DNA of 54,366 bases, from positions 1-54,366 of the forward strand of contig JALZUR010000045.1 of assembly GCA_023301025.1 (NCBI GenBank). The letters are read 5' to 3'. Below, in pieces: positions 1 through 54,366 of this stretch. The number at the start of each line of letters is the position of its first letter. Within the stretch, counting starts at the first letter, position 1. Both the position numbers and the translations under genes were made by a program. The DNA comes from Bdellovibrionales bacterium (GTDB lineage Bacteria > Bdellovibrionota > Bdellovibrionia > Bdellovibrionales > UBA1609). Below the pieces are notes generated by a model that was not told the DNA's origin, made no database searches, and was given only the letters and a program-made list of their open reading frames with translations.

Positions 1-3000
1 CCTCTTGCTTTTGATGTATCAGTTGTAAAAAGCGTGAATGTTCCTAACCCAACAGAAGGTCAAGAGGTCATATACACAATAACAGTTACAAATGAAGCTG
101 CTGCTACAACAGGTACAAATATTGTTGTAGGTGATCTTGTACCAGTAGGTGTAACTTATGTTGCTGGTTCTGCACCTTCAAGTCTTCCAGCAGGTGTAAC
201 TGTGAATGAATCAGCACCTACTGCAGGAAATGGTTTAGAGTGGACAATTGCAAGTCTTGCTTCTACGGCTACTGTTAATTTAGAGTTTAGAGCAGTTGTA
301 GATGCGGGTGCGGCACTTTCAAATCCAAGCATTCAAAACACGGCAAGTTATGTAAGTTCTGATCAAATTGATACAGCCCTTGGAAACAATGATGGTAGTG
401 CTACAATCACTGTTCAAGGTTTAGATGTTGGAGTTACAAAAACAGTTGATGACAACCAACCTATAGAAAATCAAGAAGTTACCTATACAATAACGGTAAA
501 CAACCTTAGCCCTCAAACAGTTACAAATGTTGAAATTACAGATGCTCTTCCAGCAGATCTAATTTTTGTTGCAGGTACAGCTACTGGACCTAATTTTGTT
601 TTAACAACTCCGGGGGGAGTAGAGACATTAACATGGACTATACCAAACCTGCCATCTTTAGCTTCGACAACACTAACCTTTAGAGCTTTAGTAAACACAG
701 GAACAGCAGGGGCTACACTTACAAACACGGCTACTCGCACAGGTATGACAGAGACCGATTCAAATGCTGTGAATGATTCATCTTCTGTGGATGTTACAGT
801 TGATCCATTTGATATTGAAATTGTAAAATCAGTTGATGACCCTACTGCCGAAGAAGGGCAAGAGGTCACTTACACTCTAACTTTAAACAACAACAGTGTG
901 GGTACAGATGCTACAGGCATAATTGTAAGAGATCTAGTTCCTGCTGGTTTATCTTTTGTTCCAGGTTCAATGACTGGAGGAGACGTTAGAGATCAAAGTA
1001 CACCTACATCTGTTGGTGGATTAAGATGGGACATTAACACTCTTACAAATGGTACACCTGTTGTTTTAACTTTTAGAGCAACTGTAAATACAGGGGCCGC
1101 AATAAGTAATCCTAGTATTCAAAACACAGCTACAATTACAAATTTAGATCAGATAGATAATGTTCCAGCAAACAACAGCTCTCAAGTTAATGTAAATGTT
1201 GTAGGTTTAGATGTTGAAGTCTTAAAATCTGTAGACAACGCATCACCAACTGAAGGTGATACAGTTGTTTACACAATTACAGTTAACAATTTAAGTTCTC
1301 AGCCAGTGAGCTCTGTAGTTCTTGGTGATGTAGTTCCAAGTGGTGTGACTTATGTTGCTGGATCAATTGTTGGTGGAGATTCAAATGATGATTCAACACC
1401 GGATTCTGGAAGTGGTCTTAGTTGGACCGTAAATACAATTGCAGGCAGTGGCAGTTCAAGCCTTAGCTTTAGTGCAACAGTTGACAGTGGAGCTGCAGCT
1501 TCTGGAACAATTACAAACAACGCAAATTTAGTTTCTATTGCAGAGACTCAAGTGAATACAGCCAATGATATTGGCAGTGCTGATATTAATGCACAAAGTT
1601 TTGATGTTGCAGTTACAAAATCCGTGGATGACTCAACTCCAGAAGAAGGGCAGTTGATCACATATACAATCACCGTTAGCAATGTAACTAGTTCAACAGG
1701 TAATACTGTCGTTGTAAGAGATATAGTTCCAACAGGTGTAACTTATGAACCAGGAACGATTTCTGGTGGAGACTTAAGATCAGATACAAGTCCGATTGGT
1801 ACAGGTTTAGAATGGACTGTAAACACATTAGGGGCTTTGGGTTCAGCTCAGCTAACATTTCAAGCTAGGGTAAACGCTGGAGCGTTAGCTACAAATCCAA
1901 CAATTATAAACACTGCAAACTTTATAAGTGCTGATCAGGTAGACTCAAATAATACAAATGATTCAGGCTCAGCAACTATAAATGTTGTAGGAATAGATTT
2001 AAATATTATAAAAACAGTTCTTCCAGTTTCTGCCGAAGAAGGTCAAACAGTAACCTATACAGTAGTTGTTAATAACCCTGGCACACAACCAGCAACAAAT
2101 ATTTTAATCAGAGATATTGTTCCGAATGGTGTGACGTATGTTGCAGGTTCACTCATTGGAGGGGATGCAAATGATGATTCAAGCCCTGATAGCACTGGTC
2201 TTACTTGGAACTTAACAAGTCTTAATGGTGGACAATCTAGAACTATAGAGTTTCAAGCAACAGTTGATGGTGGTGCATTAGCTATAAGTCCAATTGATAA
2301 CACTGCTGATATAGTTTCTTTTGATCAAACAGACAGTGTATTAACAGATAACACATCAACTGCAGCATTAACTGTACTTGGTTTAGATTTAGAAGTTGTT
2401 AAAACTGTGAGTGATTCAAATCCTGAAGAAGGAGAGCTAATCACATATACGATTACTTTAAACAATTTAAGTTCACAGGTTATTAATGGTGTAGAAATCA
2501 CTGATGTAGTTCCAGCAGGTGTGACCTATGTTACATCTTCTGCAGCAGGTACAACTCTTATTGATGATTCAAACCCAGCTGGTACAGGTATTATTTGGAC
2601 CGTTCCAGGAGACATTAGTAATGGCACTCCTGTTGTTTTAACTTTTAATGCTACAGTTGATGCCGGTACCGCTCCAGGAGCTACAACAATAGATAACACA
2701 GCTTTTGAGTCTGCTATGAATCAAACAGATTCAAACGATGCAAACAATACTTCGACTGTTTCAATTGATCCAATTGGTTTGGATATTGAAGTTTTAAAAG
2801 CTGTGAGCGACGCGACACCTACAGAAGGTGATACAGTTACCTACACAATTACAGTTAACAACTTAAGTTCACAAACAGCTAGTAATATTAATATTGGAGA
2901 TGTTGTTCCAAGTGGATTAACATACGTTGCGGGAAGTATCAGTGGTGGAGTTTCAAATTCAGAAGCTACACCTACAGCAAATGATGGTCTTACATGGGTT

Positions 3001-6000
3001 ATAAATAGTATTTTAGGCTTAAGCAGTGCGACTCTAACTTTTGATGCAAGTGTAAATGCTGCAACAGCTGGTACAACAATCACAAACAATGCGCTTTTAT
3101 TAAGCCTTACAGAAACAGAAGACGATGCTTCAAATAATACTGGTTCTGCTGTTATAACTCCAAGAGCTTTTGATATTGCAATTTTAAAATCTGTTGATGA
3201 TGACACTGCAGAAGAAGGTCAAGAGATCACTTTTACGGTAAATGTTGAAAATACAAGTACAACGGATGGAACAAATATTGTTGTACAAGATGTTTTACCA
3301 AATGGGTTAACTTTTGTTGCTGGCTCTCAAACTGGTCCAGGTGCTGCTTATGATGCAGGTACAAGAACTTTTACTTGGACTGTTCCTACACTTTTAGCAA
3401 ATAGTAATTTAAATTTTACCTACAGAACAACAGTTGATGCGGGAGCCACAACAACTTACGTTACAGCTGTAAATACAGCAAGTTATGTAAATTCTGATCA
3501 GATTGATTCTGCTGCAACAAACAATACGTCTTCAATTACAGTAACTTTTGTAGGTATTGATATTGAAGTTCAAAAATCTGTAAGTACTGCTAATCCTGAA
3601 GAGGGTGACACGATCGCCTACACGGTTAATGTGAACAATACGTCAACTCAGGCTGCAACAAATATTGAAATCACAGATATACTTCCAGTGGGTGTGACTT
3701 TTGTTGCTGGTTCTCAAACGGGTCCAGGTGCTAGTTATGATGCTGGAACTAGAACAATGACATGGCTGATTCCAAGTTTAGCAGGAGCTTCTGGCTCTAT
3801 ACTAACTTTCAACACAACTGTTGATGCTGGAACTGCTGGTACAACAATTTCAAACAGCGCAAGCTTAAGTAATATTGATCAGTCAGAAAGCAACACAACT
3901 AACAACACAGGAACTGTTGATATAAATCCTGTGGGTTTAGATATTGAAATTTTGAAATCTGTGGACATTCTAACACCTACTGAAGGTGATACAGTTGTTT
4001 ATACAATTACTGCAAACAACTTAAGTTCACAAGCTGCTACAACTGTTAATATTTCTGATGTTTTACCAAATGGTATTACTTATGTTGCAAGCTCAGTAAC
4101 AGGTCCAGGTGCTAATTATGATACTGGTTCTAATACACTTTCTTGGATTCTTTCAAATTTAGCTGGTGGTGCAAGTGAGACTTTAACTTTTAGTGCAACA
4201 GTAAATTCTTCTACTGCGGGTACAACAATTTCGAATAGTGCAACTCTTGTAAGTTTAGATCAAACAGATGACAATGCCGCAAATAATATTGGTACTGTGA
4301 ACATTTCACCTGTTGGTTTTGATGTAGCTATTTCTAAATCAGTTTCTGCTGCAAATCCAGAAGAGTCTAGTGTAGTGACTTATACAATTAATGTTGAAAA
4401 TGTTAGTGCAGCACCTGGGACTAATATTGTTGTAACAGACATTGTTCCGAGTGGTGTAACTTATGTTGCTTCGTCAATTGCAGGACCTGCTGGTGTAGTT
4501 ATTGATGATCTTGATCCTGCAGGAACGGGCCTTACGTGGAGCATTCCAACAATAAATGCAAGTGCTACTTTAACTTTAAGCTTTCAAGCTATGGTTGATT
4601 TAGGAACAGCTGGAACAACTGTTACAAACACTGCAAATAGAACCTCTTCTGATCAAGTAGATTCTAACCTAGCAAATGATTCAAGTTCAGTTGATATCAA
4701 CCCAGTTGGTATTGATTTAGAAGTTAATAAAGTTGTTAACGATGCCACTCCAGAAGAGGGTGATACAATAACATATACAGTTACTGTATCAAATCTTACA
4801 ACTCAAGATGCAACAAGTGTTACTATTTCTGATGTTCTCCCTTTAGGTATCACTTATGTCGTAGGCTCAGTAACAGGTCCTGGTGCTACATATGATGCTG
4901 GTACAAGAACTTTTACATGGATTTTGCCAGCAGTTAGTAATGGCACACCAATTGTCCTTGATTATGATGTTACAGTTGATGCGGGATCAGCTTCACTTGG
5001 AGTTTTAAGTAACACTGCAAATTTAGTAAGTTTAGATCAAACAGATAGCAATGCTGTAAACAACAGTTCTCAAGTTGATATTGATCCTGTTGGTTTAGAT
5101 GTTCAGGTCTTAAAAATAGTTTCTGATACAACACCTGAAGAAGGTGAAACTGTTGTTTATACAATTACAATTAACAATCTAAGCAGCCAACCTGCTACAA
5201 ACCTTACTATTGGTGATATTGTTCCAAGTGGAGTAACATATGCACCTTCAAGTATTACAGGTGGAGATTCAAACAGTGATACTACACCAAACACTGGTGC
5301 TGGTTTGACTTGGACTATAAATAGTCTTGCAGGAAACGGAAGTTTTGTTTTAAGTTTTTCAGCAGTTGTTGACGCTGCAACTTCTGGTACAACTATTGTA
5401 AATGATGCAACTCTTAATAGTTTAGATCAGACAGATGATAATGCTGTTAACAATACAGGAAGTGCAACAATTACTCCTGTTGGTGTTGATCTTGCTGTGA
5501 GTAAATCAGTGAGTGAAGTTAATCCTGTTGAAGGAAATACAATTACTTATACCGTAAATGTAGAGAATTTAAGTTCTCAGCCTGCATCAAACGTTGTAAT
5601 TACGGATGTTGTGCCCGCTGGTGTTACTTATACTGCAAGTTCTGTAACAGGACCAGGTGCAAGTTTTGACGTTGCTACGAACACTATTACATGGACAGTT
5701 CCAACGCTACTTGGTGCAGCTAATGAAACATTAACTTTTGATGCCACAGTTGACTCTGCAACTGCGGGAACAACTATTATAAATACTGTAAATTTAATTT
5801 CACTTGATCAAACAGATGATAATGCAACTAATGACTCTGGCTCTGTTTCAATCACGCCAGTTTCATTTGATATAGCTGTAAATAAAAGTGTTGATGACAA
5901 CACAGCAGAAGAAGGTCAAAGCATTACATTCACAATTACTGCGACAAACACAACAGCTGTTGATGGCACTAATGTTGAGATTACAGATGTGCTTCCTAAC

Positions 6001-9000
6001 GGTTTAACTTTTGTATCTGCGGCTCCGAGTGCTGGTACAGTAGATACAGTTGATCCTAGTGGTGCTGGTTTAGTTTGGAATTTACCATCAGTTTTAGGAA
6101 ATGCTTCGCAAACTTTAAATGTGGTTGCAACAGTTGAGACAGGAGCTGTTTCAGCTTTTGGGACTGCTACAAATACAGCTAGCTTAACAAATTCTGATCA
6201 GGTCGATTCAAACTCAGCAAATGATTCAAGCAGTGTTTTAATTACTTATATTGGTATTGATCTTTCATTAAATAAAACTGTAGACAATGCTAATCCAGAA
6301 GAAGGTGCTGCTGTTGTTTATACACTTGTTGTTGAAAATTTAAGTTCTCAAACAGCTACAAATATAAATGTGACAGATATTGTTCCTGTTGGTGTGACTT
6401 ATTTAGCAAATTCTATAAATGGTCCACCAGGTGTTGTAACAGATCAAACATCTCCAAATGGTACTGGTCTAGTTTGGAGCATTCCAACTCTAGCATCAGC
6501 TGCCACAGTTACCTTAAGTTTTACAGCATTGGTCGATGCTTCTACGGCTTCAACAACAATTACAAATACTGCAGATATTACAGCTCTTGATCAAACAGAC
6601 AGTATTACTGCAAACAACACAGACAGCGTTAACATTGTTCCTGTAGGTCTAGATCTTGAAATATTAAAAACTGTCAATCAGTCTACTCCAACTGAGGGTG
6701 ATACGATTACATACACAGTGCAGGTGAATAACACTAGTGCACAAACAGCAACGACTGTTGTAGTTAGTGATGTGCTGCCGGCTGGTATAACTTACGTTGC
6801 AGCTTCGGCAACTGGTCTTGGCGCGAATTATGATGGTGGAACAAACACAATAACGTGGACAGTTCCAAGCCTTCCTGGCCTTGCAAGTTCAACATTTACA
6901 TTTGATGCATCAGTAGATGCGGGTGCATCAGCCGGGTCAATCACAAACGATGCAACTCTTACTAGCTTAGATCAAACAGATGATAATGCTGTAAATAATC
7001 AAGGCTCGGTAACTATAAATCCTGTGTCTTTCGATATAAGAGTTGCAAAATCCGTTTCTAGTGCAAGCCCTAGTGAAGGTGAGACCATCACTTACACGGT
7101 TAATGTAGAAAATTTAAGTAGCGCTGATGGATCAAATATTACTATTGAAGATGTTCTGCCAGCAGGAGTTACTTATGTTGCAGCTTCAGTAGCGGGTCCT
7201 GGGGCAGCTTATGATGGAGTTACAAACACTTTAAGTTGGATGCTTCCAGCTTTAAATGGTGGCGCAAATATTAATTTAACTTTTGATGCTGTTGTGGATA
7301 ATGCTACAGCAGGTTCTACAATTACAAACACTGCAACTATGACTGCTGTTGATCAAGTAGATTCAGATCTAACTAACAACAGTGGTTCTGTGGATATAAA
7401 TCCAGTAGGCTTAGATCTTCAAGTTTTAAAAACCGTAAGTAATGTTACACCAGAAGAAGGTGCTACAGTTACGTATACAGTAACAGTAAATAACCTAAGC
7501 ACTCAAACAGCGACAAATGTTAACATTTTAGATGTTGTACCAAATGGTGTAACTTATGTGGCATCATCTATTGCAGGTGGAACTTTACAAAATGATACCA
7601 GCCCAACAGGTACAGGCTTAAGTTGGACCATTGCAAATCTTGCAGGTGGAGGAACTGAAACTTTAACTTTTGATGCGGTGGTAGATACAGGGGCTCGTGC
7701 TCTTAATCCAATTACAAACCGTGCTAATTTAAATACACTTGATCAATCAGAAGATAATCCTGCCAACAACCAAGGTGTTGCAGATATAAATGTTATTGGA
7801 TTAGATATAGCTGTTGCAAAAGCAGTAGACAACGCAACTCCTACAGAGGGAGATAATGTTGTTTATACTATTACAGTTGAAAATTTAAGTTCGCAAAATG
7901 CAACAAACGTTAATATTTTAGATATTGTGCCAGCAGGTGTAACTTATGTGGCATCATCTATTGCAGGTGGAACTTTACAAGATGACACCAGTCCAACAGG
8001 TACAGGACTTAGTTGGACTATTGCAGCTCTTAACGGTGGAGCTAGTGAAACATTAACTTTCACAGCTAGTGTAGATGGTGGAGCTTCGGCTTTTAATCCA
8101 ATCACGAACACAGCAACGATTAACACTGTTGATCAAAGTGAAGAAGACAATGGAAACAACTCTGGTTCTGTAAATATCAATGCACAAACTTTTGATATCT
8201 CAGTAGCTAAAGCTGTGAACAATGTAAATCCTGAAGAGGGTGAGACCATAACCTACACTCTTACGGTTTCAAACAACACACCTGCCATTATTGGAACAGG
8301 AATTCAGATCACTGATATAGTGCCAAGTGGTGTGACATATGTTGCGGGTTCAATGGTTGGTGGAGATATTCAAAACGAAGCAAACCCTGATTCAACAGGT
8401 CTTGTTTGGACTATCAACTCAATTGATGCAAATAATGTTTCTCTAAGTTTTCAAGCAGTGGTTGATTCTGGTTCTGCAAGTGTTGGAGCCATTACAAACA
8501 CAGCAAGTCTTACAGCATCTGATCAAGTAGATTCAGACGTAAGTAATGATAATGGATCTGTAGATATTGATCCGGTAGGTATAAACATTGAAGTTAGAAA
8601 GAGTGTTAGTGTTGCAAGTCCTGAAGAGGGAAGCACTGTTACTTATACAATTGAAGTTGAAAACTTAAGTTCACAAGGTGCAACGAATTTAAATATTTCT
8701 GATGTGATTCCAACAGGTGTGACATATGTTGCAGCTTCTGTAACTGGTACTGGTGGCACCTATGATGCTGGTACAAATACTCTTACTTGGGCTTTTGCGA
8801 GTCTGTTAGGTGGAGCTACTGAAACACTTAGCTTTCAAGCGAGTGTTAATTCAGGGACTGCAGGAAGTACAATTACAAACACTGCTAATCTTATTTCTAT
8901 TGCAGAAACTGAAGACACTCCTGCAAACAATACATCAAGTGTTGATATTAACCCTGTAGGTTTAGATCTTTCAGTGAATAAATCTGTGAGTAATGCTACT

Positions 9001-12000
9001 CCTACAGAAGGTGATGAGATCACATATACAATCACTGTAGAAAATTTAAGTAGTCAGCCGGCAACAAATGCTGTTGTGAGTGATGTTGTTCCATCACAAT
9101 TGTCTTATGTACTTACATCTGCAACTGGTCCTGGAGCAGTTTATGATGCTGTAACAGAAACCATCACTTGGACAATTCCAACTATAGCTGCTGCAAGTAC
9201 TTCAACCCTAACTTTTAGAGCTAATGTTGATGCTGGAGCTTCTGCTTTTAATCCAATTACAAATACTGCAAATTTTGTAAGTGCTGATCAAACCGATGAT
9301 CAAGTTGCAAACAATCAAGGATCAGTAGATATAAATGTACAAACTTTTGATTTAGCTGTGAGTAAAGCTGTAGATAACTCAAGCCCTGAAGAGGGACAAA
9401 CTATAAGCTACACAATTACTGTTACGAATGTAACACCGTCTGTTCAAGGAACAAATATTGAAATTACTGATGTTGTGCCTTCTGGTGTTACCTATGTTCC
9501 AGCAAGTATCTCAGGTGGAGATTTAAGAGATGACTCAAACCCTAATAGTACAGGTCTTGTTTGGACTATTAATACAATCAATACAACAGATGTTATTTTA
9601 TCCTTTGAAGCAACGGTTGATTCAGGATCAGCATCATTAGGTGTAATCACAAACACTGCAAGTTTAACAAATTCAGATCAAATTGATTCTGAAGTTGGAA
9701 ACAACAATGGTTCAGTAGACATTGATCCAGTAGGATTAGATTTACAGGTTTTAAAAACAGCAAATAATGTTACACCAGAAGAAGGTGCAACAGTTACGTA
9801 TACGATCACTGTTAATAACTTAAGTTCACAGCCAGCTACAAATGTTAATATTTTAGATGTTGTACCAAATGGTGTAACTTATGTGCCAGCAAGCATCACC
9901 GGTGGAGATTTGAGTGATGACTCTAGCCCTACAGGAACTGGTTTAAGTTGGACAATCAATACACTTTTAGCGAATGGGACTGCAAGCTTAACTTTTGATG
10001 CAACTGTAGATGTTGGTGCTAGAGCTCTTAACCCAATTACAAACCGTGCAAACTTAAATACACTTGATCAAACTGAAGACAACCCTGCAAACAATGAGGG
10101 TGTTGCGGCTGTTAATGTTATTGGTTTAGACATTGCTGTTGCAAAAGCAGTAGATAATGTCACTCCTACAGAGGGCGATAATGTTGTCTACACGATTACA
10201 GTTGAAAACTTAAGTACACAAACAGCAACTAATATTCAGATTATAGATCCAGTACCTTCACAAGTCACTTATGTGGCTTCAAGTATTACTGGTGGAAGCA
10301 CTCAAGATGATACTAACCCCGCAGCTGGACTAACTTGGACTATTGGCTCTTTAGCTGGTGGAGCAAGTGAAACTTTGAGCTTTACTGCAAATGTAAATGG
10401 TGGAGCATCAGCTTTTAATCCAATTACAAACACAGCAACATTAAGCTCAGTTGATCAAAGTGAAGAAGATAACGGTAACAACTCTGGCTCTGTAAATATT
10501 GATGCTCAAACTTTTGATGCTTCAGTTTCTAAAACAGTTGATAATGCTACACCAGAAGAAGGGCAAACTGTAACTTATGTTATTACTTTATCGAATGTAA
10601 CTCCTGCAATAATGGGAACTAACATACAAGTAACTGACATTGTTCCAAATGGCGTAACTTATGTTCCTGGTTCAATTTCTGGTGGTGATGTTAGAGATGA
10701 TGCTAACCCAGACTCTACAGGTTTAGTCTGGACTATAAATACTTTAGATGGAACTGATGTTCTTTTATCTTTTGATGCAACTGTAGATGTTGGAGCTAGA
10801 GCCTTTAACCCAATTACAAACACTACTAATATTACTGCTGTTGATCAATTTGATTCAAATGCAGCAAACGATACCTCTTCTGTAAATATTAATGTTGTTG
10901 GTTTAGATCTTGAAGTTAGAAAATCTGTAAATGAATCAGGTCCTGAAGAGGGTGAGACAGTTACATATACAATTGAAGTTGAAAACCTTAGCACTCAAAA
11001 TGCTACAAATATAAATGTAAGTGATGTTTTACCAAATGGTGTAACATATGTTCCAGCTTCCGTAACTGGCCCTGGTGGAAATTTTGATGCAGGTACTGAA
11101 ACTTTAAGTTGGTTGATTCCAGCTTTAGCAGGTGGAGCTACAACTGTATTTACTTTTGAAGCTACTGTAGACACTGGTGCACGAGCTCTAAATCCAATTT
11201 CAAACAGTGCTTTATTAGGTGCTTTGGATCAATCAGAAGAGAATGCCGCAAACAATACTGGTACAGCAGATATTAATGTTGTTGGATTAGACATTGCTGT
11301 TAGTAAGAGTGTTGATAATCCTAGTCCTACAGAGGGCGACAGTGTTGTTTATACAGTTACGGTTCAAAACTTGAGCTCTCAACCAGCTACTAATGTTAAT
11401 GTACTAGATCCAGTTCCTGCACAGTTGACTTATGTAGCATCAAGTATCGCTGGCGGAAGTTTAAGAGATGACTCAGATCCTGTAGCAGGATTAAGTTGGA
11501 CTATAAACACTTTAGGTGCAGGTGCATCAGTTGATTTAACTTTCTCTGCCAATGTTAATGGAGGGGCTTCAGCCTTTAATCCAATCACAAACACTGCAAG
11601 TTTAAACAGTGTTGATCAAAGTGAAGAAGACAATGGAAACAACTCTGGTTCTGTAGACATAATTGCTCAAACATTTGATGCTAGTGTTGCAAAAGCAGTT
11701 TCGGAATCTTCACCTGAAGAGGGTGAAACCGTAACGTACACATTAACTGTTACAAATGAAACAACTTCAATTAATGGAACAAACATTGAAATTACAGACA
11801 CACTTCCGAATGGTGTGACTTATGTCTCAGCTTCAGTGACAGGTCCAGGTGGAACTTATGATGTTGCTACACGTACATTAACATGGGTGATCCCAAGTCT
11901 ATTGGGCGCAGCAGTTGAGACTTTAAGTTTTCAAGCTACAGTTGATACAGGTGCAGTTTTACTTGGTACAATCACAAACACTGCAACTCGCACGAATTCA

Positions 12001-15000
12001 GATCAGTTTGATTCAAATACGGCAAATGACAGTGGAAGTGTTGATATAACACCTGTTGGCCTAGATATACAGATTCAAAAGAATGTAAACAACGATGAGC
12101 CTATTGAAGGTGAAAATATTGTTTATACAATTTCAGTTACAAACTTAAGCTCACAGATTGCAACAAATGTTGTTGTTAACGATCTTGTGCCAGATGGTGT
12201 AACATATGTTGCTGCAAGTATTTTAGGTGGAGCTTCGCAAAATGATGCTACCCCTGATTCTGGTTCAGGTTTAGAGTGGAGTATAGCAACACTTAATGCA
12301 GCACAAACTATTGATTTACAGTTTACTGCAAATGTAGATACTGGTGCACAAGTGGCTTTTGGAACAGTGACAAACACTGCAGGCCTAGTGAGTCTTGATC
12401 AGAGTGAGGACAACGCAGCTAATAATACTGATGATCAGATTATTACAATCCAGCCTTTTGATTTAGCTGTTGATAAAAGTGTTTCTATTCTTGAGCCTAC
12501 AGAAGGTCAGTTGATCACATACACTATTGAAGTTGAAAATTTAGCTTCTGTTGCAGCTACAAATGTTACTCTTAATGATCTAATTCCAGCCGGTGTGACT
12601 TATGTTGCGGCTAGTATCGCTGGTGGCGACACACGAGACGATGCAACTCCAACAACTGGTAATGGTTTAACGTGGACTATAAATACTTTAGCTTCAGGTG
12701 CGACTGCAAGTGTGAGTTTTGATGCAACAGTAGATGCAGGAGCTCAAGCCACTTATGGAACAATAACAAACACAGGATCACTCTTTAGTCTTGATCAAGT
12801 AGATGGAAACCCTGCTAATAATAGTGATAATGTTACTATTACGGTTAGAGGAATAGACATTGCTATTAATAAAACTGTAAATCAGCCTGCTCCAGAAGAA
12901 GGCCAAACTATTACATACAGTTTAACTGTTGAAAATTTAAGTATCATTGGTGCAACTAACATTGTTATAAATGACATAGTTCCAAACGGGGTAACATATG
13001 TTCCTGGTTCAATAACTGGTGGTGACATAAGAGATGAATCTACACCAGATACTGCTAATGGACTTTCTTGGACAATTAACACTCTATCAGGATCAGCCAC
13101 AGAAAATCTTACATTTGATGCTGTAGTTGATAGTGGTGCTAGAGCTTTAAACCCAATCACAAATACAGGTTTAATTGCTACACTTGATCAAACTGATGAG
13201 AATGCAACAAACGATACAAGTTCTGTTGATGTAAATGCTGTTGGTATTGATCTGCAGGTTGTAAAAAGTGTTGATAATGGAACGCCTGCAGAAGGTGAAG
13301 TTGTAAACTACACTTTAACAGTTACAAACTTAAGTTCTCAATCAGCTACAAACGTTGTTCTTAGAGATGTTGTTCCAGATGGTGTGACTTATGTTGCAAC
13401 TAGTATAGCCGGAGGAGACACACAAGTTGATGCTGATCCTGAAGGTGTAGGTCTAACTTGGACTATTAATAATTTAGCTTCTGGTGCAGATGCTTCAGTA
13501 ACTTTTGCAGCCAGCGTTGATTTAGGTTCTTTTGCGGCTTTTGGTACAGTTACAAACACTGGTGCTCTTGATTCTGTTGATCAAAGTGAAGAGAACGCTG
13601 CAAACAATACAGATTCAGTAGATATTATAATTCAGTCAATCGATATTGGAATTGATAAAACAGTTTCAAACATCTCGCCGAATGAAGGTGAAGTGATCAC
13701 TTACACTTTAGAAGTTTCTAATATTAGTGGGTTTACTGCGACTAATATTGTTATAAATGATCTTCTTCCTGCTGGGATTACTTATGTGCCAGCTTCAATT
13801 ACAGGTGGTGACACTCAAGATGAGAGTACACCTAATTCTGGAAATGGACTTACATGGACAATAGCAAATTTAAACGGTGGTCCTCCAGGAAATGTTGTAA
13901 CTCTAACTTTTGATGCTGTTGTTGATAATGGAGCACGAGCACTTGGACCTGTTATAAATGCTGGTGAGATTACAGCTGTGGATCAAACAGACTCTGATCC
14001 TACAAACAATAGGTCTACAGCAACTATTACAGCACGTGGTTTAGATTTAGAAGTTGTTAAAACAGTAAATGACACTCAACCAGTTGAGCAAGATATTGTA
14101 ACCTACACTTTAGAGGTTACAAACAACGGTCCATCAAATGCGACAAATATTTTGATCAATGATTTAGTGCCAACAGGTGTGACCTATCAAATAGGAACAA
14201 TGTCAGGTGGTGATGCGCAAAATGAAGCCACACCAAATTCTGGTTCAGGTTTAGTCTGGTCTATCAATTCACTTCTTTCTGGTGATAGTGTGTTCTTAAC
14301 ATTCCAGGGCCAAGTAGATGTTGGAACTGGTGGAACTGTTATTACAAACACCGCACAAGTGGATGCAGTTGATCAAACTGAAGAAAACCCAGTAAATGAT
14401 GCTGGCTCTGTCGATATTGTTGTGCAAGCTATTGTAGATATTGTTATTCAAAAAAATTCAGATAAAGCAGATTATGAAGAAGGTGAAACTGTTGTTTACA
14501 CAATCACTGTAACCAACAATGGTCCTTCTCTTGCCAGTGCTATTGAAGTTAGAGATTTTGTACCGGCAGATATTTCGTATACAAATGCAACCATTATGGG
14601 TGGGGACGTACAAGATGATACAGATCCAAGTGGCTCAGGTTTAGCATGGACTATTAATACACTTAGTCCACTTGCTCCTAACAACACGGTTACGTTAACT
14701 TTTTCTGGTACAGTAAATCCTGGTGCAAACTTAAACACACCAGTTGTAAACACAGCAACAAAAACTGCAGTGGCTCAAACAGAAAGTGATGTTACAAATG
14801 ATTCTGATAATGCATCAATTAATATATTAAATGATTTAGATATATCACTTGCTAAAACGGTATCTAATACGACTCCAAGTATTGGTGATATTATTACTTA
14901 CAGTATTGATGTAACAAACGCTGGTCCTACTCAAGCAAGTGGAGTCGTGATCAATGATGTAGTACCTAATGGAACTATTTATCTATCTGGTACAGACTCA

Positions 15001-18000
15001 GGTGCTGATTCAGTTTCTTCATCTGATCCAAGTGGTGCAGGAGTAGACTTTACAATCAATACTATTGATGCAGGAGACACTCAAACAATCACATTCAACG
15101 TGCTTATTGAAGACAATGCAAATTTACTAAATCCAATTACAAACAATGCGCTACTTTCAAGTGTCGTACAAAATGATATTGATGCAACTAATGATACAGC
15201 AGCTGTAGATATTAATGTGAATTCTGATTTAGATGTATCAATTATTAAGAGTGTTGATAACCCAATGCCATTTGAATTAGATGAAGTGATTTACACTATT
15301 GTTGTTACAAATAATGGTCCTGCGGGAGCTTCAAATGTTGTAGTTAATGATATTTTAGATGCAGGTCTAACTTATGTTGTTGGATCAATGACTGGTGGAG
15401 ATGTGCAAAATGATGCAACTCCAAATAGTGGTGTGGGTTTAGAGTGGACCATCAACCAAATATTAAATGGTGATTTTGTTACTCTTACATTTAGAGCAAC
15501 TCCAAATGCTGGAACTTCTGGCTCAACAATTACAAACACTACCAACATAAGTGCTGTAGATCAGCCAGATGTTGATGCTTTAAATGATGCAAGTACTGTT
15601 GATATAATTGTTAGAAATGATGCAGATTTAATTATCCTTAAAACAGTTGATAACAATCTGCCATCAGAAAATGATGTCCTAACTTATACGTTAACTGTTA
15701 CAAATGCAGGACCTAGTATTTCAAGAGATGTTATTATAAATGACTTAGTTCCAACAGGTTTAAGTTATGTTGTGGCTACTGCAAGCGGTGGAGACATTCA
15801 AAATGATGCAACACCAAATACAGGAGCAGGTTTAAGCTGGACTATAAATGAAATGCTAAACGGTGATATTGTTGTTCTAAGTTTTCAAGCTACTGTTGAT
15901 GTTGGACAAGCGGGAAATATTATTAGAAATACTGGAGATATTGTTTCATTTACAAGTACAGAAGCTGATCCATCAAACAACTCTTCTTTTGTAGATGTAA
16001 CTGTAGACAATGGTGTTGATCTTCAAATTATTAAATCTGTTAATGAAAATAATCCTTCAGAGGGCGATACAGTAAGCTTTACAATCGCTGTGACTAACAA
16101 CGGTCCAAGTAACCGTGCAAGTGCTATTAACATTACAGATGTTGTACCAGTAGGTTTAACTTATGTGACTGCAAGCATTGCAGGTGGTGACACGCAGATA
16201 GATGCTGATCCAAATGGTGCAGGCCTTAACTGGGTTATAAACACGTTAGATGTTGGAAACACAGTTAACCTTACTTTCAATGCCACAGTTGATATTTTAA
16301 CAGCTGGAAATACTATAGTGAACACAGCTGTGTTTAATAGCTTTGATCAAATAGATTCAAACATAAGTCCTGATGACTTAACTGAAACACTAACTGTAAA
16401 TGATGATATTGATTTACAACTTGTGAAAACAGTTAGCCGTCCTGATCCATCACCTTTAGAAGTGATCACATACACAGTGACGTTGACAAACAATGGTCCA
16501 ACAACAGGTGCTAACATCACTGTTAATGATATTGTACCGGCTTTTGTAGATTACCAACCAGGTTCTGCTACAGGTGGAGATACTATAAATGATACTGATC
16601 CAAATGGTGCAGGCATAACGTGGACTATTAATCAGATTAATGTTGGTCAAACTGTAACAATGACTTTTGATGCTGCGGCGCAAATGTCTACTATCAACAC
16701 AACAATCACAAACACTGCTACTTATACACATATTTATAATGACACTACTCCAAATGATTCGCCATCAGTGGATATACTTGTAACTGGTAGATCAGATATT
16801 TTTGTTACCAAAACTGTAGATAACCCTACTCCTAGAGAAGCTGAAAATTTTGTATTTACAGTGAATGTTCAAAACAGAGGACCTATTAACGTAAGTGATC
16901 TTGTAATAGTTGATCCGCTTCCTGCTGGTCTTACTTATGTGAGTGACAACACAGGTAACTACAACCCTGCAACTGGTGAATGGACAATTGGTTTTATCCC
17001 TGCAGGTTCCGCTTCTACACTAAACCTAACAGTTCAAGCTAATCCGGGAACTGGTGGTCAGGTTATCACAAATACAGTAACTGCAATCAATACAATTATT
17101 GTAGACACTAACATTACACCTGATGATCTATCAGAAAGTGTAACTGTTATTGAAAATACAGACATTTATATTTTAGGCTCTGTGTCTAATGCTAACCCAG
17201 ATGAACAAGAAATTGTTACTTTTACTTTTGATATTGAAAACAGAGGTCCTACAACTGGAACAAACTTAGGTTTAGAAACAGTTCTACCTCCAGGGTTAAC
17301 TTTTATACCGGGCAGCCAAACAGGTGGAGACACTTCTAGTGCGACAGGTTCAACTCTTAATTGGAACATAGCCACGTCAAATGTTAATGACATTGATACG
17401 CTAACATTCCAGGTCTCTGTTGATCCAGGAATTGGTGGAAGTAGTCTGTCTGTACTTTTAGATCTTATTGCAATAGATCAGACAGAAGATCCAGTGCCAG
17501 CTGATGACAATCAAGTTGATCTTGTTATTGGTAATGATGCCGACATCTTCTTTACAAAAGTTGCAAATATAAACAATGCAAATGAAGGTGACACAGTAAC
17601 GTTCACAATTACTGCAACAAACAACGGACCAACACGTGCAAGAAATTTGATGATCACAGAAGATCTTTCACCTTTCTACACTTTAGTTAATCAAAGCGCT
17701 ACTGTTGGGACATATACAGGAAATGTTTGGACTATTGGTAACTTGGATTCAGGTGCAACAGCTGTTCTAACCATTGATGTGACTGTTAACGCTGGATCTT
17801 CTGGTCAGACTATTACAAACTTATTAGAAAACCAATCGCAAGATCAAATAGATGTAAATGTGACTCCAGATGATTTAGAAGAGACGGTAATTATTGGTGC
17901 AAACACTGATGTTGAAATTCTTCTCTCTATTATTGATGATCCAGGAAATGACTCAGTTTTAGAAGAAAACCAAGTCTTTACATATCAGGTTTCTGTAAGA

Positions 18001-21000
18001 AACATTGGACCAGCCCAGGTTACAAACTTTAGCTTTGATCTCTTTAATCCGTCTCAAGTGTCTTACAATACTGGTAATGAAACACTTACTTCTGGTAGTT
18101 TCTCATTCCCTACATGGTCTATTCCATCAATCGATGTAGGCGCTACTGAAATTCTAACAGTAGAAGCAACAGTTAACCCTGGTACTTTTGGTCAGACTGC
18201 AACGGCTAATGTAACTAACATTATGATGGATCAAGTTGATGGTAACGTAACTCCTGACGACTTAACTGAAGTAGTTACTATTGATGATGAAGTTGATCTA
18301 TACATTCAAAAGATTGTCGATGTAACTAATCCTAATGAAGGTGATCAAATTAATTTCTCTGTTATTGTTGAAAACAGAGGACCTGCAGATGCTACAGGTA
18401 TTGTAATTGAAGATATCTTCCCGGATGCCTTTTTAAACTTAGAGTTTGCTGCTCCAACTCAAGGTGTATTTAATTCTACAACTAGAGTTTGGACTATTGC
18501 CTCTTTATCTCCAGGACAAACTGGTGTTCTTACACTGACAGCTAGAGTTAGAACTGGTTCAAGTGGAAATACAATTACAAACACGGTCCAATTAACGGCC
18601 CTTGACCAAACAGACTCTAATCTAACTCCTGATGATCTATCAGAAACATTAAATGTTTCAGATGTTGTTGATTTAGAAATTTCTAAAGTGGTTTCTAACC
18701 CAACACCAGACGAAGGTGAAGTGATTACATATACAATCACCGTTAGAAATAATGGACCATCTGTTGGAACTAACTTTACATTAGAAGATCAAATACCAAC
18801 AGGTATAACAGTTCAGAGTATAGTTACAAATATTGGTTCTTATGCACCAGATATATGGTCTATACCAAATCTTCCAAATGGTTTTATTGCTATCATGGAA
18901 GTTGAAGCCCTTGTAGAATTTGGTGTTGGTGGAACTCTTATTAGAAATGAAATTACAAATGTAGCAGTTGATCAAACAGACACAATTGGTGCAACGAATG
19001 ATATTCTTATTGCAGATATCAATGTTAATCACGACACTGATTTCTACATTGAAAAAGTAGCTGATGAAGCTGTTTACTCTGAAGGTGATACTGTGACGTA
19101 TACAATCACCTCAACAAACAACGGTCCTGCTTTAGCACAAAATGCGAGTTTAGAAGATCTGCTACCTGTAGGTGTAACGTATCAATCGCACACGGCCGAC
19201 AATGCTACAGTGTATGATGAAACTACAGGTCTGTGGACACTAAATGATGTACCTGTTGGCCAAACTAATACACTAGAAATTTTAGCTACAGTTGATCCTG
19301 GTACTAACGGCTCAACAATTGTTAATACAATTACGAATGTAACTTTAGATGAAACTGACACAGAAGCAAATCCTGATGATTTAGATGAATCTATACTTAT
19401 TATAAATGATTTAGATATTGCTGTAAGTATTGCTGCAGATGTTACTCAAGTAGATGAGCAAAATGAAGTAAACCTTACAATAAGTGCCATCAACCTTGGT
19501 CCTGCTAGAGCTACTGATGTTCAGCTTAATTATACTGTTCCACCTCAGTTTGCTTTTGTATCTGCAACACCTTCAGTTGGAACTTATGATGAATTAACTG
19601 GTGATTGGGATGTTTCTCAAATTAACGTAACAGAGAATGTAACTTTAACAGTTGTTGTAAGAGCTTTAGAAGGTCAAGGTGGACAGATTGTTCCGATGAC
19701 TACTACGTTAACAGCTGTTAATCAAAATGAAATTCAACCAGCTAATAACACTGACAGTGTAGATGTTGAAATCAATCATGTGAATGATCTTACAATTACG
19801 AAAATTGTAGACAATAACACACCAAAAGAAACTGATAGAGTTATCTTTACTCTTACAGTTGCAAATGCAGGTCCTGCACAATCACAAAACTTGATCCTAA
19901 CAGACAGTATGCCTGCTGGTTTAACTTTTGAATCTGTTGTAAGCGCTACTCAAGGAACATACAATGGCACAGATTGGAATGTAGGAAACCTTTCTATGGG
20001 TGCCACTGCTAGTATTGATATTGAAGCTTCTGTAGATGTGGGAACAAATGGTCAAACAATTACAAATCTAATTACAAATATTGCACAAGACGAAACAGAT
20101 TTAGTTAACTCTGATGATTTAGATGAAGTTTTAGTTATTGATAGAAACGTAGATTTAGAAATTACTAAGACTGTTAATAACCCAACACCTGCTGAAGGGG
20201 ATACGATTGAGTTTACATTGACCCTTATAAATAATGGTCCAATTGAAATCACTAATTTAATTTTAGATGACCCGATGCCTGCAGGATTAACATTTGTAGC
20301 AGCTCAAACGCCTACAAATGGTGTGTTCACTTCGCCTCAGTGGAGCATTGCAAGTCTTCCATCTGGTGATACAGCTACAGTTGTTTTAGAAGCCACTGTT
20401 GATGTGGGTACAGCAAATAGTACAATAACAAACTTAATTACAAGTATTGTTATGGATCAGATTGATGAGACACCTGGAAACAATGATTTAGAAGAGACTA
20501 TTACTGTAGCAAATGAATCAAATCTAGTAGTTACAAAAATTGTTGATAACTCATCTCCAAATGAAAGTGATTCTGTTATTTATACCATTACACTTGCTAA
20601 CAATGGGCCAGCACAAGCAACAAATGTTGCACTGACTGATGTAATCCCAGCGGGTTTAACTTTACTAAGTTCTACTCCATCACTTGGGACATATATTGGT
20701 GATGTGTGGACTCTTGGAACAATGGCTAATGGACAAACTGAAAGCCTTTCTCTTACTGCACAAGTAAATATTGGTCAGTCTGGAAATACTATTGTGAACC
20801 AAGTGACTAATGTATCATTAGACCAAAATGACAGTAACACTGCAGGAGATGATTTAGATGAACCTATTACTGTAGGAAATACTCTAGATCTTGCCGTATC
20901 AATTAGTACAAGTGATACAGTTGTTGATGAAGGTCAAAATCATACTTACACATTACGTGTAACTAATAATGGTCCCAACCAAGCCTCTAATCTTTCAGTT

Positions 21001-21978
21001 GTTGATGCTTGGCCTGCAGGTTTAGAAATTATAAGTGCTAACAGTCCTGACTTTAACATAGGAACATTCACTTGGAACATTGGAACTCTTCCAGTTGGTG
21101 CTAGTGCTGATGTAATTATCACTGCAAGAGCTAGGCCTGGAACTGCAGGAAGTACAATTACAAATGCAATAACTTATAGTTTGGATCAAACAGATTCAAC
21201 TGCGGGAGATGTGTTGAGTGTTGATGTTCAAGTTAACAACAACTTAGATCTTGTGATTGCACATGATGTTGACAATGATAGACCTAGTGAACTTGATACT
21301 GTCAGATTTACTGTAGAAGCTACTAACAACGGACCTGCTAGAGCAACAAATATAAGTTATGTTTACAATCTGCCTGTTGGTTTAACTCTTTCTAGTGTGA
21401 GCCCTGATTCAGGTTCAAGCTTTGCTTCTGACACTTGGACTATACCGCAGCTTGATGCTGGTCAAACTATTGCACTAATCGTAGAAGCTACGGTAAATGC
21501 AGGAACTGCAGGGTCTACATTTACTGCAAATATTGGAACTCAAATACTTGATCAAATAGATTCAAATATCACACCTGATGATTTTGATGAAGATGTCACA
21601 GTAAGAAATGAATCTGATATTTTTGTTCAAAAAATAGCAGATCAAAATATTGTTTTTGAAGAAGATGAAGCTGTATTTACAATCACTGTAACTAACAGAG
21701 GGCCTTTAAATTTAAATACGCTTTCTTTAGACGATGATGTTCCTCAAGGGCTTCAAGTTTTAAGTGCTACAACTTCAAGAGGAACTTATACAGCTCCAAC
21801 ATGGAACATTGGTCCAATGTCAGTCGGTGAAACAGTAACTTTAACTATTAGAACTCAAGTTGAAGAAGACACTGCTAATACTAGTATTGTAAACACTGTT
21901 ACAAATATTGTATCTGACAGGGCTGACAATAACGTCTCTCCTGATGATCTAACAGAAAGTTTGGATATTCTAGGAACT
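1..21978 (+). repeat. Array of 57 tandem DUF11-type repeats (about 385 bp each)
   Basis: Hand count of repeat starts gives 57 units, the first incomplete. Roughly repeats 1-36 use an N-L-S-S-Q or similar linker after the second strand, followed by a V-x-P-x-G-V-T-Y strand. From about repeat 37 (near 14040) the linker becomes the classical N-N-G-P. From about repeat 42 most units end in T-P-D-D-L-x-E. Each unit has a conserved Trp strand and ends in an Asp/Asn-rich segment. Most N-terminal units contain only one or two lysines, so this part is strongly acidic. The count is by eye and could be off by one. Confidence 0.9.
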
Positions 21979-24900
21979 AGTTCAGTAATTGTCTCTATTG
22001 ATTATTCAAAAGAGGTAGTTGCTGTTGGTGATCTTTTAGGTGTAACAGTTGAAGTTGAAAGTTTGATTGATTCAGACTTTAACCCTTTAACAACCACAGT
22101 TCGTCTTCCGCAAGGTATATCATATATAGAAGGTACTTCTAATATCTTAATTCCAGGTGATGATGGAGTCTTTGGCACAGAAGACGATTCTACTGCTGAA
22201 ACAACTGATGCAGAACTCACGAGTCTGAACACGGTACACAGTTTAAGATTTAATGGTAAAACATTGGCTTACGACTACAACACTCTTGGAAGAACCGTAA
22301 ACAGATATACTTTTATGACAAGAGTGGGTGCAACTGCAATTGGTGGAAAACTTACTGCAACAGCTGTGGCAAGCTTTACAGGAGCAGAAGTAAGTTCTTT
22401 AGCAACAGATATTGTTATTGTTGAAAACAATGAAATTTCAGATTTAACAAACATACTTGGTAAAGTTTTTCATGATAGAGATGGTGATGGCTACCAAGAC
22501 GACGCAAGAGTAAGTGGTGTTAAAGTTTATGGCGGAACACCTGTTGAAAATATTATAGAAGACACGGCACAAGTTAGTTATGGTGATGGATTTGAAACTG
22601 TAAGTGGAAACTTAGAGCGTGGATATAGAGTTGGTTACTTAGATTCTAAAAAGAGCATCACAGATGAAAGTTCAAGATCAAGTGCTGTGCTTAGAGTTCA
22701 AGTGCGTGAAAATACGTTAGATGAGTTAGTTGTTAAATCTAGTGAAGGTACTAGAACTGTTATAGATGTTGGTGGACAAAGCTATCACAAGCACAGAGGT
22801 GCTGTGAAAAAAGGTATGAACTCTCAAGATCTTTTAATTAATAGATTTATTAAAGAAATTGATGAAAAAATGTGGCTTTATGTGGTTATAAAAAACCAAG
22901 GTTTAAAAGAAGAAGGACTTCCAGGTGCTAGAGTTATTGGTGTTGATGGTCTTACTATTGAAACAGATGAGTACGGAAGGTTCCATATCTCTGATGTAGA
23001 GACAAGAAGATATAGAATGCAGAATTATATCTTAAAGCTTGATATGAGAAGTCTTCCTGGAAATGCTAAAATGACGACAGAAAACCCAAGAGTTATAAGA
23101 CTTACTGGTGGACTTCATACTAAGTTTAATTTTGGTGTTCAAATGCCAGAAAAAGACGTTAAAGTATATGCGTCTAAAAAGTTTAATGAGATCTTCTTTA
23201 AAACAGGTAAGTTTGATATTGAAGAGACAGAGCAAGAAAAAGTTAAAAAGGTTCAATCAGAGCTTAGTATGCTGCCAATTGAGCTTGAAGACTCAAAAGT
23301 ATTGATACAAGGTTTTGCTGATTACAGAGGACTAAGTTCAGTAAACAAAGACCTATCTCTAAATAGAGCTCAAACTGTTCTTAATAAGTTTGATAACATT
23401 AGACCTGATCTACACTTTAAAATGAGTTTAGATAACGAAGCTCCAAATGAGGGTGATGAAGTTAACTTTACTTTGGTTGTTGAAAATAGAGGATTAGGCG
23501 AAGTTTATGATCTTGTTATTGATATGCCAATGGATAAGCACTTAGAGCTTGTTAAAACTAAAACATCTAAAGGTACATATGATGCTACAAGATGGTTAGT
23601 AGGAAGTCTTGAAGGTAAAGATTCAGCTAAAATTGAATTTACGACAAAAGTAAAAGAATTTACCAGTGATGAAGGCTTTGTAATAGCAGCTAATTCATAC
23701 CTTTATAGAGGAATGGATGAAGCTAAAGAGATAGATACTGTACTCGCTAGTGGAAAAGTTAAAAATGATTTAGATCTTGAAGTTACTATTTCATCTAATT
23801 TAGAAGAAGTAGATGAAAGAGAGAAGTTTGAAGTTGTATACACTGTTGTCAACAACGGGCCTGCGGCTGCAACAAATCTAAAAGTGGAGCTTGGTTCATT
23901 AAAGAGCTTTGATGTATACTCTATGACTTCTGATAAAGGCTCAATAGCTAAATCAAATTGGAGTATAGGAACATTACGTAAAACAGAAAAAGCTGTTTTA
24001 AAATTAAGCCTAAGTGCCAAAGTGAATACAGCTGATCAGTCTATAGATATTGCAATAGATAATATTGGTATGGATCAAGTAGATATTAATCAATCATCAG
24101 ATCTTATGAGCTTGGCAGTTTTAGTCAAAAATGATTTAGATCTATTTATCTCAAGTGTTGTTAGCAAATCAACGGCTGTTGAATTTGATGAACTAACATA
24201 CGAAGTTATAGTTCATAATAAAGGCCCTATTAGAGCTACTAATGTAGAACTTTCTATTGATCTAGCTGATGAGTTTAATTCTCTTAAAACTAGATCTAGC
24301 TCTGGTACCTATAAATCAGGTGTTTGGACACTACCAAGTGTAGAAAATGGCACAAAAGAAAAGCTTAAACTTGTGCTTCAGGTAGCTCCTGGTTCTGGTG
24401 GCGAAACCTTAGTAAATGAAGTTTACGAGGTGTCTGTTGATCAAGAGGATTTAAATACTACTAAAGATATTTATACTACTGAAAGTAAAATTTTAAATGA
24501 AACTGATGTTGTTGTAACAAAAGTTGCATCAAATGAAAGACCACAAGAAAATCAACACTTTGATATGATCTGGACTGTTGAAAACAGAGGACCTGCTAGA
24601 TTAGAGTTCTTTGAGCTTGAAGATATTTTAAGTGATAAATTAGTAGCAGTAGAGGCTTCTAAAGTTGAAACTGGTAGAGTTGAAGGAAACACTTGGAAAA
24701 TTGATGCTCTTAACTCTGGTGAAAAAGTTACTATGACTAAAACTGTTTATGCTGTAGCTGGTACTGGTGATTTAACAATTTCAGATAAAGTTGAATCTAT
24801 CACTCATGAGCAGAAAGATACAAAATCTAACTCTAAACTTATTGCTAAAGTTAAAATTGACAACAGTACTGAACTTGAGCTTATTAAAAACTTCAATGCT

Positions 24901-26760
24901 GAAAATGCTAAAGAAGGTGATAATATTTGGACTACTTTAAAAATTACAAATATTGGTCCAGCTGTTGCTAAAAACATTTTAATTAAAGACTACCTACCTG
25001 AAGAGTTTATAGATACGAAAGACTATAGACACACCAAAAATTCTAATCTAATTGATGGTGGGTGGAGTATTGAAAGTCTTGCAGTAGGTGAAGAATCTAA
25101 TCTGTCATGGAAGAGCACTTTAAGATCTGGATCTGGTGGTAAGGTTATTATAGATACTGTTGATGAGATTACTCTTGATCAAGATTTTAAATTAAATATT
25201 AAAGATCAGTACACTCCGACACTAAAAGTTTCTAATGATACAGACTTAAAAGTTACTTTAATTAGTAATAAGCAAAAAATAGATCTTGGTGAAGAATTTA
25301 GCTATGAGTTAACTTTTGAAAACTATGGCCCAACAAAAGCTGAAGACCTAAAAGCTAAGCTAGTTCTTGATAAGTGTTTAACTTTAAAAAGTTTTAATTC
25401 AGAGCAAATGATCTTCAAAAAAGGTAAGATTAAGGTCTTAAGTATTGATACAAAAGCTAAAGCAATCGCTACTGTAAGTGTTATGTCTGACTTTAAGTGT
25501 TCTAAAGATGAATTTAAGACTTTTATAAAAGATTTTTATTTAGAACAGAATGATATAAATACTTCTAAAGATCAGTATAAAACAGAAGTTAAAATCAATG
25601 ATAAAACAGATCTAAACATTCAAGTGGTTACTGAAGTTGAGAGTGTTCATGAAAACAAAGAATTTGAGTATTTAATTCATGTTAAAAACAATGGCCCAGC
25701 ATTTGTTAATACAGGAGCGTTAAAATTTGAAATTTCTGATAGCTTAGAGATAGTGAGATTAAAATCTACTAACAAACATAAAGAAGGACAGACTTGGAAT
25801 TTTGAAAATCTTGCAAAAGGTGAGTCAGAAACTTTAACAGTAAAAGTTAGATCTAAGTTTAAAACTTTCGGACAAAAAGCTACTTTTAGAGTAACAGAAG
25901 TTAAAACAAACAGAGTAGATATCAATAGTAGTAAAGATGTAAACCAATTAAAACATAGTATAAGTGATAAGGTTGATTTAGCTATTAATATATTCCCTGA
26001 TCAAGAAAATGTAGATAAACCTTTCTTAAATTATACTTATGAAATCGTAAACCATGGTCCAGGTGTAACAACTAACTTAAGAATGGCTATTATTCTTGAA
26101 GAAGATCATTTAGATAAAGGTAAAGTTTCTACATCTAAAAATGCTGATTATGATCTTGGATTTTTTAAAGTGGATTTACTCTACCCTGGAGATAAAGCGA
26201 TCTTTAAATCTGAGCATAAGATTAAGTCTTTTACTGAAAATATAATAGAAGCAACTTACAAGAACTTATCTTTTGATCAAAAGGATTCTAATTTAACAGA
26301 AGACAAATTAACAGGACAAGTAAGTGTTGTTAATGCTACAGAACTTAAAGCTAAAAAATTAATGTCAGTTAAAAGACCAGAATTAGGTGAGAATTTTGTT
26401 TATACTTACACTTTAAAGAATACAGGCACGCAAGTGGCTAGAAAAATTGTTCTAAAAGACACCTTAGATACAAGTATTTTTGAGACTATAGGTGAGTCTG
26501 AATGTGACCTTGGAGAGTGTAAAAATCTTGGGTTATGGACAATTGATCAGATTGATCCTGGTCAGACTGTGACATTAAAAATTCCATTAAAGATGGTTGC
26601 AAGGCCAGCGAATGCTTTAATAGTTTCAGATCCAATAGATGAACTTAAGATGGAACAAACTAACTTACTGTCTTTAGATAAAATGTTACTTTTTGACTTT
26701 AATCTTGATGCACAAAAAATTAAAAAACGTGCTGTAGCTGGGGAGACAGAAGATGAATAA
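1..26760 (+). CDS. Giant DUF11-repeat surface protein with internal OmpA-like domain (5' end outside window)
   Basis: The frame is open from base 1 and begins in the middle of a repeat, so the true start and any signal peptide lie upstream; the GTG at 34 is not a credible start. At least 8,919 residues are visible. I count 57 tandem DUF11-type (TIGR01451-like) repeats of about 128 residues to about 21978, each starting with a D-[LIV]-x-[VI]-x-K-[ST]-V strand and carrying an L-x-W-[TS]-I strand and a late D-Q-[TSV]-[DE] motif. A divergent repeat follows (21979-22440), then an SdrD/CnaB-like region, an OmpA-like domain (about 23158-23403) and nine lysine-rich repeats. DUF11 repeats are Ig-like beta domains of surface proteins. 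Its stop overlaps the start of the barrel gene by 8 bp, implying coupled expression. Inferred role: a long envelope-anchored adhesin or surface fibre. I noticed no cysteine before the last few repeats. Confidence 0.93.
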   Translation, partial: PLAFDVSVVKSVNVPNPTEGQEVIYTITVTNEAAATTGTNIVVGDLVPVGVTYVAGSAPSSLPAGVTVNESAPTAGNGLEWTIASLASTATVNLEFRAVVDAGAALSNPSIQNTASYVSSDQIDTALGNNDGSATITVQGLDVGVTKTVDDNQPIENQEVTYTITVNNLSPQTVTNVEITDALPADLIFVAGTATGPNFVLTTPGGVETLTWTIPNLPSLASTTLTFRALVNTGTAGATLTNTATRTGMTETDSNAVNDSSSVDVTVDPFDIEIVKSVDDPTAEEGQEVTYTLTLNNNSVGTDATGIIVRDLVPAGLSFVPGSMTGGDVRDQSTPTSVGGLRWDINTLTNGTPVVLTFRATVNTGAAISNPSIQNTATITNLDQIDNVPANNSSQVNVNVVGLDVEVLKSVDNASPTEGDTVVYTITVNNLSSQPVSSVVLGDVVPSGVTYVAGSIVGGDSNDDSTPDSGSGLSWTVNTIAGSGSSSLSFSATVDSGAAASGTITNNANLVSIAETQVNTANDIGSADINAQSFDVAVTKSVDDSTPEEGQLITYTITVSNVTSSTGNTVVVRDIVPTGVTYEPGTISGGDLRSDTSPIGTGLEWTVNTLGALGSAQLTFQARVNAGALATNPTIINTANFISADQVDSNNTNDSGSATINVVGIDLNIIKTVLPVSAEEGQTVTYTVVVNNPGTQPATNILIRDIVPNGVTYVAGSLIGGDANDDSSPDSTGLTWNLTSLNGGQSRTIEFQATVDGGALAISPIDNTADIVSFDQTDSVLTDNTSTAALTVLGLDLEVVKTVSDSNPEEGELITYTITLNNLSSQVINGVEITDVVPAGVTYVTSSAAGTTLIDDSNPAGTGIIWTVPGDISNGTPVVLTFNATVDAGTAPGATTIDNTAFESAMNQTDSNDANNTSTVSIDPIGLDIEVLKAVSDATPTEGDTVTYTITVNNLSSQTASNINIGDVVPSGLTYVAGSISGGVSNSEATPTANDGLTWVINSILGLSSATLTFDASVNAATAGTTITNNALLLSLTETEDDASNNTGSAVITPRAFDIAILKSVDDDTAEEGQEITFTVNVENTSTTDGTNIVVQDVLPNGLTFVAGSQTGPGAAYDAGTRTFTWTVPTLLANSNLNFTYRTTVDAGATTTYVTAVNTASYVNSDQIDSAATNNTSSITVTFVGIDIEVQKSVSTANPEEGDTIAYTVNVNNTSTQAATNIEITDILPVGVTFVAGSQTGPGASYDAGTRTMTWLIPSLAGASGSILTFNTTVDAGTAGTTISNSASLSNIDQSESNTTNNTGTVDINPVGLDIEILKSVDILTPTEGDTVVYTITANNLSSQAATTVNISDVLPNGITYVASSVTGPGANYDTGSNTLSWILSNLAGGASETLTFSATVNSSTAGTTISNSATLVSLDQTDDNAANNIGTVNISPVGFDVAISKSVSAANPEESSVVTYTINVENVSAAPGTNIVVTDIVPSGVTYVASSIAGPAGVVIDDLDPAGTGLTWSIPTINASATLTLSFQAMVDLGTAGTTVTNTANRTSSDQVDSNLANDSSSVDINPVGIDLEVNKVVNDATPEEGDTITYTVTVSNLTTQDATSVTISDVLPLGITYVVGSVTGPGATYDAGTRTFTWILPAVSNGTPIVLDYDVTVDAGSASLGVLSNTANLVSLDQTDSNAVNNSSQVDIDPVGLDVQVLKIVSDTTPEEGETVVYTITINNLSSQPATNLTIGDIVPSGVTYAPSSITGGDSNSDTTPNTGAGLTWTINSLAGNGSFVLSFSAVVDAATSGTTIVNDATLNSLDQTDDNAVNNTGSATITPVGVDLAVSKSVSEVNPVEGNTITYTVNVENLSSQPASNVVITDVVPAGVTYTASSVTGPGASFDVATNTITWTVPTLLGAANETLTFDATVDSATAGTTIINTVNLISLDQTDDNATNDSGSVSITPVSFDIAVNKSVDDNTAEEGQSITFTITATNTTAVDGTNVEITDVLPNGLTFVSAAPSAGTVDTVDPSGAGLVWNLPSVLGNASQTLNVVATVETGAVSAFGTATNTASLTNSDQVDSNSANDSSSVLITYIGIDLSLNKTVDNANPEEGAAVVYTLVVENLSSQTATNINVTDIVPVGVTYLANSINGPPGVVTDQTSPNGTGLVWSIPTLASAATVTLSFTALVDASTASTTITNTADITALDQTDSITANNTDSVNIVPVGLDLEILKTVNQSTPTEGDTITYTVQVNNTSAQTATTVVVSDVLPAGITYVAASATGLGANYDGGTNTITWTVPSLPGLASSTFTFDASVDAGASAGSITNDATLTSLDQTDDNAVNNQGSVTINPVSFDIRVAKSVSSASPSEGETITYTVNVENLSSADGSNITIEDVLPAGVTYVAASVAGPGAAYDGVTNTLSWMLPALNGGANINLTFDAVVDNATAGSTITNTATMTAVDQVDSDLTNNSGSVDINPVGLDLQVLKTVSNVTPEEGATVTYTVTVNNLSTQTATNVNILDVVPNGVTYVASSIAGGTLQNDTSPTGTGLSWTIANLAGGGTETLTFDAVVDTGARALNPITNRANLNTLDQSEDNPANNQGVADINVIGLDIAVAKAVDNATPTEGDNVVYTITVENLSSQNATNVNILDIVPAGVTYVASSIAGGTLQDDTSPTGTGLSWTIAALNGGASETLTFTASVDGGASAFNPITNTATINTVDQSEEDNGNNSGSVNINAQTFDISVAKAVNNVNPEEGETITYTLTVSNNTPAIIGTGIQITDIVPSGVTYVAGSMVGGDIQNEANPDSTGLVWTINSIDANNVSLSFQAVVDSGSASVGAITNTASLTASDQVDSDVSNDNGSVDIDPVGINIEVRKSVSVASPEEGSTVTYTIEVENLSSQGATNLNISDVIPTGVTYVAASVTGTGGTYDAGTNTLTWAFASLLGGATETLSFQASVNSGTAGSTITNTANLISIAETEDTPANNTSSVDINPVGLDLSVNKSVSNATPTEGDEITYTITVENLSSQPATNAVVSDVVPSQLSYVLTSATGPGAVYDAVTETITWTIPTIAAASTSTLTFRANVDAGASAFNPITNTANFVSADQTDDQVANNQGSVDINVQTFDLAVSKAVDNSSPEEGQTISYTITVTNVTPSVQGTNIEITDVVPSGVTYVPASISGGDLRDDSNPNSTGLVWTINTINTTDVILSFEATVDSGSASLGVITNTASLTNSDQIDSEVGNNNGSVDIDPVGLDLQVLKTANNVTPEEGATVTYTITVNNLSSQPATNVNILDVVPNGVTYVPASITGGDLSDDSSPTGTGLSWTINTLLANGTASLTFDATVDVGARALNPITNRANLNTLDQTEDNPANNEGVAAVNVIGLDIAVAKAVDNVTPTEGDNVVYTITVENLSTQTATNIQIIDPVPSQVTYVASSITGGSTQDDTNPAAGLTWTIGSLAGGASETLSFTANVNGGASAFNPITNTATLSSVDQSEEDNGNNSGSVNIDAQTFDASVSKTVDNATPEEGQTVTYVITLSNVTPAIMGTNIQVTDIVPNGVTYVPGSISGGDVRDDANPDSTGLVWTINTLDGTDVLLSFDATVDVGARAFNPITNTTNITAVDQFDSNAANDTSSVNINVVGLDLEVRKSVNESGPEEGETVTYTIEVENLSTQNATNINVSDVLPNGVTYVPASVTGPGGNFDAGTETLSWLIPALAGGATTVFTFEATVDTGARALNPISNSALLGALDQSEENAANNTGTADINVVGLDIAVSKSVDNPSPTEGDSVVYTVTVQNLSSQPATNVNVLDPVPAQLTYVASSIAGGSLRDDSDPVAGLSWTINTLGAGASVDLTFSANVNGGASAFNPITNTASLNSVDQSEEDNGNNSGSVDIIAQTFDASVAKAVSESSPEEGETVTYTLTVTNETTSINGTNIEITDTLPNGVTYVSASVTGPGGTYDVATRTLTWVIPSLLGAAVETLSFQATVDTGAVLLGTITNTATRTNSDQFDSNTANDSGSVDITPVGLDIQIQKNVNNDEPIEGENIVYTISVTNLSSQIATNVVVNDLVPDGVTYVAASILGGASQNDATPDSGSGLEWSIATLNAAQTIDLQFTANVDTGAQVAFGTVTNTAGLVSLDQSEDNAANNTDDQIITIQPFDLAVDKSVSILEPTEGQLITYTIEVENLASVAATNVTLNDLIPAGVTYVAASIAGGDTRDDATPTTGNGLTWTINTLASGATASVSFDATVDAGAQATYGTITNTGSLFSLDQVDGNPANNSDNVTITVRGIDIAINKTVNQPAPEEGQTITYSLTVENLSIIGATNIVINDIVPNGVTYVPGSITGGDIRDESTPDTANGLSWTINTLSGSATENLTFDAVVDSGARALNPITNTGLIATLDQTDENATNDTSSVDVNAVGIDLQVVKSVDNGTPAEGEVVNYTLTVTNLSSQSATNVVLRDVVPDGVTYVATSIAGGDTQVDADPEGVGLTWTINNLASGADASVTFAASVDLGSFAAFGTVTNTGALDSVDQSEENAANNTDSVDIIIQSIDIGIDKTVSNISPNEGEVITYTLEVSNISGFTATNIVINDLLPAGITYVPASITGGDTQDESTPNSGNGLTWTIANLNGGPPGNVVTLTFDAVVDNGARALGPVINAGEITAVDQTDSDPTNNRSTATITARGLDLEVVKTVNDTQPVEQDIVTYTLEVTNNGPSNATNILINDLVPTGVTYQIGTMSGGDAQNEATPNSGSGLVWSINSLLSGDSVFLTFQGQVDVGTGGTVITNTAQVDAVDQTEENPVNDAGSVDIVVQAIVDIVIQKNSDKADYEEGETVVYTITVTNNGPSLASAIEVRDFVPADISYTNATIMGGDVQDDTDPSGSGLAWTINTLSPLAPNNTVTLTFSGTVNPGANLNTPVVNTATKTAVAQTESDVTNDSDNASINILNDLDISLAKTVSNTTPSIGDIITYSIDVTNAGPTQASGVVINDVVPNGTIYLSGTDSGADSVSSSDPSGAGVDFTINTIDAGDTQTITFNVLIEDNANLLNPITNNALLSSVVQNDIDATNDTAAVDINVNSDLDVSIIKSVDNPMPFELDEVIYTIVVTNNGPAGASNVVVNDILDAGLTYVVGSMTGGDVQNDATPNSGVGLEWTINQILNGDFVTLTFRATPNAGTSGSTITNTTNISAVDQPDVDALNDASTVDIIVRNDADLIILKTVDNNLPSENDVLTYTLTVTNAGPSISRDVIINDLVPTGLSYVVATASGGDIQNDATPNTGAGLSWTINEMLNGDIVVLSFQATVDVGQAGNIIRNTGDIVSFTSTEADPSNNSSFVDVTVDNGVDLQIIKSVNENNPSEGDTVSFTIAVTNNGPSNRASAINITDVVPVGLTYVTASIAGGDTQIDADPNGAGLNWVINTLDVGNTVNLTFNATVDILTAGNTIVNTAVFNSFDQIDSNISPDDLTETLTVNDDIDLQLVKTVSRPDPSPLEVITYTVTLTNNGPTTGANITVNDIVPAFVDYQPGSATGGDTINDTDPNGAGITWTINQINVGQTVTMTFDAAAQMSTINTTITNTATYTHIYNDTTPNDSPSVDILVTGRSDIFVTKTVDNPTPREAENFVFTVNVQNRGPINVSDLVIVDPLPAGLTYVSDNTGNYNPATGEWTIGFIPAGSASTLNLTVQANPGTGGQVITNTVTAINTIIVDTNITPDDLSESVTVIENTDIYILGSVSNANPDEQEIVTFTFDIENRGPTTGTNLGLETVLPPGLTFIPGSQTGGDTSSATGSTLNWNIATSNVNDIDTLTFQVSVDPGIGGSSLSVLLDLIAIDQTEDPVPADDNQVDLVIGNDADIFFTKVANINNANEGDTVTFTITATNNGPTRARNLMITEDLSPFYTLVNQSATVGTYTGNVWTIGNLDSGATAVLTIDVTVNAGSSGQTITNLLENQSQDQIDVNVTPDDLEETVIIGANTDVEILLSIIDDPGNDSVLEENQVFTYQVSVRNIGPAQVTNFSFDLFNPSQVSYNTGNETLTSGSFSFPTWSIPSIDVGATEILTVEATVNPGTFGQTATANVTNIMMDQVDGNVTPDDLTEVVTIDDEVDLYIQKIVDVTNPNEGDQINFSVIVENRGPADATGIVIEDIFPDAFLNLEFAAPTQGVFNSTTRVWTIASLSPGQTGVLTLTARVRTGSSGNTITNTVQLTALDQTDSNLTPDDLSETLNVSDVVDLEISKVVSNPTPDEGEVITYTITVRNNGPSVGTNFTLEDQIPTGITVQSIVTNIGSYAPDIWSIPNLPNGFIAIMEVEALVEFGVGGTLIRNEITNVAVDQTDTIGATNDILIADINVNHDTDFYIEKVADEAVYSEGDTVTYTITSTNNGPALAQNASLEDLLPVGVTYQSHTADNATVYDETTGLWTLNDVPVGQTNTLEILATVDPGTNGSTIVNTITNVTLDETDTEANPDDLDESILIINDLDIAVSIAADVTQVDEQNEVNLTISAINLGPARATDVQLNYTVPPQFAFVSATPSVGTYDELTGDWDVSQINVTENVTLTVVVRALEGQGGQIVPMTTTLTAVNQNEIQPANNTDSVDVEINHVNDLTITKIVDNNTPKETDRVIFTLTVANAGPAQSQNLILTDSMPAGLTFESVVSATQGTYNGTDWNVGNLSMGATASIDIEASVDVGTNGQTITNLITNIAQDETDLVNSDDLDEVLVIDRNVDLEITKTVNNPTPAEGDTIEFTLTLINNGPIEITNLILDDPMPAGLTFVAAQTPTNGVFTSPQWSIASLPSGDTATVVLEATVDVGTANSTITNLITSIVMDQIDETPGNNDLEETITVANESNLVVTKIVDNSSPNESDSVIYTITLANNGPAQATNVALTDVIPAGLTLLSSTPSLGTYIGDVWTLGTMANGQTESLSLTAQVNIGQSGNTIVNQVTNVSLDQNDSNTAGDDLDEPITVGNTLDLAVSISTSDTVVDEGQNHTYTLRVTNNGPNQASNLSVVDAWPAGLEIISANSPDFNIGTFTWNIGTLPVGASADVIITARARPGTAGSTITNAITYSLDQTDSTAGDVLSVDVQVNNNLDLVIAHDVDNDRPSELDTVRFTVEATNNGPARATNISYVYNLPVGLTLSSVSPDSGSSFASDTWTIPQLDAGQTIALIVEATVNAGTAGSTFTANIGTQILDQIDSNITPDDFDEDVTVRNESDIFVQKIADQNIVFEEDEAVFTITVTNRGPLNLNTLSLDDDVPQGLQVLSATTSRGTYTAPTWNIGPMSVGETVTLTIRTQVEEDTANTSIVNTVTNIVSDRADNNVSPDDLTESLDILGTSSVIVSIDYSKEVVAVGDLLGVTVEVESLIDSDFNPLTTTVRLPQGISYIEGTSNILIPGDDGVFGTEDDSTAETTDAELTSLNTVHSLRFNGKTLAYDYNTLGRTVNRYTFMTRVGATAIGGKLTATAVASFTGAEVSSLATDIVIVENNEISDLTNILGKVFHDRDGDGYQDDARVSGVKVYGGTPVENIIEDTAQVSYGDGFETVSGNLERGYRVGYLDSKKSITDESSRSSAVLRVQVRENTLDELVVKSSEGTRTVIDVGGQSYHKHRGAVKKGMNSQDLLINRFIKEIDEKMWLYVVIKNQGLKEEGLPGARVIGVDGLTIETDEYGRFHISDVETRRYRMQNYILKLDMRSLPGNAKMTTENPRVIRLTGGLHTKFNFGVQMPEKDVKVYASKKFNEIFFKTGKFDIEETEQEKVKKVQSELSMLPIELEDSKVLIQGFADYRGLSSVNKDLSLNRAQTVLNKFDNIRPDLHFKMSLDNEAPNEGDEVNFTLVVENRGLGEVYDLVIDMPMDKHLELVKTKTSKGTYDATRWLVGSLEGKDSAKIEFTTKVKEFTSDEGFVIAANSYLYRGMDEAKEIDTVLASGKVKNDLDLEVTISSNLEEVDEREKFEVVYTVVNNGPAAATNLKVELGSLKSFDVYSMTSDKGSIAKSNWSIGTLRKTEKAVLKLSLSAKVNTADQSIDIAIDNIGMDQVDINQSSDLMSLAVLVKNDLDLFISSVVSKSTAVEFDELTYEVIVHNKGPIRATNVELSIDLADEFNSLKTRSSSGTYKSGVWTLPSVENGTKEKLKLVLQVAPGSGGETLVNEVYEVSVDQEDLNTTKDIYTTESKILNETDVVVTKVASNERPQENQHFDMIWTVENRGPARLEFFELEDILSDKLVAVEASKVETGRVEGNTWKIDALNSGEKVTMTKTVYAVAGTGDLTISDKVESITHEQKDTKSNSKLIAKVKIDNSTELELIKNFNAENAKEGDNIWTTLKITNIGPAVAKNILIKDYLPEEFIDTKDYRHTKNSNLIDGGWSIESLAVGEESNLSWKSTLRSGSGGKVIIDTVDEITLDQDFKLNIKDQYTPTLKVSNDTDLKVTLISNKQKIDLGEEFSYELTFENYGPTKAEDLKAKLVLDKCLTLKSFNSEQMIFKKGKIKVLSIDTKAKAIATVSVMSDFKCSKDEFKTFIKDFYLEQNDINTSKDQYKTEVKINDKTDLNIQVVTEVESVHENKEFEYLIHVKNNGPAFVNTGALKFEISDSLEIVRLKSTNKHKEGQTWNFENLAKGESETLTVKVRSKFKTFGQKATFRVTEVKTNRVDINSSKDVNQLKHSISDKVDLAINIFPDQENVDKPFLNYTYEIVNHGPGVTTNLRMAIILEEDHLDKGKVSTSKNADYDLGFFKVDLLYPGDKAIFKSEHKIKSFTENIIEATYKNLSFDQKDSNLTEDKLTGQVSVVNATELKAKKLMSVKRPELGENFVYTYTLKNTGTQVARKIVLKDTLDTSIFETIGESECDLGECKNLGLWTIDQIDPGQTVTLKIPLKMVARPANALIVSDPIDELKMEQTNLLSLDKMLLFDFNLDAQKIKKRAVAGETEDE
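5866..12456 (+). repeat. Higher-order repeat: three-domain units of about 1.16 kb
   Basis: Repeats beginning with Phe-Asp rather than Leu/Ile-Asp, usually with an extra short insert before the second strand, start at 5866, 7030, 8191, 9346, 10513 and 11674. The spacings are 1164, 1161, 1155, 1167 and 1161 bp, exactly three DUF11 units each; the next Phe-Asp unit is at 12457, two units later. This points to amplification of a three-domain block rather than of single domains. Confidence 0.8.
21979..23403 (+). other. Non-repeat core of the giant protein: divergent repeat, SdrD/CnaB-like folds, OmpA-like domain
   Basis: After a divergent repeat, a G-K-V-F-H-D-R-D-G-D-G-Y-Q-D stretch (about 22456-22500) matches SdrD B-like domains, including their Asp-rich calcium-type loop. 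A second beta domain at about 22890-23150 has a T-D-E-Y-G-R-F motif and the stretch T-T-E-N-P-R-V-I-R-L-T-G-G-L, typical as I recall of DUF11/barrel surface proteins. About 23158-23403 reads as an OmpA-like C-terminal domain: F-F-K-T-G-K-F-D-I, then G-F-A-D-Y-R-G, then N-K-D-L-S-L-N-R-A. The Asp of F-A-D and the Arg of N-R-A correspond to the residues that bind diaminopimelate in OmpA, so attachment to peptidoglycan is plausible. Confidence 0.8.
23404..26757 (+). repeat. Nine C-terminal divergent, lysine-rich DUF11-like repeats
   Basis: Nine further units follow the OmpA-like domain, starting with P-D-L-H-F-K-M, L-D-L-E-V-T-I, L-D-L-F-I-S-S, T-D-V-V-V-T-K, T-E-L-E-L-I-K, T-D-L-K-V-T-L, T-D-L-N-I-Q-V, V-D-L-A-I-N-I and T-E-L-K-A-K-K. 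They keep the G-P linker and the D-Q-x-D ending in part, but are rich in Lys and Glu and much less Thr/Asp-rich than the N-terminal units. The only cysteines I see in the protein are here (near 25375, 25498, 26503 and 26518). Confidence 0.8.
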
Positions 26761-29700
26761 ATTTAAATTCTTACTGATTCTTATGCTGCCTGCTACAAGT
26801 CTTTTATTTGAATTGTCTTTTACTACTAAAGCATTTGCTCAGACAGGCTTAAATCTAGAAGACAGTCAAAAATTACTTAGTGCTGATCCTTCTAATGAAG
26901 AGAGTAAAGAAGAGAAAACTGATGTTTTGGGTACCATTTCTGAAGACTTAGAAGAAAGTAAAATTGTAGAAGTGCCAAAAGCTTCAGACAATAAGGCTAC
27001 TGAGAAGGTTATTGACGAAACAGTTAAAAAACCAGTTGTAGAACCAGTAAAAGAACCTGTTTTAGAGATGCCTCAAAAAGAAGTTGTTGAGACAAATAAA
27101 GATGCAGATGCACTTGAAACTGTAAAAGATTCTGAATCTGTTAAAACTACAGAGATCTCAACAAAAGATTCTAAAACTAAAGAAGATAAAAACCTTCCTC
27201 CAGAAACAAAAGAAGAGTTAAATACACGACTTCAGTTAGATAGAAGAGTTGATGTAGTTTATGAGGGGCGTGTTAAATTCAAAAATGGTGCGGCAATTTG
27301 GGCTGTAGAAGATCCTAGTCTAGATACACCAAAGTTAGAAATTCAAGCTCCAGAACAAATTGATATAACGACAAAAGAGCTAAGATTTAGAGTTTTTACA
27401 AACTATTTTCCTTTTATCAATACTTGGGAGCTTGGCTTATATAAAAGAGATAAAGTAGGGGTAAAGACACTTATAAAAACACTTAAAGGTGAAAGAGATG
27501 AGCTTTACAATATTTCATATCCTATCAACGAAGGTGATTATGAGATAGGTGATACAATATTCTATCAGCTTAAAGTTTTTCAAAACGAAGATATTTTTGA
27601 TATTGTTAGAGAAAAAAGAATTGAATTTATTAAAAGAGTTGAAAACCAAAATTTAGATGAAAATGATGATACCCTTGATTCAAACTCTTTAGAGGCTATT
27701 TGGGGTCAAAATTCAATTGAAAAGCAGAACATTCCTATTAGAGGTTCAAGAGTTAGAATTGTTGGAAGGAACTTTCCTATCAATCAAAGCCTTGAGTACC
27801 GTGGTCAAAGATTACAAGTTGATCAAGCTGGAAACTTCTTAGTTGAAGAGCACTTTCCGATTGGTGAGCATAAAATACAAGTTAATGTTACTGACAGAGA
27901 TACAAAAGATAAGTTTATGGTGCCTTTTGATTTAAGTGTTTCAGGCAACTATTTTTTTGCAGTAGCCATTGCAGATATGCGTATAGGGTCATCGAAGCTC
28001 TCTGAACAGATTGCAGGTGTTGATAGCGACGATACTTATGATTCAGAAATGTTTACAGACGGTAGATTAGCATTTTATTTAAAAGGTAAAGTTAAAGGAA
28101 AATATTTAATTACAGCACAAATGGATACAACTGAAGGTCCTATTAAAAATATGTTTGATAGTGTCTTTAGAAAAGATTCTGAAGCTTTATTTAGAAGACT
28201 TGATCCAGATAGATATTATCCTGTATATGGAGACAACTCTACAACTACAGAAACTGCGGCAAGCCAAGGCCAGCTTTATGTGAAAGTTGAAGTGGATCAG
28301 TCCTACATTCTTTGGGGTAATGACAATTTAGAAACTACAAGAACACTTTTATCTCAGTACAATCGTACTTTGTATGGTGCTCATGCTAAATATAAAAGTA
28401 GAAAGCAAACTAAGTTTGGTGAAAACAGAACAAGCCTTAGCGTATTTGCTGCTAATCCTGAGAGTCTGTTAGGTCACAATGAGTTTAGAGCAACAGGAAG
28501 TAGAGTTTACAGACTTAGACACAATGATATAATTCAAGGTTCTGAAAAAATAGTTTTAGAATTAAGAGATAGAGACACAGGATTACTTGTTTCTACATCT
28601 AGCCAAATTGTATTAGAGCCTTTTAAGGATTATGAATTCGACTATCTCGCTGGCCGAATTGTTCTTACAAGAGAGATTACAAATTTTGACATTGATGGGT
28701 CATCAAGTGTTACAACTGGTGGTACAAACAACTCTGGTAGAGAACAGTACTTTTTAGTTGCAGACTATGAGTACAGTCCTTTTGGAAATGATTTAGATGA
28801 AACTTCTGTTGGTGGATCTTTAGAAAAATGGATCGGAGACTATGTAGCTGTTGGTGGAACTTATGTTGAAGAGGGACGAGCAGGTTCAGAGTATAGTCTT
28901 AAAGGTCTTGATGCTACATTAAAACTAGGTCAGCAGTCCTTTGTAAAAGCTGAAAGATCAGAAACTGACAGTGTACAAAGTTCTGCAAATTTTATCTCTG
29001 AAGATGGTGGCTTAAGCTTTTTTCAAAAAGAATTAGATCTAAGCACTAATCCTCAAGATCAATCTGGAAAGGCTTTGGCTGTTGAATCTAGACTTTTCTT
29101 AAATGATTTTATTAAATCTGAAAAAACAGATGCTGTTTTAACAACATGGTACAGAGATTATGAAGCTGGGTTTTCAACTGCAAGACGCCAAGTAGGTGCT
29201 GATCTAAAAGAGTATGGTCTTGATTATGAAATGACTTTGAATAGCAGCAATACAATTAAATCAAAGATTGCTGTTACAGATCAAACAGCAGGACAAAAAG
29301 AACAGATACTTGTTTTGTCTTATGGTAAAGATTTTAGAAATGGAACAACTGTAAGTGCTGAATACAGAAAAGAAGATCAAACTAATTCTTCAACTGGTCA
29401 AGATGACTCTGGTAGCGTGATTGGACTTCAGTTAAACCAAAGATTAACACGTGGTTGGACTGTTTATGGTCGTGCACAAGACAGTGTAAAAGAAGAGGGA
29501 AACTATCAAGAAAACTCAAGATGGGCACTAGGTACTAAATTTAGGATTTCTAGAAAATTTGAAGGAACGGCTGAATATTCTGACGGTGACAGAGGGGAGA
29601 GCCATTTATTTGGACTTGGTTACAATGTTTCTGAATCTCATAGAGTCTATTCAAATTTTGGAAGATCAATTGATACATCATCTGGAGAAATCTCAGATGG

Positions 29701-30640
29701 AGTTACTTTAGGTCAAAGAAAAAGATTTAAAAGTGGTGTAAGCCTTACTCAAGAAAATCAGTTTACAACTACACAAAGCAATAGTGGTGTAGGTCAGCTT
29801 TATGGTTTAGACTACAATTTAAACCAAAAGTTTAATCTAAGAACAAACTATTCAAATACAAGACTCACTAGTCAGATAGATGATAGCGAAACTTTAAGAG
29901 AAAATGTTGGTTTGGGTGTAACATACACTCAAAATCAAGATGTAAGAGCATCAAGTCAATTTTCATATGTTGAAGATGAAGGTGTAGAAGATGGCACTGA
30001 CACAAACAATCAAAAGATAAGACAGTATATTCTTACAAACTCTCTTAACTGGAGATTAAGTCCATCACATTCATTCTTAATTGAGGCTGACTACTCAAAC
30101 TCTGTTGATCGAAATACTGATGAGGACCTGGCACGTTTTATAGAAGGAAACTTAGGATACGCCTACAGACCTGTGCTAAATGATAGATTTAATTTTTTCT
30201 TTAAGTACACCTATTTATATGATCTTGACTCTAGAGCTCAAGAAAATGCAAGGAACGATCAAAGAGTAAATATTTTCTCACTTGAAGGAAGCTATGATCT
30301 TACAAGAAAATGGCAGTTAGGTAGTAGAGTGGCGTATAAAGTAGGATCAGAACGCCTGATAAGAGGTCAAGGACCTTGGATAGACAGTGCTTTAGCATTT
30401 GCGCAACTACGAGCACGATATCATATTGTAAAGAAATGGGATGGGCTTTTTGAGCTTAGGCTTATCGATACAGTTAATGCACAAGAATCTGAAATGGGGC
30501 TTTTATTAGGAATAGACTATCACTTAGGCAATAACTTTAAAGTAGGTGCTGGTTATAACTTTTCTAATTTTAATGATGATTTGATCAATTTTAACTTTAA
30601 TTCACAGGGGTGGTTCTTAAATGTTGTCGGTAAACTCTAA
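26753..30640 (+). CDS. Outer-membrane beta-barrel partner of the giant DUF11 protein
   Basis: The 1,295-residue protein has a signal peptide (about 1-29, ending A-F-A-Q), a low-complexity Lys/Glu/Val-rich stretch (about 35-150) and beta domains to about 400. The next region contains F-Y-L-K-G-K-V-K-G-K-Y (about 440) and R-R-L-D-P-D-R-Y-Y-P-V-Y-G-D (about 480-495). The remainder is rich in alternating aromatic strands typical of a large outer-membrane barrel and ends in G-W-F-L-N-V-V-G-K-L. As I recall, these motifs belong to the C-terminal barrel of proteobacterial DUF11/SdrD surface proteins in which repeats and barrel share one chain; here it is a separate gene. The ATG overlaps the giant gene by 8 bp. 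Inferred role: outer-membrane anchor or export partner. I noticed no cysteine. Confidence 0.8.
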   Translation: MNKFKFLLILMLPATSLLFELSFTTKAFAQTGLNLEDSQKLLSADPSNEESKEEKTDVLGTISEDLEESKIVEVPKASDNKATEKVIDETVKKPVVEPVKEPVLEMPQKEVVETNKDADALETVKDSESVKTTEISTKDSKTKEDKNLPPETKEELNTRLQLDRRVDVVYEGRVKFKNGAAIWAVEDPSLDTPKLEIQAPEQIDITTKELRFRVFTNYFPFINTWELGLYKRDKVGVKTLIKTLKGERDELYNISYPINEGDYEIGDTIFYQLKVFQNEDIFDIVREKRIEFIKRVENQNLDENDDTLDSNSLEAIWGQNSIEKQNIPIRGSRVRIVGRNFPINQSLEYRGQRLQVDQAGNFLVEEHFPIGEHKIQVNVTDRDTKDKFMVPFDLSVSGNYFFAVAIADMRIGSSKLSEQIAGVDSDDTYDSEMFTDGRLAFYLKGKVKGKYLITAQMDTTEGPIKNMFDSVFRKDSEALFRRLDPDRYYPVYGDNSTTTETAASQGQLYVKVEVDQSYILWGNDNLETTRTLLSQYNRTLYGAHAKYKSRKQTKFGENRTSLSVFAANPESLLGHNEFRATGSRVYRLRHNDIIQGSEKIVLELRDRDTGLLVSTSSQIVLEPFKDYEFDYLAGRIVLTREITNFDIDGSSSVTTGGTNNSGREQYFLVADYEYSPFGNDLDETSVGGSLEKWIGDYVAVGGTYVEEGRAGSEYSLKGLDATLKLGQQSFVKAERSETDSVQSSANFISEDGGLSFFQKELDLSTNPQDQSGKALAVESRLFLNDFIKSEKTDAVLTTWYRDYEAGFSTARRQVGADLKEYGLDYEMTLNSSNTIKSKIAVTDQTAGQKEQILVLSYGKDFRNGTTVSAEYRKEDQTNSSTGQDDSGSVIGLQLNQRLTRGWTVYGRAQDSVKEEGNYQENSRWALGTKFRISRKFEGTAEYSDGDRGESHLFGLGYNVSESHRVYSNFGRSIDTSSGEISDGVTLGQRKRFKSGVSLTQENQFTTTQSNSGVGQLYGLDYNLNQKFNLRTNYSNTRLTSQIDDSETLRENVGLGVTYTQNQDVRASSQFSYVEDEGVEDGTDTNNQKIRQYILTNSLNWRLSPSHSFLIEADYSNSVDRNTDEDLARFIEGNLGYAYRPVLNDRFNFFFKYTYLYDLDSRAQENARNDQRVNIFSLEGSYDLTRKWQLGSRVAYKVGSERLIRGQGPWIDSALAFAQLRARYHIVKKWDGLFELRLIDTVNAQESEMGLLLGIDYHLGNNFKVGAGYNFSNFNDDLINFNFNSQGWFLNVVGKL

Positions 30641-30896
30641 GATTTTATGTCTTCTTATTTTAATGTTTTCACAAGTGTCATTAGCTAAAATTACATCTAG
30701 CAGCTCTCCTATAAAAACTGAAAGCAGTTCAAGTTCTGTACGTGAGCCAGCTTCGATTGGATCAGCCATTATAAAAAATAAAGATAACTTTAGGGTAGAA
30801 GCCTTTGGCGAAAGCCGTGCTAAAGAGCATCTAAAACAAAGAAAACCTTCACCTTCAGAGAGTGAAAATTTTATCCAAGAGGTAGAAGGCCTTTAA
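30621..30896 (+). CDS. Small secreted protein of unknown function
   Basis: The 91-residue product begins with a convincing signal peptide (C-L-L-I-L-M-F-S-Q-V-S-L-A, cleavage near residue 22), then a Ser-rich segment and a charged, probably disordered tail. The start lies inside the 3' end of the barrel gene (20 bp overlap), suggesting translational coupling and a shared transcript. No family recognised. The signal peptide and gene position argue that it is real rather than a chance frame. It could be a periplasmic accessory of the giant/barrel pair (inference). Confidence 0.65.
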   Translation: MLSVNSKILCLLILMFSQVSLAKITSSSSPIKTESSSSSVREPASIGSAIIKNKDNFRVEAFGESRAKEHLKQRKPSPSESENFIQEVEGL

Positions 30897-30935
30897 TAAA
30901 TATTTCAAATGAATATTTCAATCTAAGCTACATGC

Positions 30936-30964
30936 TTGAGAGATAAAAGCACCTCTTGTACTCT
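30936..30964 (+). promoter_or_regulatory. Possible sigma70-type promoter before the thioredoxin/TPR gene
   Basis: TTGAGA at 30936-30941 (5 of 6 to the -35 consensus) is followed after 17 bp by TACTCT at 30959-30964 (3 of 6, keeping T, A and the final T). The weak -10 makes this only a candidate; read-through from the upstream genes is the alternative. Confidence 0.25.
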
Positions 30965-30977
30965 GTAAAAAGAGGTG
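30950..30977 (+). promoter_or_regulatory. Hairpin covering the ribosome-binding site of the thioredoxin/TPR gene
   Basis: CACCTCTT (30950-30957) and AAGAGGTG (30970-30977) are perfect 8-bp inverted repeats with a 12-nt loop. The downstream arm is itself the Shine-Dalgarno (AGAGGTG) placed 4 nt before the ATG at 30982. In a transcript coming from upstream, the stem would hide the ribosome-binding site. Confidence 0.5.
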
Positions 30978-30981
30978 AAAT

Positions 30982-32796
30982 ATGAAATCTACTTTAATAT
31001 TAGTTTTAACAACAGTTCTAATGAGTTCAGTGGCCTTTACTTTAGATGAAGAACCAAGTTTAGAATCAGGAAAAAGCATAAGTCTTAAAAATAAACTTAA
31101 AAGAAGTTTGTTAAATCCAAGTACAGAAAATCCTCTGATAAATGAATCTATTGGTTATACGACTATAAAAAACCATCATTTTAATTTAGAAGCGCCTCAA
31201 GACTGTGGTAATGACAGCAGTAAAAAAATGACAGCAAAAAAAGTAACCTGTCAGTTTCACTCTTCAGGTTCTAGATCAGTTACATTGAGTATTTGTGATG
31301 ATAAAAAAACCTTTTGTAAACAACAAAAAATAAATCTTAACGTTCAAAAAAGTAAATCTAGAAATGCCAAGATCAATAAGTCTCCTGTGTTAAATACTCT
31401 TAAAATGCAGAAAGAAATTAAAGAAAAGCTTATGAAAGATTTTAAAATCATGACGACTGATGAGGCTGTTCAAGCAATCTCTATGAAAAAAGCCGCCTTA
31501 GTAATGGTTTCTACAGATTGGTGTCCTCCATGCAACTATGCAAAAGAGTTCTTACTTCAAACACAAAGTTTTAAAGACGCTACAAAAGATCTTTTACTTA
31601 TTTATGTTGATGGCGATAGCCCAAATTCAAAATCTTGGATAAAAAAAATAAAAACTCTTTTTTATCCTAGTTATGTAGTTTTAAATAAAGATTTAAAGGT
31701 TGTGTCTGTTTTTTCAGAAAATTCATCAGATAAATTCATTAAAGTTTTAAACAAGGCTTTAGATGACTTAGAAGATCCTATGAGTTATCTAAATTTAAGA
31801 TTAGCTCAAAGAAACTCGGGAGGTTTTTTAAGAAAAGCTAAAGACTTTTTTAAATCAGATAAGAGCTTAATTGAAGATAAAAAAAGGCATATTGAGTACC
31901 TACTAGCCCGAGGAAAGTTTAAAGAAGTTTTATCTAATATTGAAAATACTGAAAATAAAAATATGTTTAAATCTGCAGAGTTAGATTCAAAATTGTATAT
32001 GTCATATATGGGTGAAGATAGTTTTAAGGATAAAGCTCTTTTTTATAAAGAGTATTTAGAAATGAATCCTGCAGATGTTTCTAATTATTTTGGTGTTTTA
32101 GAAGATTTTTGCGAAGATTCAAAAGGTTCTAAACTTAGTAAAGATCCCAAATATGATGCTTCTACTAAAGATTCACGATCAATATCTGAAGAGTGTATTT
32201 CCTATATTGATAAATATAAAAAATATCAAAAAAGTATTGTAGATTCGAAAAATAGTTTAGTTAGTGTTTCTGAAAAAGAGTATTTAAAGATGGATAGAGC
32301 TATGGACAACGCAAGTTTAGCTAAAATTACTGGAGATACTAAACTTGCTGATAAATTTTTTAAAGACTGTAGAGGCTCTTTAGAGAGTTTATTTAAATTT
32401 TCTCCTTTAAAAGAAAAATCTAGAACTCTTAGAATGACACAGCTAAAATGCTTAAAAGATAAAAGTAAAGAAATTTCACTTTTAAAAAGTTTAGCTAAAG
32501 ATTACCCCTATGAAGCTACATTTCATTCTAAACTCTTTAAGTTTTACAAGAAAAATAAAGATGCCGCCAAAGCATTAGAAAGCAATCAAAATGCTATTGA
32601 TTTCTCATATGGAAATGTATGGTTAAACAATGTAAATTCTAGAGTGAGCTATTTGATTGAGCTAAATGAAAAGAAAAAAGCTCTAGATTTAGCAAATCAA
32701 GCATTAAGTGAGGTAGATCTATCAAAAGATGACTTAAGAGCTGCTTATCATTTAAAATCTTTAAGAACTCTCAGACAAAAAGCTAAAAAGATCTAA
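30982..32796 (+). CDS. Secreted thioredoxin-fold protein with TPR-like helical C-terminus
   Basis: The 604-residue protein starts with a signal peptide (about 1-19). Residues about 50-122 form a small beta-rich domain with four Cys (75, 90, 105, 112) that could make two disulfides. A thioredoxin fold follows, with the redox motif W-C-P-P-C at 180-184 and a later F-Y-P-S-Y-V-V segment that supplies the cis-Pro strand. The rest (about 270-604) is helical, with TPR-like A/K-rich repeats. It is probably a periplasmic thiol-disulfide or protein-folding factor; the substrate is unknown. It follows the giant/barrel locus by 85 bp, but neither of those proteins is cysteine-rich, so they are not obvious clients. 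It converges on the suf operon. Confidence 0.75.
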   Translation: MKSTLILVLTTVLMSSVAFTLDEEPSLESGKSISLKNKLKRSLLNPSTENPLINESIGYTTIKNHHFNLEAPQDCGNDSSKKMTAKKVTCQFHSSGSRSVTLSICDDKKTFCKQQKINLNVQKSKSRNAKINKSPVLNTLKMQKEIKEKLMKDFKIMTTDEAVQAISMKKAALVMVSTDWCPPCNYAKEFLLQTQSFKDATKDLLLIYVDGDSPNSKSWIKKIKTLFYPSYVVLNKDLKVVSVFSENSSDKFIKVLNKALDDLEDPMSYLNLRLAQRNSGGFLRKAKDFFKSDKSLIEDKKRHIEYLLARGKFKEVLSNIENTENKNMFKSAELDSKLYMSYMGEDSFKDKALFYKEYLEMNPADVSNYFGVLEDFCEDSKGSKLSKDPKYDASTKDSRSISEECISYIDKYKKYQKSIVDSKNSLVSVSEKEYLKMDRAMDNASLAKITGDTKLADKFFKDCRGSLESLFKFSPLKEKSRTLRMTQLKCLKDKSKEISLLKSLAKDYPYEATFHSKLFKFYKKNKDAAKALESNQNAIDFSYGNVWLNNVNSRVSYLIELNEKKKALDLANQALSEVDLSKDDLRAAYHLKSLRTLRQKAKKI

Positions 32797-32864
32797 CTCA
32801 TTAATTATTTCAAAAAATATCTTTGCTTAAAGTAATAAGTCACAATTTTTTTTAAAGTTTAACG

Positions 32865-33458
32865 TTACTCAGGTATAACTTGAATGTCGTCTTTAAATTC
32901 ATTTGATAAAATGCCTTGAATAGCTTGTAGTGTTCCCATAGTAGAGCTTGGGCAATTCCCGCAAGCACCTTGAAAGGTGACAAAGAGTTCAGGGTGATCG
33001 TAGTCATTAATTTCAATGTCTCCTCCATCAGCTCTAAGCCCTGGCCTAATGGTTCGATCTAGAATAGCCTCTAAACTTTGTATATCAGGTGACTGTTCTT
33101 TACGTTTTTCTTTTTTTTGCTCGTCTTTAATCTCTTCGGGTGTTTTAAAATTTGTATCAAAGTCTTTAAACTGAGTTTTAATAATTGGTGCAACAAAGCC
33201 TTTGAGCTCTTCATTGTCCCACTCTCCATTGTGTGTGACTGTCATAGTGTTTTGAAAAATAAAAATTTGGCTTATATTGTTTAAGTTAAACACAGACTCT
33301 ACTATAGGCATTCCATCTTGAACTTCAGTGAGCCCTCTATAACTTACTTTTCCAGATTGTTTTAAAGTCTGATTAACAATAAATTTAATTGCGTGTGGGT
33401 TAGGTGTAGCTTGCGGCCTAACTTTTACCTCTTCAGTTGTAGTATTTTTATTTGTCAT
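32865..33458 (-). CDS. nfuA: NfuA/NifU-like Fe-S cluster carrier
   Basis: The 197-residue protein has an Nfu N-terminal-type domain (about 10-103, starting T-P-N-P-H-A-I-K-F), a short charged linker, and a C-terminal NifU domain (about 125-195) with the cluster-binding motif G-A-C-G-N-C-P-S-S (C166 and C169). Such proteins receive clusters from SufBCD and pass them to target enzymes. It is the last gene of the suf operon, 46 bp after sufS. The A-type-like N-terminus of gammaproteobacterial NfuA is replaced by the Nfu-N domain found in many other bacteria. Confidence 0.9.
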   Translation of the reverse strand: MTNKNTTTEEVKVRPQATPNPHAIKFIVNQTLKQSGKVSYRGLTEVQDGMPIVESVFNLNNISQIFIFQNTMTVTHNGEWDNEELKGFVAPIIKTQFKDFDTNFKTPEEIKDEQKKEKRKEQSPDIQSLEAILDRTIRPGLRADGGDIEINDYDHPELFVTFQGACGNCPSSTMGTLQAIQGILSNEFKDDIQVIPE

Positions 33459-33504
33459 AGTGTTTGGATCTTCTTTTATTTTTTTCTTAGTATTTTATTT
33501 ATGT

Positions 33505-34698
33505 TTATCTAAGCATTTTCACAGCTTTTTTAACGGCGCCAACCAATGCATATACATCTGACTCAGTGTTGTAGATTGAAAATGAAGCTCTAGCGCAAGT
33601 GTTGATATTAAATTTTTTAAGTAGGGGTTGTGTGCAGTGATGACCTGATCTTAAAGCCAAGCCTTGCTCATCTAGCAGCTCACACAAATCATTTGCGTGA
33701 ATTCCATCTATTGTAAAACTTAAAATTCCAGTTTTAGTCGGTGATGTGCCAAACTCCCTAAAGCCTTTAATTTCGGATAATCCTTGCCTAGCAAGCTTTA
33801 ACAGATTTTTGCTATGCTCAGCCACAGCTTTTTGGTCTAAGGTTTCACAAAAGTCTAAAGATTTTGAAAAGGCTAAAACTGCAGAAATATTTGGAGTGCC
33901 TGCCTCAAACTTTAAAGCTCCTTCTTGATAATCTGAGCTGTCTTTTGAAACCTCTGTTATCATTGCTCCCCCAAGTTGATAAACTTTCATGTTCTTAGGG
34001 TTTTTAATGTACAGAACTCCTAAACCAAAAGGTCCAAAGGCTTTGTGGGCTGAAAATACATAATAGTCAGGATCTAAATCTTTTAAATTAGGTCTGTGGC
34101 TCACAAATGACTGTGCACCGTCTAACAGAACCTGGGCACCATTAGTTTTTGCTAAAGTGATAAGTTCTTTTGCTGGATTGAGGGTTCCTAAGGTATTTGA
34201 AATATGAACAAAAGAAAACACTCGTACACTGTTTTCAGAAAAAACTTTCTTAGCTTGATCTAAACTAAGTTCTCCTTTCTCATCTACGCTTAAATAGATA
34301 AGTTTTGCACCAGTTAGTTTTGAAACCCGCTGCCAGGGAACAATGTTTGCGTGATGCTCCATCTCGGTTAGAAGAATTGTATCTTTATCAGTTAGGGTCT
34401 GCTCAAAGTGGTGCGCAACAAGATTGATACCTTCAGTAGTTCCTTTAGTAAAAACAATTTGCTCAGGGATTGTATTAAGAGATTTTGCAGTTTTCTCTCT
34501 TGTTACTTCAAAGCGAGTAGTGGCTTTTGATGACAACCGATGAACACCTCTGTGGACGTTTGATACTTTAGAAGAGTTAAAAAGATACTCTTCATCTACT
34601 GCGCTTTTGTGCTTTAGAGTTGTTGCAGCAGAGTCTAGATAAATAAGTTTATCTTTTTTCATGTGTTCAATCTGAGGAAAGTCTTTTTCAGAATACAT
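33505..34698 (-). CDS. sufS: Cysteine desulfurase SufS
   Basis: A 397-residue class V aminotransferase fold. It takes sulfur from cysteine as a persulfide for SufBCD. Visible landmarks are the PLP-binding D193 in L-L-D-G-A-Q, the Schiff-base lysine K219 in F-S-A-H-K-A-F-G, and the active-site C355 in R-S-G-H-H-C-T-Q-P, which marks the SufS (group II) subfamily. Length is normal for the family. It starts 3 bp after the sufD stop, so the two are translated together. No SufE or SufU partner gene is present in the operon. Confidence 0.95.
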   Translation of the reverse strand: MYSEKDFPQIEHMKKDKLIYLDSAATTLKHKSAVDEEYLFNSSKVSNVHRGVHRLSSKATTRFEVTREKTAKSLNTIPEQIVFTKGTTEGINLVAHHFEQTLTDKDTILLTEMEHHANIVPWQRVSKLTGAKLIYLSVDEKGELSLDQAKKVFSENSVRVFSFVHISNTLGTLNPAKELITLAKTNGAQVLLDGAQSFVSHRPNLKDLDPDYYVFSAHKAFGPFGLGVLYIKNPKNMKVYQLGGAMITEVSKDSSDYQEGALKFEAGTPNISAVLAFSKSLDFCETLDQKAVAEHSKNLLKLARQGLSEIKGFREFGTSPTKTGILSFTIDGIHANDLCELLDEQGLALRSGHHCTQPLLKKFNINTCARASFSIYNTESDVYALVGAVKKAVKMLR

Positions 34699-34701
34699 AA
34701 A

Positions 34702-35829
34702 CTATAAACCTTTCTTGATCCTGGTTTCAAAGTACTTTTTTAGACTTTTATTTTCTTTGAAAACATCAAGAGGGCTTAGCAAAAATCCTTCTAAAAGAAT
34801 TTTCTTTGCTGCTTTTTTTGAAAAGCCGCGGGACATCAAATAAAAAAAGTGACTCTCATCAAGTGCCCCAGTGGTTGCACCATGTGAGGCCTTTACATCA
34901 TCTTGGTAAATATTAAGTTCAGGTTGAGTATCAACCTTTGATTTTTTTCCTAGAAGTAAATTATTATTGAGTTGCTCTACATTTGCCCCGGTTGAGTCTT
35001 CAGTAAGATGAACACGTCCAGAAAATATTGAATGTCCTATATCTTCATTTAAAGTTTTAAAGGTTTGAATAGTTTCTTGATCTTCAAAAAAATGAAAAAC
35101 ATCTGAATGAAAATCAAAAACAGCATCATCTTTTGTGATACTTAGGCCATTAAGTGTAACCTTAGAGTTTTTATCAAATTGATAGGCTCTCACCTCTAGT
35201 CTCTTAAAATCACTTTGACCACTAGAAAAACTAAAAAAATTAACTTCTGCTTTTTCTTCTAAAATAAAGCTCATTTGTCTGTAAGAGTTTACTGTAGAGT
35301 TTAAATCAAGACCGACGTTTAGCTTTGCACCTTTTTTTATAATAAAGTTAATTTCTTGCTTCAGACCTACAGATTGATCACTTTCGAAAAGACACATTGA
35401 AACTGCTGTGTTTTCAGATAGATCAAATAAAAACTTAGGACTTAAAGAGTTTGTATTGATCCAAAGAGTTGTAGGAAGACTTTCTGTTAGATTTAAAGAT
35501 TCAGTATTAAAATCACTTAGTTCATTACTTAAGGTTGAGTCTAATGAAGCTCTTTTAAGATATCCAGTAGTGTTGTTTTTACTTGTAAAGTAAGATTTAA
35601 AAACATTGGGATCTAATGTCTTGTGAACTATTTTATCCGTAGTAAAATCTCCAAAGCTTACAGCTTGAAACTGCTCTTCACTTGGTCCTAGACCCATTAA
35701 AGTTCTGTTTAAGTCAGATGTGTTTTCTTTAAATGCACTGAGTGGGCTTGGGGCTTTAAAAAACTTTTTTGGTGTGTACTTCCAAGGCTCTGCCTTAAAG
35801 TTTATCGTCGAAGTGATTGGTTGATTCAT
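34702..35829 (-). CDS. sufD: Fe-S assembly scaffold subunit SufD
   Basis: A 375-residue SufB/SufD-family protein. The conserved C-terminal beta-helix part shows S-H-G-A-T-T-G, L-D-E-S-H-F-F-Y-L-M-S-R-G and a final helix typical of SufD. SufD pairs with SufB and the SufC ATPase in the SufBC2D scaffold. The N-terminal half is poorly conserved, as usual in this family. Its start overlaps the sufC stop by 4 bp (ATGA type), indicating coupled translation. Confidence 0.93.
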   Translation of the reverse strand: MNQPITSTINFKAEPWKYTPKKFFKAPSPLSAFKENTSDLNRTLMGLGPSEEQFQAVSFGDFTTDKIVHKTLDPNVFKSYFTSKNNTTGYLKRASLDSTLSNELSDFNTESLNLTESLPTTLWINTNSLSPKFLFDLSENTAVSMCLFESDQSVGLKQEINFIIKKGAKLNVGLDLNSTVNSYRQMSFILEEKAEVNFFSFSSGQSDFKRLEVRAYQFDKNSKVTLNGLSITKDDAVFDFHSDVFHFFEDQETIQTFKTLNEDIGHSIFSGRVHLTEDSTGANVEQLNNNLLLGKKSKVDTQPELNIYQDDVKASHGATTGALDESHFFYLMSRGFSKKAAKKILLEGFLLSPLDVFKENKSLKKYFETRIKKGL

Positions 35830-36572
35830 ATCCCTTCATATCCTTTTTCTTCTAACTCATCAGCAAGGTCTATGCCTCCTGTTTTCTGAATGGCTCCGTC
35901 TTTTAAGATATGAATGTAATCGGGTTTTATAAAGTCTAAAATCCTTTTGTAGTGTGTTATTAGTAAAAAGGACTTTTCAGGGCTTTTAGATTTATTTAAA
36001 CACTCACAAACTGTTTTTAAAGAGTCTATATCGAGACCAGAATCTGTTTCATCAAAAATAGAAAACTGAGGGTTTAAAAGAAGCATTTGTAAGATCTCGT
36101 TACGTTTTTTCTCACCTCCAGAAAAACCATCATTAAGTCCGCGATACAAAAAGCTTGGGCTTAAGTTGACCTCTTTGATTTTTTCTAAAGCCATCTGTTC
36201 AAATTCGTCTCTTGAAATCTCATCGGCCCCTTGAAATTTGCAATGGTTGTTAAAAGCTGAGTGTAAAAAATCTAGGTTTGTAACTCCAGGTATTTCTACG
36301 GGGTATTGGTTTGCTAAAAAAACACCATTTAATGAGACTTCATCAGGATCAAGATCTAAAAGCTCAATTTGACTAAAGTCTTTATCCATTTTTATCTCTC
36401 CTGAAATCACCTCATAATCAGGGTGTCTGGCGATTACTTTGGAGAGTGTGCTTTTTCCGGAACCATTGGGTCCCATGATTGCGTGAATTGTTCCAGGCTC
36501 AATTGTTAGATTAAAGTTCTTTAAAACTTTTGATCCTTCTACTTCTACATTTAAATCTTTTATGCTTATCAT
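35826..36572 (-). CDS. sufC: SufC ATPase of the SufBCD complex
   Basis: A 248-residue ABC-type ATPase. Walker A is G-P-N-G-S-G-K-S-T (34-42), the signature is F-S-G-G-E-K-K-R (150-157), Walker B runs into F-D-E-T-D-S-G-L-D (173-181), and the switch His is in L-I-T-H-Y near residue 206. The K-K-R after the signature and the D-S-G-L-D loop are characteristic of SufC rather than transporter ATPases. It powers conformational change in SufBD during cluster assembly. It lies 80 bp after sufB, the only sizeable gap in the operon. Confidence 0.96.
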   Translation of the reverse strand: MISIKDLNVEVEGSKVLKNFNLTIEPGTIHAIMGPNGSGKSTLSKVIARHPDYEVISGEIKMDKDFSQIELLDLDPDEVSLNGVFLANQYPVEIPGVTNLDFLHSAFNNHCKFQGADEISRDEFEQMALEKIKEVNLSPSFLYRGLNDGFSGGEKKRNEILQMLLLNPQFSIFDETDSGLDIDSLKTVCECLNKSKSPEKSFLLITHYKRILDFIKPDYIHILKDGAIQKTGGIDLADELEEKGYEGI

Positions 36573-36652
36573 TTTTACCTAATCTTTATTTTTTAAATCT
36601 TATTTTTACTGGTTCTAATATTTGTTTATCAATAGTTACTAACGTTTCGAAA

Positions 36653-38095
36653 TCATCCAACACTGTTTTCTAGTTTCATTTCAATTAGTTTTACGGCTTC
36701 AACAGAAAATTCTAACGGAAGTGTTTTAAAAACATCTTTACAAAAGCCATTTACCAAAAGAGAGATAGACTTTTCTTCATCAAAACCTCTAGATTTTAAG
36801 TAAAAAAGTTGGTCTTCACTAAGTTTAGATGTCGAAGCTTCATGTTCTACAGTTGAAGAGTTGTTTTTGACTTCAATAGAGGGGTAAGTGTTTGCTGAAC
36901 AGTTATCACCTACAAGCATAGAGTCACACTGTGAATAGTTTCTTGCGTTTTCAGCCATGGGCATGATTTTAACTTGCCCTCTATAGTTATTCATGGATTT
37001 TTCTGTAGAAATACCTTTTGAAACTATGGTGCTTTTTGTGTCTTTCCCCACATGGACCATTTTTGTTCCTGTGTCGGCTTGCATGCAGTCATGTGTTAGG
37101 GCAACAGAGTAAAACTTTCCTTCCGATCTATCGCCTTGAAGAATACAACTTGGATACTTCCAAGTTATGGCAGAGCCTGCTTCAACTTGTGTCCAACTTA
37201 CTTTTGAATCATCACCTAAACATTTAGCTCGTTTGGTAACAAAATTATAGATTCCACCTTTACCTTCCTGATCTCCTGCATACCAGTTTTGAACAGTGGA
37301 GTACCTAACTTCGGCATTTTTAAGAACTACAATTTCAACAACTGCGGCGTGAAGTTGGTTTTCATCTCTTTGAGGTGCTGTGCACCCTTCAAGATAATTA
37401 ACAAAACTTTCTTCATCAGCAATGATGAGCGTTCTTTCAAATTGACCTGTTTCCTCGGCGTTGATTCTAAAGTAGGTCGAAAGATCTATAGGAGACTTAA
37501 CTCCTTTTGGAATATAGCAAAAAGAACCATCTGTAAAAACAGCTGAGTTTAAACACGTAAAAAAGTTATCTTTTACAGGCACTACAGATGCTAAGTATTT
37601 TTTTACTAGTTCTGGATAATTTTTAATAGCTTCTGATATAGAGCAAAAAATTATTCCATGTTTTTCGAGCTCTTCTTTTTGAGTTGTAGCAACAGAAACA
37701 GAATCAAAAACCACATCCATGGCTACCCCAGTAAGCCTTTTTTGTTCGGATAAAGGAATGCCTAACTTTTCAAAAGTTTTTAAAAGTTCTGGATCAATAT
37801 CATTAAGACTTTCTGGTTTGTCTTCATCACTTTTCTTCTTAGGTGCTGAAAAGTAAGAGATGTCTTGATAATTAATAGGCTTGTAAGAGTGAGACCCCCA
37901 ATGAGGCTCAGTCATTTTCTGCCATTCTTTAAAGGCGTTTAATCTAAAGTCTAGCATCCACTGAGGTTCTTCTTTTTTTTGAGAGATAAAAGTAATAACT
38001 TCTTCAGATAGCCCTTTAGCGATAGTTTCTGATTCAATGTTTGAAGTGAATCCATATTTGTAGTCTTTGCTATTTTTTTTAATAGGTTCTGTCAT
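36653..38095 (-). CDS. sufB: Fe-S assembly scaffold SufB
   Basis: A 480-residue SufB of normal length. Strong matches include the C-T-A-P core near the middle, [22 protein letters not shown] and V-E-H-E-A-S-T-S-K. The Cys of Q-C-D-S-M-L corresponds to the cluster/persulfide-site Cys405 of E. coli SufB, and the nearby His/Glu of E-H-E-A are also kept. It is the main scaffold on which clusters are built with SufC and SufD. Its ATG overlaps the stop of the upstream regulator gene by 4 bp. Confidence 0.96.
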
Positions 38096-38562
38096 AAACT
38101 TAAGTGCTCCGCTGGCATTTGCGTTTTAAGAGGTTCTTTATTTGAAGTAAGGAGGTTTGATTTTTCTTCTTCAGAAAAAATTAGGTCTTCAACACAGGTT
38201 TCAGTTAAAAATTTAGAAAAGCGCTTATCCCACTCTTTTAAAGGTGATTTGATACTGCAGTGATCTTCACTCTCACAACCCGCTTTTGTTAGGCATGTCA
38301 GGGGTTTAAGTTCGTCTAGAGCCACTAATAAGTCATAAAAATTAATCTCTTTTGTAGGCTTAATAAGGGTGTAGCCCCCTTTTAAACCCTGAGTGGAGAC
38401 TAAAATTCCTTGATTCACCAAGTTTTGTAGTATTTTAGAAAGACTGTTTTTAGATAGCTTGTGGCTCATAGCAATATCTGAGATTGAGAGTCCCTTAGGA
38501 TTCATTTCAAGGCTCTTTAGAGCTATGAGTGAGGTTTCTATCTGTTTTCCAAGCTTTAACAT
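38092..38562 (-). CDS. Rrf2-family Fe-S regulator of the suf operon (IscR/SufR-like)
   Basis: A 156-residue winged-helix protein starting M-L-K-L-G, with helix-turn-helix (about 25-55) and wing (G-L-K-G-G-Y, 59-64). Three cysteines, C90, C96 and C102, have exactly the 6-6 spacing of the [2Fe-2S] ligands of E. coli IscR (92, 98, 104), so it very likely senses cluster status. It is the first gene of the operon and overlaps sufB by 4 bp, so it probably autoregulates the whole unit. A short C-terminal tail follows the ligand region. No clear Shine-Dalgarno precedes the ATG. Confidence 0.9.
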
Positions 38563-38894
38563 ACATTTGATTTAGCATTATATGCCTCAAAGTCACCAAA
38601 GTGGTATAATTGATACCTATTTTCAGACTAAAACCTCAAAAGCTTGATACAGTACTTGGTAGGACTGAGGCATGAGACTGGATTGGTCTAGATTTTTAGT
38701 TCAAAATGCATCAACTAGGACGCCATAGATTAGAGGCTTTTATAAAGATATAGTAAAAATTAAATTACAGAGACTGACATTAGAAGTTAAAAATAGAAGA
38801 CTAAAATCTAGAATAGAGCCTTCGAGCTAAATCCTTATCTTTCTTAATGATAAATTTATAAGACACCACAAGAGATAAAGAGGGGATTTTTTTG
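38563..38894. other. Divergent intergenic region between the suf operon and the lipoprotein gene
   Basis: This 332-bp gap holds the suf promoter candidate at its left edge. At its right edge is a strong Shine-Dalgarno for the lipoprotein (AGAGGGGA, about 38879-38886). In the middle, TATAGT at 38749-38754 could be a -10 for the plus-strand gene, with no good -35. I see no convincing open reading frame, tRNA or repeat here. Confidence 0.5.
38577..38617 (-). promoter_or_regulatory. Candidate suf operon promoter with overlapping operator palindrome
   Basis: On the minus strand a perfect TATAAT lies at 38582-38577, 15 bp before the regulator ATG, which would give a nearly leaderless transcript. 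The -35 region is poor and is overlapped by the inverted repeat GGTAT-AATTG-ATACC (38603-38617). A dyad overlapping the -35 of a gene for an Rrf2 regulator is a reasonable autoregulatory operator. It does not match the E. coli IscR consensus in any obvious way. Confidence 0.4.
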
Positions 38895-41096
38895 ATGTTT
38901 CATAAATTTATAAGAATTATCGCAATCTTGGTATTAGGTCTGAGCTTTTGGGCTTGTAGTGATGATAATACGCCTGAAAAACTAACCCCACTTCTTAGTT
39001 TTAATTTACAAGGTGTAAATTCAAATATTACAGTTTTTATAAATGGTACAGAATCTGGTTCATCATCAACAAGTCAAAGTTTAGAAGTTGAACTTAAAGA
39101 TTTTGAAGAGGGTGAGTCAATAGCTATCACTTATGAAAGTGATCAAAATCAATTTTGTGAAATTAATAAACCCACAATTATCTATTCATCTGAAGAGCTA
39201 AATAAAGTTGTTAACATTAAGTGCTACTCTTGGAATTTTGAAACAAATTTACAAATTTCTAACCCTAAAGAAATAGATCTTTCTGATATTAATATTCTTG
39301 TTAATGAGAAAGTTATTGCTACTAGTAATTTAAACCAAACAAGTACAACCACTGTTTTAGATTTAGAGCCAGGTGATACCTACACCGTAACCTATGAAAA
39401 TAGTGATAATATACTCTGTGAAATTGATAACACAAGTGGAACAGTCGACCCTGTAGTAAAAAACATTGCGATTACGATTAACTGTTATGTTTGGAGTATT
39501 GATGTAGATTTACAAGTTTCTAATCCTGGTGATGTAGTTTTGTCAGACTTTGATGTTTTAGTTAATGGTACAGTGCTTGTGTCAAATAACGAATCTGAAA
39601 CTCTAACAGTTCCTGCTTTTGATTTAAGACCCGGAGATTTAATTACAGCCACCTACGAAAGTGATCAAATACACTTTTGTAATGTAAGCTCAACAGAAGG
39701 TTTAGTCAGTATTCAAGCTTTAGAATTAGAAGTGGATGTAACGTGTTTGATTTGGGATCATCCAGATGACTTAACAGATGATATTTCTCCTGAAAATACT
39801 GCTAGTGCTGCACCTCAAGTTGTTATTAATAACCAAGGTAACGGTATAGCAGTTTGGTCTCAAAGTAATTTTTTAAACACGCAAATTTTTATGAGTGAAT
39901 TTAATGACGGAGTATGGTCACATCCTTCAGGAATATTAGATCATATTTCTCCTGCTGGTGAAAATGCCTTTAACCCACAAGTAGCTTTGAGTGAAAATGG
40001 TGATGCTGTTATCACTTGGACTCAATTTAGTGGAACAAACTTTTTAATTTATATGAGTGAAAAAAGAAACGGAATTTGGAGTCATCCACAAACCTTATCA
40101 GAAAACATCTCGCCAACATCACAAAACGCTGCCTTTCCCCAAGTAGCTATCTCTGATAACGGAGAAACTGTAATTGTGTGGGAGCAGCTTGATGGAACAA
40201 ACACACAAATTTATGCGAGCGAATTCAGAAGTAACTTTTGGTTTCATCCAGCGGGCTTGGGAGATAGAGAATCTGTAGCAGGAGAGAATGCAATTTTAGC
40301 TCAAGTTTCTGCAAACGCAGCAGGGGATGCAGTTGTTGCGTGGGAGCAGTTTGATGGGAATCATTTTAAAATATTTAGAAGTGAATATAGAAATGGATCT
40401 TGGATTAGGCCATCTACTCTGAACGAAGGAATTTCACCTGCGGGATCAAATGCAGTACTTGCAAGAACTGCTATTGGTGATAATGGAGATGCGCTAATTG
40501 TATGGGAGCAGTCTGATGGATCTAACACTCAAATTTTTAGGAGTGAATACAGATCTGGTTTATGGTCAGACCCTGTAGATCAAATGGATTACATTTCTTT
40601 AAGTGGTGAAAATGCTGCAACGCCAGAAGTTTCAATTAATGAAACAGGAGAGTCTATAATTGTTTGGGCACAAGGTGATGGAGTCTACTCTCGCATTTAT
40701 AGAAGTGAATATAAAGATCTTACTTGGTCAGGGCCGCAAAGCTTTAGTGATGCTATTTCAATAGAAGAAAGTGATGCAAACTTTCCTGTGGTTGAGATTA
40801 ATAGCAGTGGTCAGTCCATTATTGCTTGGACACAGTTTGATGCGTCTGACAACATACAAGTTTTTAGAAGTGAGTACTATAATGATAGTTGGAGAAATCC
40901 TGAATTCATCACAGATTTTATCTCACCACAAGGAGAGTCTGTTAGTTTAGGTGATATAGAATCTCCAATAGATCTGACACTAAACAACACTGGTGAGTCT
41001 TTTATTGTTTGGCCACAATTTAACGGTTCTGAAAATCAAGTTTATTTAAGTGGAAGAGCTAGATCTGCACCTCAAAAAAATAACATTAAACTGTAA
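38895..41096 (+). CDS. Surface lipoprotein: three Cys-paired beta domains and an eight-repeat predicted propeller
   Basis: I chose the ATG at 38895 over the TTG just before it because AGAGGGGA lies about 8 nt upstream; 733 residues. A lipoprotein signal ends at F-W-A-C with lipid-attachment C21; the next residues are Ser-Asp-Asp, without Asp at +2, compatible with outer-membrane sorting. Residues about 30-283 hold three related domains of about 85 residues, each with two conserved Cys (F-C-E-I or similar, then x-C-x-x-W) that could form one disulfide. From about 285 there are eight repeats of about 54 residues with an I-S-P-x-x-x-N-A start and an I-V-W-x-Q core, suggesting an eight-bladed propeller. 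Function unknown; ligand binding or adhesion at the cell surface is plausible. Confidence 0.8.
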   Translation: MFHKFIRIIAILVLGLSFWACSDDNTPEKLTPLLSFNLQGVNSNITVFINGTESGSSSTSQSLEVELKDFEEGESIAITYESDQNQFCEINKPTIIYSSEELNKVVNIKCYSWNFETNLQISNPKEIDLSDINILVNEKVIATSNLNQTSTTTVLDLEPGDTYTVTYENSDNILCEIDNTSGTVDPVVKNIAITINCYVWSIDVDLQVSNPGDVVLSDFDVLVNGTVLVSNNESETLTVPAFDLRPGDLITATYESDQIHFCNVSSTEGLVSIQALELEVDVTCLIWDHPDDLTDDISPENTASAAPQVVINNQGNGIAVWSQSNFLNTQIFMSEFNDGVWSHPSGILDHISPAGENAFNPQVALSENGDAVITWTQFSGTNFLIYMSEKRNGIWSHPQTLSENISPTSQNAAFPQVAISDNGETVIVWEQLDGTNTQIYASEFRSNFWFHPAGLGDRESVAGENAILAQVSANAAGDAVVAWEQFDGNHFKIFRSEYRNGSWIRPSTLNEGISPAGSNAVLARTAIGDNGDALIVWEQSDGSNTQIFRSEYRSGLWSDPVDQMDYISLSGENAATPEVSINETGESIIVWAQGDGVYSRIYRSEYKDLTWSGPQSFSDAISIEESDANFPVVEINSSGQSIIAWTQFDASDNIQVFRSEYYNDSWRNPEFITDFISPQGESVSLGDIESPIDLTLNNTGESFIVWPQFNGSENQVYLSGRARSAPQKNNIKL

Positions 41097-41127
41097 AGTG
41101 TTTTTTAGTTTTAAATAAATGACTTGG

Positions 41128-41150
41128 ACTAGAGCTTACACTCTAGTTTT
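41128..41150 (+). terminator. Rho-independent terminator after the lipoprotein gene
   Basis: ACTAGAG (41128-41134), a 6-nt loop and CTCTAGT (41141-41147) form a 7-bp stem followed on the plus strand by TTTTAGTTT. The hairpin overlaps the last codons and stop of the convergent minus-strand gene. The stem is modest in GC, so strength is uncertain. Confidence 0.5.
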
Positions 41151-41749
41151 AGTTTAAAGTTACAAAGAGGAAAAGCTCTTCTTTTTATCTCTTTAAGTAA
41201 ACTCTTGTTGAGTAGGCGCTCCACTTTTTTATCTACATAAATAAAGTCTGACTTTATGTTAAAAATAGTTTCGATATAGAGTCTTGAGAAAATACTCCAC
41301 TTAAGAAGATTTTTAATAGAAGGTGCATAGTAAAAATTAGACTCTAAACTCCTTAAGTTTCTTAAAGTGCTGTCATTGGGTGAAGCTATCAAAACTTGAT
41401 TGATTTCAAAATTTGATAGTTGATGTAAAAATTCATTTAAGTCTTCTTTTCCAGAATCAAAACGAAGTATAAAAAAAACATTTTTAGGGAGAGTTGATGT
41501 GTCTTTTAAAGTTTTTGCATCTTTTGGTTTTTTAATACTGGAATCATATATATTTTTATCGCCTCTTGAGCTGATATAAAATGTTTGATTCTCTCTCCAA
41601 ATACTAAATGTTTTAATTTCATCTGTTACAAAAGAGATATTAGATGCGCCTTTTGTTTCTATCCCTACTTTTCTGACAAATGAAAGTAAAATAAAAATAA
41701 TAAAAAAAACAGATGTAAGAACTATAAGAGGGTATGTGAATTTTTTCAT
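41129..41749 (-). CDS. Membrane-anchored protein of unknown function
   Basis: A 206-residue protein with one N-terminal hydrophobic segment (about 5-26), which is an anchor or uncleaved signal, and the rest probably periplasmic. The middle shows alternating strands and helices (F-F-I-L-R-F-D-S, then V-L-I-A-S-P-N-D, then a helix and F-I-Y-V-D). This vaguely resembles the second half of a glycerophosphodiesterase-type barrel, but the catalytic His-Arg start is missing, so I do not assign that function. It sits 53 bp downstream of the nucleoside phosphorylase gene on the same strand and might be co-transcribed with it. Confidence 0.7.
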   Translation of the reverse strand: MKKFTYPLIVLTSVFFIIFILLSFVRKVGIETKGASNISFVTDEIKTFSIWRENQTFYISSRGDKNIYDSSIKKPKDAKTLKDTSTLPKNVFFILRFDSGKEDLNEFLHQLSNFEINQVLIASPNDSTLRNLRSLESNFYYAPSIKNLLKWSIFSRLYIETIFNIKSDFIYVDKKVERLLNKSLLKEIKRRAFPLCNFKLKLECKL

Positions 41750-41802
41750 TTTATAAATTAAGAGTGAAGGTTTTAATTGTGCTGTTATTTATCATAAGTG
41801 TT

Positions 41803-42630
41803 TTAATTAGAATTGTAGTTATTAAAGAATTCTTTAAAAGCGGCAATTAATTTTGGTTTTGCTTTTAAAGATGCTTCTGTTACTTCTTCGTGTGAGAGAG
41901 GTTGATTAGAAATGCCACTTGCAAAGTTTGTTAAACACGAAAGCCCGCAAACTCTAAGCCCGCAGTGATTTCCAGCAATGACTTCTGGAACTGTACTCAT
42001 ACCAACAGCTGAAGCGCCTAGTTTACTAAAGGCTTCTATTTCAGCGGGAGTTTCATAAGAAGGACCTGAAACTCCAATATAAATGCCTTCATGAATCTCT
42101 AAGCCAGAGTCAATGCAAGAAGACTTTAAAAGAGAACTTAACTTTTTATTGTAAGGCTCTGACATGTCATTAAACCTTGGTCCAAGCTCTTTTATGTTCT
42201 CACCTATTAAAGGGTTGTATCCTGTCATGTTGATGTGATCAGTGATCATCATAATCTGTCCAGGCCCCCAGTTAGAATTAAGAGATCCAGATGCGTTAGT
42301 AAGGACAAGGTCTTTAACACCTAAAAGTTTCATAAGCCTTGTAGGGAATACAACTTCTGATGGGGTGTAGCCTTCATAGTAGTGAACACGACCTTGAAGA
42401 AGTGCAATCTTTTCATTTTTGTAAGTTCCAACAATTAGATTTCCTTTGTGGCCCACTACTGTAGATTTAGGAAAATAGGGAATATCTTTAAAAGGAATAG
42501 AAATCTCAATATCTAGTGAGTCAGAAAGATCGCTTAAGCCAGAACCTAATGTTATGGCCAATTTTGGAAATTCAGGGTAGAGCTTATTTATGTAGTCTTT
42601 AGCTTCATTCAATTTGCTTAATTCAGTCAT
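41803..42630 (-). CDS. punA: Purine nucleoside phosphorylase (trimeric type)
   Basis: A 275-residue protein of normal length for the trimeric PNP family. It cleaves purine (deoxy)nucleosides with phosphate to base and (deoxy)ribose 1-phosphate in the cytoplasm. Visible are the phosphate-site motif L-G-S-G-L-S (28-33), V-V-G-H-K-G-N (58-64), Q-G-R-V-H-Y-Y-E-G-Y (79-88), S-Y-E-T-P-A-E (191-197), and the purine-binding Asn in L-T-N-F-A-S-G (about N235). It starts 3 bp after the deoA stop, so it belongs to the deoxynucleoside operon. Exact substrate preference cannot be read from the sequence. Confidence 0.9.
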   Translation of the reverse strand: MTELSKLNEAKDYINKLYPEFPKLAITLGSGLSDLSDSLDIEISIPFKDIPYFPKSTVVGHKGNLIVGTYKNEKIALLQGRVHYYEGYTPSEVVFPTRLMKLLGVKDLVLTNASGSLNSNWGPGQIMMITDHINMTGYNPLIGENIKELGPRFNDMSEPYNKKLSSLLKSSCIDSGLEIHEGIYIGVSGPSYETPAEIEAFSKLGASAVGMSTVPEVIAGNHCGLRVCGLSCLTNFASGISNQPLSHEEVTEASLKAKPKLIAAFKEFFNNYNSN

Positions 42631-42633
42631 AAG

Positions 42634-43932
42634 TTAAATCCTTCTTTGTATAAGTTCTTTAGGAGATACACTCTCTTGGCTAAAAGTAAAAGCTTCTTCT
42701 AAAAGTTTTAGTGAAGCATCTAGTTTGTCTTTAGAGTTGTAGTAAACTTTTACTAGGGGCTCATTAGGTTTTACAACATCGCCAATTTTTTTGTAAAAGT
42801 AAAAACCAACTTCTGGATCTACGGTATCTTCTAAAAATTTACGTCCACCGCCAAGTTCAACACAGGCCCATCCTATTTTTTCATTATCAATACTTTTTAC
42901 AAAGCCATTGGATTCTAAAACTTTAAAGTCATAAGTTTTTTCAGAAATTTTTAACTCAGCACCAGTCCATCCTTGTGCTTTAAACATGGTTTTAGCCACG
43001 TCTAAAACCTTACCAGATTCTAAAGATGTTAAAAGTTTTTCATAGTGTTCGTTTTCTGGTTTAGAGTCCCTAGTGTGAAGTAAAAAAGCGCCGAGTCTAA
43101 GTGTAAGCTCAATTGTGTCGGCATAATCTTTTCTTGCTTGTTCTGTGTAGTTTAAAATTTCAAAGCACTCTTTCATTTCAAGTGCGTTGCCTACGTTTCT
43201 TCCTAATGGCTCAGACATATCAGTGATTAAAGCACATGCTTTGAGACCTAGTGATTCAGATGTCTTTACTAAAGATTCCGCTAATTTAATAGACTCAGCA
43301 AAATCTTTAATAAAAGCCCCGCTTCCAGTTTTCACGTCATAAACAATTGAACTAACACCCTCGGCTACTTTTTTAGAAACAATACTCGCAGTAATGAGTT
43401 CTAATGATGAAACTGTGGCTGTTACGTCTCTTAGGGCATAGAGTTTTTTATCTGCAGGGCACAGATCTTTTGTTTGTCCAATGATTGAAGCTCCGTGATT
43501 TATAACGCATGACTTGAAATCTTTTAAAGACAATTGGGTGTTATAGCCTTTAAGGCTTTCAAGTTTATCTAAAGTGCCACCTGTATGACCTAAACCTCGG
43601 CCTGCCATCATTGGGACATACAAACCAACACTTGCAAGTAAAGGTGCGAGTATCATACTGGTTTTATCCCCAGTGCCACCGGTGCTGTGTTTGTCTACGC
43701 ATTTATCAGAGAGCTCTTCCCAGTTTAGTTGTACACCTGAGTTAATATAGGCTTTGGTAAGATTCATCTTTTCATTTTTATTTAGGCCTTGATAATATAC
43801 TGCCATTAAAAATGCAGACATCTGATACTCGGGAACTTGCCCAAGGTGGTAGTTTTTAACCAGACTGTTGATTTCATCAGATGTAAGTTCTGTTTTGTTT
43901 TGAACTTTTCTAATAAGTTGAACTGGATTCAT
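42634..43932 (-). CDS. deoA: Thymidine/pyrimidine-nucleoside phosphorylase
   Basis: About 432 residues. I place the start at the ATG at 43932 rather than the GTG at 43941, because AAAAGG lies about 8 nt before the ATG but would abut the GTG. Conserved features are the phosphate loop K-H-S-T-G-G-T-G-D-K-T-S (81-92) and the family signature G-R-G-L-G-H-T-G-G-T-L-D-K-L-E (111-125). The enzyme splits thymidine or other pyrimidine deoxynucleosides into base and deoxyribose 1-phosphate. It overlaps the 3' end of deoC by 23 bp. Thymidine-only versus broad specificity is uncertain. Confidence 0.93.
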   Translation of the reverse strand: MNPVQLIRKVQNKTELTSDEINSLVKNYHLGQVPEYQMSAFLMAVYYQGLNKNEKMNLTKAYINSGVQLNWEELSDKCVDKHSTGGTGDKTSMILAPLLASVGLYVPMMAGRGLGHTGGTLDKLESLKGYNTQLSLKDFKSCVINHGASIIGQTKDLCPADKKLYALRDVTATVSSLELITASIVSKKVAEGVSSIVYDVKTGSGAFIKDFAESIKLAESLVKTSESLGLKACALITDMSEPLGRNVGNALEMKECFEILNYTEQARKDYADTIELTLRLGAFLLHTRDSKPENEHYEKLLTSLESGKVLDVAKTMFKAQGWTGAELKISEKTYDFKVLESNGFVKSIDNEKIGWACVELGGGRKFLEDTVDPEVGFYFYKKIGDVVKPNEPLVKVYYNSKDKLDASLKLLEEAFTFSQESVSPKELIQRRI

Positions 43933-44587
43933 CTTTATCACCTTTTACAATGGATATACTTTGACTAGTGCCAAGTCTATCGGCGCCAGCTTTTATAAAA
44001 CGTAAAGCATCTTCTTTAGTTTTTATACCACCACTGGCTTTAATTTTAATTTTAGAGTCTAAATGTTTTCTCATCAATGTCACATCATCAATGCTTGCAC
44101 CTTTATTCATGAAACCAGTAGAAGTTTTTATAAAAGTTGAGGGGTATTTATTAAAAAGATCCAAAAGTTTTAAAAGTTCTTTTTGATTTAACATGCCAGA
44201 TTCAACAATAATTTTAAGACTTTTACTCTTAGAAATATTGTGAAATTCTTGCAATTCATTTTCAACTAGGTTCCAGTTTGATGATTTTAGAGCAGAGTGG
44301 TTTAAAACAACATCAACTTCATCACAGCCTAGCGTAAAAAGTTCACTGATTTCATTAAGTTTAGATGTTAAAGTTGAATAGCCAAAAGAAAAACCACTGA
44401 CTGAGCACATTTTAACAGTATTACTACTTGTAGGTACCATAGCCTTTTTAAGGACTGTCACCCAGCAAGGAGGAACACATACAGAGTAGAACGAGTGGTC
44501 TTTGGCTTCAGTTAGGAGCTGTCCAAAGTCAGTCTCTACAGCACTGTTTTTTAAAAGGGTGTGATCTATATAAGAATTCAGTTTCAT
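43910..44587 (-). CDS. deoC: Deoxyribose-phosphate aldolase
   Basis: A 225-residue TIM-barrel aldolase cleaving deoxyribose 5-phosphate to acetaldehyde and glyceraldehyde 3-phosphate. Catalytic residues are present: D92 in D-E-V-D-V-V-L-N, the Schiff-base lysine K154 in F-I-K-T-S-T-G-F, and K183 in I-K-A-S-G-G-I-K-T. It heads the deoC-deoA-punA unit, so bases and sugar from deoxynucleosides feed central metabolism. No phosphopentomutase gene (deoB) is present here to link the phosphorylases to the aldolase. There is no clear Shine-Dalgarno before the ATG. Confidence 0.95.
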   Translation of the reverse strand: MKLNSYIDHTLLKNSAVETDFGQLLTEAKDHSFYSVCVPPCWVTVLKKAMVPTSSNTVKMCSVSGFSFGYSTLTSKLNEISELFTLGCDEVDVVLNHSALKSSNWNLVENELQEFHNISKSKSLKIIVESGMLNQKELLKLLDLFNKYPSTFIKTSTGFMNKGASIDDVTLMRKHLDSKIKIKASGGIKTKEDALRFIKAGADRLGTSQSISIVKGDKDESSSTY

Positions 44588-44597
44588 AAAGAAACTG

Positions 44598-44627
44598 ATA
44601 ATTAAAACTTAAGAAGATTTAAGTCAA
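44598..44627 (-). promoter_or_regulatory. Candidate deo operon promoter, close to leaderless
   Basis: On the minus strand TTGACT (44627-44622, 5 of 6) is followed after 18 bp by AATTAT (44603-44598, 4 of 6). Transcription would begin within a few bases of the deoC ATG at 44587, which fits the missing Shine-Dalgarno there. Confidence 0.35.
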
Positions 44628-44654
44628 AGGTTCAAAGAGAGGTTCGTTAGTAGT

Positions 44655-45695
44655 TTAAGCTGCTCTTGTTCTCTTTGAAAGAAATGGTGCAGCTGTTTCA
44701 GGTGAGATTAACCCTTTTTCAATAAGCTTACTAACGTAGTGGTCTATGTTGAACATTCCATTAGCTCTTCCAGTTTGCATGACAGAAACAATTTGATTTG
44801 TCTTAGACTCTCTTATTAGATTTCCTACAGCATTTGTATTTATTAAAACCTCTAGAGCCGCAACTCGTCCTCCACCAACTTTTGGTAAAAGTGTTTGTGC
44901 AATTACACCTTTTAAACTTTCTGCAAGCATACTTCTAATTTGTGCTTGTTTCTCATGAGGGAAAACATCTATGATTCTATCAACGGTTCTTATAGCTGTA
45001 TTCGTGTGTAGAGTACCAAAAACAAGATGACCTGTTTCTGCTGCTGTAAGCGCAAGTTGTATGGTTTCTAAGTCTCTCATCTCACCGATAAGAATAACAT
45101 CAGGATCTTCTCTTAAGGCTGCAGAAAGTGCATTTGGGAATGTTTTCGTGTGTGAAGAAAGTTCTCTTTGATTGATTAAAGATTTTTTTGAATTGTGAAC
45201 AAATTCAATTGGATCTTCGATGGTTAGAATGTGTTTTTGTTTTGTCTGATTAATATGATCAATTAGGGCCGCAAGAGTTGTTGATTTACCACTTCCAGTT
45301 GCACCTGTAACAACTACTAGTCCTTTTTGAACTTCTGTAAGTTCAGTTAAACTCATAGGAAGACCAAGCTGAGTTAAGTTTGCTACAGTACTTGGAACTG
45401 CCCTAAAAACTGCCGCAAGACCTCTTCTTTGAACAAAGATATTACATCTAAACCTACCTAGATTTGGAACTTGGTACCCAAAATCTAACTCCCAATTTTT
45501 AGAAAAAAGAGTTCTTTGTCTTTCATTTAATATTTCAAAAATTAATGCCTTCACTTCATCGTGAGTCATAATTTTATGAGGGGATCTGAGAATCTCACCA
45601 TGAACTCTGAAATAAGGGGGCTCACCTGAGGTAAGGTGAAGATCTGAGGCCTCTTGTTCAATCATAGATTGAAAGAGAGTGTCGATTTGTGCCAT
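44655..45695 (-). CDS. pilT: Type IV pilus retraction ATPase PilT
   Basis: A 346-residue PilT-family hexameric ATPase, normal length. Landmarks are the N-terminal S-D-L-H-L-T-S-G (17-24), Walker A G-A-T-G-S-G-K-S-T (131-139), Walker B V-I-L-I-G-E-M-R-D (200-208) with the catalytic Glu205, the His box H-L-V-F-G-T-L-H-T-N, and a V-G-N-L-I-R-E-S-K motif matching the A-I-R-N-L-I-R-E element needed for retraction. A very good Shine-Dalgarno (AAGGAG) precedes the ATG. It drives pilin disassembly at the inner membrane for twitching and surface attachment. No other pilus gene is in the window. It is divergent from rng. Confidence 0.95.
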   Translation of the reverse strand: MAQIDTLFQSMIEQEASDLHLTSGEPPYFRVHGEILRSPHKIMTHDEVKALIFEILNERQRTLFSKNWELDFGYQVPNLGRFRCNIFVQRRGLAAVFRAVPSTVANLTQLGLPMSLTELTEVQKGLVVVTGATGSGKSTTLAALIDHINQTKQKHILTIEDPIEFVHNSKKSLINQRELSSHTKTFPNALSAALREDPDVILIGEMRDLETIQLALTAAETGHLVFGTLHTNTAIRTVDRIIDVFPHEKQAQIRSMLAESLKGVIAQTLLPKVGGGRVAALEVLINTNAVGNLIRESKTNQIVSVMQTGRANGMFNIDHYVSKLIEKGLISPETAAPFLSKRTRAA

Positions 45696-45773
45696 TAAAA
45701 GCTCCTTGGGAATATACTTTTTTATAAAAGCTACAGTTATAAATCTATCGGTTAAAATCAGGGATTACTTTTG

Positions 45774-47327
45774 ATGAAATATAGTGTATGTAGGCTTATG
45801 GGCAAAAAAATTGTAGTAAGTGTACGTCCTAGCCAGACTAGAGTCGCGTACTTAAACAACGACAGATTGATAGATTTTCAAATTGAAGCCAGAACATCAC
45901 CGACTTTGGTTGGGGGGATATATAAAGGGCGCGTGGATAGAGTTTTGCCAGGGATGCAAGCTGCATTTGTTAATATTGGATTAGAACGTTCAGCTTTTTT
46001 ATATGTTGGTGACATTGTTCAAAATCTTCCACAATCGGATCAAGAAAGTTTTGGTGAAAAAGTTGTTGATGAAAGAGTTGAAAGTCTTCCTTTAAAATCT
46101 ATAGACTCTTCAGATGAGGCTGACAAAACTCCTATTCAAGATCTTCTAAGTGAAGGTCAAATGATACTCTGTCAGGTTGCAAAAGATCCTTTAGGGACTA
46201 AAGGGGCTAGAATAACAACACACATCTCTTTGCCAGGGCGAACAGTTGTGTACATGCCAAACATTCCGCACTTTGGTGTTTCTAAAAAAATTGAAGATGA
46301 GACAGAGCGAGACAGATTAAAATCAATTGTTGAAAAATCACAAATTGAAGGTGGTGTAATAGTTCGAACAGCTGCAGAGGGTTTGGGTGAAAAGCAAATT
46401 ATTGATGACATTGAATATTTAAATCGTCTTTGGAAGAGTACTTTGAAAAACTTTGATAAAAGAAAAAAACCTGGTCAAGTTTATAAAGATTTAGAATTAG
46501 AGCTAAGAGCTGTAAGAGACTACCTGGCAGAAGATGTTATAGAAGTTGTCATAGATGATGAAAGAAGTTTTAGAAAGACAACAAGTTTTATAAATCAATT
46601 TATGCCAAAATTTAAAAACATAACAAAACACTACCAACAGAAAAAACCACTTTTTGATGTTTACAGTGTAGACCTTGAAATTATGAGATCTTTAGGTCGA
46701 AAGATTTGGTTAAAATCTGGGGGCTATTTAGTTTTTGATGAGGCTGAAGCTTTGGTAGTAGTTGATGTAAACACGGGTCGTTATGTGGGTAAAAAAGATA
46801 TTGATGAGACCATACTGCAGACTAATTTAGAGGCAGCCTATGAAATTGCCCATCAGCTAAGAATCAGAAACTGTGGCGGTATTATAATCATAGACTTTAT
46901 TGATATGGAAAAATCTGCTCATAAAGAGCAAGTAGTCTCTCTTTTAAAGAATGAACTTTCATTAGATCGAGCGCGCACAAAAATCACTGAAATGTCTGAA
47001 CTTGGTTTAGTCGAGATGACACGAAAGCGTATAAGACCAAGCCTTGTTTCAAGCCTTACTGAAGCCTGCTCATACTGTGAGGGAAAAGGCTATACTAAAA
47101 GACGAATGACTGTGGCTAACGAAATTTTTAGGGCTTTAGAGCGAGAAGCTGCTCACGTCCCAAAAGATAAAAAAGCTTATGTCAAATGTCACTCTGATAT
47201 AGCAGATTGGATCTATGAAGAAGACTCTGAAAGTTTAGACTACATTGAAAGTCTTTTAGGTGTACCTGTAATTTTTAAAGTTGATAAAAAGTTTCATATC
47301 GAAGCTTTTACCGTAACGCTTTCTTAG
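45774..47327 (+). CDS. rng: Ribonuclease G (RNase E/G family)
   Basis: About 517 residues. The start is uncertain: I use the ATG at 45774, 10 nt after AGGG; an ATG at 45798 would give the more family-typical start M-G-K-K-I-V-V-S-V. Numbering from 45774, an S1 domain (about 35-140) carries an extra acidic insert of about 20 residues compared with E. coli RNase G. The catalytic Asp pair is D331 in V-V-V-D-V-N-T-G and D374 in I-I-I-I-D-F-I-D, with the same 43-residue spacing as in RNase E. The zinc-link cysteines C432 and C435 (A-C-S-Y-C-E-G-K-G) also fit. There is no C-terminal degradosome scaffold, so it is RNase G-like. It processes rRNA and decays mRNA. Confidence 0.93.
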   Translation: MKYSVCRLMGKKIVVSVRPSQTRVAYLNNDRLIDFQIEARTSPTLVGGIYKGRVDRVLPGMQAAFVNIGLERSAFLYVGDIVQNLPQSDQESFGEKVVDERVESLPLKSIDSSDEADKTPIQDLLSEGQMILCQVAKDPLGTKGARITTHISLPGRTVVYMPNIPHFGVSKKIEDETERDRLKSIVEKSQIEGGVIVRTAAEGLGEKQIIDDIEYLNRLWKSTLKNFDKRKKPGQVYKDLELELRAVRDYLAEDVIEVVIDDERSFRKTTSFINQFMPKFKNITKHYQQKKPLFDVYSVDLEIMRSLGRKIWLKSGGYLVFDEAEALVVVDVNTGRYVGKKDIDETILQTNLEAAYEIAHQLRIRNCGGIIIIDFIDMEKSAHKEQVVSLLKNELSLDRARTKITEMSELGLVEMTRKRIRPSLVSSLTEACSYCEGKGYTKRRMTVANEIFRALEREAAHVPKDKKAYVKCHSDIADWIYEEDSESLDYIESLLGVPVIFKVDKKFHIEAFTVTLS

Positions 47328-47375
47328 TTTTATATTTTGGTTGAGCATTCTTGAGAGCTGGCCTAGCCTTTTACT

Positions 47376-48203
47376 ATGAATAAAAACACAAAAGATGATT
47401 ACAGCACAGAAGATCATGAGGGTCGACCGTACTCTGGTTTAAGACGCTCTTTATATATTGTAATTTTTGAAGCAGACACAAAGCTTGGTCGAATTTTTGA
47501 TGTGGCTTTGCTTTGGTTTATACTTATAAGTATAATCTGCGTTGTTTTAGAAACAGTTCCTTCGATGCTTGATCATTATCGACTGCTTTTTCTAACCTTA
47601 GAGTGGGTTATGACATTTGTCTTTACTGCTGAGTATCTTTTAAGACTTTATGTTTCTAGAAAACCAAAAAGATATGCTCTAAGCTTTTTTGGTTTGATTG
47701 ATTTATTAAGTGTGCTTCCTGCATACATGAGCCTTCTTTTTCCTGGTGTCCACTATCTTATGGTTATTCGAATTTTTAGACTTTTAAGAGTCTTTAGAAT
47801 TTTAAAATTGGTAAGGTACATCTCTGCAACGACTCATTTACAAAAGGCTTTGGTTGCAAGTCGATTTAAAATTTATATATTTTTAGGTTTCATTGGAGCC
47901 CTTGTTTTAATTATGGGAACCTTAATGTACATAGTTGAAGGTGGTGTGCAGTCAGAGGGTTTTCACAGTATACCACAATCTATGTATTGGACTATAGTTA
48001 CTATGACTACAGTTGGTTACGGAGACATTGTTCCTGTAACTACTATAGGAAAAGTAATTGCATCATTTATGATGTTGATAGGGTATGCCATAATTGCAGT
48101 CCCTACAGGAATCATTTCATCGGAGCTACAAGATGTATCAAGTGGTGCAAATAGTAATAGTAAAGAGCCAAACGCTAAAGTTTGCTCCTACTGCGGAAAG
48201 TAA
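47376..48203 (+). CDS. Six-transmembrane voltage-gated-type potassium channel
   Basis: A 275-residue protein with six hydrophobic segments plus a pore loop. S4 carries regularly spaced basic residues, R132, R135, R138, R141, K144 and R147, the pattern of a voltage sensor. The selectivity filter is T-T-V-G-Y-G-D (211-217), which marks potassium selectivity. The short cytoplasmic tail ends in V-C-S-Y-C-G-K. As I recall, related proteobacterial channels carry a full two-knuckle zinc ribbon at this place; here only the first Cys pair remains. Likely role: potassium flux or membrane-potential control in the inner membrane. No strong Shine-Dalgarno is seen. Confidence 0.9.
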   Translation: MNKNTKDDYSTEDHEGRPYSGLRRSLYIVIFEADTKLGRIFDVALLWFILISIICVVLETVPSMLDHYRLLFLTLEWVMTFVFTAEYLLRLYVSRKPKRYALSFFGLIDLLSVLPAYMSLLFPGVHYLMVIRIFRLLRVFRILKLVRYISATTHLQKALVASRFKIYIFLGFIGALVLIMGTLMYIVEGGVQSEGFHSIPQSMYWTIVTMTTVGYGDIVPVTTIGKVIASFMMLIGYAIIAVPTGIISSELQDVSSGANSNSKEPNAKVCSYCGK

Positions 48204-48206
48204 CAG

Positions 48207-48226
48207 AGTGTTGCAGTAGTGTTGCA
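48207..48226 (+). repeat. Short tandem repeat just after the channel gene
   Basis: AGTGTTGCA occurs at 48207-48215 and 48218-48226, period 11 bp, starting 3 bp after the stop codon. Only two copies; significance unknown. Confidence 0.4.
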
Positions 48227-48327
48227 AGAAATGAGTAAGACTTAAATAGTTTTAAAAAAGAGTGTCTTATTTTGAGAATAGTATGGAGGCTTTTTTAACT
48301 TTAAATTAAGATGAGTTAAAATAGTGT

Positions 48328-49266
48328 ATGCCTTATGCATACTGGCTTTTAGCACTTTTTTTTACATTTTCTTTCTCAAAAGTTTGGGCTTTTGATCCTA
48401 TTGAATTTGGGTACATAGATTTTAGTGAAAGTTTTAGGAACACAACAGATACATGTGGAGATCTGTGTCTTCAAAATCAAAACTTTGTTGATAGATTTGA
48501 ATTTGAGCGTGAGCTATCAAATAGATTTATCACAGTTCCAAGTTTTATAAATTCATCTTCTTCAGAGTTTGATATTTATAGAAACAAAGAGATGGCTTTA
48601 AGTTTTAAAGTAAATTCTAATTTCTCAAGACGCCTGTTGAAACGAAAAATCAGATGGGCCAGAACTGCCAGAAATATTGGTTATGGTGTGAGCGAACAAG
48701 GACGTGATTTATTACAATCAACATGGAGAGAGCTTCGGCGCCCACTTTTAAACAAGGTAAAAGACGCAGTATTAAGTCCCTATAAAAGAAAAAAACTCTC
48801 AAAATCAGAAAAATTAGAAGCCTGGATTATTGAACAGTCAGTAGATTCAGGTGCTAGTGCCTTAGAGCTAGAGGCTGTAGACAGTGGTATTGATTTTTCA
48901 ACTTTTGATTTTGGCATAAACAATTACAGTTTGAAATATCGCCCAAGAGTGGACCCTTTGAAAGGGAGATACGGCATGAGAGTCAGACTGAAGCAGTATC
49001 TTTCAAATTCAAAAGTCTTTTTTACAAATTTAAGCTACAACTACTGCAATTCAGGTCTTGGCTTTAGAGACAGAAGATGTGGGTATTTGCACTCCCTATC
49101 TAGCCAGTTATCAATGACAAGCTTAAAACAAAATTTAAAATGGTCATTGTATTTTGCATATCGAACAGAATCTTTAAATAAGAGCAATTATGAGGAAGAC
49201 GGGCAAAGTATAGGCCACAGGCCTTGGCGAGCGGGTCTTCAGTTCAGTTACGCATTCTACCTCTAA
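48328..49266 (+). CDS. Secreted, possibly outer-membrane protein of unknown function
   Basis: A 312-residue protein with a clear signal peptide (about 1-21, ending K-V-W-A). The N-terminal half of the mature protein includes a basic, helical segment (about 90-175). The C-terminal third has amphipathic strands with many aromatic residues, two Cys close together (in Y-N-Y-C-N and R-R-C-G-Y), and ends in G-L-Q-F-S-Y-A-F-Y-L, resembling the closing strand of a small barrel. No family recognised. The gene stands alone between the channel gene and the ribosomal protein cluster. Confidence 0.7.
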   Translation: MPYAYWLLALFFTFSFSKVWAFDPIEFGYIDFSESFRNTTDTCGDLCLQNQNFVDRFEFERELSNRFITVPSFINSSSSEFDIYRNKEMALSFKVNSNFSRRLLKRKIRWARTARNIGYGVSEQGRDLLQSTWRELRRPLLNKVKDAVLSPYKRKKLSKSEKLEAWIIEQSVDSGASALELEAVDSGIDFSTFDFGINNYSLKYRPRVDPLKGRYGMRVRLKQYLSNSKVFFTNLSYNYCNSGLGFRDRRCGYLHSLSSQLSMTSLKQNLKWSLYFAYRTESLNKSNYEEDGQSIGHRPWRAGLQFSYAFYL

Positions 49267-49488
49267 TTAAGATATAAAAAGCCACATTGTAAAAGAAAGA
49301 GTATGCTAATTTTGATAAATCTAGCCTATTTCTAATCTGAGAGTGCTTTCTAGGCCACATGAGCTATGAATCACAGACTGTATGTGAGAACAGTTTAGCC
49401 AGTAAGCATTGATAAACAGAGGTCTGGATGCTTGTATGCCTGGAGTTTAAAAACCATAGGAAACAACAGTTTAAATTGTGAACAAAAA

Positions 49489-49535
49489 TTGACATCTTAA
49501 AAACTACATGGCACTAATAGCGCTTCCTTTGGAGG
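49489..49535 (+). promoter_or_regulatory. Possible rplU promoter (-35) and strong ribosome-binding site
   Basis: A perfect TTGACA at 49489-49494 stands upstream of rplU, but the matching -10 is weak (ACTAAT at 49513-49518 after 18 bp). GGAGG at 49531-49535, 8 nt before the ATG at 49544, fixes the translation start. The rest of the 277-bp gap back to 49267 holds no gene that I can see. Confidence 0.35.
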
Positions 49536-49543
49536 TATTTATT

Positions 49544-49903
49544 ATGTACGCCGTAGTTAAAACTGGTGGAAAACAGTACAGAGTTAAAGCTGGTGAAACT
49601 GTAAAAGTTGAAAAAATAGACAGCGAAATTGGTTCTGAGCTTAATTTAAAAGAAGTTCTTTTAGTAGGTGGAGATACTAATTATATAGGTACTCCAATGG
49701 TTGATAAGGCCTCTGTTACAGCTGTTGTTTCTAAACAAGCTAGAAAACCTAAAATAGTTGTTCTTAAAAAGAAGAGACGCCAAGGCTACAGAAAACTCCA
49801 AGGACACAGACAAGATTTTACAGAATTATTCATAAAAAGCATACAGGCGCCAAATGGCGATGTTAGCAAAGCTGACAAAGAAGCAAAGCTTTACAAAAAA
49901 TAA
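49544..49903 (+). CDS. rplU: 50S ribosomal protein L21
   Basis: 119 residues, starting M-Y-A-V-V-K-T-G-G-K-Q-Y, the classic L21 N-terminus. The ATG at 49544 is chosen over the upstream in-frame ATG at 49508 because GGAGG sits 8 nt before it. The basic K-K-K-R-R-Q-G-Y-R-K-L-Q-G-H-R-Q motif for 23S rRNA contact is present. The C-terminus runs about 15 residues past the usual end and is Lys/Ala-rich. First gene of the rplU-rpmA-obgE cluster. Confidence 0.95.
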   Translation: MYAVVKTGGKQYRVKAGETVKVEKIDSEIGSELNLKEVLLVGGDTNYIGTPMVDKASVTAVVSKQARKPKIVVLKKKRRQGYRKLQGHRQDFTELFIKSIQAPNGDVSKADKEAKLYKK

Positions 49904-49988
49904 TATTTCAAAGCTTACTCAAAGCCTTGCAACTTCTAGGCTTTAATTCTCTGGTTTTGAAAAGATTTAACAAAAAAAGGTATATATT

Positions 49989-50261
49989 ATGGCATCAAAA
50001 AAAGCAGCAGGTAGTACTAAGAACGGTCGCGACAGTCAGAGTAAACGTTTAGGTGTTAAGCGTTTTGGCGGCCAGTGGGTTCTACCTGGTACAATTATCA
50101 TTAGACAGAGAGGAACAAAAGTTCACCCGGGCAACAACGTTGGGCTTGGTCGTGACCACACAATCTTTTCAAAAGTCGAAGGTAAAGTTCAGTTTGAACG
50201 TCTAGACAAAAAAAGAACTAAAGTTAGTGTTTACCCTGTAGAAGCAGCTGCAGGCGCATAA
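49989..50261 (+). CDS. rpmA: 50S ribosomal protein L27
   Basis: 90 residues, starting [15 protein letters not shown], the family N-terminus that reaches towards the peptidyl transferase centre. It lacks the cleavable N-terminal extension of Firmicutes. The [14 protein letters not shown] and D-H-T-I-F motifs are intact. It lies 85 bp after rplU, with AAAAAAGG upstream as ribosome-binding site. Confidence 0.97.
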
Positions 50262-50292
50262 GCTATCAAAAGAGCGCCTCTAAAGTATTGAG

Positions 50293-50313
50293 AAAAGTGA
50301 ACGGTCACTTTTT
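50293..50313 (+). terminator. Weak hairpin terminator or attenuator between rpmA and obgE
   Basis: AAAAGTGA (50293-50300), loop ACGG, TCACTTTT (50305-50312) with one more T. The 8-bp stem is flanked by A and T runs. It may reduce read-through from the ribosomal protein genes into obgE. GC content is low and no long T tract follows. Confidence 0.35.
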
Positions 50314-50348
50314 CACAAACACTTGCGTTACTAGTACCAATTAAAGTT

Positions 50349-51380
50349 ATGAAGGCCTCCTCCCCACAACCATTTATAGATCAACTCAGTTTAAGAATTT
50401 CTTCCGGCCACGGTGGTGCAGGAGCTTCTAGCTATAGACGAGAGTACAAAGTTGCCAGAGGTGGACCCGATGGTGGTGATGGTGGCAGAGGTGGAGATGT
50501 CATTATAAGTGGAGATTCTAGAAAACACACACTTCTGGATTTTAGATATAAAAGAATTTATGCTGCAAAAGATGGTGAGCCCGGTAAAGGTGCAAGATGC
50601 TATGGTAAATCAGGAGACCATGAAGTTTTAAGAGTACCTTTAGGAACTCAAGTCTATAATGCAGAAACGGGAGAACTTCTTTATGATGTGGTGACTGAAG
50701 AGTCCCATACTATTTTAGAAGGTGGAAAAGGTGGACTTGGAAACTGGCATTTTAAAAATGCAAAGAACCAAGCTCCTAGTTATTCTCAAAAAGGTCTTCC
50801 TGGCATAGATCTAGATTTAAAATTAGAATTAAAATTAATCGCAGACATGGGCTTAGTTGGTTTTCCTAATGCCGGAAAATCTACACTTTTAACTCACCTG
50901 TCTAATGCAAAATCAAAAGTGGGTTCTTACCCTTTTACAACTCTAAATCCTCAACTGGGTGTATTAAGGCATAAAAATCAAGAGGTTGTTTTAGCAGATC
51001 TTCCTGGTTTGATTGAAGGAGCTTCCGAGGGTGTAGGTTTGGGGCATAAGTTTTTAAAGCACGTAGAGCGAACTCAAAAGATTCTTCATCTGGTGTCTAT
51101 GGAAAAAGATGAGGTACAAGAGCCTCTTGAGAGATATAAAGCCATTAGAAAAGAGCTTAAAGATTATAAACTGGGGCAAAAGCCTTTAGATAAGCTTGAT
51201 GAGATTGTTATCTTAACAAAATCAGATCTTTTAAGACCTGAAGAGGTTGAAAAGCATATAAAATCCTTTAAAGAGATGGGGCATGAGGTTATAGTTATAT
51301 CCTCAGTGACAAATAGAAACATAGATCGTTTAAAAGATTTGCTTATTCAGGTGAACCATCAAACACAAGATTTGATTTAA
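50349..51380 (+). CDS. obgE: Obg-family GTPase (ribosome assembly)
   Basis: 343 residues. The N-terminal glycine-rich Obg fold (about 8-165) includes G-H-G-G-A-G and G-G-P-D-G-G-D-G-G-R-G-G. The GTPase domain has G1 G-F-P-N-A-G-K-S (171-178), G3 D-L-P-G (217-220) and G4 T-K-S-D (290-293). The optional C-terminal OCT domain is absent, as in many non-Firmicutes. The first eight residues are a short extra extension before the usual F-I-D start. It binds the 50S subunit late in assembly. Position after rplU-rpmA is conserved in many bacteria. Confidence 0.96.
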   Translation: MKASSPQPFIDQLSLRISSGHGGAGASSYRREYKVARGGPDGGDGGRGGDVIISGDSRKHTLLDFRYKRIYAAKDGEPGKGARCYGKSGDHEVLRVPLGTQVYNAETGELLYDVVTEESHTILEGGKGGLGNWHFKNAKNQAPSYSQKGLPGIDLDLKLELKLIADMGLVGFPNAGKSTLLTHLSNAKSKVGSYPFTTLNPQLGVLRHKNQEVVLADLPGLIEGASEGVGLGHKFLKHVERTQKILHLVSMEKDEVQEPLERYKAIRKELKDYKLGQKPLDKLDEIVILTKSDLLRPEEVEKHIKSFKEMGHEVIVISSVTNRNIDRLKDLLIQVNHQTQDLI

Positions 51381-51402
51381 AAAGATGTAGAGGAATTTTA
51401 AA

Positions 51403-52401
51403 GTGTCAAAAAAAATTGGACTGTTCGGTGGAACATTTAACCCTATTCACTATGGCCATATTAACAGTATTGATAATGTAATTAATAAAATGGGCTTTGA
51501 CTCCATTAGAGTGATCCCCGCATACCAAGCTCCTGGAAAAGATTTTATTGAAAAGCCAACTCCCGAAGACAGGTTTAAATTAGTAGAAATGGGACTTTTG
51601 GATTATAAAAACAAAGTTCAAGTAGATCGCAGTGAACTTGATAGACAGGGTGTAAGCTATTCTTTAGACACTTTAAGAGATTTAATTAAAAAAGAACCAG
51701 ACAAAAACTTTTATCTTATTATTGGACTTGATCAATTTCAAAATTTTGACAAATGGAAAGAGTTCTATGAAATTCTAAGCCTTTCTAACCTAGTAGTTAC
51801 CTCAAGGCCAGGGTATAACTTTCCTCATGAAATTGCAGATTTTCCAGAAGGTTTAAAAGAGTACATTATAGATTTTGATGGATACACAGCTGTTTTAAAA
51901 AATGAAAAACAAATAAATTTTCTACGCTTAACTGACTTTGATATGAGTTCATCTGATATTAGAAAAAAAGTAAGACTCAATCAGTCTATTAACAAATATG
52001 TTCCCATTGAAGTAGAGACCTACATTTTAGAAAATAAACTCTACACGGCTGAAGAGTCTGTTGATTATGACTCTAATGATCTTATGTCAGAAGTAAAAAA
52101 GTTTGTTACAGATTTAGGTGGGATAAACCCTTTATCTTTTGACATGAGAAATGAAAATCAGATCACTGATTTTAACCTTGTAGCCTCTTCGCAAAGTAAG
52201 CGAGGAAACTCCATGCTTGCTGAAAATGTCATTGAGAAAGTTAAAAGTTCTTTAGGGGTTAAGCCTCTTGCTATTGACGGTAAAGAAGATGCTAATTGGA
52301 TTGTTATTGATTATGGATCTTTGATTGTGCACTTGTTTTACGAAACTCTAAGGTATGAATACAATCTAGAGGCTTTATGGAAAGATTTTCCAAAGAGTTA
52401 A
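51403..52401 (+). CDS. nadD: Fusion of nicotinate-nucleotide adenylyltransferase (NadD) and ribosome silencing factor (RsfS)
   Basis: 332 residues with a GTG start, 9 nt after GAGGA. Residues 1 to about 215 are NadD: the nucleotide-binding G-G-T-F-N-P-I-H-Y-G-H (9-19) and M-S-S-S-D-I-R (181-187) motifs of the adenylyltransferase superfamily, making nicotinate adenine dinucleotide for NAD synthesis. Residues about 222-330 are a complete RsfS (DUF143) domain: I-N-P-L-S-F-D, F-N-L-V-A-S-S-Q-S, N-W-I-V-I-D-Y-G-S-L-I-V-H-L-F and a final L-E-A-L-W. RsfS binds L14 and blocks subunit joining. nadD and rsfS are normally adjacent separate genes; here I see no stop between them. rlmH follows in the usual order. 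Confidence 0.92.
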   Translation: MSKKIGLFGGTFNPIHYGHINSIDNVINKMGFDSIRVIPAYQAPGKDFIEKPTPEDRFKLVEMGLLDYKNKVQVDRSELDRQGVSYSLDTLRDLIKKEPDKNFYLIIGLDQFQNFDKWKEFYEILSLSNLVVTSRPGYNFPHEIADFPEGLKEYIIDFDGYTAVLKNEKQINFLRLTDFDMSSSDIRKKVRLNQSINKYVPIEVETYILENKLYTAEESVDYDSNDLMSEVKKFVTDLGGINPLSFDMRNENQITDFNLVASSQSKRGNSMLAENVIEKVKSSLGVKPLAIDGKEDANWIVIDYGSLIVHLFYETLRYEYNLEALWKDFPKS

Positions 52402-52456
52402 GATTTCTAGAAGTTTTATAAATATCTAAAAAAATTTAAAGCACAGATAATTGCCC

Positions 52457-52918
52457 GTGAATATTCATTACATTTTACCAGAATCTAGAAAACTAAGTTT
52501 AAGCCAAGCTAGTGAAGAGATTTTCTTAAAAAGATTAAGTTCTTATGTAAAACTAAAAGTCATAAAGTTTAAACCTGAAAAAAATGGTGATAAAAAGTTT
52601 AAACAGTCTAAAGATGAAGAGCGTTTATTAAAGCTTATACCTAAAAATACAAAGCTAATATTATGTGATGAAAAAGGTGAGTCTTTAAATACTAAAAAGC
52701 TACTTTTAAAAATTGAGACTTTTTTAACAAGTAGCTCTTCTTTAAGCTTTGTGATTGGTGGTCCTTACGGTTTTTCAGAAGAATTTAAGACTAAAGCTGA
52801 CTATAAAATTAGACTCTCAGATCTCACTATGAACTCAGATTTAGCGAGTGCAGTTTTATGGGAACAACTCTATAGGGTTTTTTCCTTAAAAGCTGGACAT
52901 CCTTATCATAATGAATAA
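52457..52918 (+). CDS. rlmH: 23S rRNA pseudouridine1915 N3-methyltransferase RlmH
   Basis: About 153 residues, SPOUT family. The start is taken at GTG 52457 (V-N-I-H-Y-I-L-P); a TTG at 52451 is possible, and neither has a good ribosome-binding site. Conserved pieces are L-C-D-E-K-G-E-S-L, the SAM-knot strand F-V-I-G-G-P-Y-G-F, and the C-terminal E-Q-L-Y-R-V and H-P-Y-H-N-E. The usual L-P-H-x-x-x-R segment is M-N-S-D-L-A-S here, losing a conserved His and Arg. It follows nadD-rsfS as in many genomes. It methylates helix 69 of assembled ribosomes. Confidence 0.88.
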   Translation: MNIHYILPESRKLSLSQASEEIFLKRLSSYVKLKVIKFKPEKNGDKKFKQSKDEERLLKLIPKNTKLILCDEKGESLNTKKLLLKIETFLTSSSSLSFVIGGPYGFSEEFKTKADYKIRLSDLTMNSDLASAVLWEQLYRVFSLKAGHPYHNE

Positions 52919-52921
52919 ATT

Positions 52922-52946
52922 CGGATAAAATTAGAGTCCGGATAAA
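52922..52946 (+). repeat. Direct repeat CGGATAAA after rlmH
   Basis: CGGATAAA occurs at 52922-52929 and 52939-52946, 17 bp apart, in the 92-bp gap before comF. It could be a regulator half-site pair or chance. Confidence 0.35.
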
Positions 52947-53002
52947 TTTTAAATTTAAAGAGTATTGTTCCTGTGTTGAAGTAAAAACTTTTTTTGCTGT
53001 AG

Positions 53003-53019
53003 CTGTCTTTGTGAGACAG
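53003..53019 (+). promoter_or_regulatory. Hairpin with the comF GTG start codon in its loop
   Basis: CTGTCT (53003-53008) and AGACAG (53014-53019) form a 6-bp stem with loop TTGTG; the loop's GTG (53011-53013) is the only plausible comF start. No Shine-Dalgarno is visible upstream, so translation may be weak or structure-dependent. Confidence 0.4.
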
Positions 53020-53652
53020 TATTTTTGTTTGCTCTGTGAGGGCTTAATCTTTAAAAAGAATAAAATAATATGCACAAATTGTTTTGATAGATTTAAAAGA
53101 GTTGGTGTTCATAAAAGACAAGAAAATGGTGTAAATCATTACTATTTATTTTCATGGTCAAATAAAAATGATCTTTTTTATCGTAAATTGGTTTACTTTT
53201 TAAAGGACAAATCAGAAGAGTACTTCATCCAATTAGCAGAGCTTTTTTCATTTGATAAAGATCTTGGATTAAAAAAGCTTCTTGAGAGTTCAAATATAAA
53301 AGAATACATTTGTCCTAAATCATCAGTTCTGAAATCTCAAAATAAGACATCTAATCACGCGCAAAGTTTATCTAAAGCTTTGGTGAAACTTTACGGCTAT
53401 AAGTGTGTTTTATGTGTAAGTGCTCTCAACACTGGTTTTCAAAAGCGTAAGAAGAGCCGTAAAGAGCGTTATGATATTCAAGACAGCTTTTTTTGCACTA
53501 CTTTGAAGTCAAAAAGCTCAAAAGAAGCCAACTCTTGGATATTTGTAGATGATGTCTTTGTAACTGGTGCAACTTGTTATAAAGTAAGTAGACAAATAGG
53601 CTTGTCCCCTAAAGGGGTTTTAAGTTTATTTTACAGAGAAAAGGAATTTTAA
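53011..53652 (+). CDS. comF: ComF-family phosphoribosyltransferase-fold protein
   Basis: 213 residues. The N-terminal zinc knuckle has C6-x2-C9 and C21-x2-C24. The C-terminal part ends with the PRPP-type loop V-D-D-V-F-V-T-G-A-T (179-188). The N-L-N-R-K-x-x-x-Q-x-x-L type motif of ComF is altered, with N-H-A-Q-S-L in its place. ComF acts in the cytoplasm during natural transformation in competent species; related proteins exist in non-competent bacteria. The GTG start is preceded by an open frame without ATG. lolA begins 2 nt after its stop, so the two are probably co-transcribed. Confidence 0.85.
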   Translation: MRQYFCLLCEGLIFKKNKIICTNCFDRFKRVGVHKRQENGVNHYYLFSWSNKNDLFYRKLVYFLKDKSEEYFIQLAELFSFDKDLGLKKLLESSNIKEYICPKSSVLKSQNKTSNHAQSLSKALVKLYGYKCVLCVSALNTGFQKRKKSRKERYDIQDSFFCTTLKSKSSKEANSWIFVDDVFVTGATCYKVSRQIGLSPKGVLSLFYREKEF

Positions 53653-53653
53653 G

Positions 53654-54307
53654 ATGTTATTCAGGTTTTTATCTACTTCTGTATTTTTATCTGCTTTTGT
53701 TTTTGCATTTCAAATACAGGCTAAAACTAAATCTGACCTTCTTTCAAAATCAATTCTCAAAGATATGACTCTGACTTACTCTCGAGTAGAGTACATGAAA
53801 AGTAACTACACTAAAAAGCAAATTTCTGATGTTTTGGGAGAAACTGAAGAGAGTTCTGGAAAATTAGAGTTTTCTAAAGGGCGTATACGTGTTGAAGAAA
53901 AGAATAAAAGTAAGAATAGAAATATATTTATAAAAAATAAAGAAAGCTTTTGGCATCTTCAGCCTGATCATCAAGTTTTAACAGGATCTGTGAAAGAATC
54001 TATTCCTTCAGTTTTTGAAATGATGTTTTCAAATCCCGATGTTTGGGATGGACTCGATTCGCATGTCGTCGAAGATAAAAATGGTGCTGTCAGAATTAAA
54101 GTTCTGATGGGTAAAGATAAACCTGGATTTTCAAATTTTGAGGTTACGATTAACAAAGTTAAGAGGCGCTTTGAGAATATTAGTTTTGAAGATGAGCTTG
54201 GAAATAAAACAGAAATAGCTTTTGACGACACACAGTTTTTAAAAAAAGCTAAAGAAAATAGTTTTAAATACAAAACAAAGAGAAAAGATAAGATAACTTA
54301 TCTTTGA
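53654..54307 (+). CDS. lolA: LolA-like periplasmic lipoprotein carrier
   Basis: 217 residues with a signal peptide (about 1-23, ending I-Q-A). The mature part fits the LolA fold: a long half-barrel with G-K-L-E-F-S-K-G-R-I-R-V-E, I-F-I-K-N-K-E-S-F-W-H-L and paired strands at the end (F-E-N-I-S-F-E-D-E-L-G-N-K-T). LolA carries lipoproteins from the LolCDE complex to the outer membrane, and the lipoprotein at 38895 would be a client. Sequence similarity within this family is low, so the call rests on the pattern of motifs and length. The last 59 bases of the window hold no further gene that I can see. Confidence 0.8.
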   Translation: MLFRFLSTSVFLSAFVFAFQIQAKTKSDLLSKSILKDMTLTYSRVEYMKSNYTKKQISDVLGETEESSGKLEFSKGRIRVEEKNKSKNRNIFIKNKESFWHLQPDHQVLTGSVKESIPSVFEMMFSNPDVWDGLDSHVVEDKNGAVRIKVLMGKDKPGFSNFEVTINKVKRRFENISFEDELGNKTEIAFDDTQFLKKAKENSFKYKTKRKDKITYL

Positions 54308-54366
54308 AGAGGTTATTTAAATTTCTTTTAAGAGGTTTTTTCTATTAAAAGCCATTTATTTATTTA

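Follow-up and report, generated by a model that had tools for sequence, protein, structure and literature searches.

How does a fibrillar adhesin that is anchored by an OmpA-like domain cross the outer membrane? This step is not covered in the adhesin papers that we found in the open-access literature, and it is raised in an extreme form by a giant gene of a Bdellovibrionales bacterium, whose 3' part opens the window analysed here, i.e. the whole of contig JALZUR010000045.1 (54,366 nucleotides; C45 in the following) from a genome assembly of 2.03 Mb in 55 contigs that is 97.5% complete. The repeat unit of the encoded protein, DUF11, is the CLIPPER domain, for which a Lys-Asn isopeptide bond catalysed by an Asp was shown in 2025, and arrays of this domain have been assigned to the stalks of fibrillar adhesins (PMC12617251). 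In the crystal structure of one DUF11 domain (9IFR) the bond joins Lys715 and Asn806, with Asp748 as the third residue; removal of the lysine shifts the melting transition from ~80 to ~45 degrees C and leaves the domain protease-sensitive (PMC12617251). CLIPPER adhesins with OmpA anchors are likewise already known (PMC12617251, PMC10952558). In the following we argue that the gene probably encodes an OmpA-anchored CLIPPER fibrillar adhesin with a stalk of locked Ig-like domains, and that a barrel protein encoded directly behind it is its partner, most likely serving as the pore for its display.

The features of the locus are compiled in Table 1. Frame 1 contains no stop between base 1 and the TAA at 26758-26760 and no frameshift over 26.7 kb, in agreement with the preliminary description, which had reported an unbroken frame of more than 8,900 residues. 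A profile made from the repeats themselves returned the same 57 canonical, one divergent and nine C-terminal units that had been counted there by eye. The 57 units tile aa 5-7323 with ~130 aa apiece, falling to ~122 aa, the last 14 being shorter and more divergent, and the nine C-terminal units start at aa 7804, 7926, 8048, 8170, 8292, 8416, 8538, 8660 and 8782. The HMM search that had been proposed for the repeat count places PF01345 above its cut-off at 65 positions in the window ORF (and at 6 on contig C24, see below), and the NCBIfam models matched are TIGR01451 and the isopeptide-forming domain TIGR04226. The 57-repeat array is acidic (pI about 4.05) and free of cysteine.

Table 1. Coordinates of the features in the window
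Feature	Position	Strand	Remarks
Giant adhesin gene, 3' part	1..26760	+	8,919 aa; 5' end open; TAA 26758-26760
57 tandem DUF11/CLIPPER stalk repeats	13..21975	+	aa 5-7325
Repeats 20-21, modelled pair	7411..8193	+	two Ig-like beta-sandwiches
One divergent Ig-like unit	21976..22380	+	about aa 7326-7460; without triad; lysine content begins to rise
SdrD_B/CarboxypepD-like module	22381..23160	+	aa 7461-7720; recognised via relatives, not directly by Pfam
OmpA-like domain	23161..23406	+	aa 7721-7802; PF00691 positions 1-63 of 98
Nine degenerate C-terminal DUF11-like repeats	23407..26757	+	lysine-rich, 10.6% K
Barrel partner	26753..30640	+	1,295 aa; signal-peptide-like N-terminus, E/K-rich linker, predicted large outer-membrane beta-barrel
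Thioredoxin/TPR protein	30982..32796	+	604 aa; signal-peptide-like; next gene, same strand as barrel
nifU-like, sufS, sufD, sufC, sufB, rrf2	32865..38562	-	neighbours outside the system; synteny anchor

Since the genome is a draft in 55 contigs, the length of its tandem array could reflect inflation or collapse during assembly. The longest exact DNA repeat in the ORF, however, measures only 46 bp, and every 51-mer is unique, so that ordinary short reads resolve the array and the usual assembly artefact does not apply; together with the unbroken frame and a mean amino-acid identity of 44% among the first 43 repeats, this makes such an artefact extremely unlikely. The array probably grew by duplication of repeat blocks, since its middle part displays a weak three-unit period (identity 0.50-0.51 at lags 3 and 6 versus 0.44-0.47 at the other lags up to 9) and the closest repeat pairs, R20/R26 and R21/R27, are ~80% identical.

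That the frame is already open at base 1, as had also been noted before, finds its explanation on another contig of the same genome, the right end of which very probably carries the missing 5' end. Contig C24 terminates (base 78,416) within an open DUF11 frame of 1,068 aa (C24:75211-78416), which begins with a TTG start codon at C24:75211 and encodes an N-terminus that resembles a signal peptide (judged by eye, as was that of the barrel protein), a domain of 268 aa and six DUF11 units. Summed over both pieces, the protein comprises at least 9,987 aa and 1.04 MDa, encoded by 29,964 bp (1.5% of the genome), with at least 73 repeats, at least 63 of them in the stalk; the N-terminal domain and this total length depend on repeat phase and synteny, the two contigs not being physically joined. 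The earlier figure of about 67 repeats is therefore exact for the window and too low for the whole protein.

It could be objected that C24 starts one DUF11 protein and C45 ends another, because no exact suffix-prefix overlap was found between the two contig ends and the longest word common to the C24 end and the window has 18-19 bp. Against two separate genes, no other contig end in the genome lies in an open DUF11 frame, the two are correctly oriented towards each other, and C24 stops at phase 111 of the 130-residue repeat, C45 beginning at the next unit; by repeat phase the gap amounts to ~16-20 aa, or to the same plus any whole number of repeats. Synteny points in the same direction. Three relatives (G015, G003 and G019) share the order sufB-C-D-S-nifU, ~20 kb, clpP-clpX-lon, followed by the same regulator gene in G015 and G003 and by tRNA-Val in G015. 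Here, the clpP-clpX-lon block, the regulator and tRNA-Val precede the giant gene on C24, and the suf operon lies inverted beyond the 3' end of the giant gene on C45. A single inversion whose breakpoints lie behind nifU and behind the 604-aa gene yields the present order (block, 5' part of the giant gene, its 3' part, barrel, inverted suf operon) only if the contigs join, and synteny therefore supports the join. Taken together, we regard two separate genes as very unlikely.

Some further observations concern this neighbourhood. The suf operon (window 32865-38562) and the clpP-clpX-lon block (L009/C24:54590-74142), same-direction neighbours in the relatives, are here separated and inverted with the giant locus between them. 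The tRNA-Val(tac) just upstream of the giant gene (L009:12690-12765) has its counterpart in G015 (L130:14491-14566), where it follows the same lon and regulator genes without a giant gene; the locus thus sits downstream of a tRNA gene. The 604-aa thioredoxin/TPR gene was considered as a component of the system and rejected, as no homologue of it stands beside the barrel in the loci of relatives. A 734-aa ORF further along the window (38892-41096) has only a weak Neuraminidase-like Pfam match.

The stalk units carry the residues that are expected of a self-locking domain. In an alignment of all 73 units, a Lys in the first strand, an Asp in 'DxVPxG' and an Asn in 'ITNTA' are near-invariant, and this triad was derived from the alignment first and afterwards matched to Lys715, Asp748 and Asn806 of 9IFR; as a phmmer search of the PDB with one repeat reaches 9IFR only at E 0.12, the correspondence rests on alignment and spacing. 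The triad occurs in 54 of the 63 stalk repeats (counting one with Glu for Asp), so that an internal isopeptide bond would form in most of the stalk. The three residues also disappear together: all 54 units with the lysine have the Asn and 53 of them the Asp (the remaining one having Glu), and among the nine lysine-less units the Asp is gone as well in eight and the Asn in seven. Fisher's test gives 1e-11 to 1e-14 for this co-loss over the 73 units and 2e-8 and 7e-8 over the 63 stalk units, values that are indicative only, since the repeats are related by descent. Of all conserved columns, those of D and N show the strongest association with K, and in 43 aligned repeat pairs both halves have K7, N28, D41 and N103 without exception. 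The 57-repeat array, with its 7,322 residues, contains only 55 lysines; the lysine of the triad accounts for 52 of them. In the C-terminal units the pattern is different: K and D are retained in C4, C5 and C9, which have Asp where Asn is usual and are possible Lys-Asp isopeptide variants, and the other six lack the triad.

That the units are Ig-like, as had been proposed, is borne out by the AlphaFold model of two repeats, which consists of two beta-sandwiches (pLDDT 97.5, pTM 0.84) and thus displays the CnaA-like/Ig-like fold of a CLIPPER adhesin. Among solved structures it is closest to tandem Ig-like stalks; the neighbours comprise integrin Ig tandems, C-terminal domains of antigen I/II and pilins, and some of them hold intramolecular isopeptide bonds (2wza, antigen I/II C-terminal: two). 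At 4 nm per domain, a straight fibre of the 63 stalk units would be roughly 250 nm long.

At the base of the stalk, aa 7461-7802 form an SdrD_B-like plus OmpA-like module that has its homologue at the base of the stalks in relatives. The PF00691 match is above cut-off, lies away from the C-terminus and covers the model only in part; in three relatives the OmpA match likewise stops at positions 64-66, so that the shortening looks like a family trait. An Asp (in GFAD) and an Arg (in LSLNRA) occupy the peptidoglycan-binding positions of OmpA domains, and the module may anchor the fibre to peptidoglycan. Composition changes at the same point: the array contains 0.8% lysine, the sequence from the SdrD_B/OmpA module onward 6-16%, and in all 65 relatives compared the K+R content is smaller on the N-terminal side of the module than within it (median 2.4% versus 10.6%). 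We suggest that this boundary between lysine-poor and lysine-rich sequence would separate the part outside the cell from that in the periplasm. The stalks of relatives mostly end within ~200 aa of the OmpA match, and the 1,119-aa tail of nine repeats that follows the module here is unusual among them.

At the opposite end, the 268-aa domain gives no direct match in Pfam or the PDB. Regions homologous to it in three large proteins of the phylum are Laminin_G_3, and through these homologues the domain appears to be ConA/LamG-like, making a carbohydrate- or surface-binding tip plausible. This architecture also bears on whether the protein might rather be a scaffold of a surface coat or matrix, S-layer-like or biofilm-forming, that has no binding tip. 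DUF11 repeats do occur in archaeal surface-layer proteins as well (PMC12617251), and the stalk is strongly acidic and repetitive; yet a distinct N-terminal domain related to the LamG-like domains of the phylum's large proteins, and an OmpA-like anchor combined with a single linear array, fit fibrillar adhesins and not sheet-forming S-layer proteins. A coat function thus appears unlikely to us. The preliminary description of a giant surface protein that forms a long attachment fibre gains support from these data, the role in attachment being suggested by the architecture of the protein.

The start codon of the barrel gene, at 26753, overlaps the stop region of the adhesin gene by 8 bp, so that the two are probably translationally coupled. 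Behind its E/K-rich linker the protein continues with ~900 residues of beta-strands. Neither Pfam nor NCBIfam has a family of its own for it: in a scan of 20 out of 54 barrel relatives, seven matched the general model OMP_b-brl, none matched an NCBIfam model, and the autotransporter beta-domain PF03797 was absent from the window barrel and from these 20 family members. The structural model, of moderate quality (pLDDT 77.6, pTM 0.74), contains 42 strands with a minimum length of 8 residues, including 34 beyond residue 450, and suggests a large outer-membrane barrel. Its structural matches are nearly all outer-membrane barrels, among them the usher FimD (Z 15.7, 371 residues) and SprA (8gl6; Z 12.1, 605 residues, the longest alignment, at 14% identity), and porins and TonB-dependent receptors score nearly as high, with overlapping scores. 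Similarly, Foldseek returned large outer-membrane barrels at low TM-scores (LptD, TonB-dependent receptors). A sequence profile of the barrel gave chance matches only against solved structures, and a search of a viral library gave nothing useful. We found no paper on this barrel partner in the open-access literature.

The association of stalk and barrel is conserved far beyond this organism. A scan of 84,980 species genomes recovered 414 relatives of the barrel, of which the best 80 were used; these belong to Gammaproteobacteria, Campylobacterales, Desulfobulbaceae, Nitrospirota and Myxococcales. Cultivable carriers of the pair include, for example, strains of Kangiella and Lysobacter. Upstream DNA is available for 75 loci from this set: 22 encode stalk and barrel as one fused chain and 51 encode the barrel directly behind the stalk, and the linked stalks carry the SdrD_B/OmpA-like module. 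The remaining two also fit on inspection: in one (L112) the stalk frame overlaps, and in the other (L087) the barrel itself bears an OmpA domain and stands behind a repeat protein. As far as the open-access literature goes, we found no earlier description of what appears to be a constant pairing of such stalks with this barrel family. Within its own phylum the barrel is present in only five of 369 genomes (weakly in one), and the locus is therefore patchily distributed. Two members of another family of the phylum (G126 and G127) have a homologous barrel and stalk downstream of lon. Their gene order is reversed, with the barrel first and then the stalk (G126:C5, G127:C22; L025, L027-L029), and the G127 stalk has 3,457 aa, other repeat types and several OmpA-like domains.

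Other repeat proteins were encountered along the way. Contig C49 of the genome studied here (G000) holds a second, small pair (L010:2733-6954), in which a 464-aa OmpA-type barrel protein comes first and the second protein, of 944 aa, combines a single DUF11 domain with TSP3-like repeats and a hydrophobic C-terminal segment. A different genus of the organism's family (G025:C49 ~229292-238522, L023) has an open frame of 8,825 aa that gives only two weak DUF11-like matches and encodes a giant protein of different composition.

What the barrel does is open to two readings. It could be a base plate or surface receptor on which the finished adhesin docks, the stalk itself crossing elsewhere, e.g. 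by type II secretion. This would be analogous to the T9SS, in which separate PorP-like barrel proteins retain some of the cargo at the surface (PMC9143113), and it would accommodate a barrel model without a demonstrated channel and a gene order that differs between genomes, with either stalk or barrel first. On the other hand, in the 22 fused loci the barrel follows the stalk C-terminally, which is the order of classical autotransporters, and the nearest structures include the secretion pores FimD and SprA, even if porins and TonB-dependent receptors are nearly equal. We consider docking on a base plate possible and retain a display pore as the most likely role of the barrel.

Comparison with known systems places the protein as a variant of the known CLIPPER/OmpA and giant cross-linked adhesins, near the upper end of their size range. 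MpAFP of Marinomonas primoryensis depends on RTX/type I secretion, and Mobiluncus mulieris has an envelope of the Gram-positive type, hence neither an OmpA anchor nor an outer-membrane barrel. RTX repeats were not found by Pfam in the C-terminal 1,586 aa of our protein. MpAFP shares with it a giant Gram-negative stalk of Ig-like domains (1.5 MDa, ~120 repeats), but the repeats of MpAFP are identical and stabilised by Ca2+ (PMC4083281). The adhesin of M. mulieris (7,651 aa, 51 Ig-like domains) is likewise a giant single chain of internally cross-linked Ig-like domains, whose links are a mixture of ester, isopeptide, disulfide and thioester bonds (PMC10619420). Closest is B9T28_05395 of Acinetobacter silvestris (2,129 aa), the source of 9IFR, which is Gram-negative as well and combines an N-terminal adhesive region, a DUF11/CLIPPER stalk, an OmpA-like anchor and the Lys/Asp/Asn triad, with a K-to-D spacing of 33 residues as against ~34 here (PMC12617251). 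The present protein differs from it in being at least 4.7 times longer, in a stalk without cysteines, in a tip that is LamG-like instead of CshA_NR2-like and in the nine extra repeats after the OmpA-like module. The separate barrel gene is a further difference, no such partner of B9T28_05395 having been found in the accessible part of PMC12617251.

The barrel, too, has partial counterparts. SprA, the T9SS translocon, is a barrel of 36 strands (PMC10994853) and shares with the window barrel its very large size in the outer membrane, but there is no sequence-profile match between the two, and stalk and barrel are here paired or fused one to one. No T9SS parts were identified here: SprA_N (PF14349) had no match in the genome, nor in the control genomes, and a T9SS cargo sorting domain is absent from the C-terminal 1,586 aa (Pfam) or 1,594 aa (NCBIfam). 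A published account of T11SS cargo deals with DUF1194, not with DUF11, and has no bearing on this locus. Type Va autotransporters resemble the fused relatives in having a passenger-like N-terminal stalk and a C-terminal barrel in one chain. In contrast to them, our locus consists of two genes (the one-chain form being limited to the 22 relatives mentioned above), its barrel greatly exceeds the 12-strand autotransporter domain in size, and passenger and barrel are separated by an OmpA-like module.

If the barrel is a display pore, assembly might proceed as follows. The adhesin would first be exported by Sec, and its N-terminal tip, followed by the stalk, would pass to the cell surface, where the finished chain is expected to reside. 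Each Ig unit would fold and lock itself through Lys, Asp and Asn, giving a chain that resists pulling, heat and proteases. The SdrD_B-like and OmpA-like modules would hold the base of the stalk to the peptidoglycan, and the nine lysine-rich, mostly lock-less repeats would stay in the periplasm, where tail and barrel would complete the base. The barrel would be the working partner of the adhesin, and its task would most likely be to form the pore for display of the stalk. We tentatively raise a broader proposal, that these loci represent an undescribed display system, in which a barrel of usher or SprA size (~34 or more strands), fused or adjacent, would export an N-terminal stalk, perhaps as pre-locked Ig domains, and a periplasmic OmpA-like module would hold that stalk; it would extend across Gammaproteobacteria, Campylobacterota, Desulfobacterota, Nitrospirota, Myxococcota and the organism's own phylum.

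The gene carries the CLIPPER design near to its extreme, with at least 63 stalk domains and hardly any lysine outside the bond site. Locked stalks of a million daltons may be of interest as mechanically tough protein materials. For the biology of these adhesins, the near-absence of lysine except at the bond site amounts to a natural experiment on the purpose of the lock, and the strict pairing of stalk and barrel offers a testable answer to the question of how OmpA-anchored fibrillar adhesins may cross the outer membrane.
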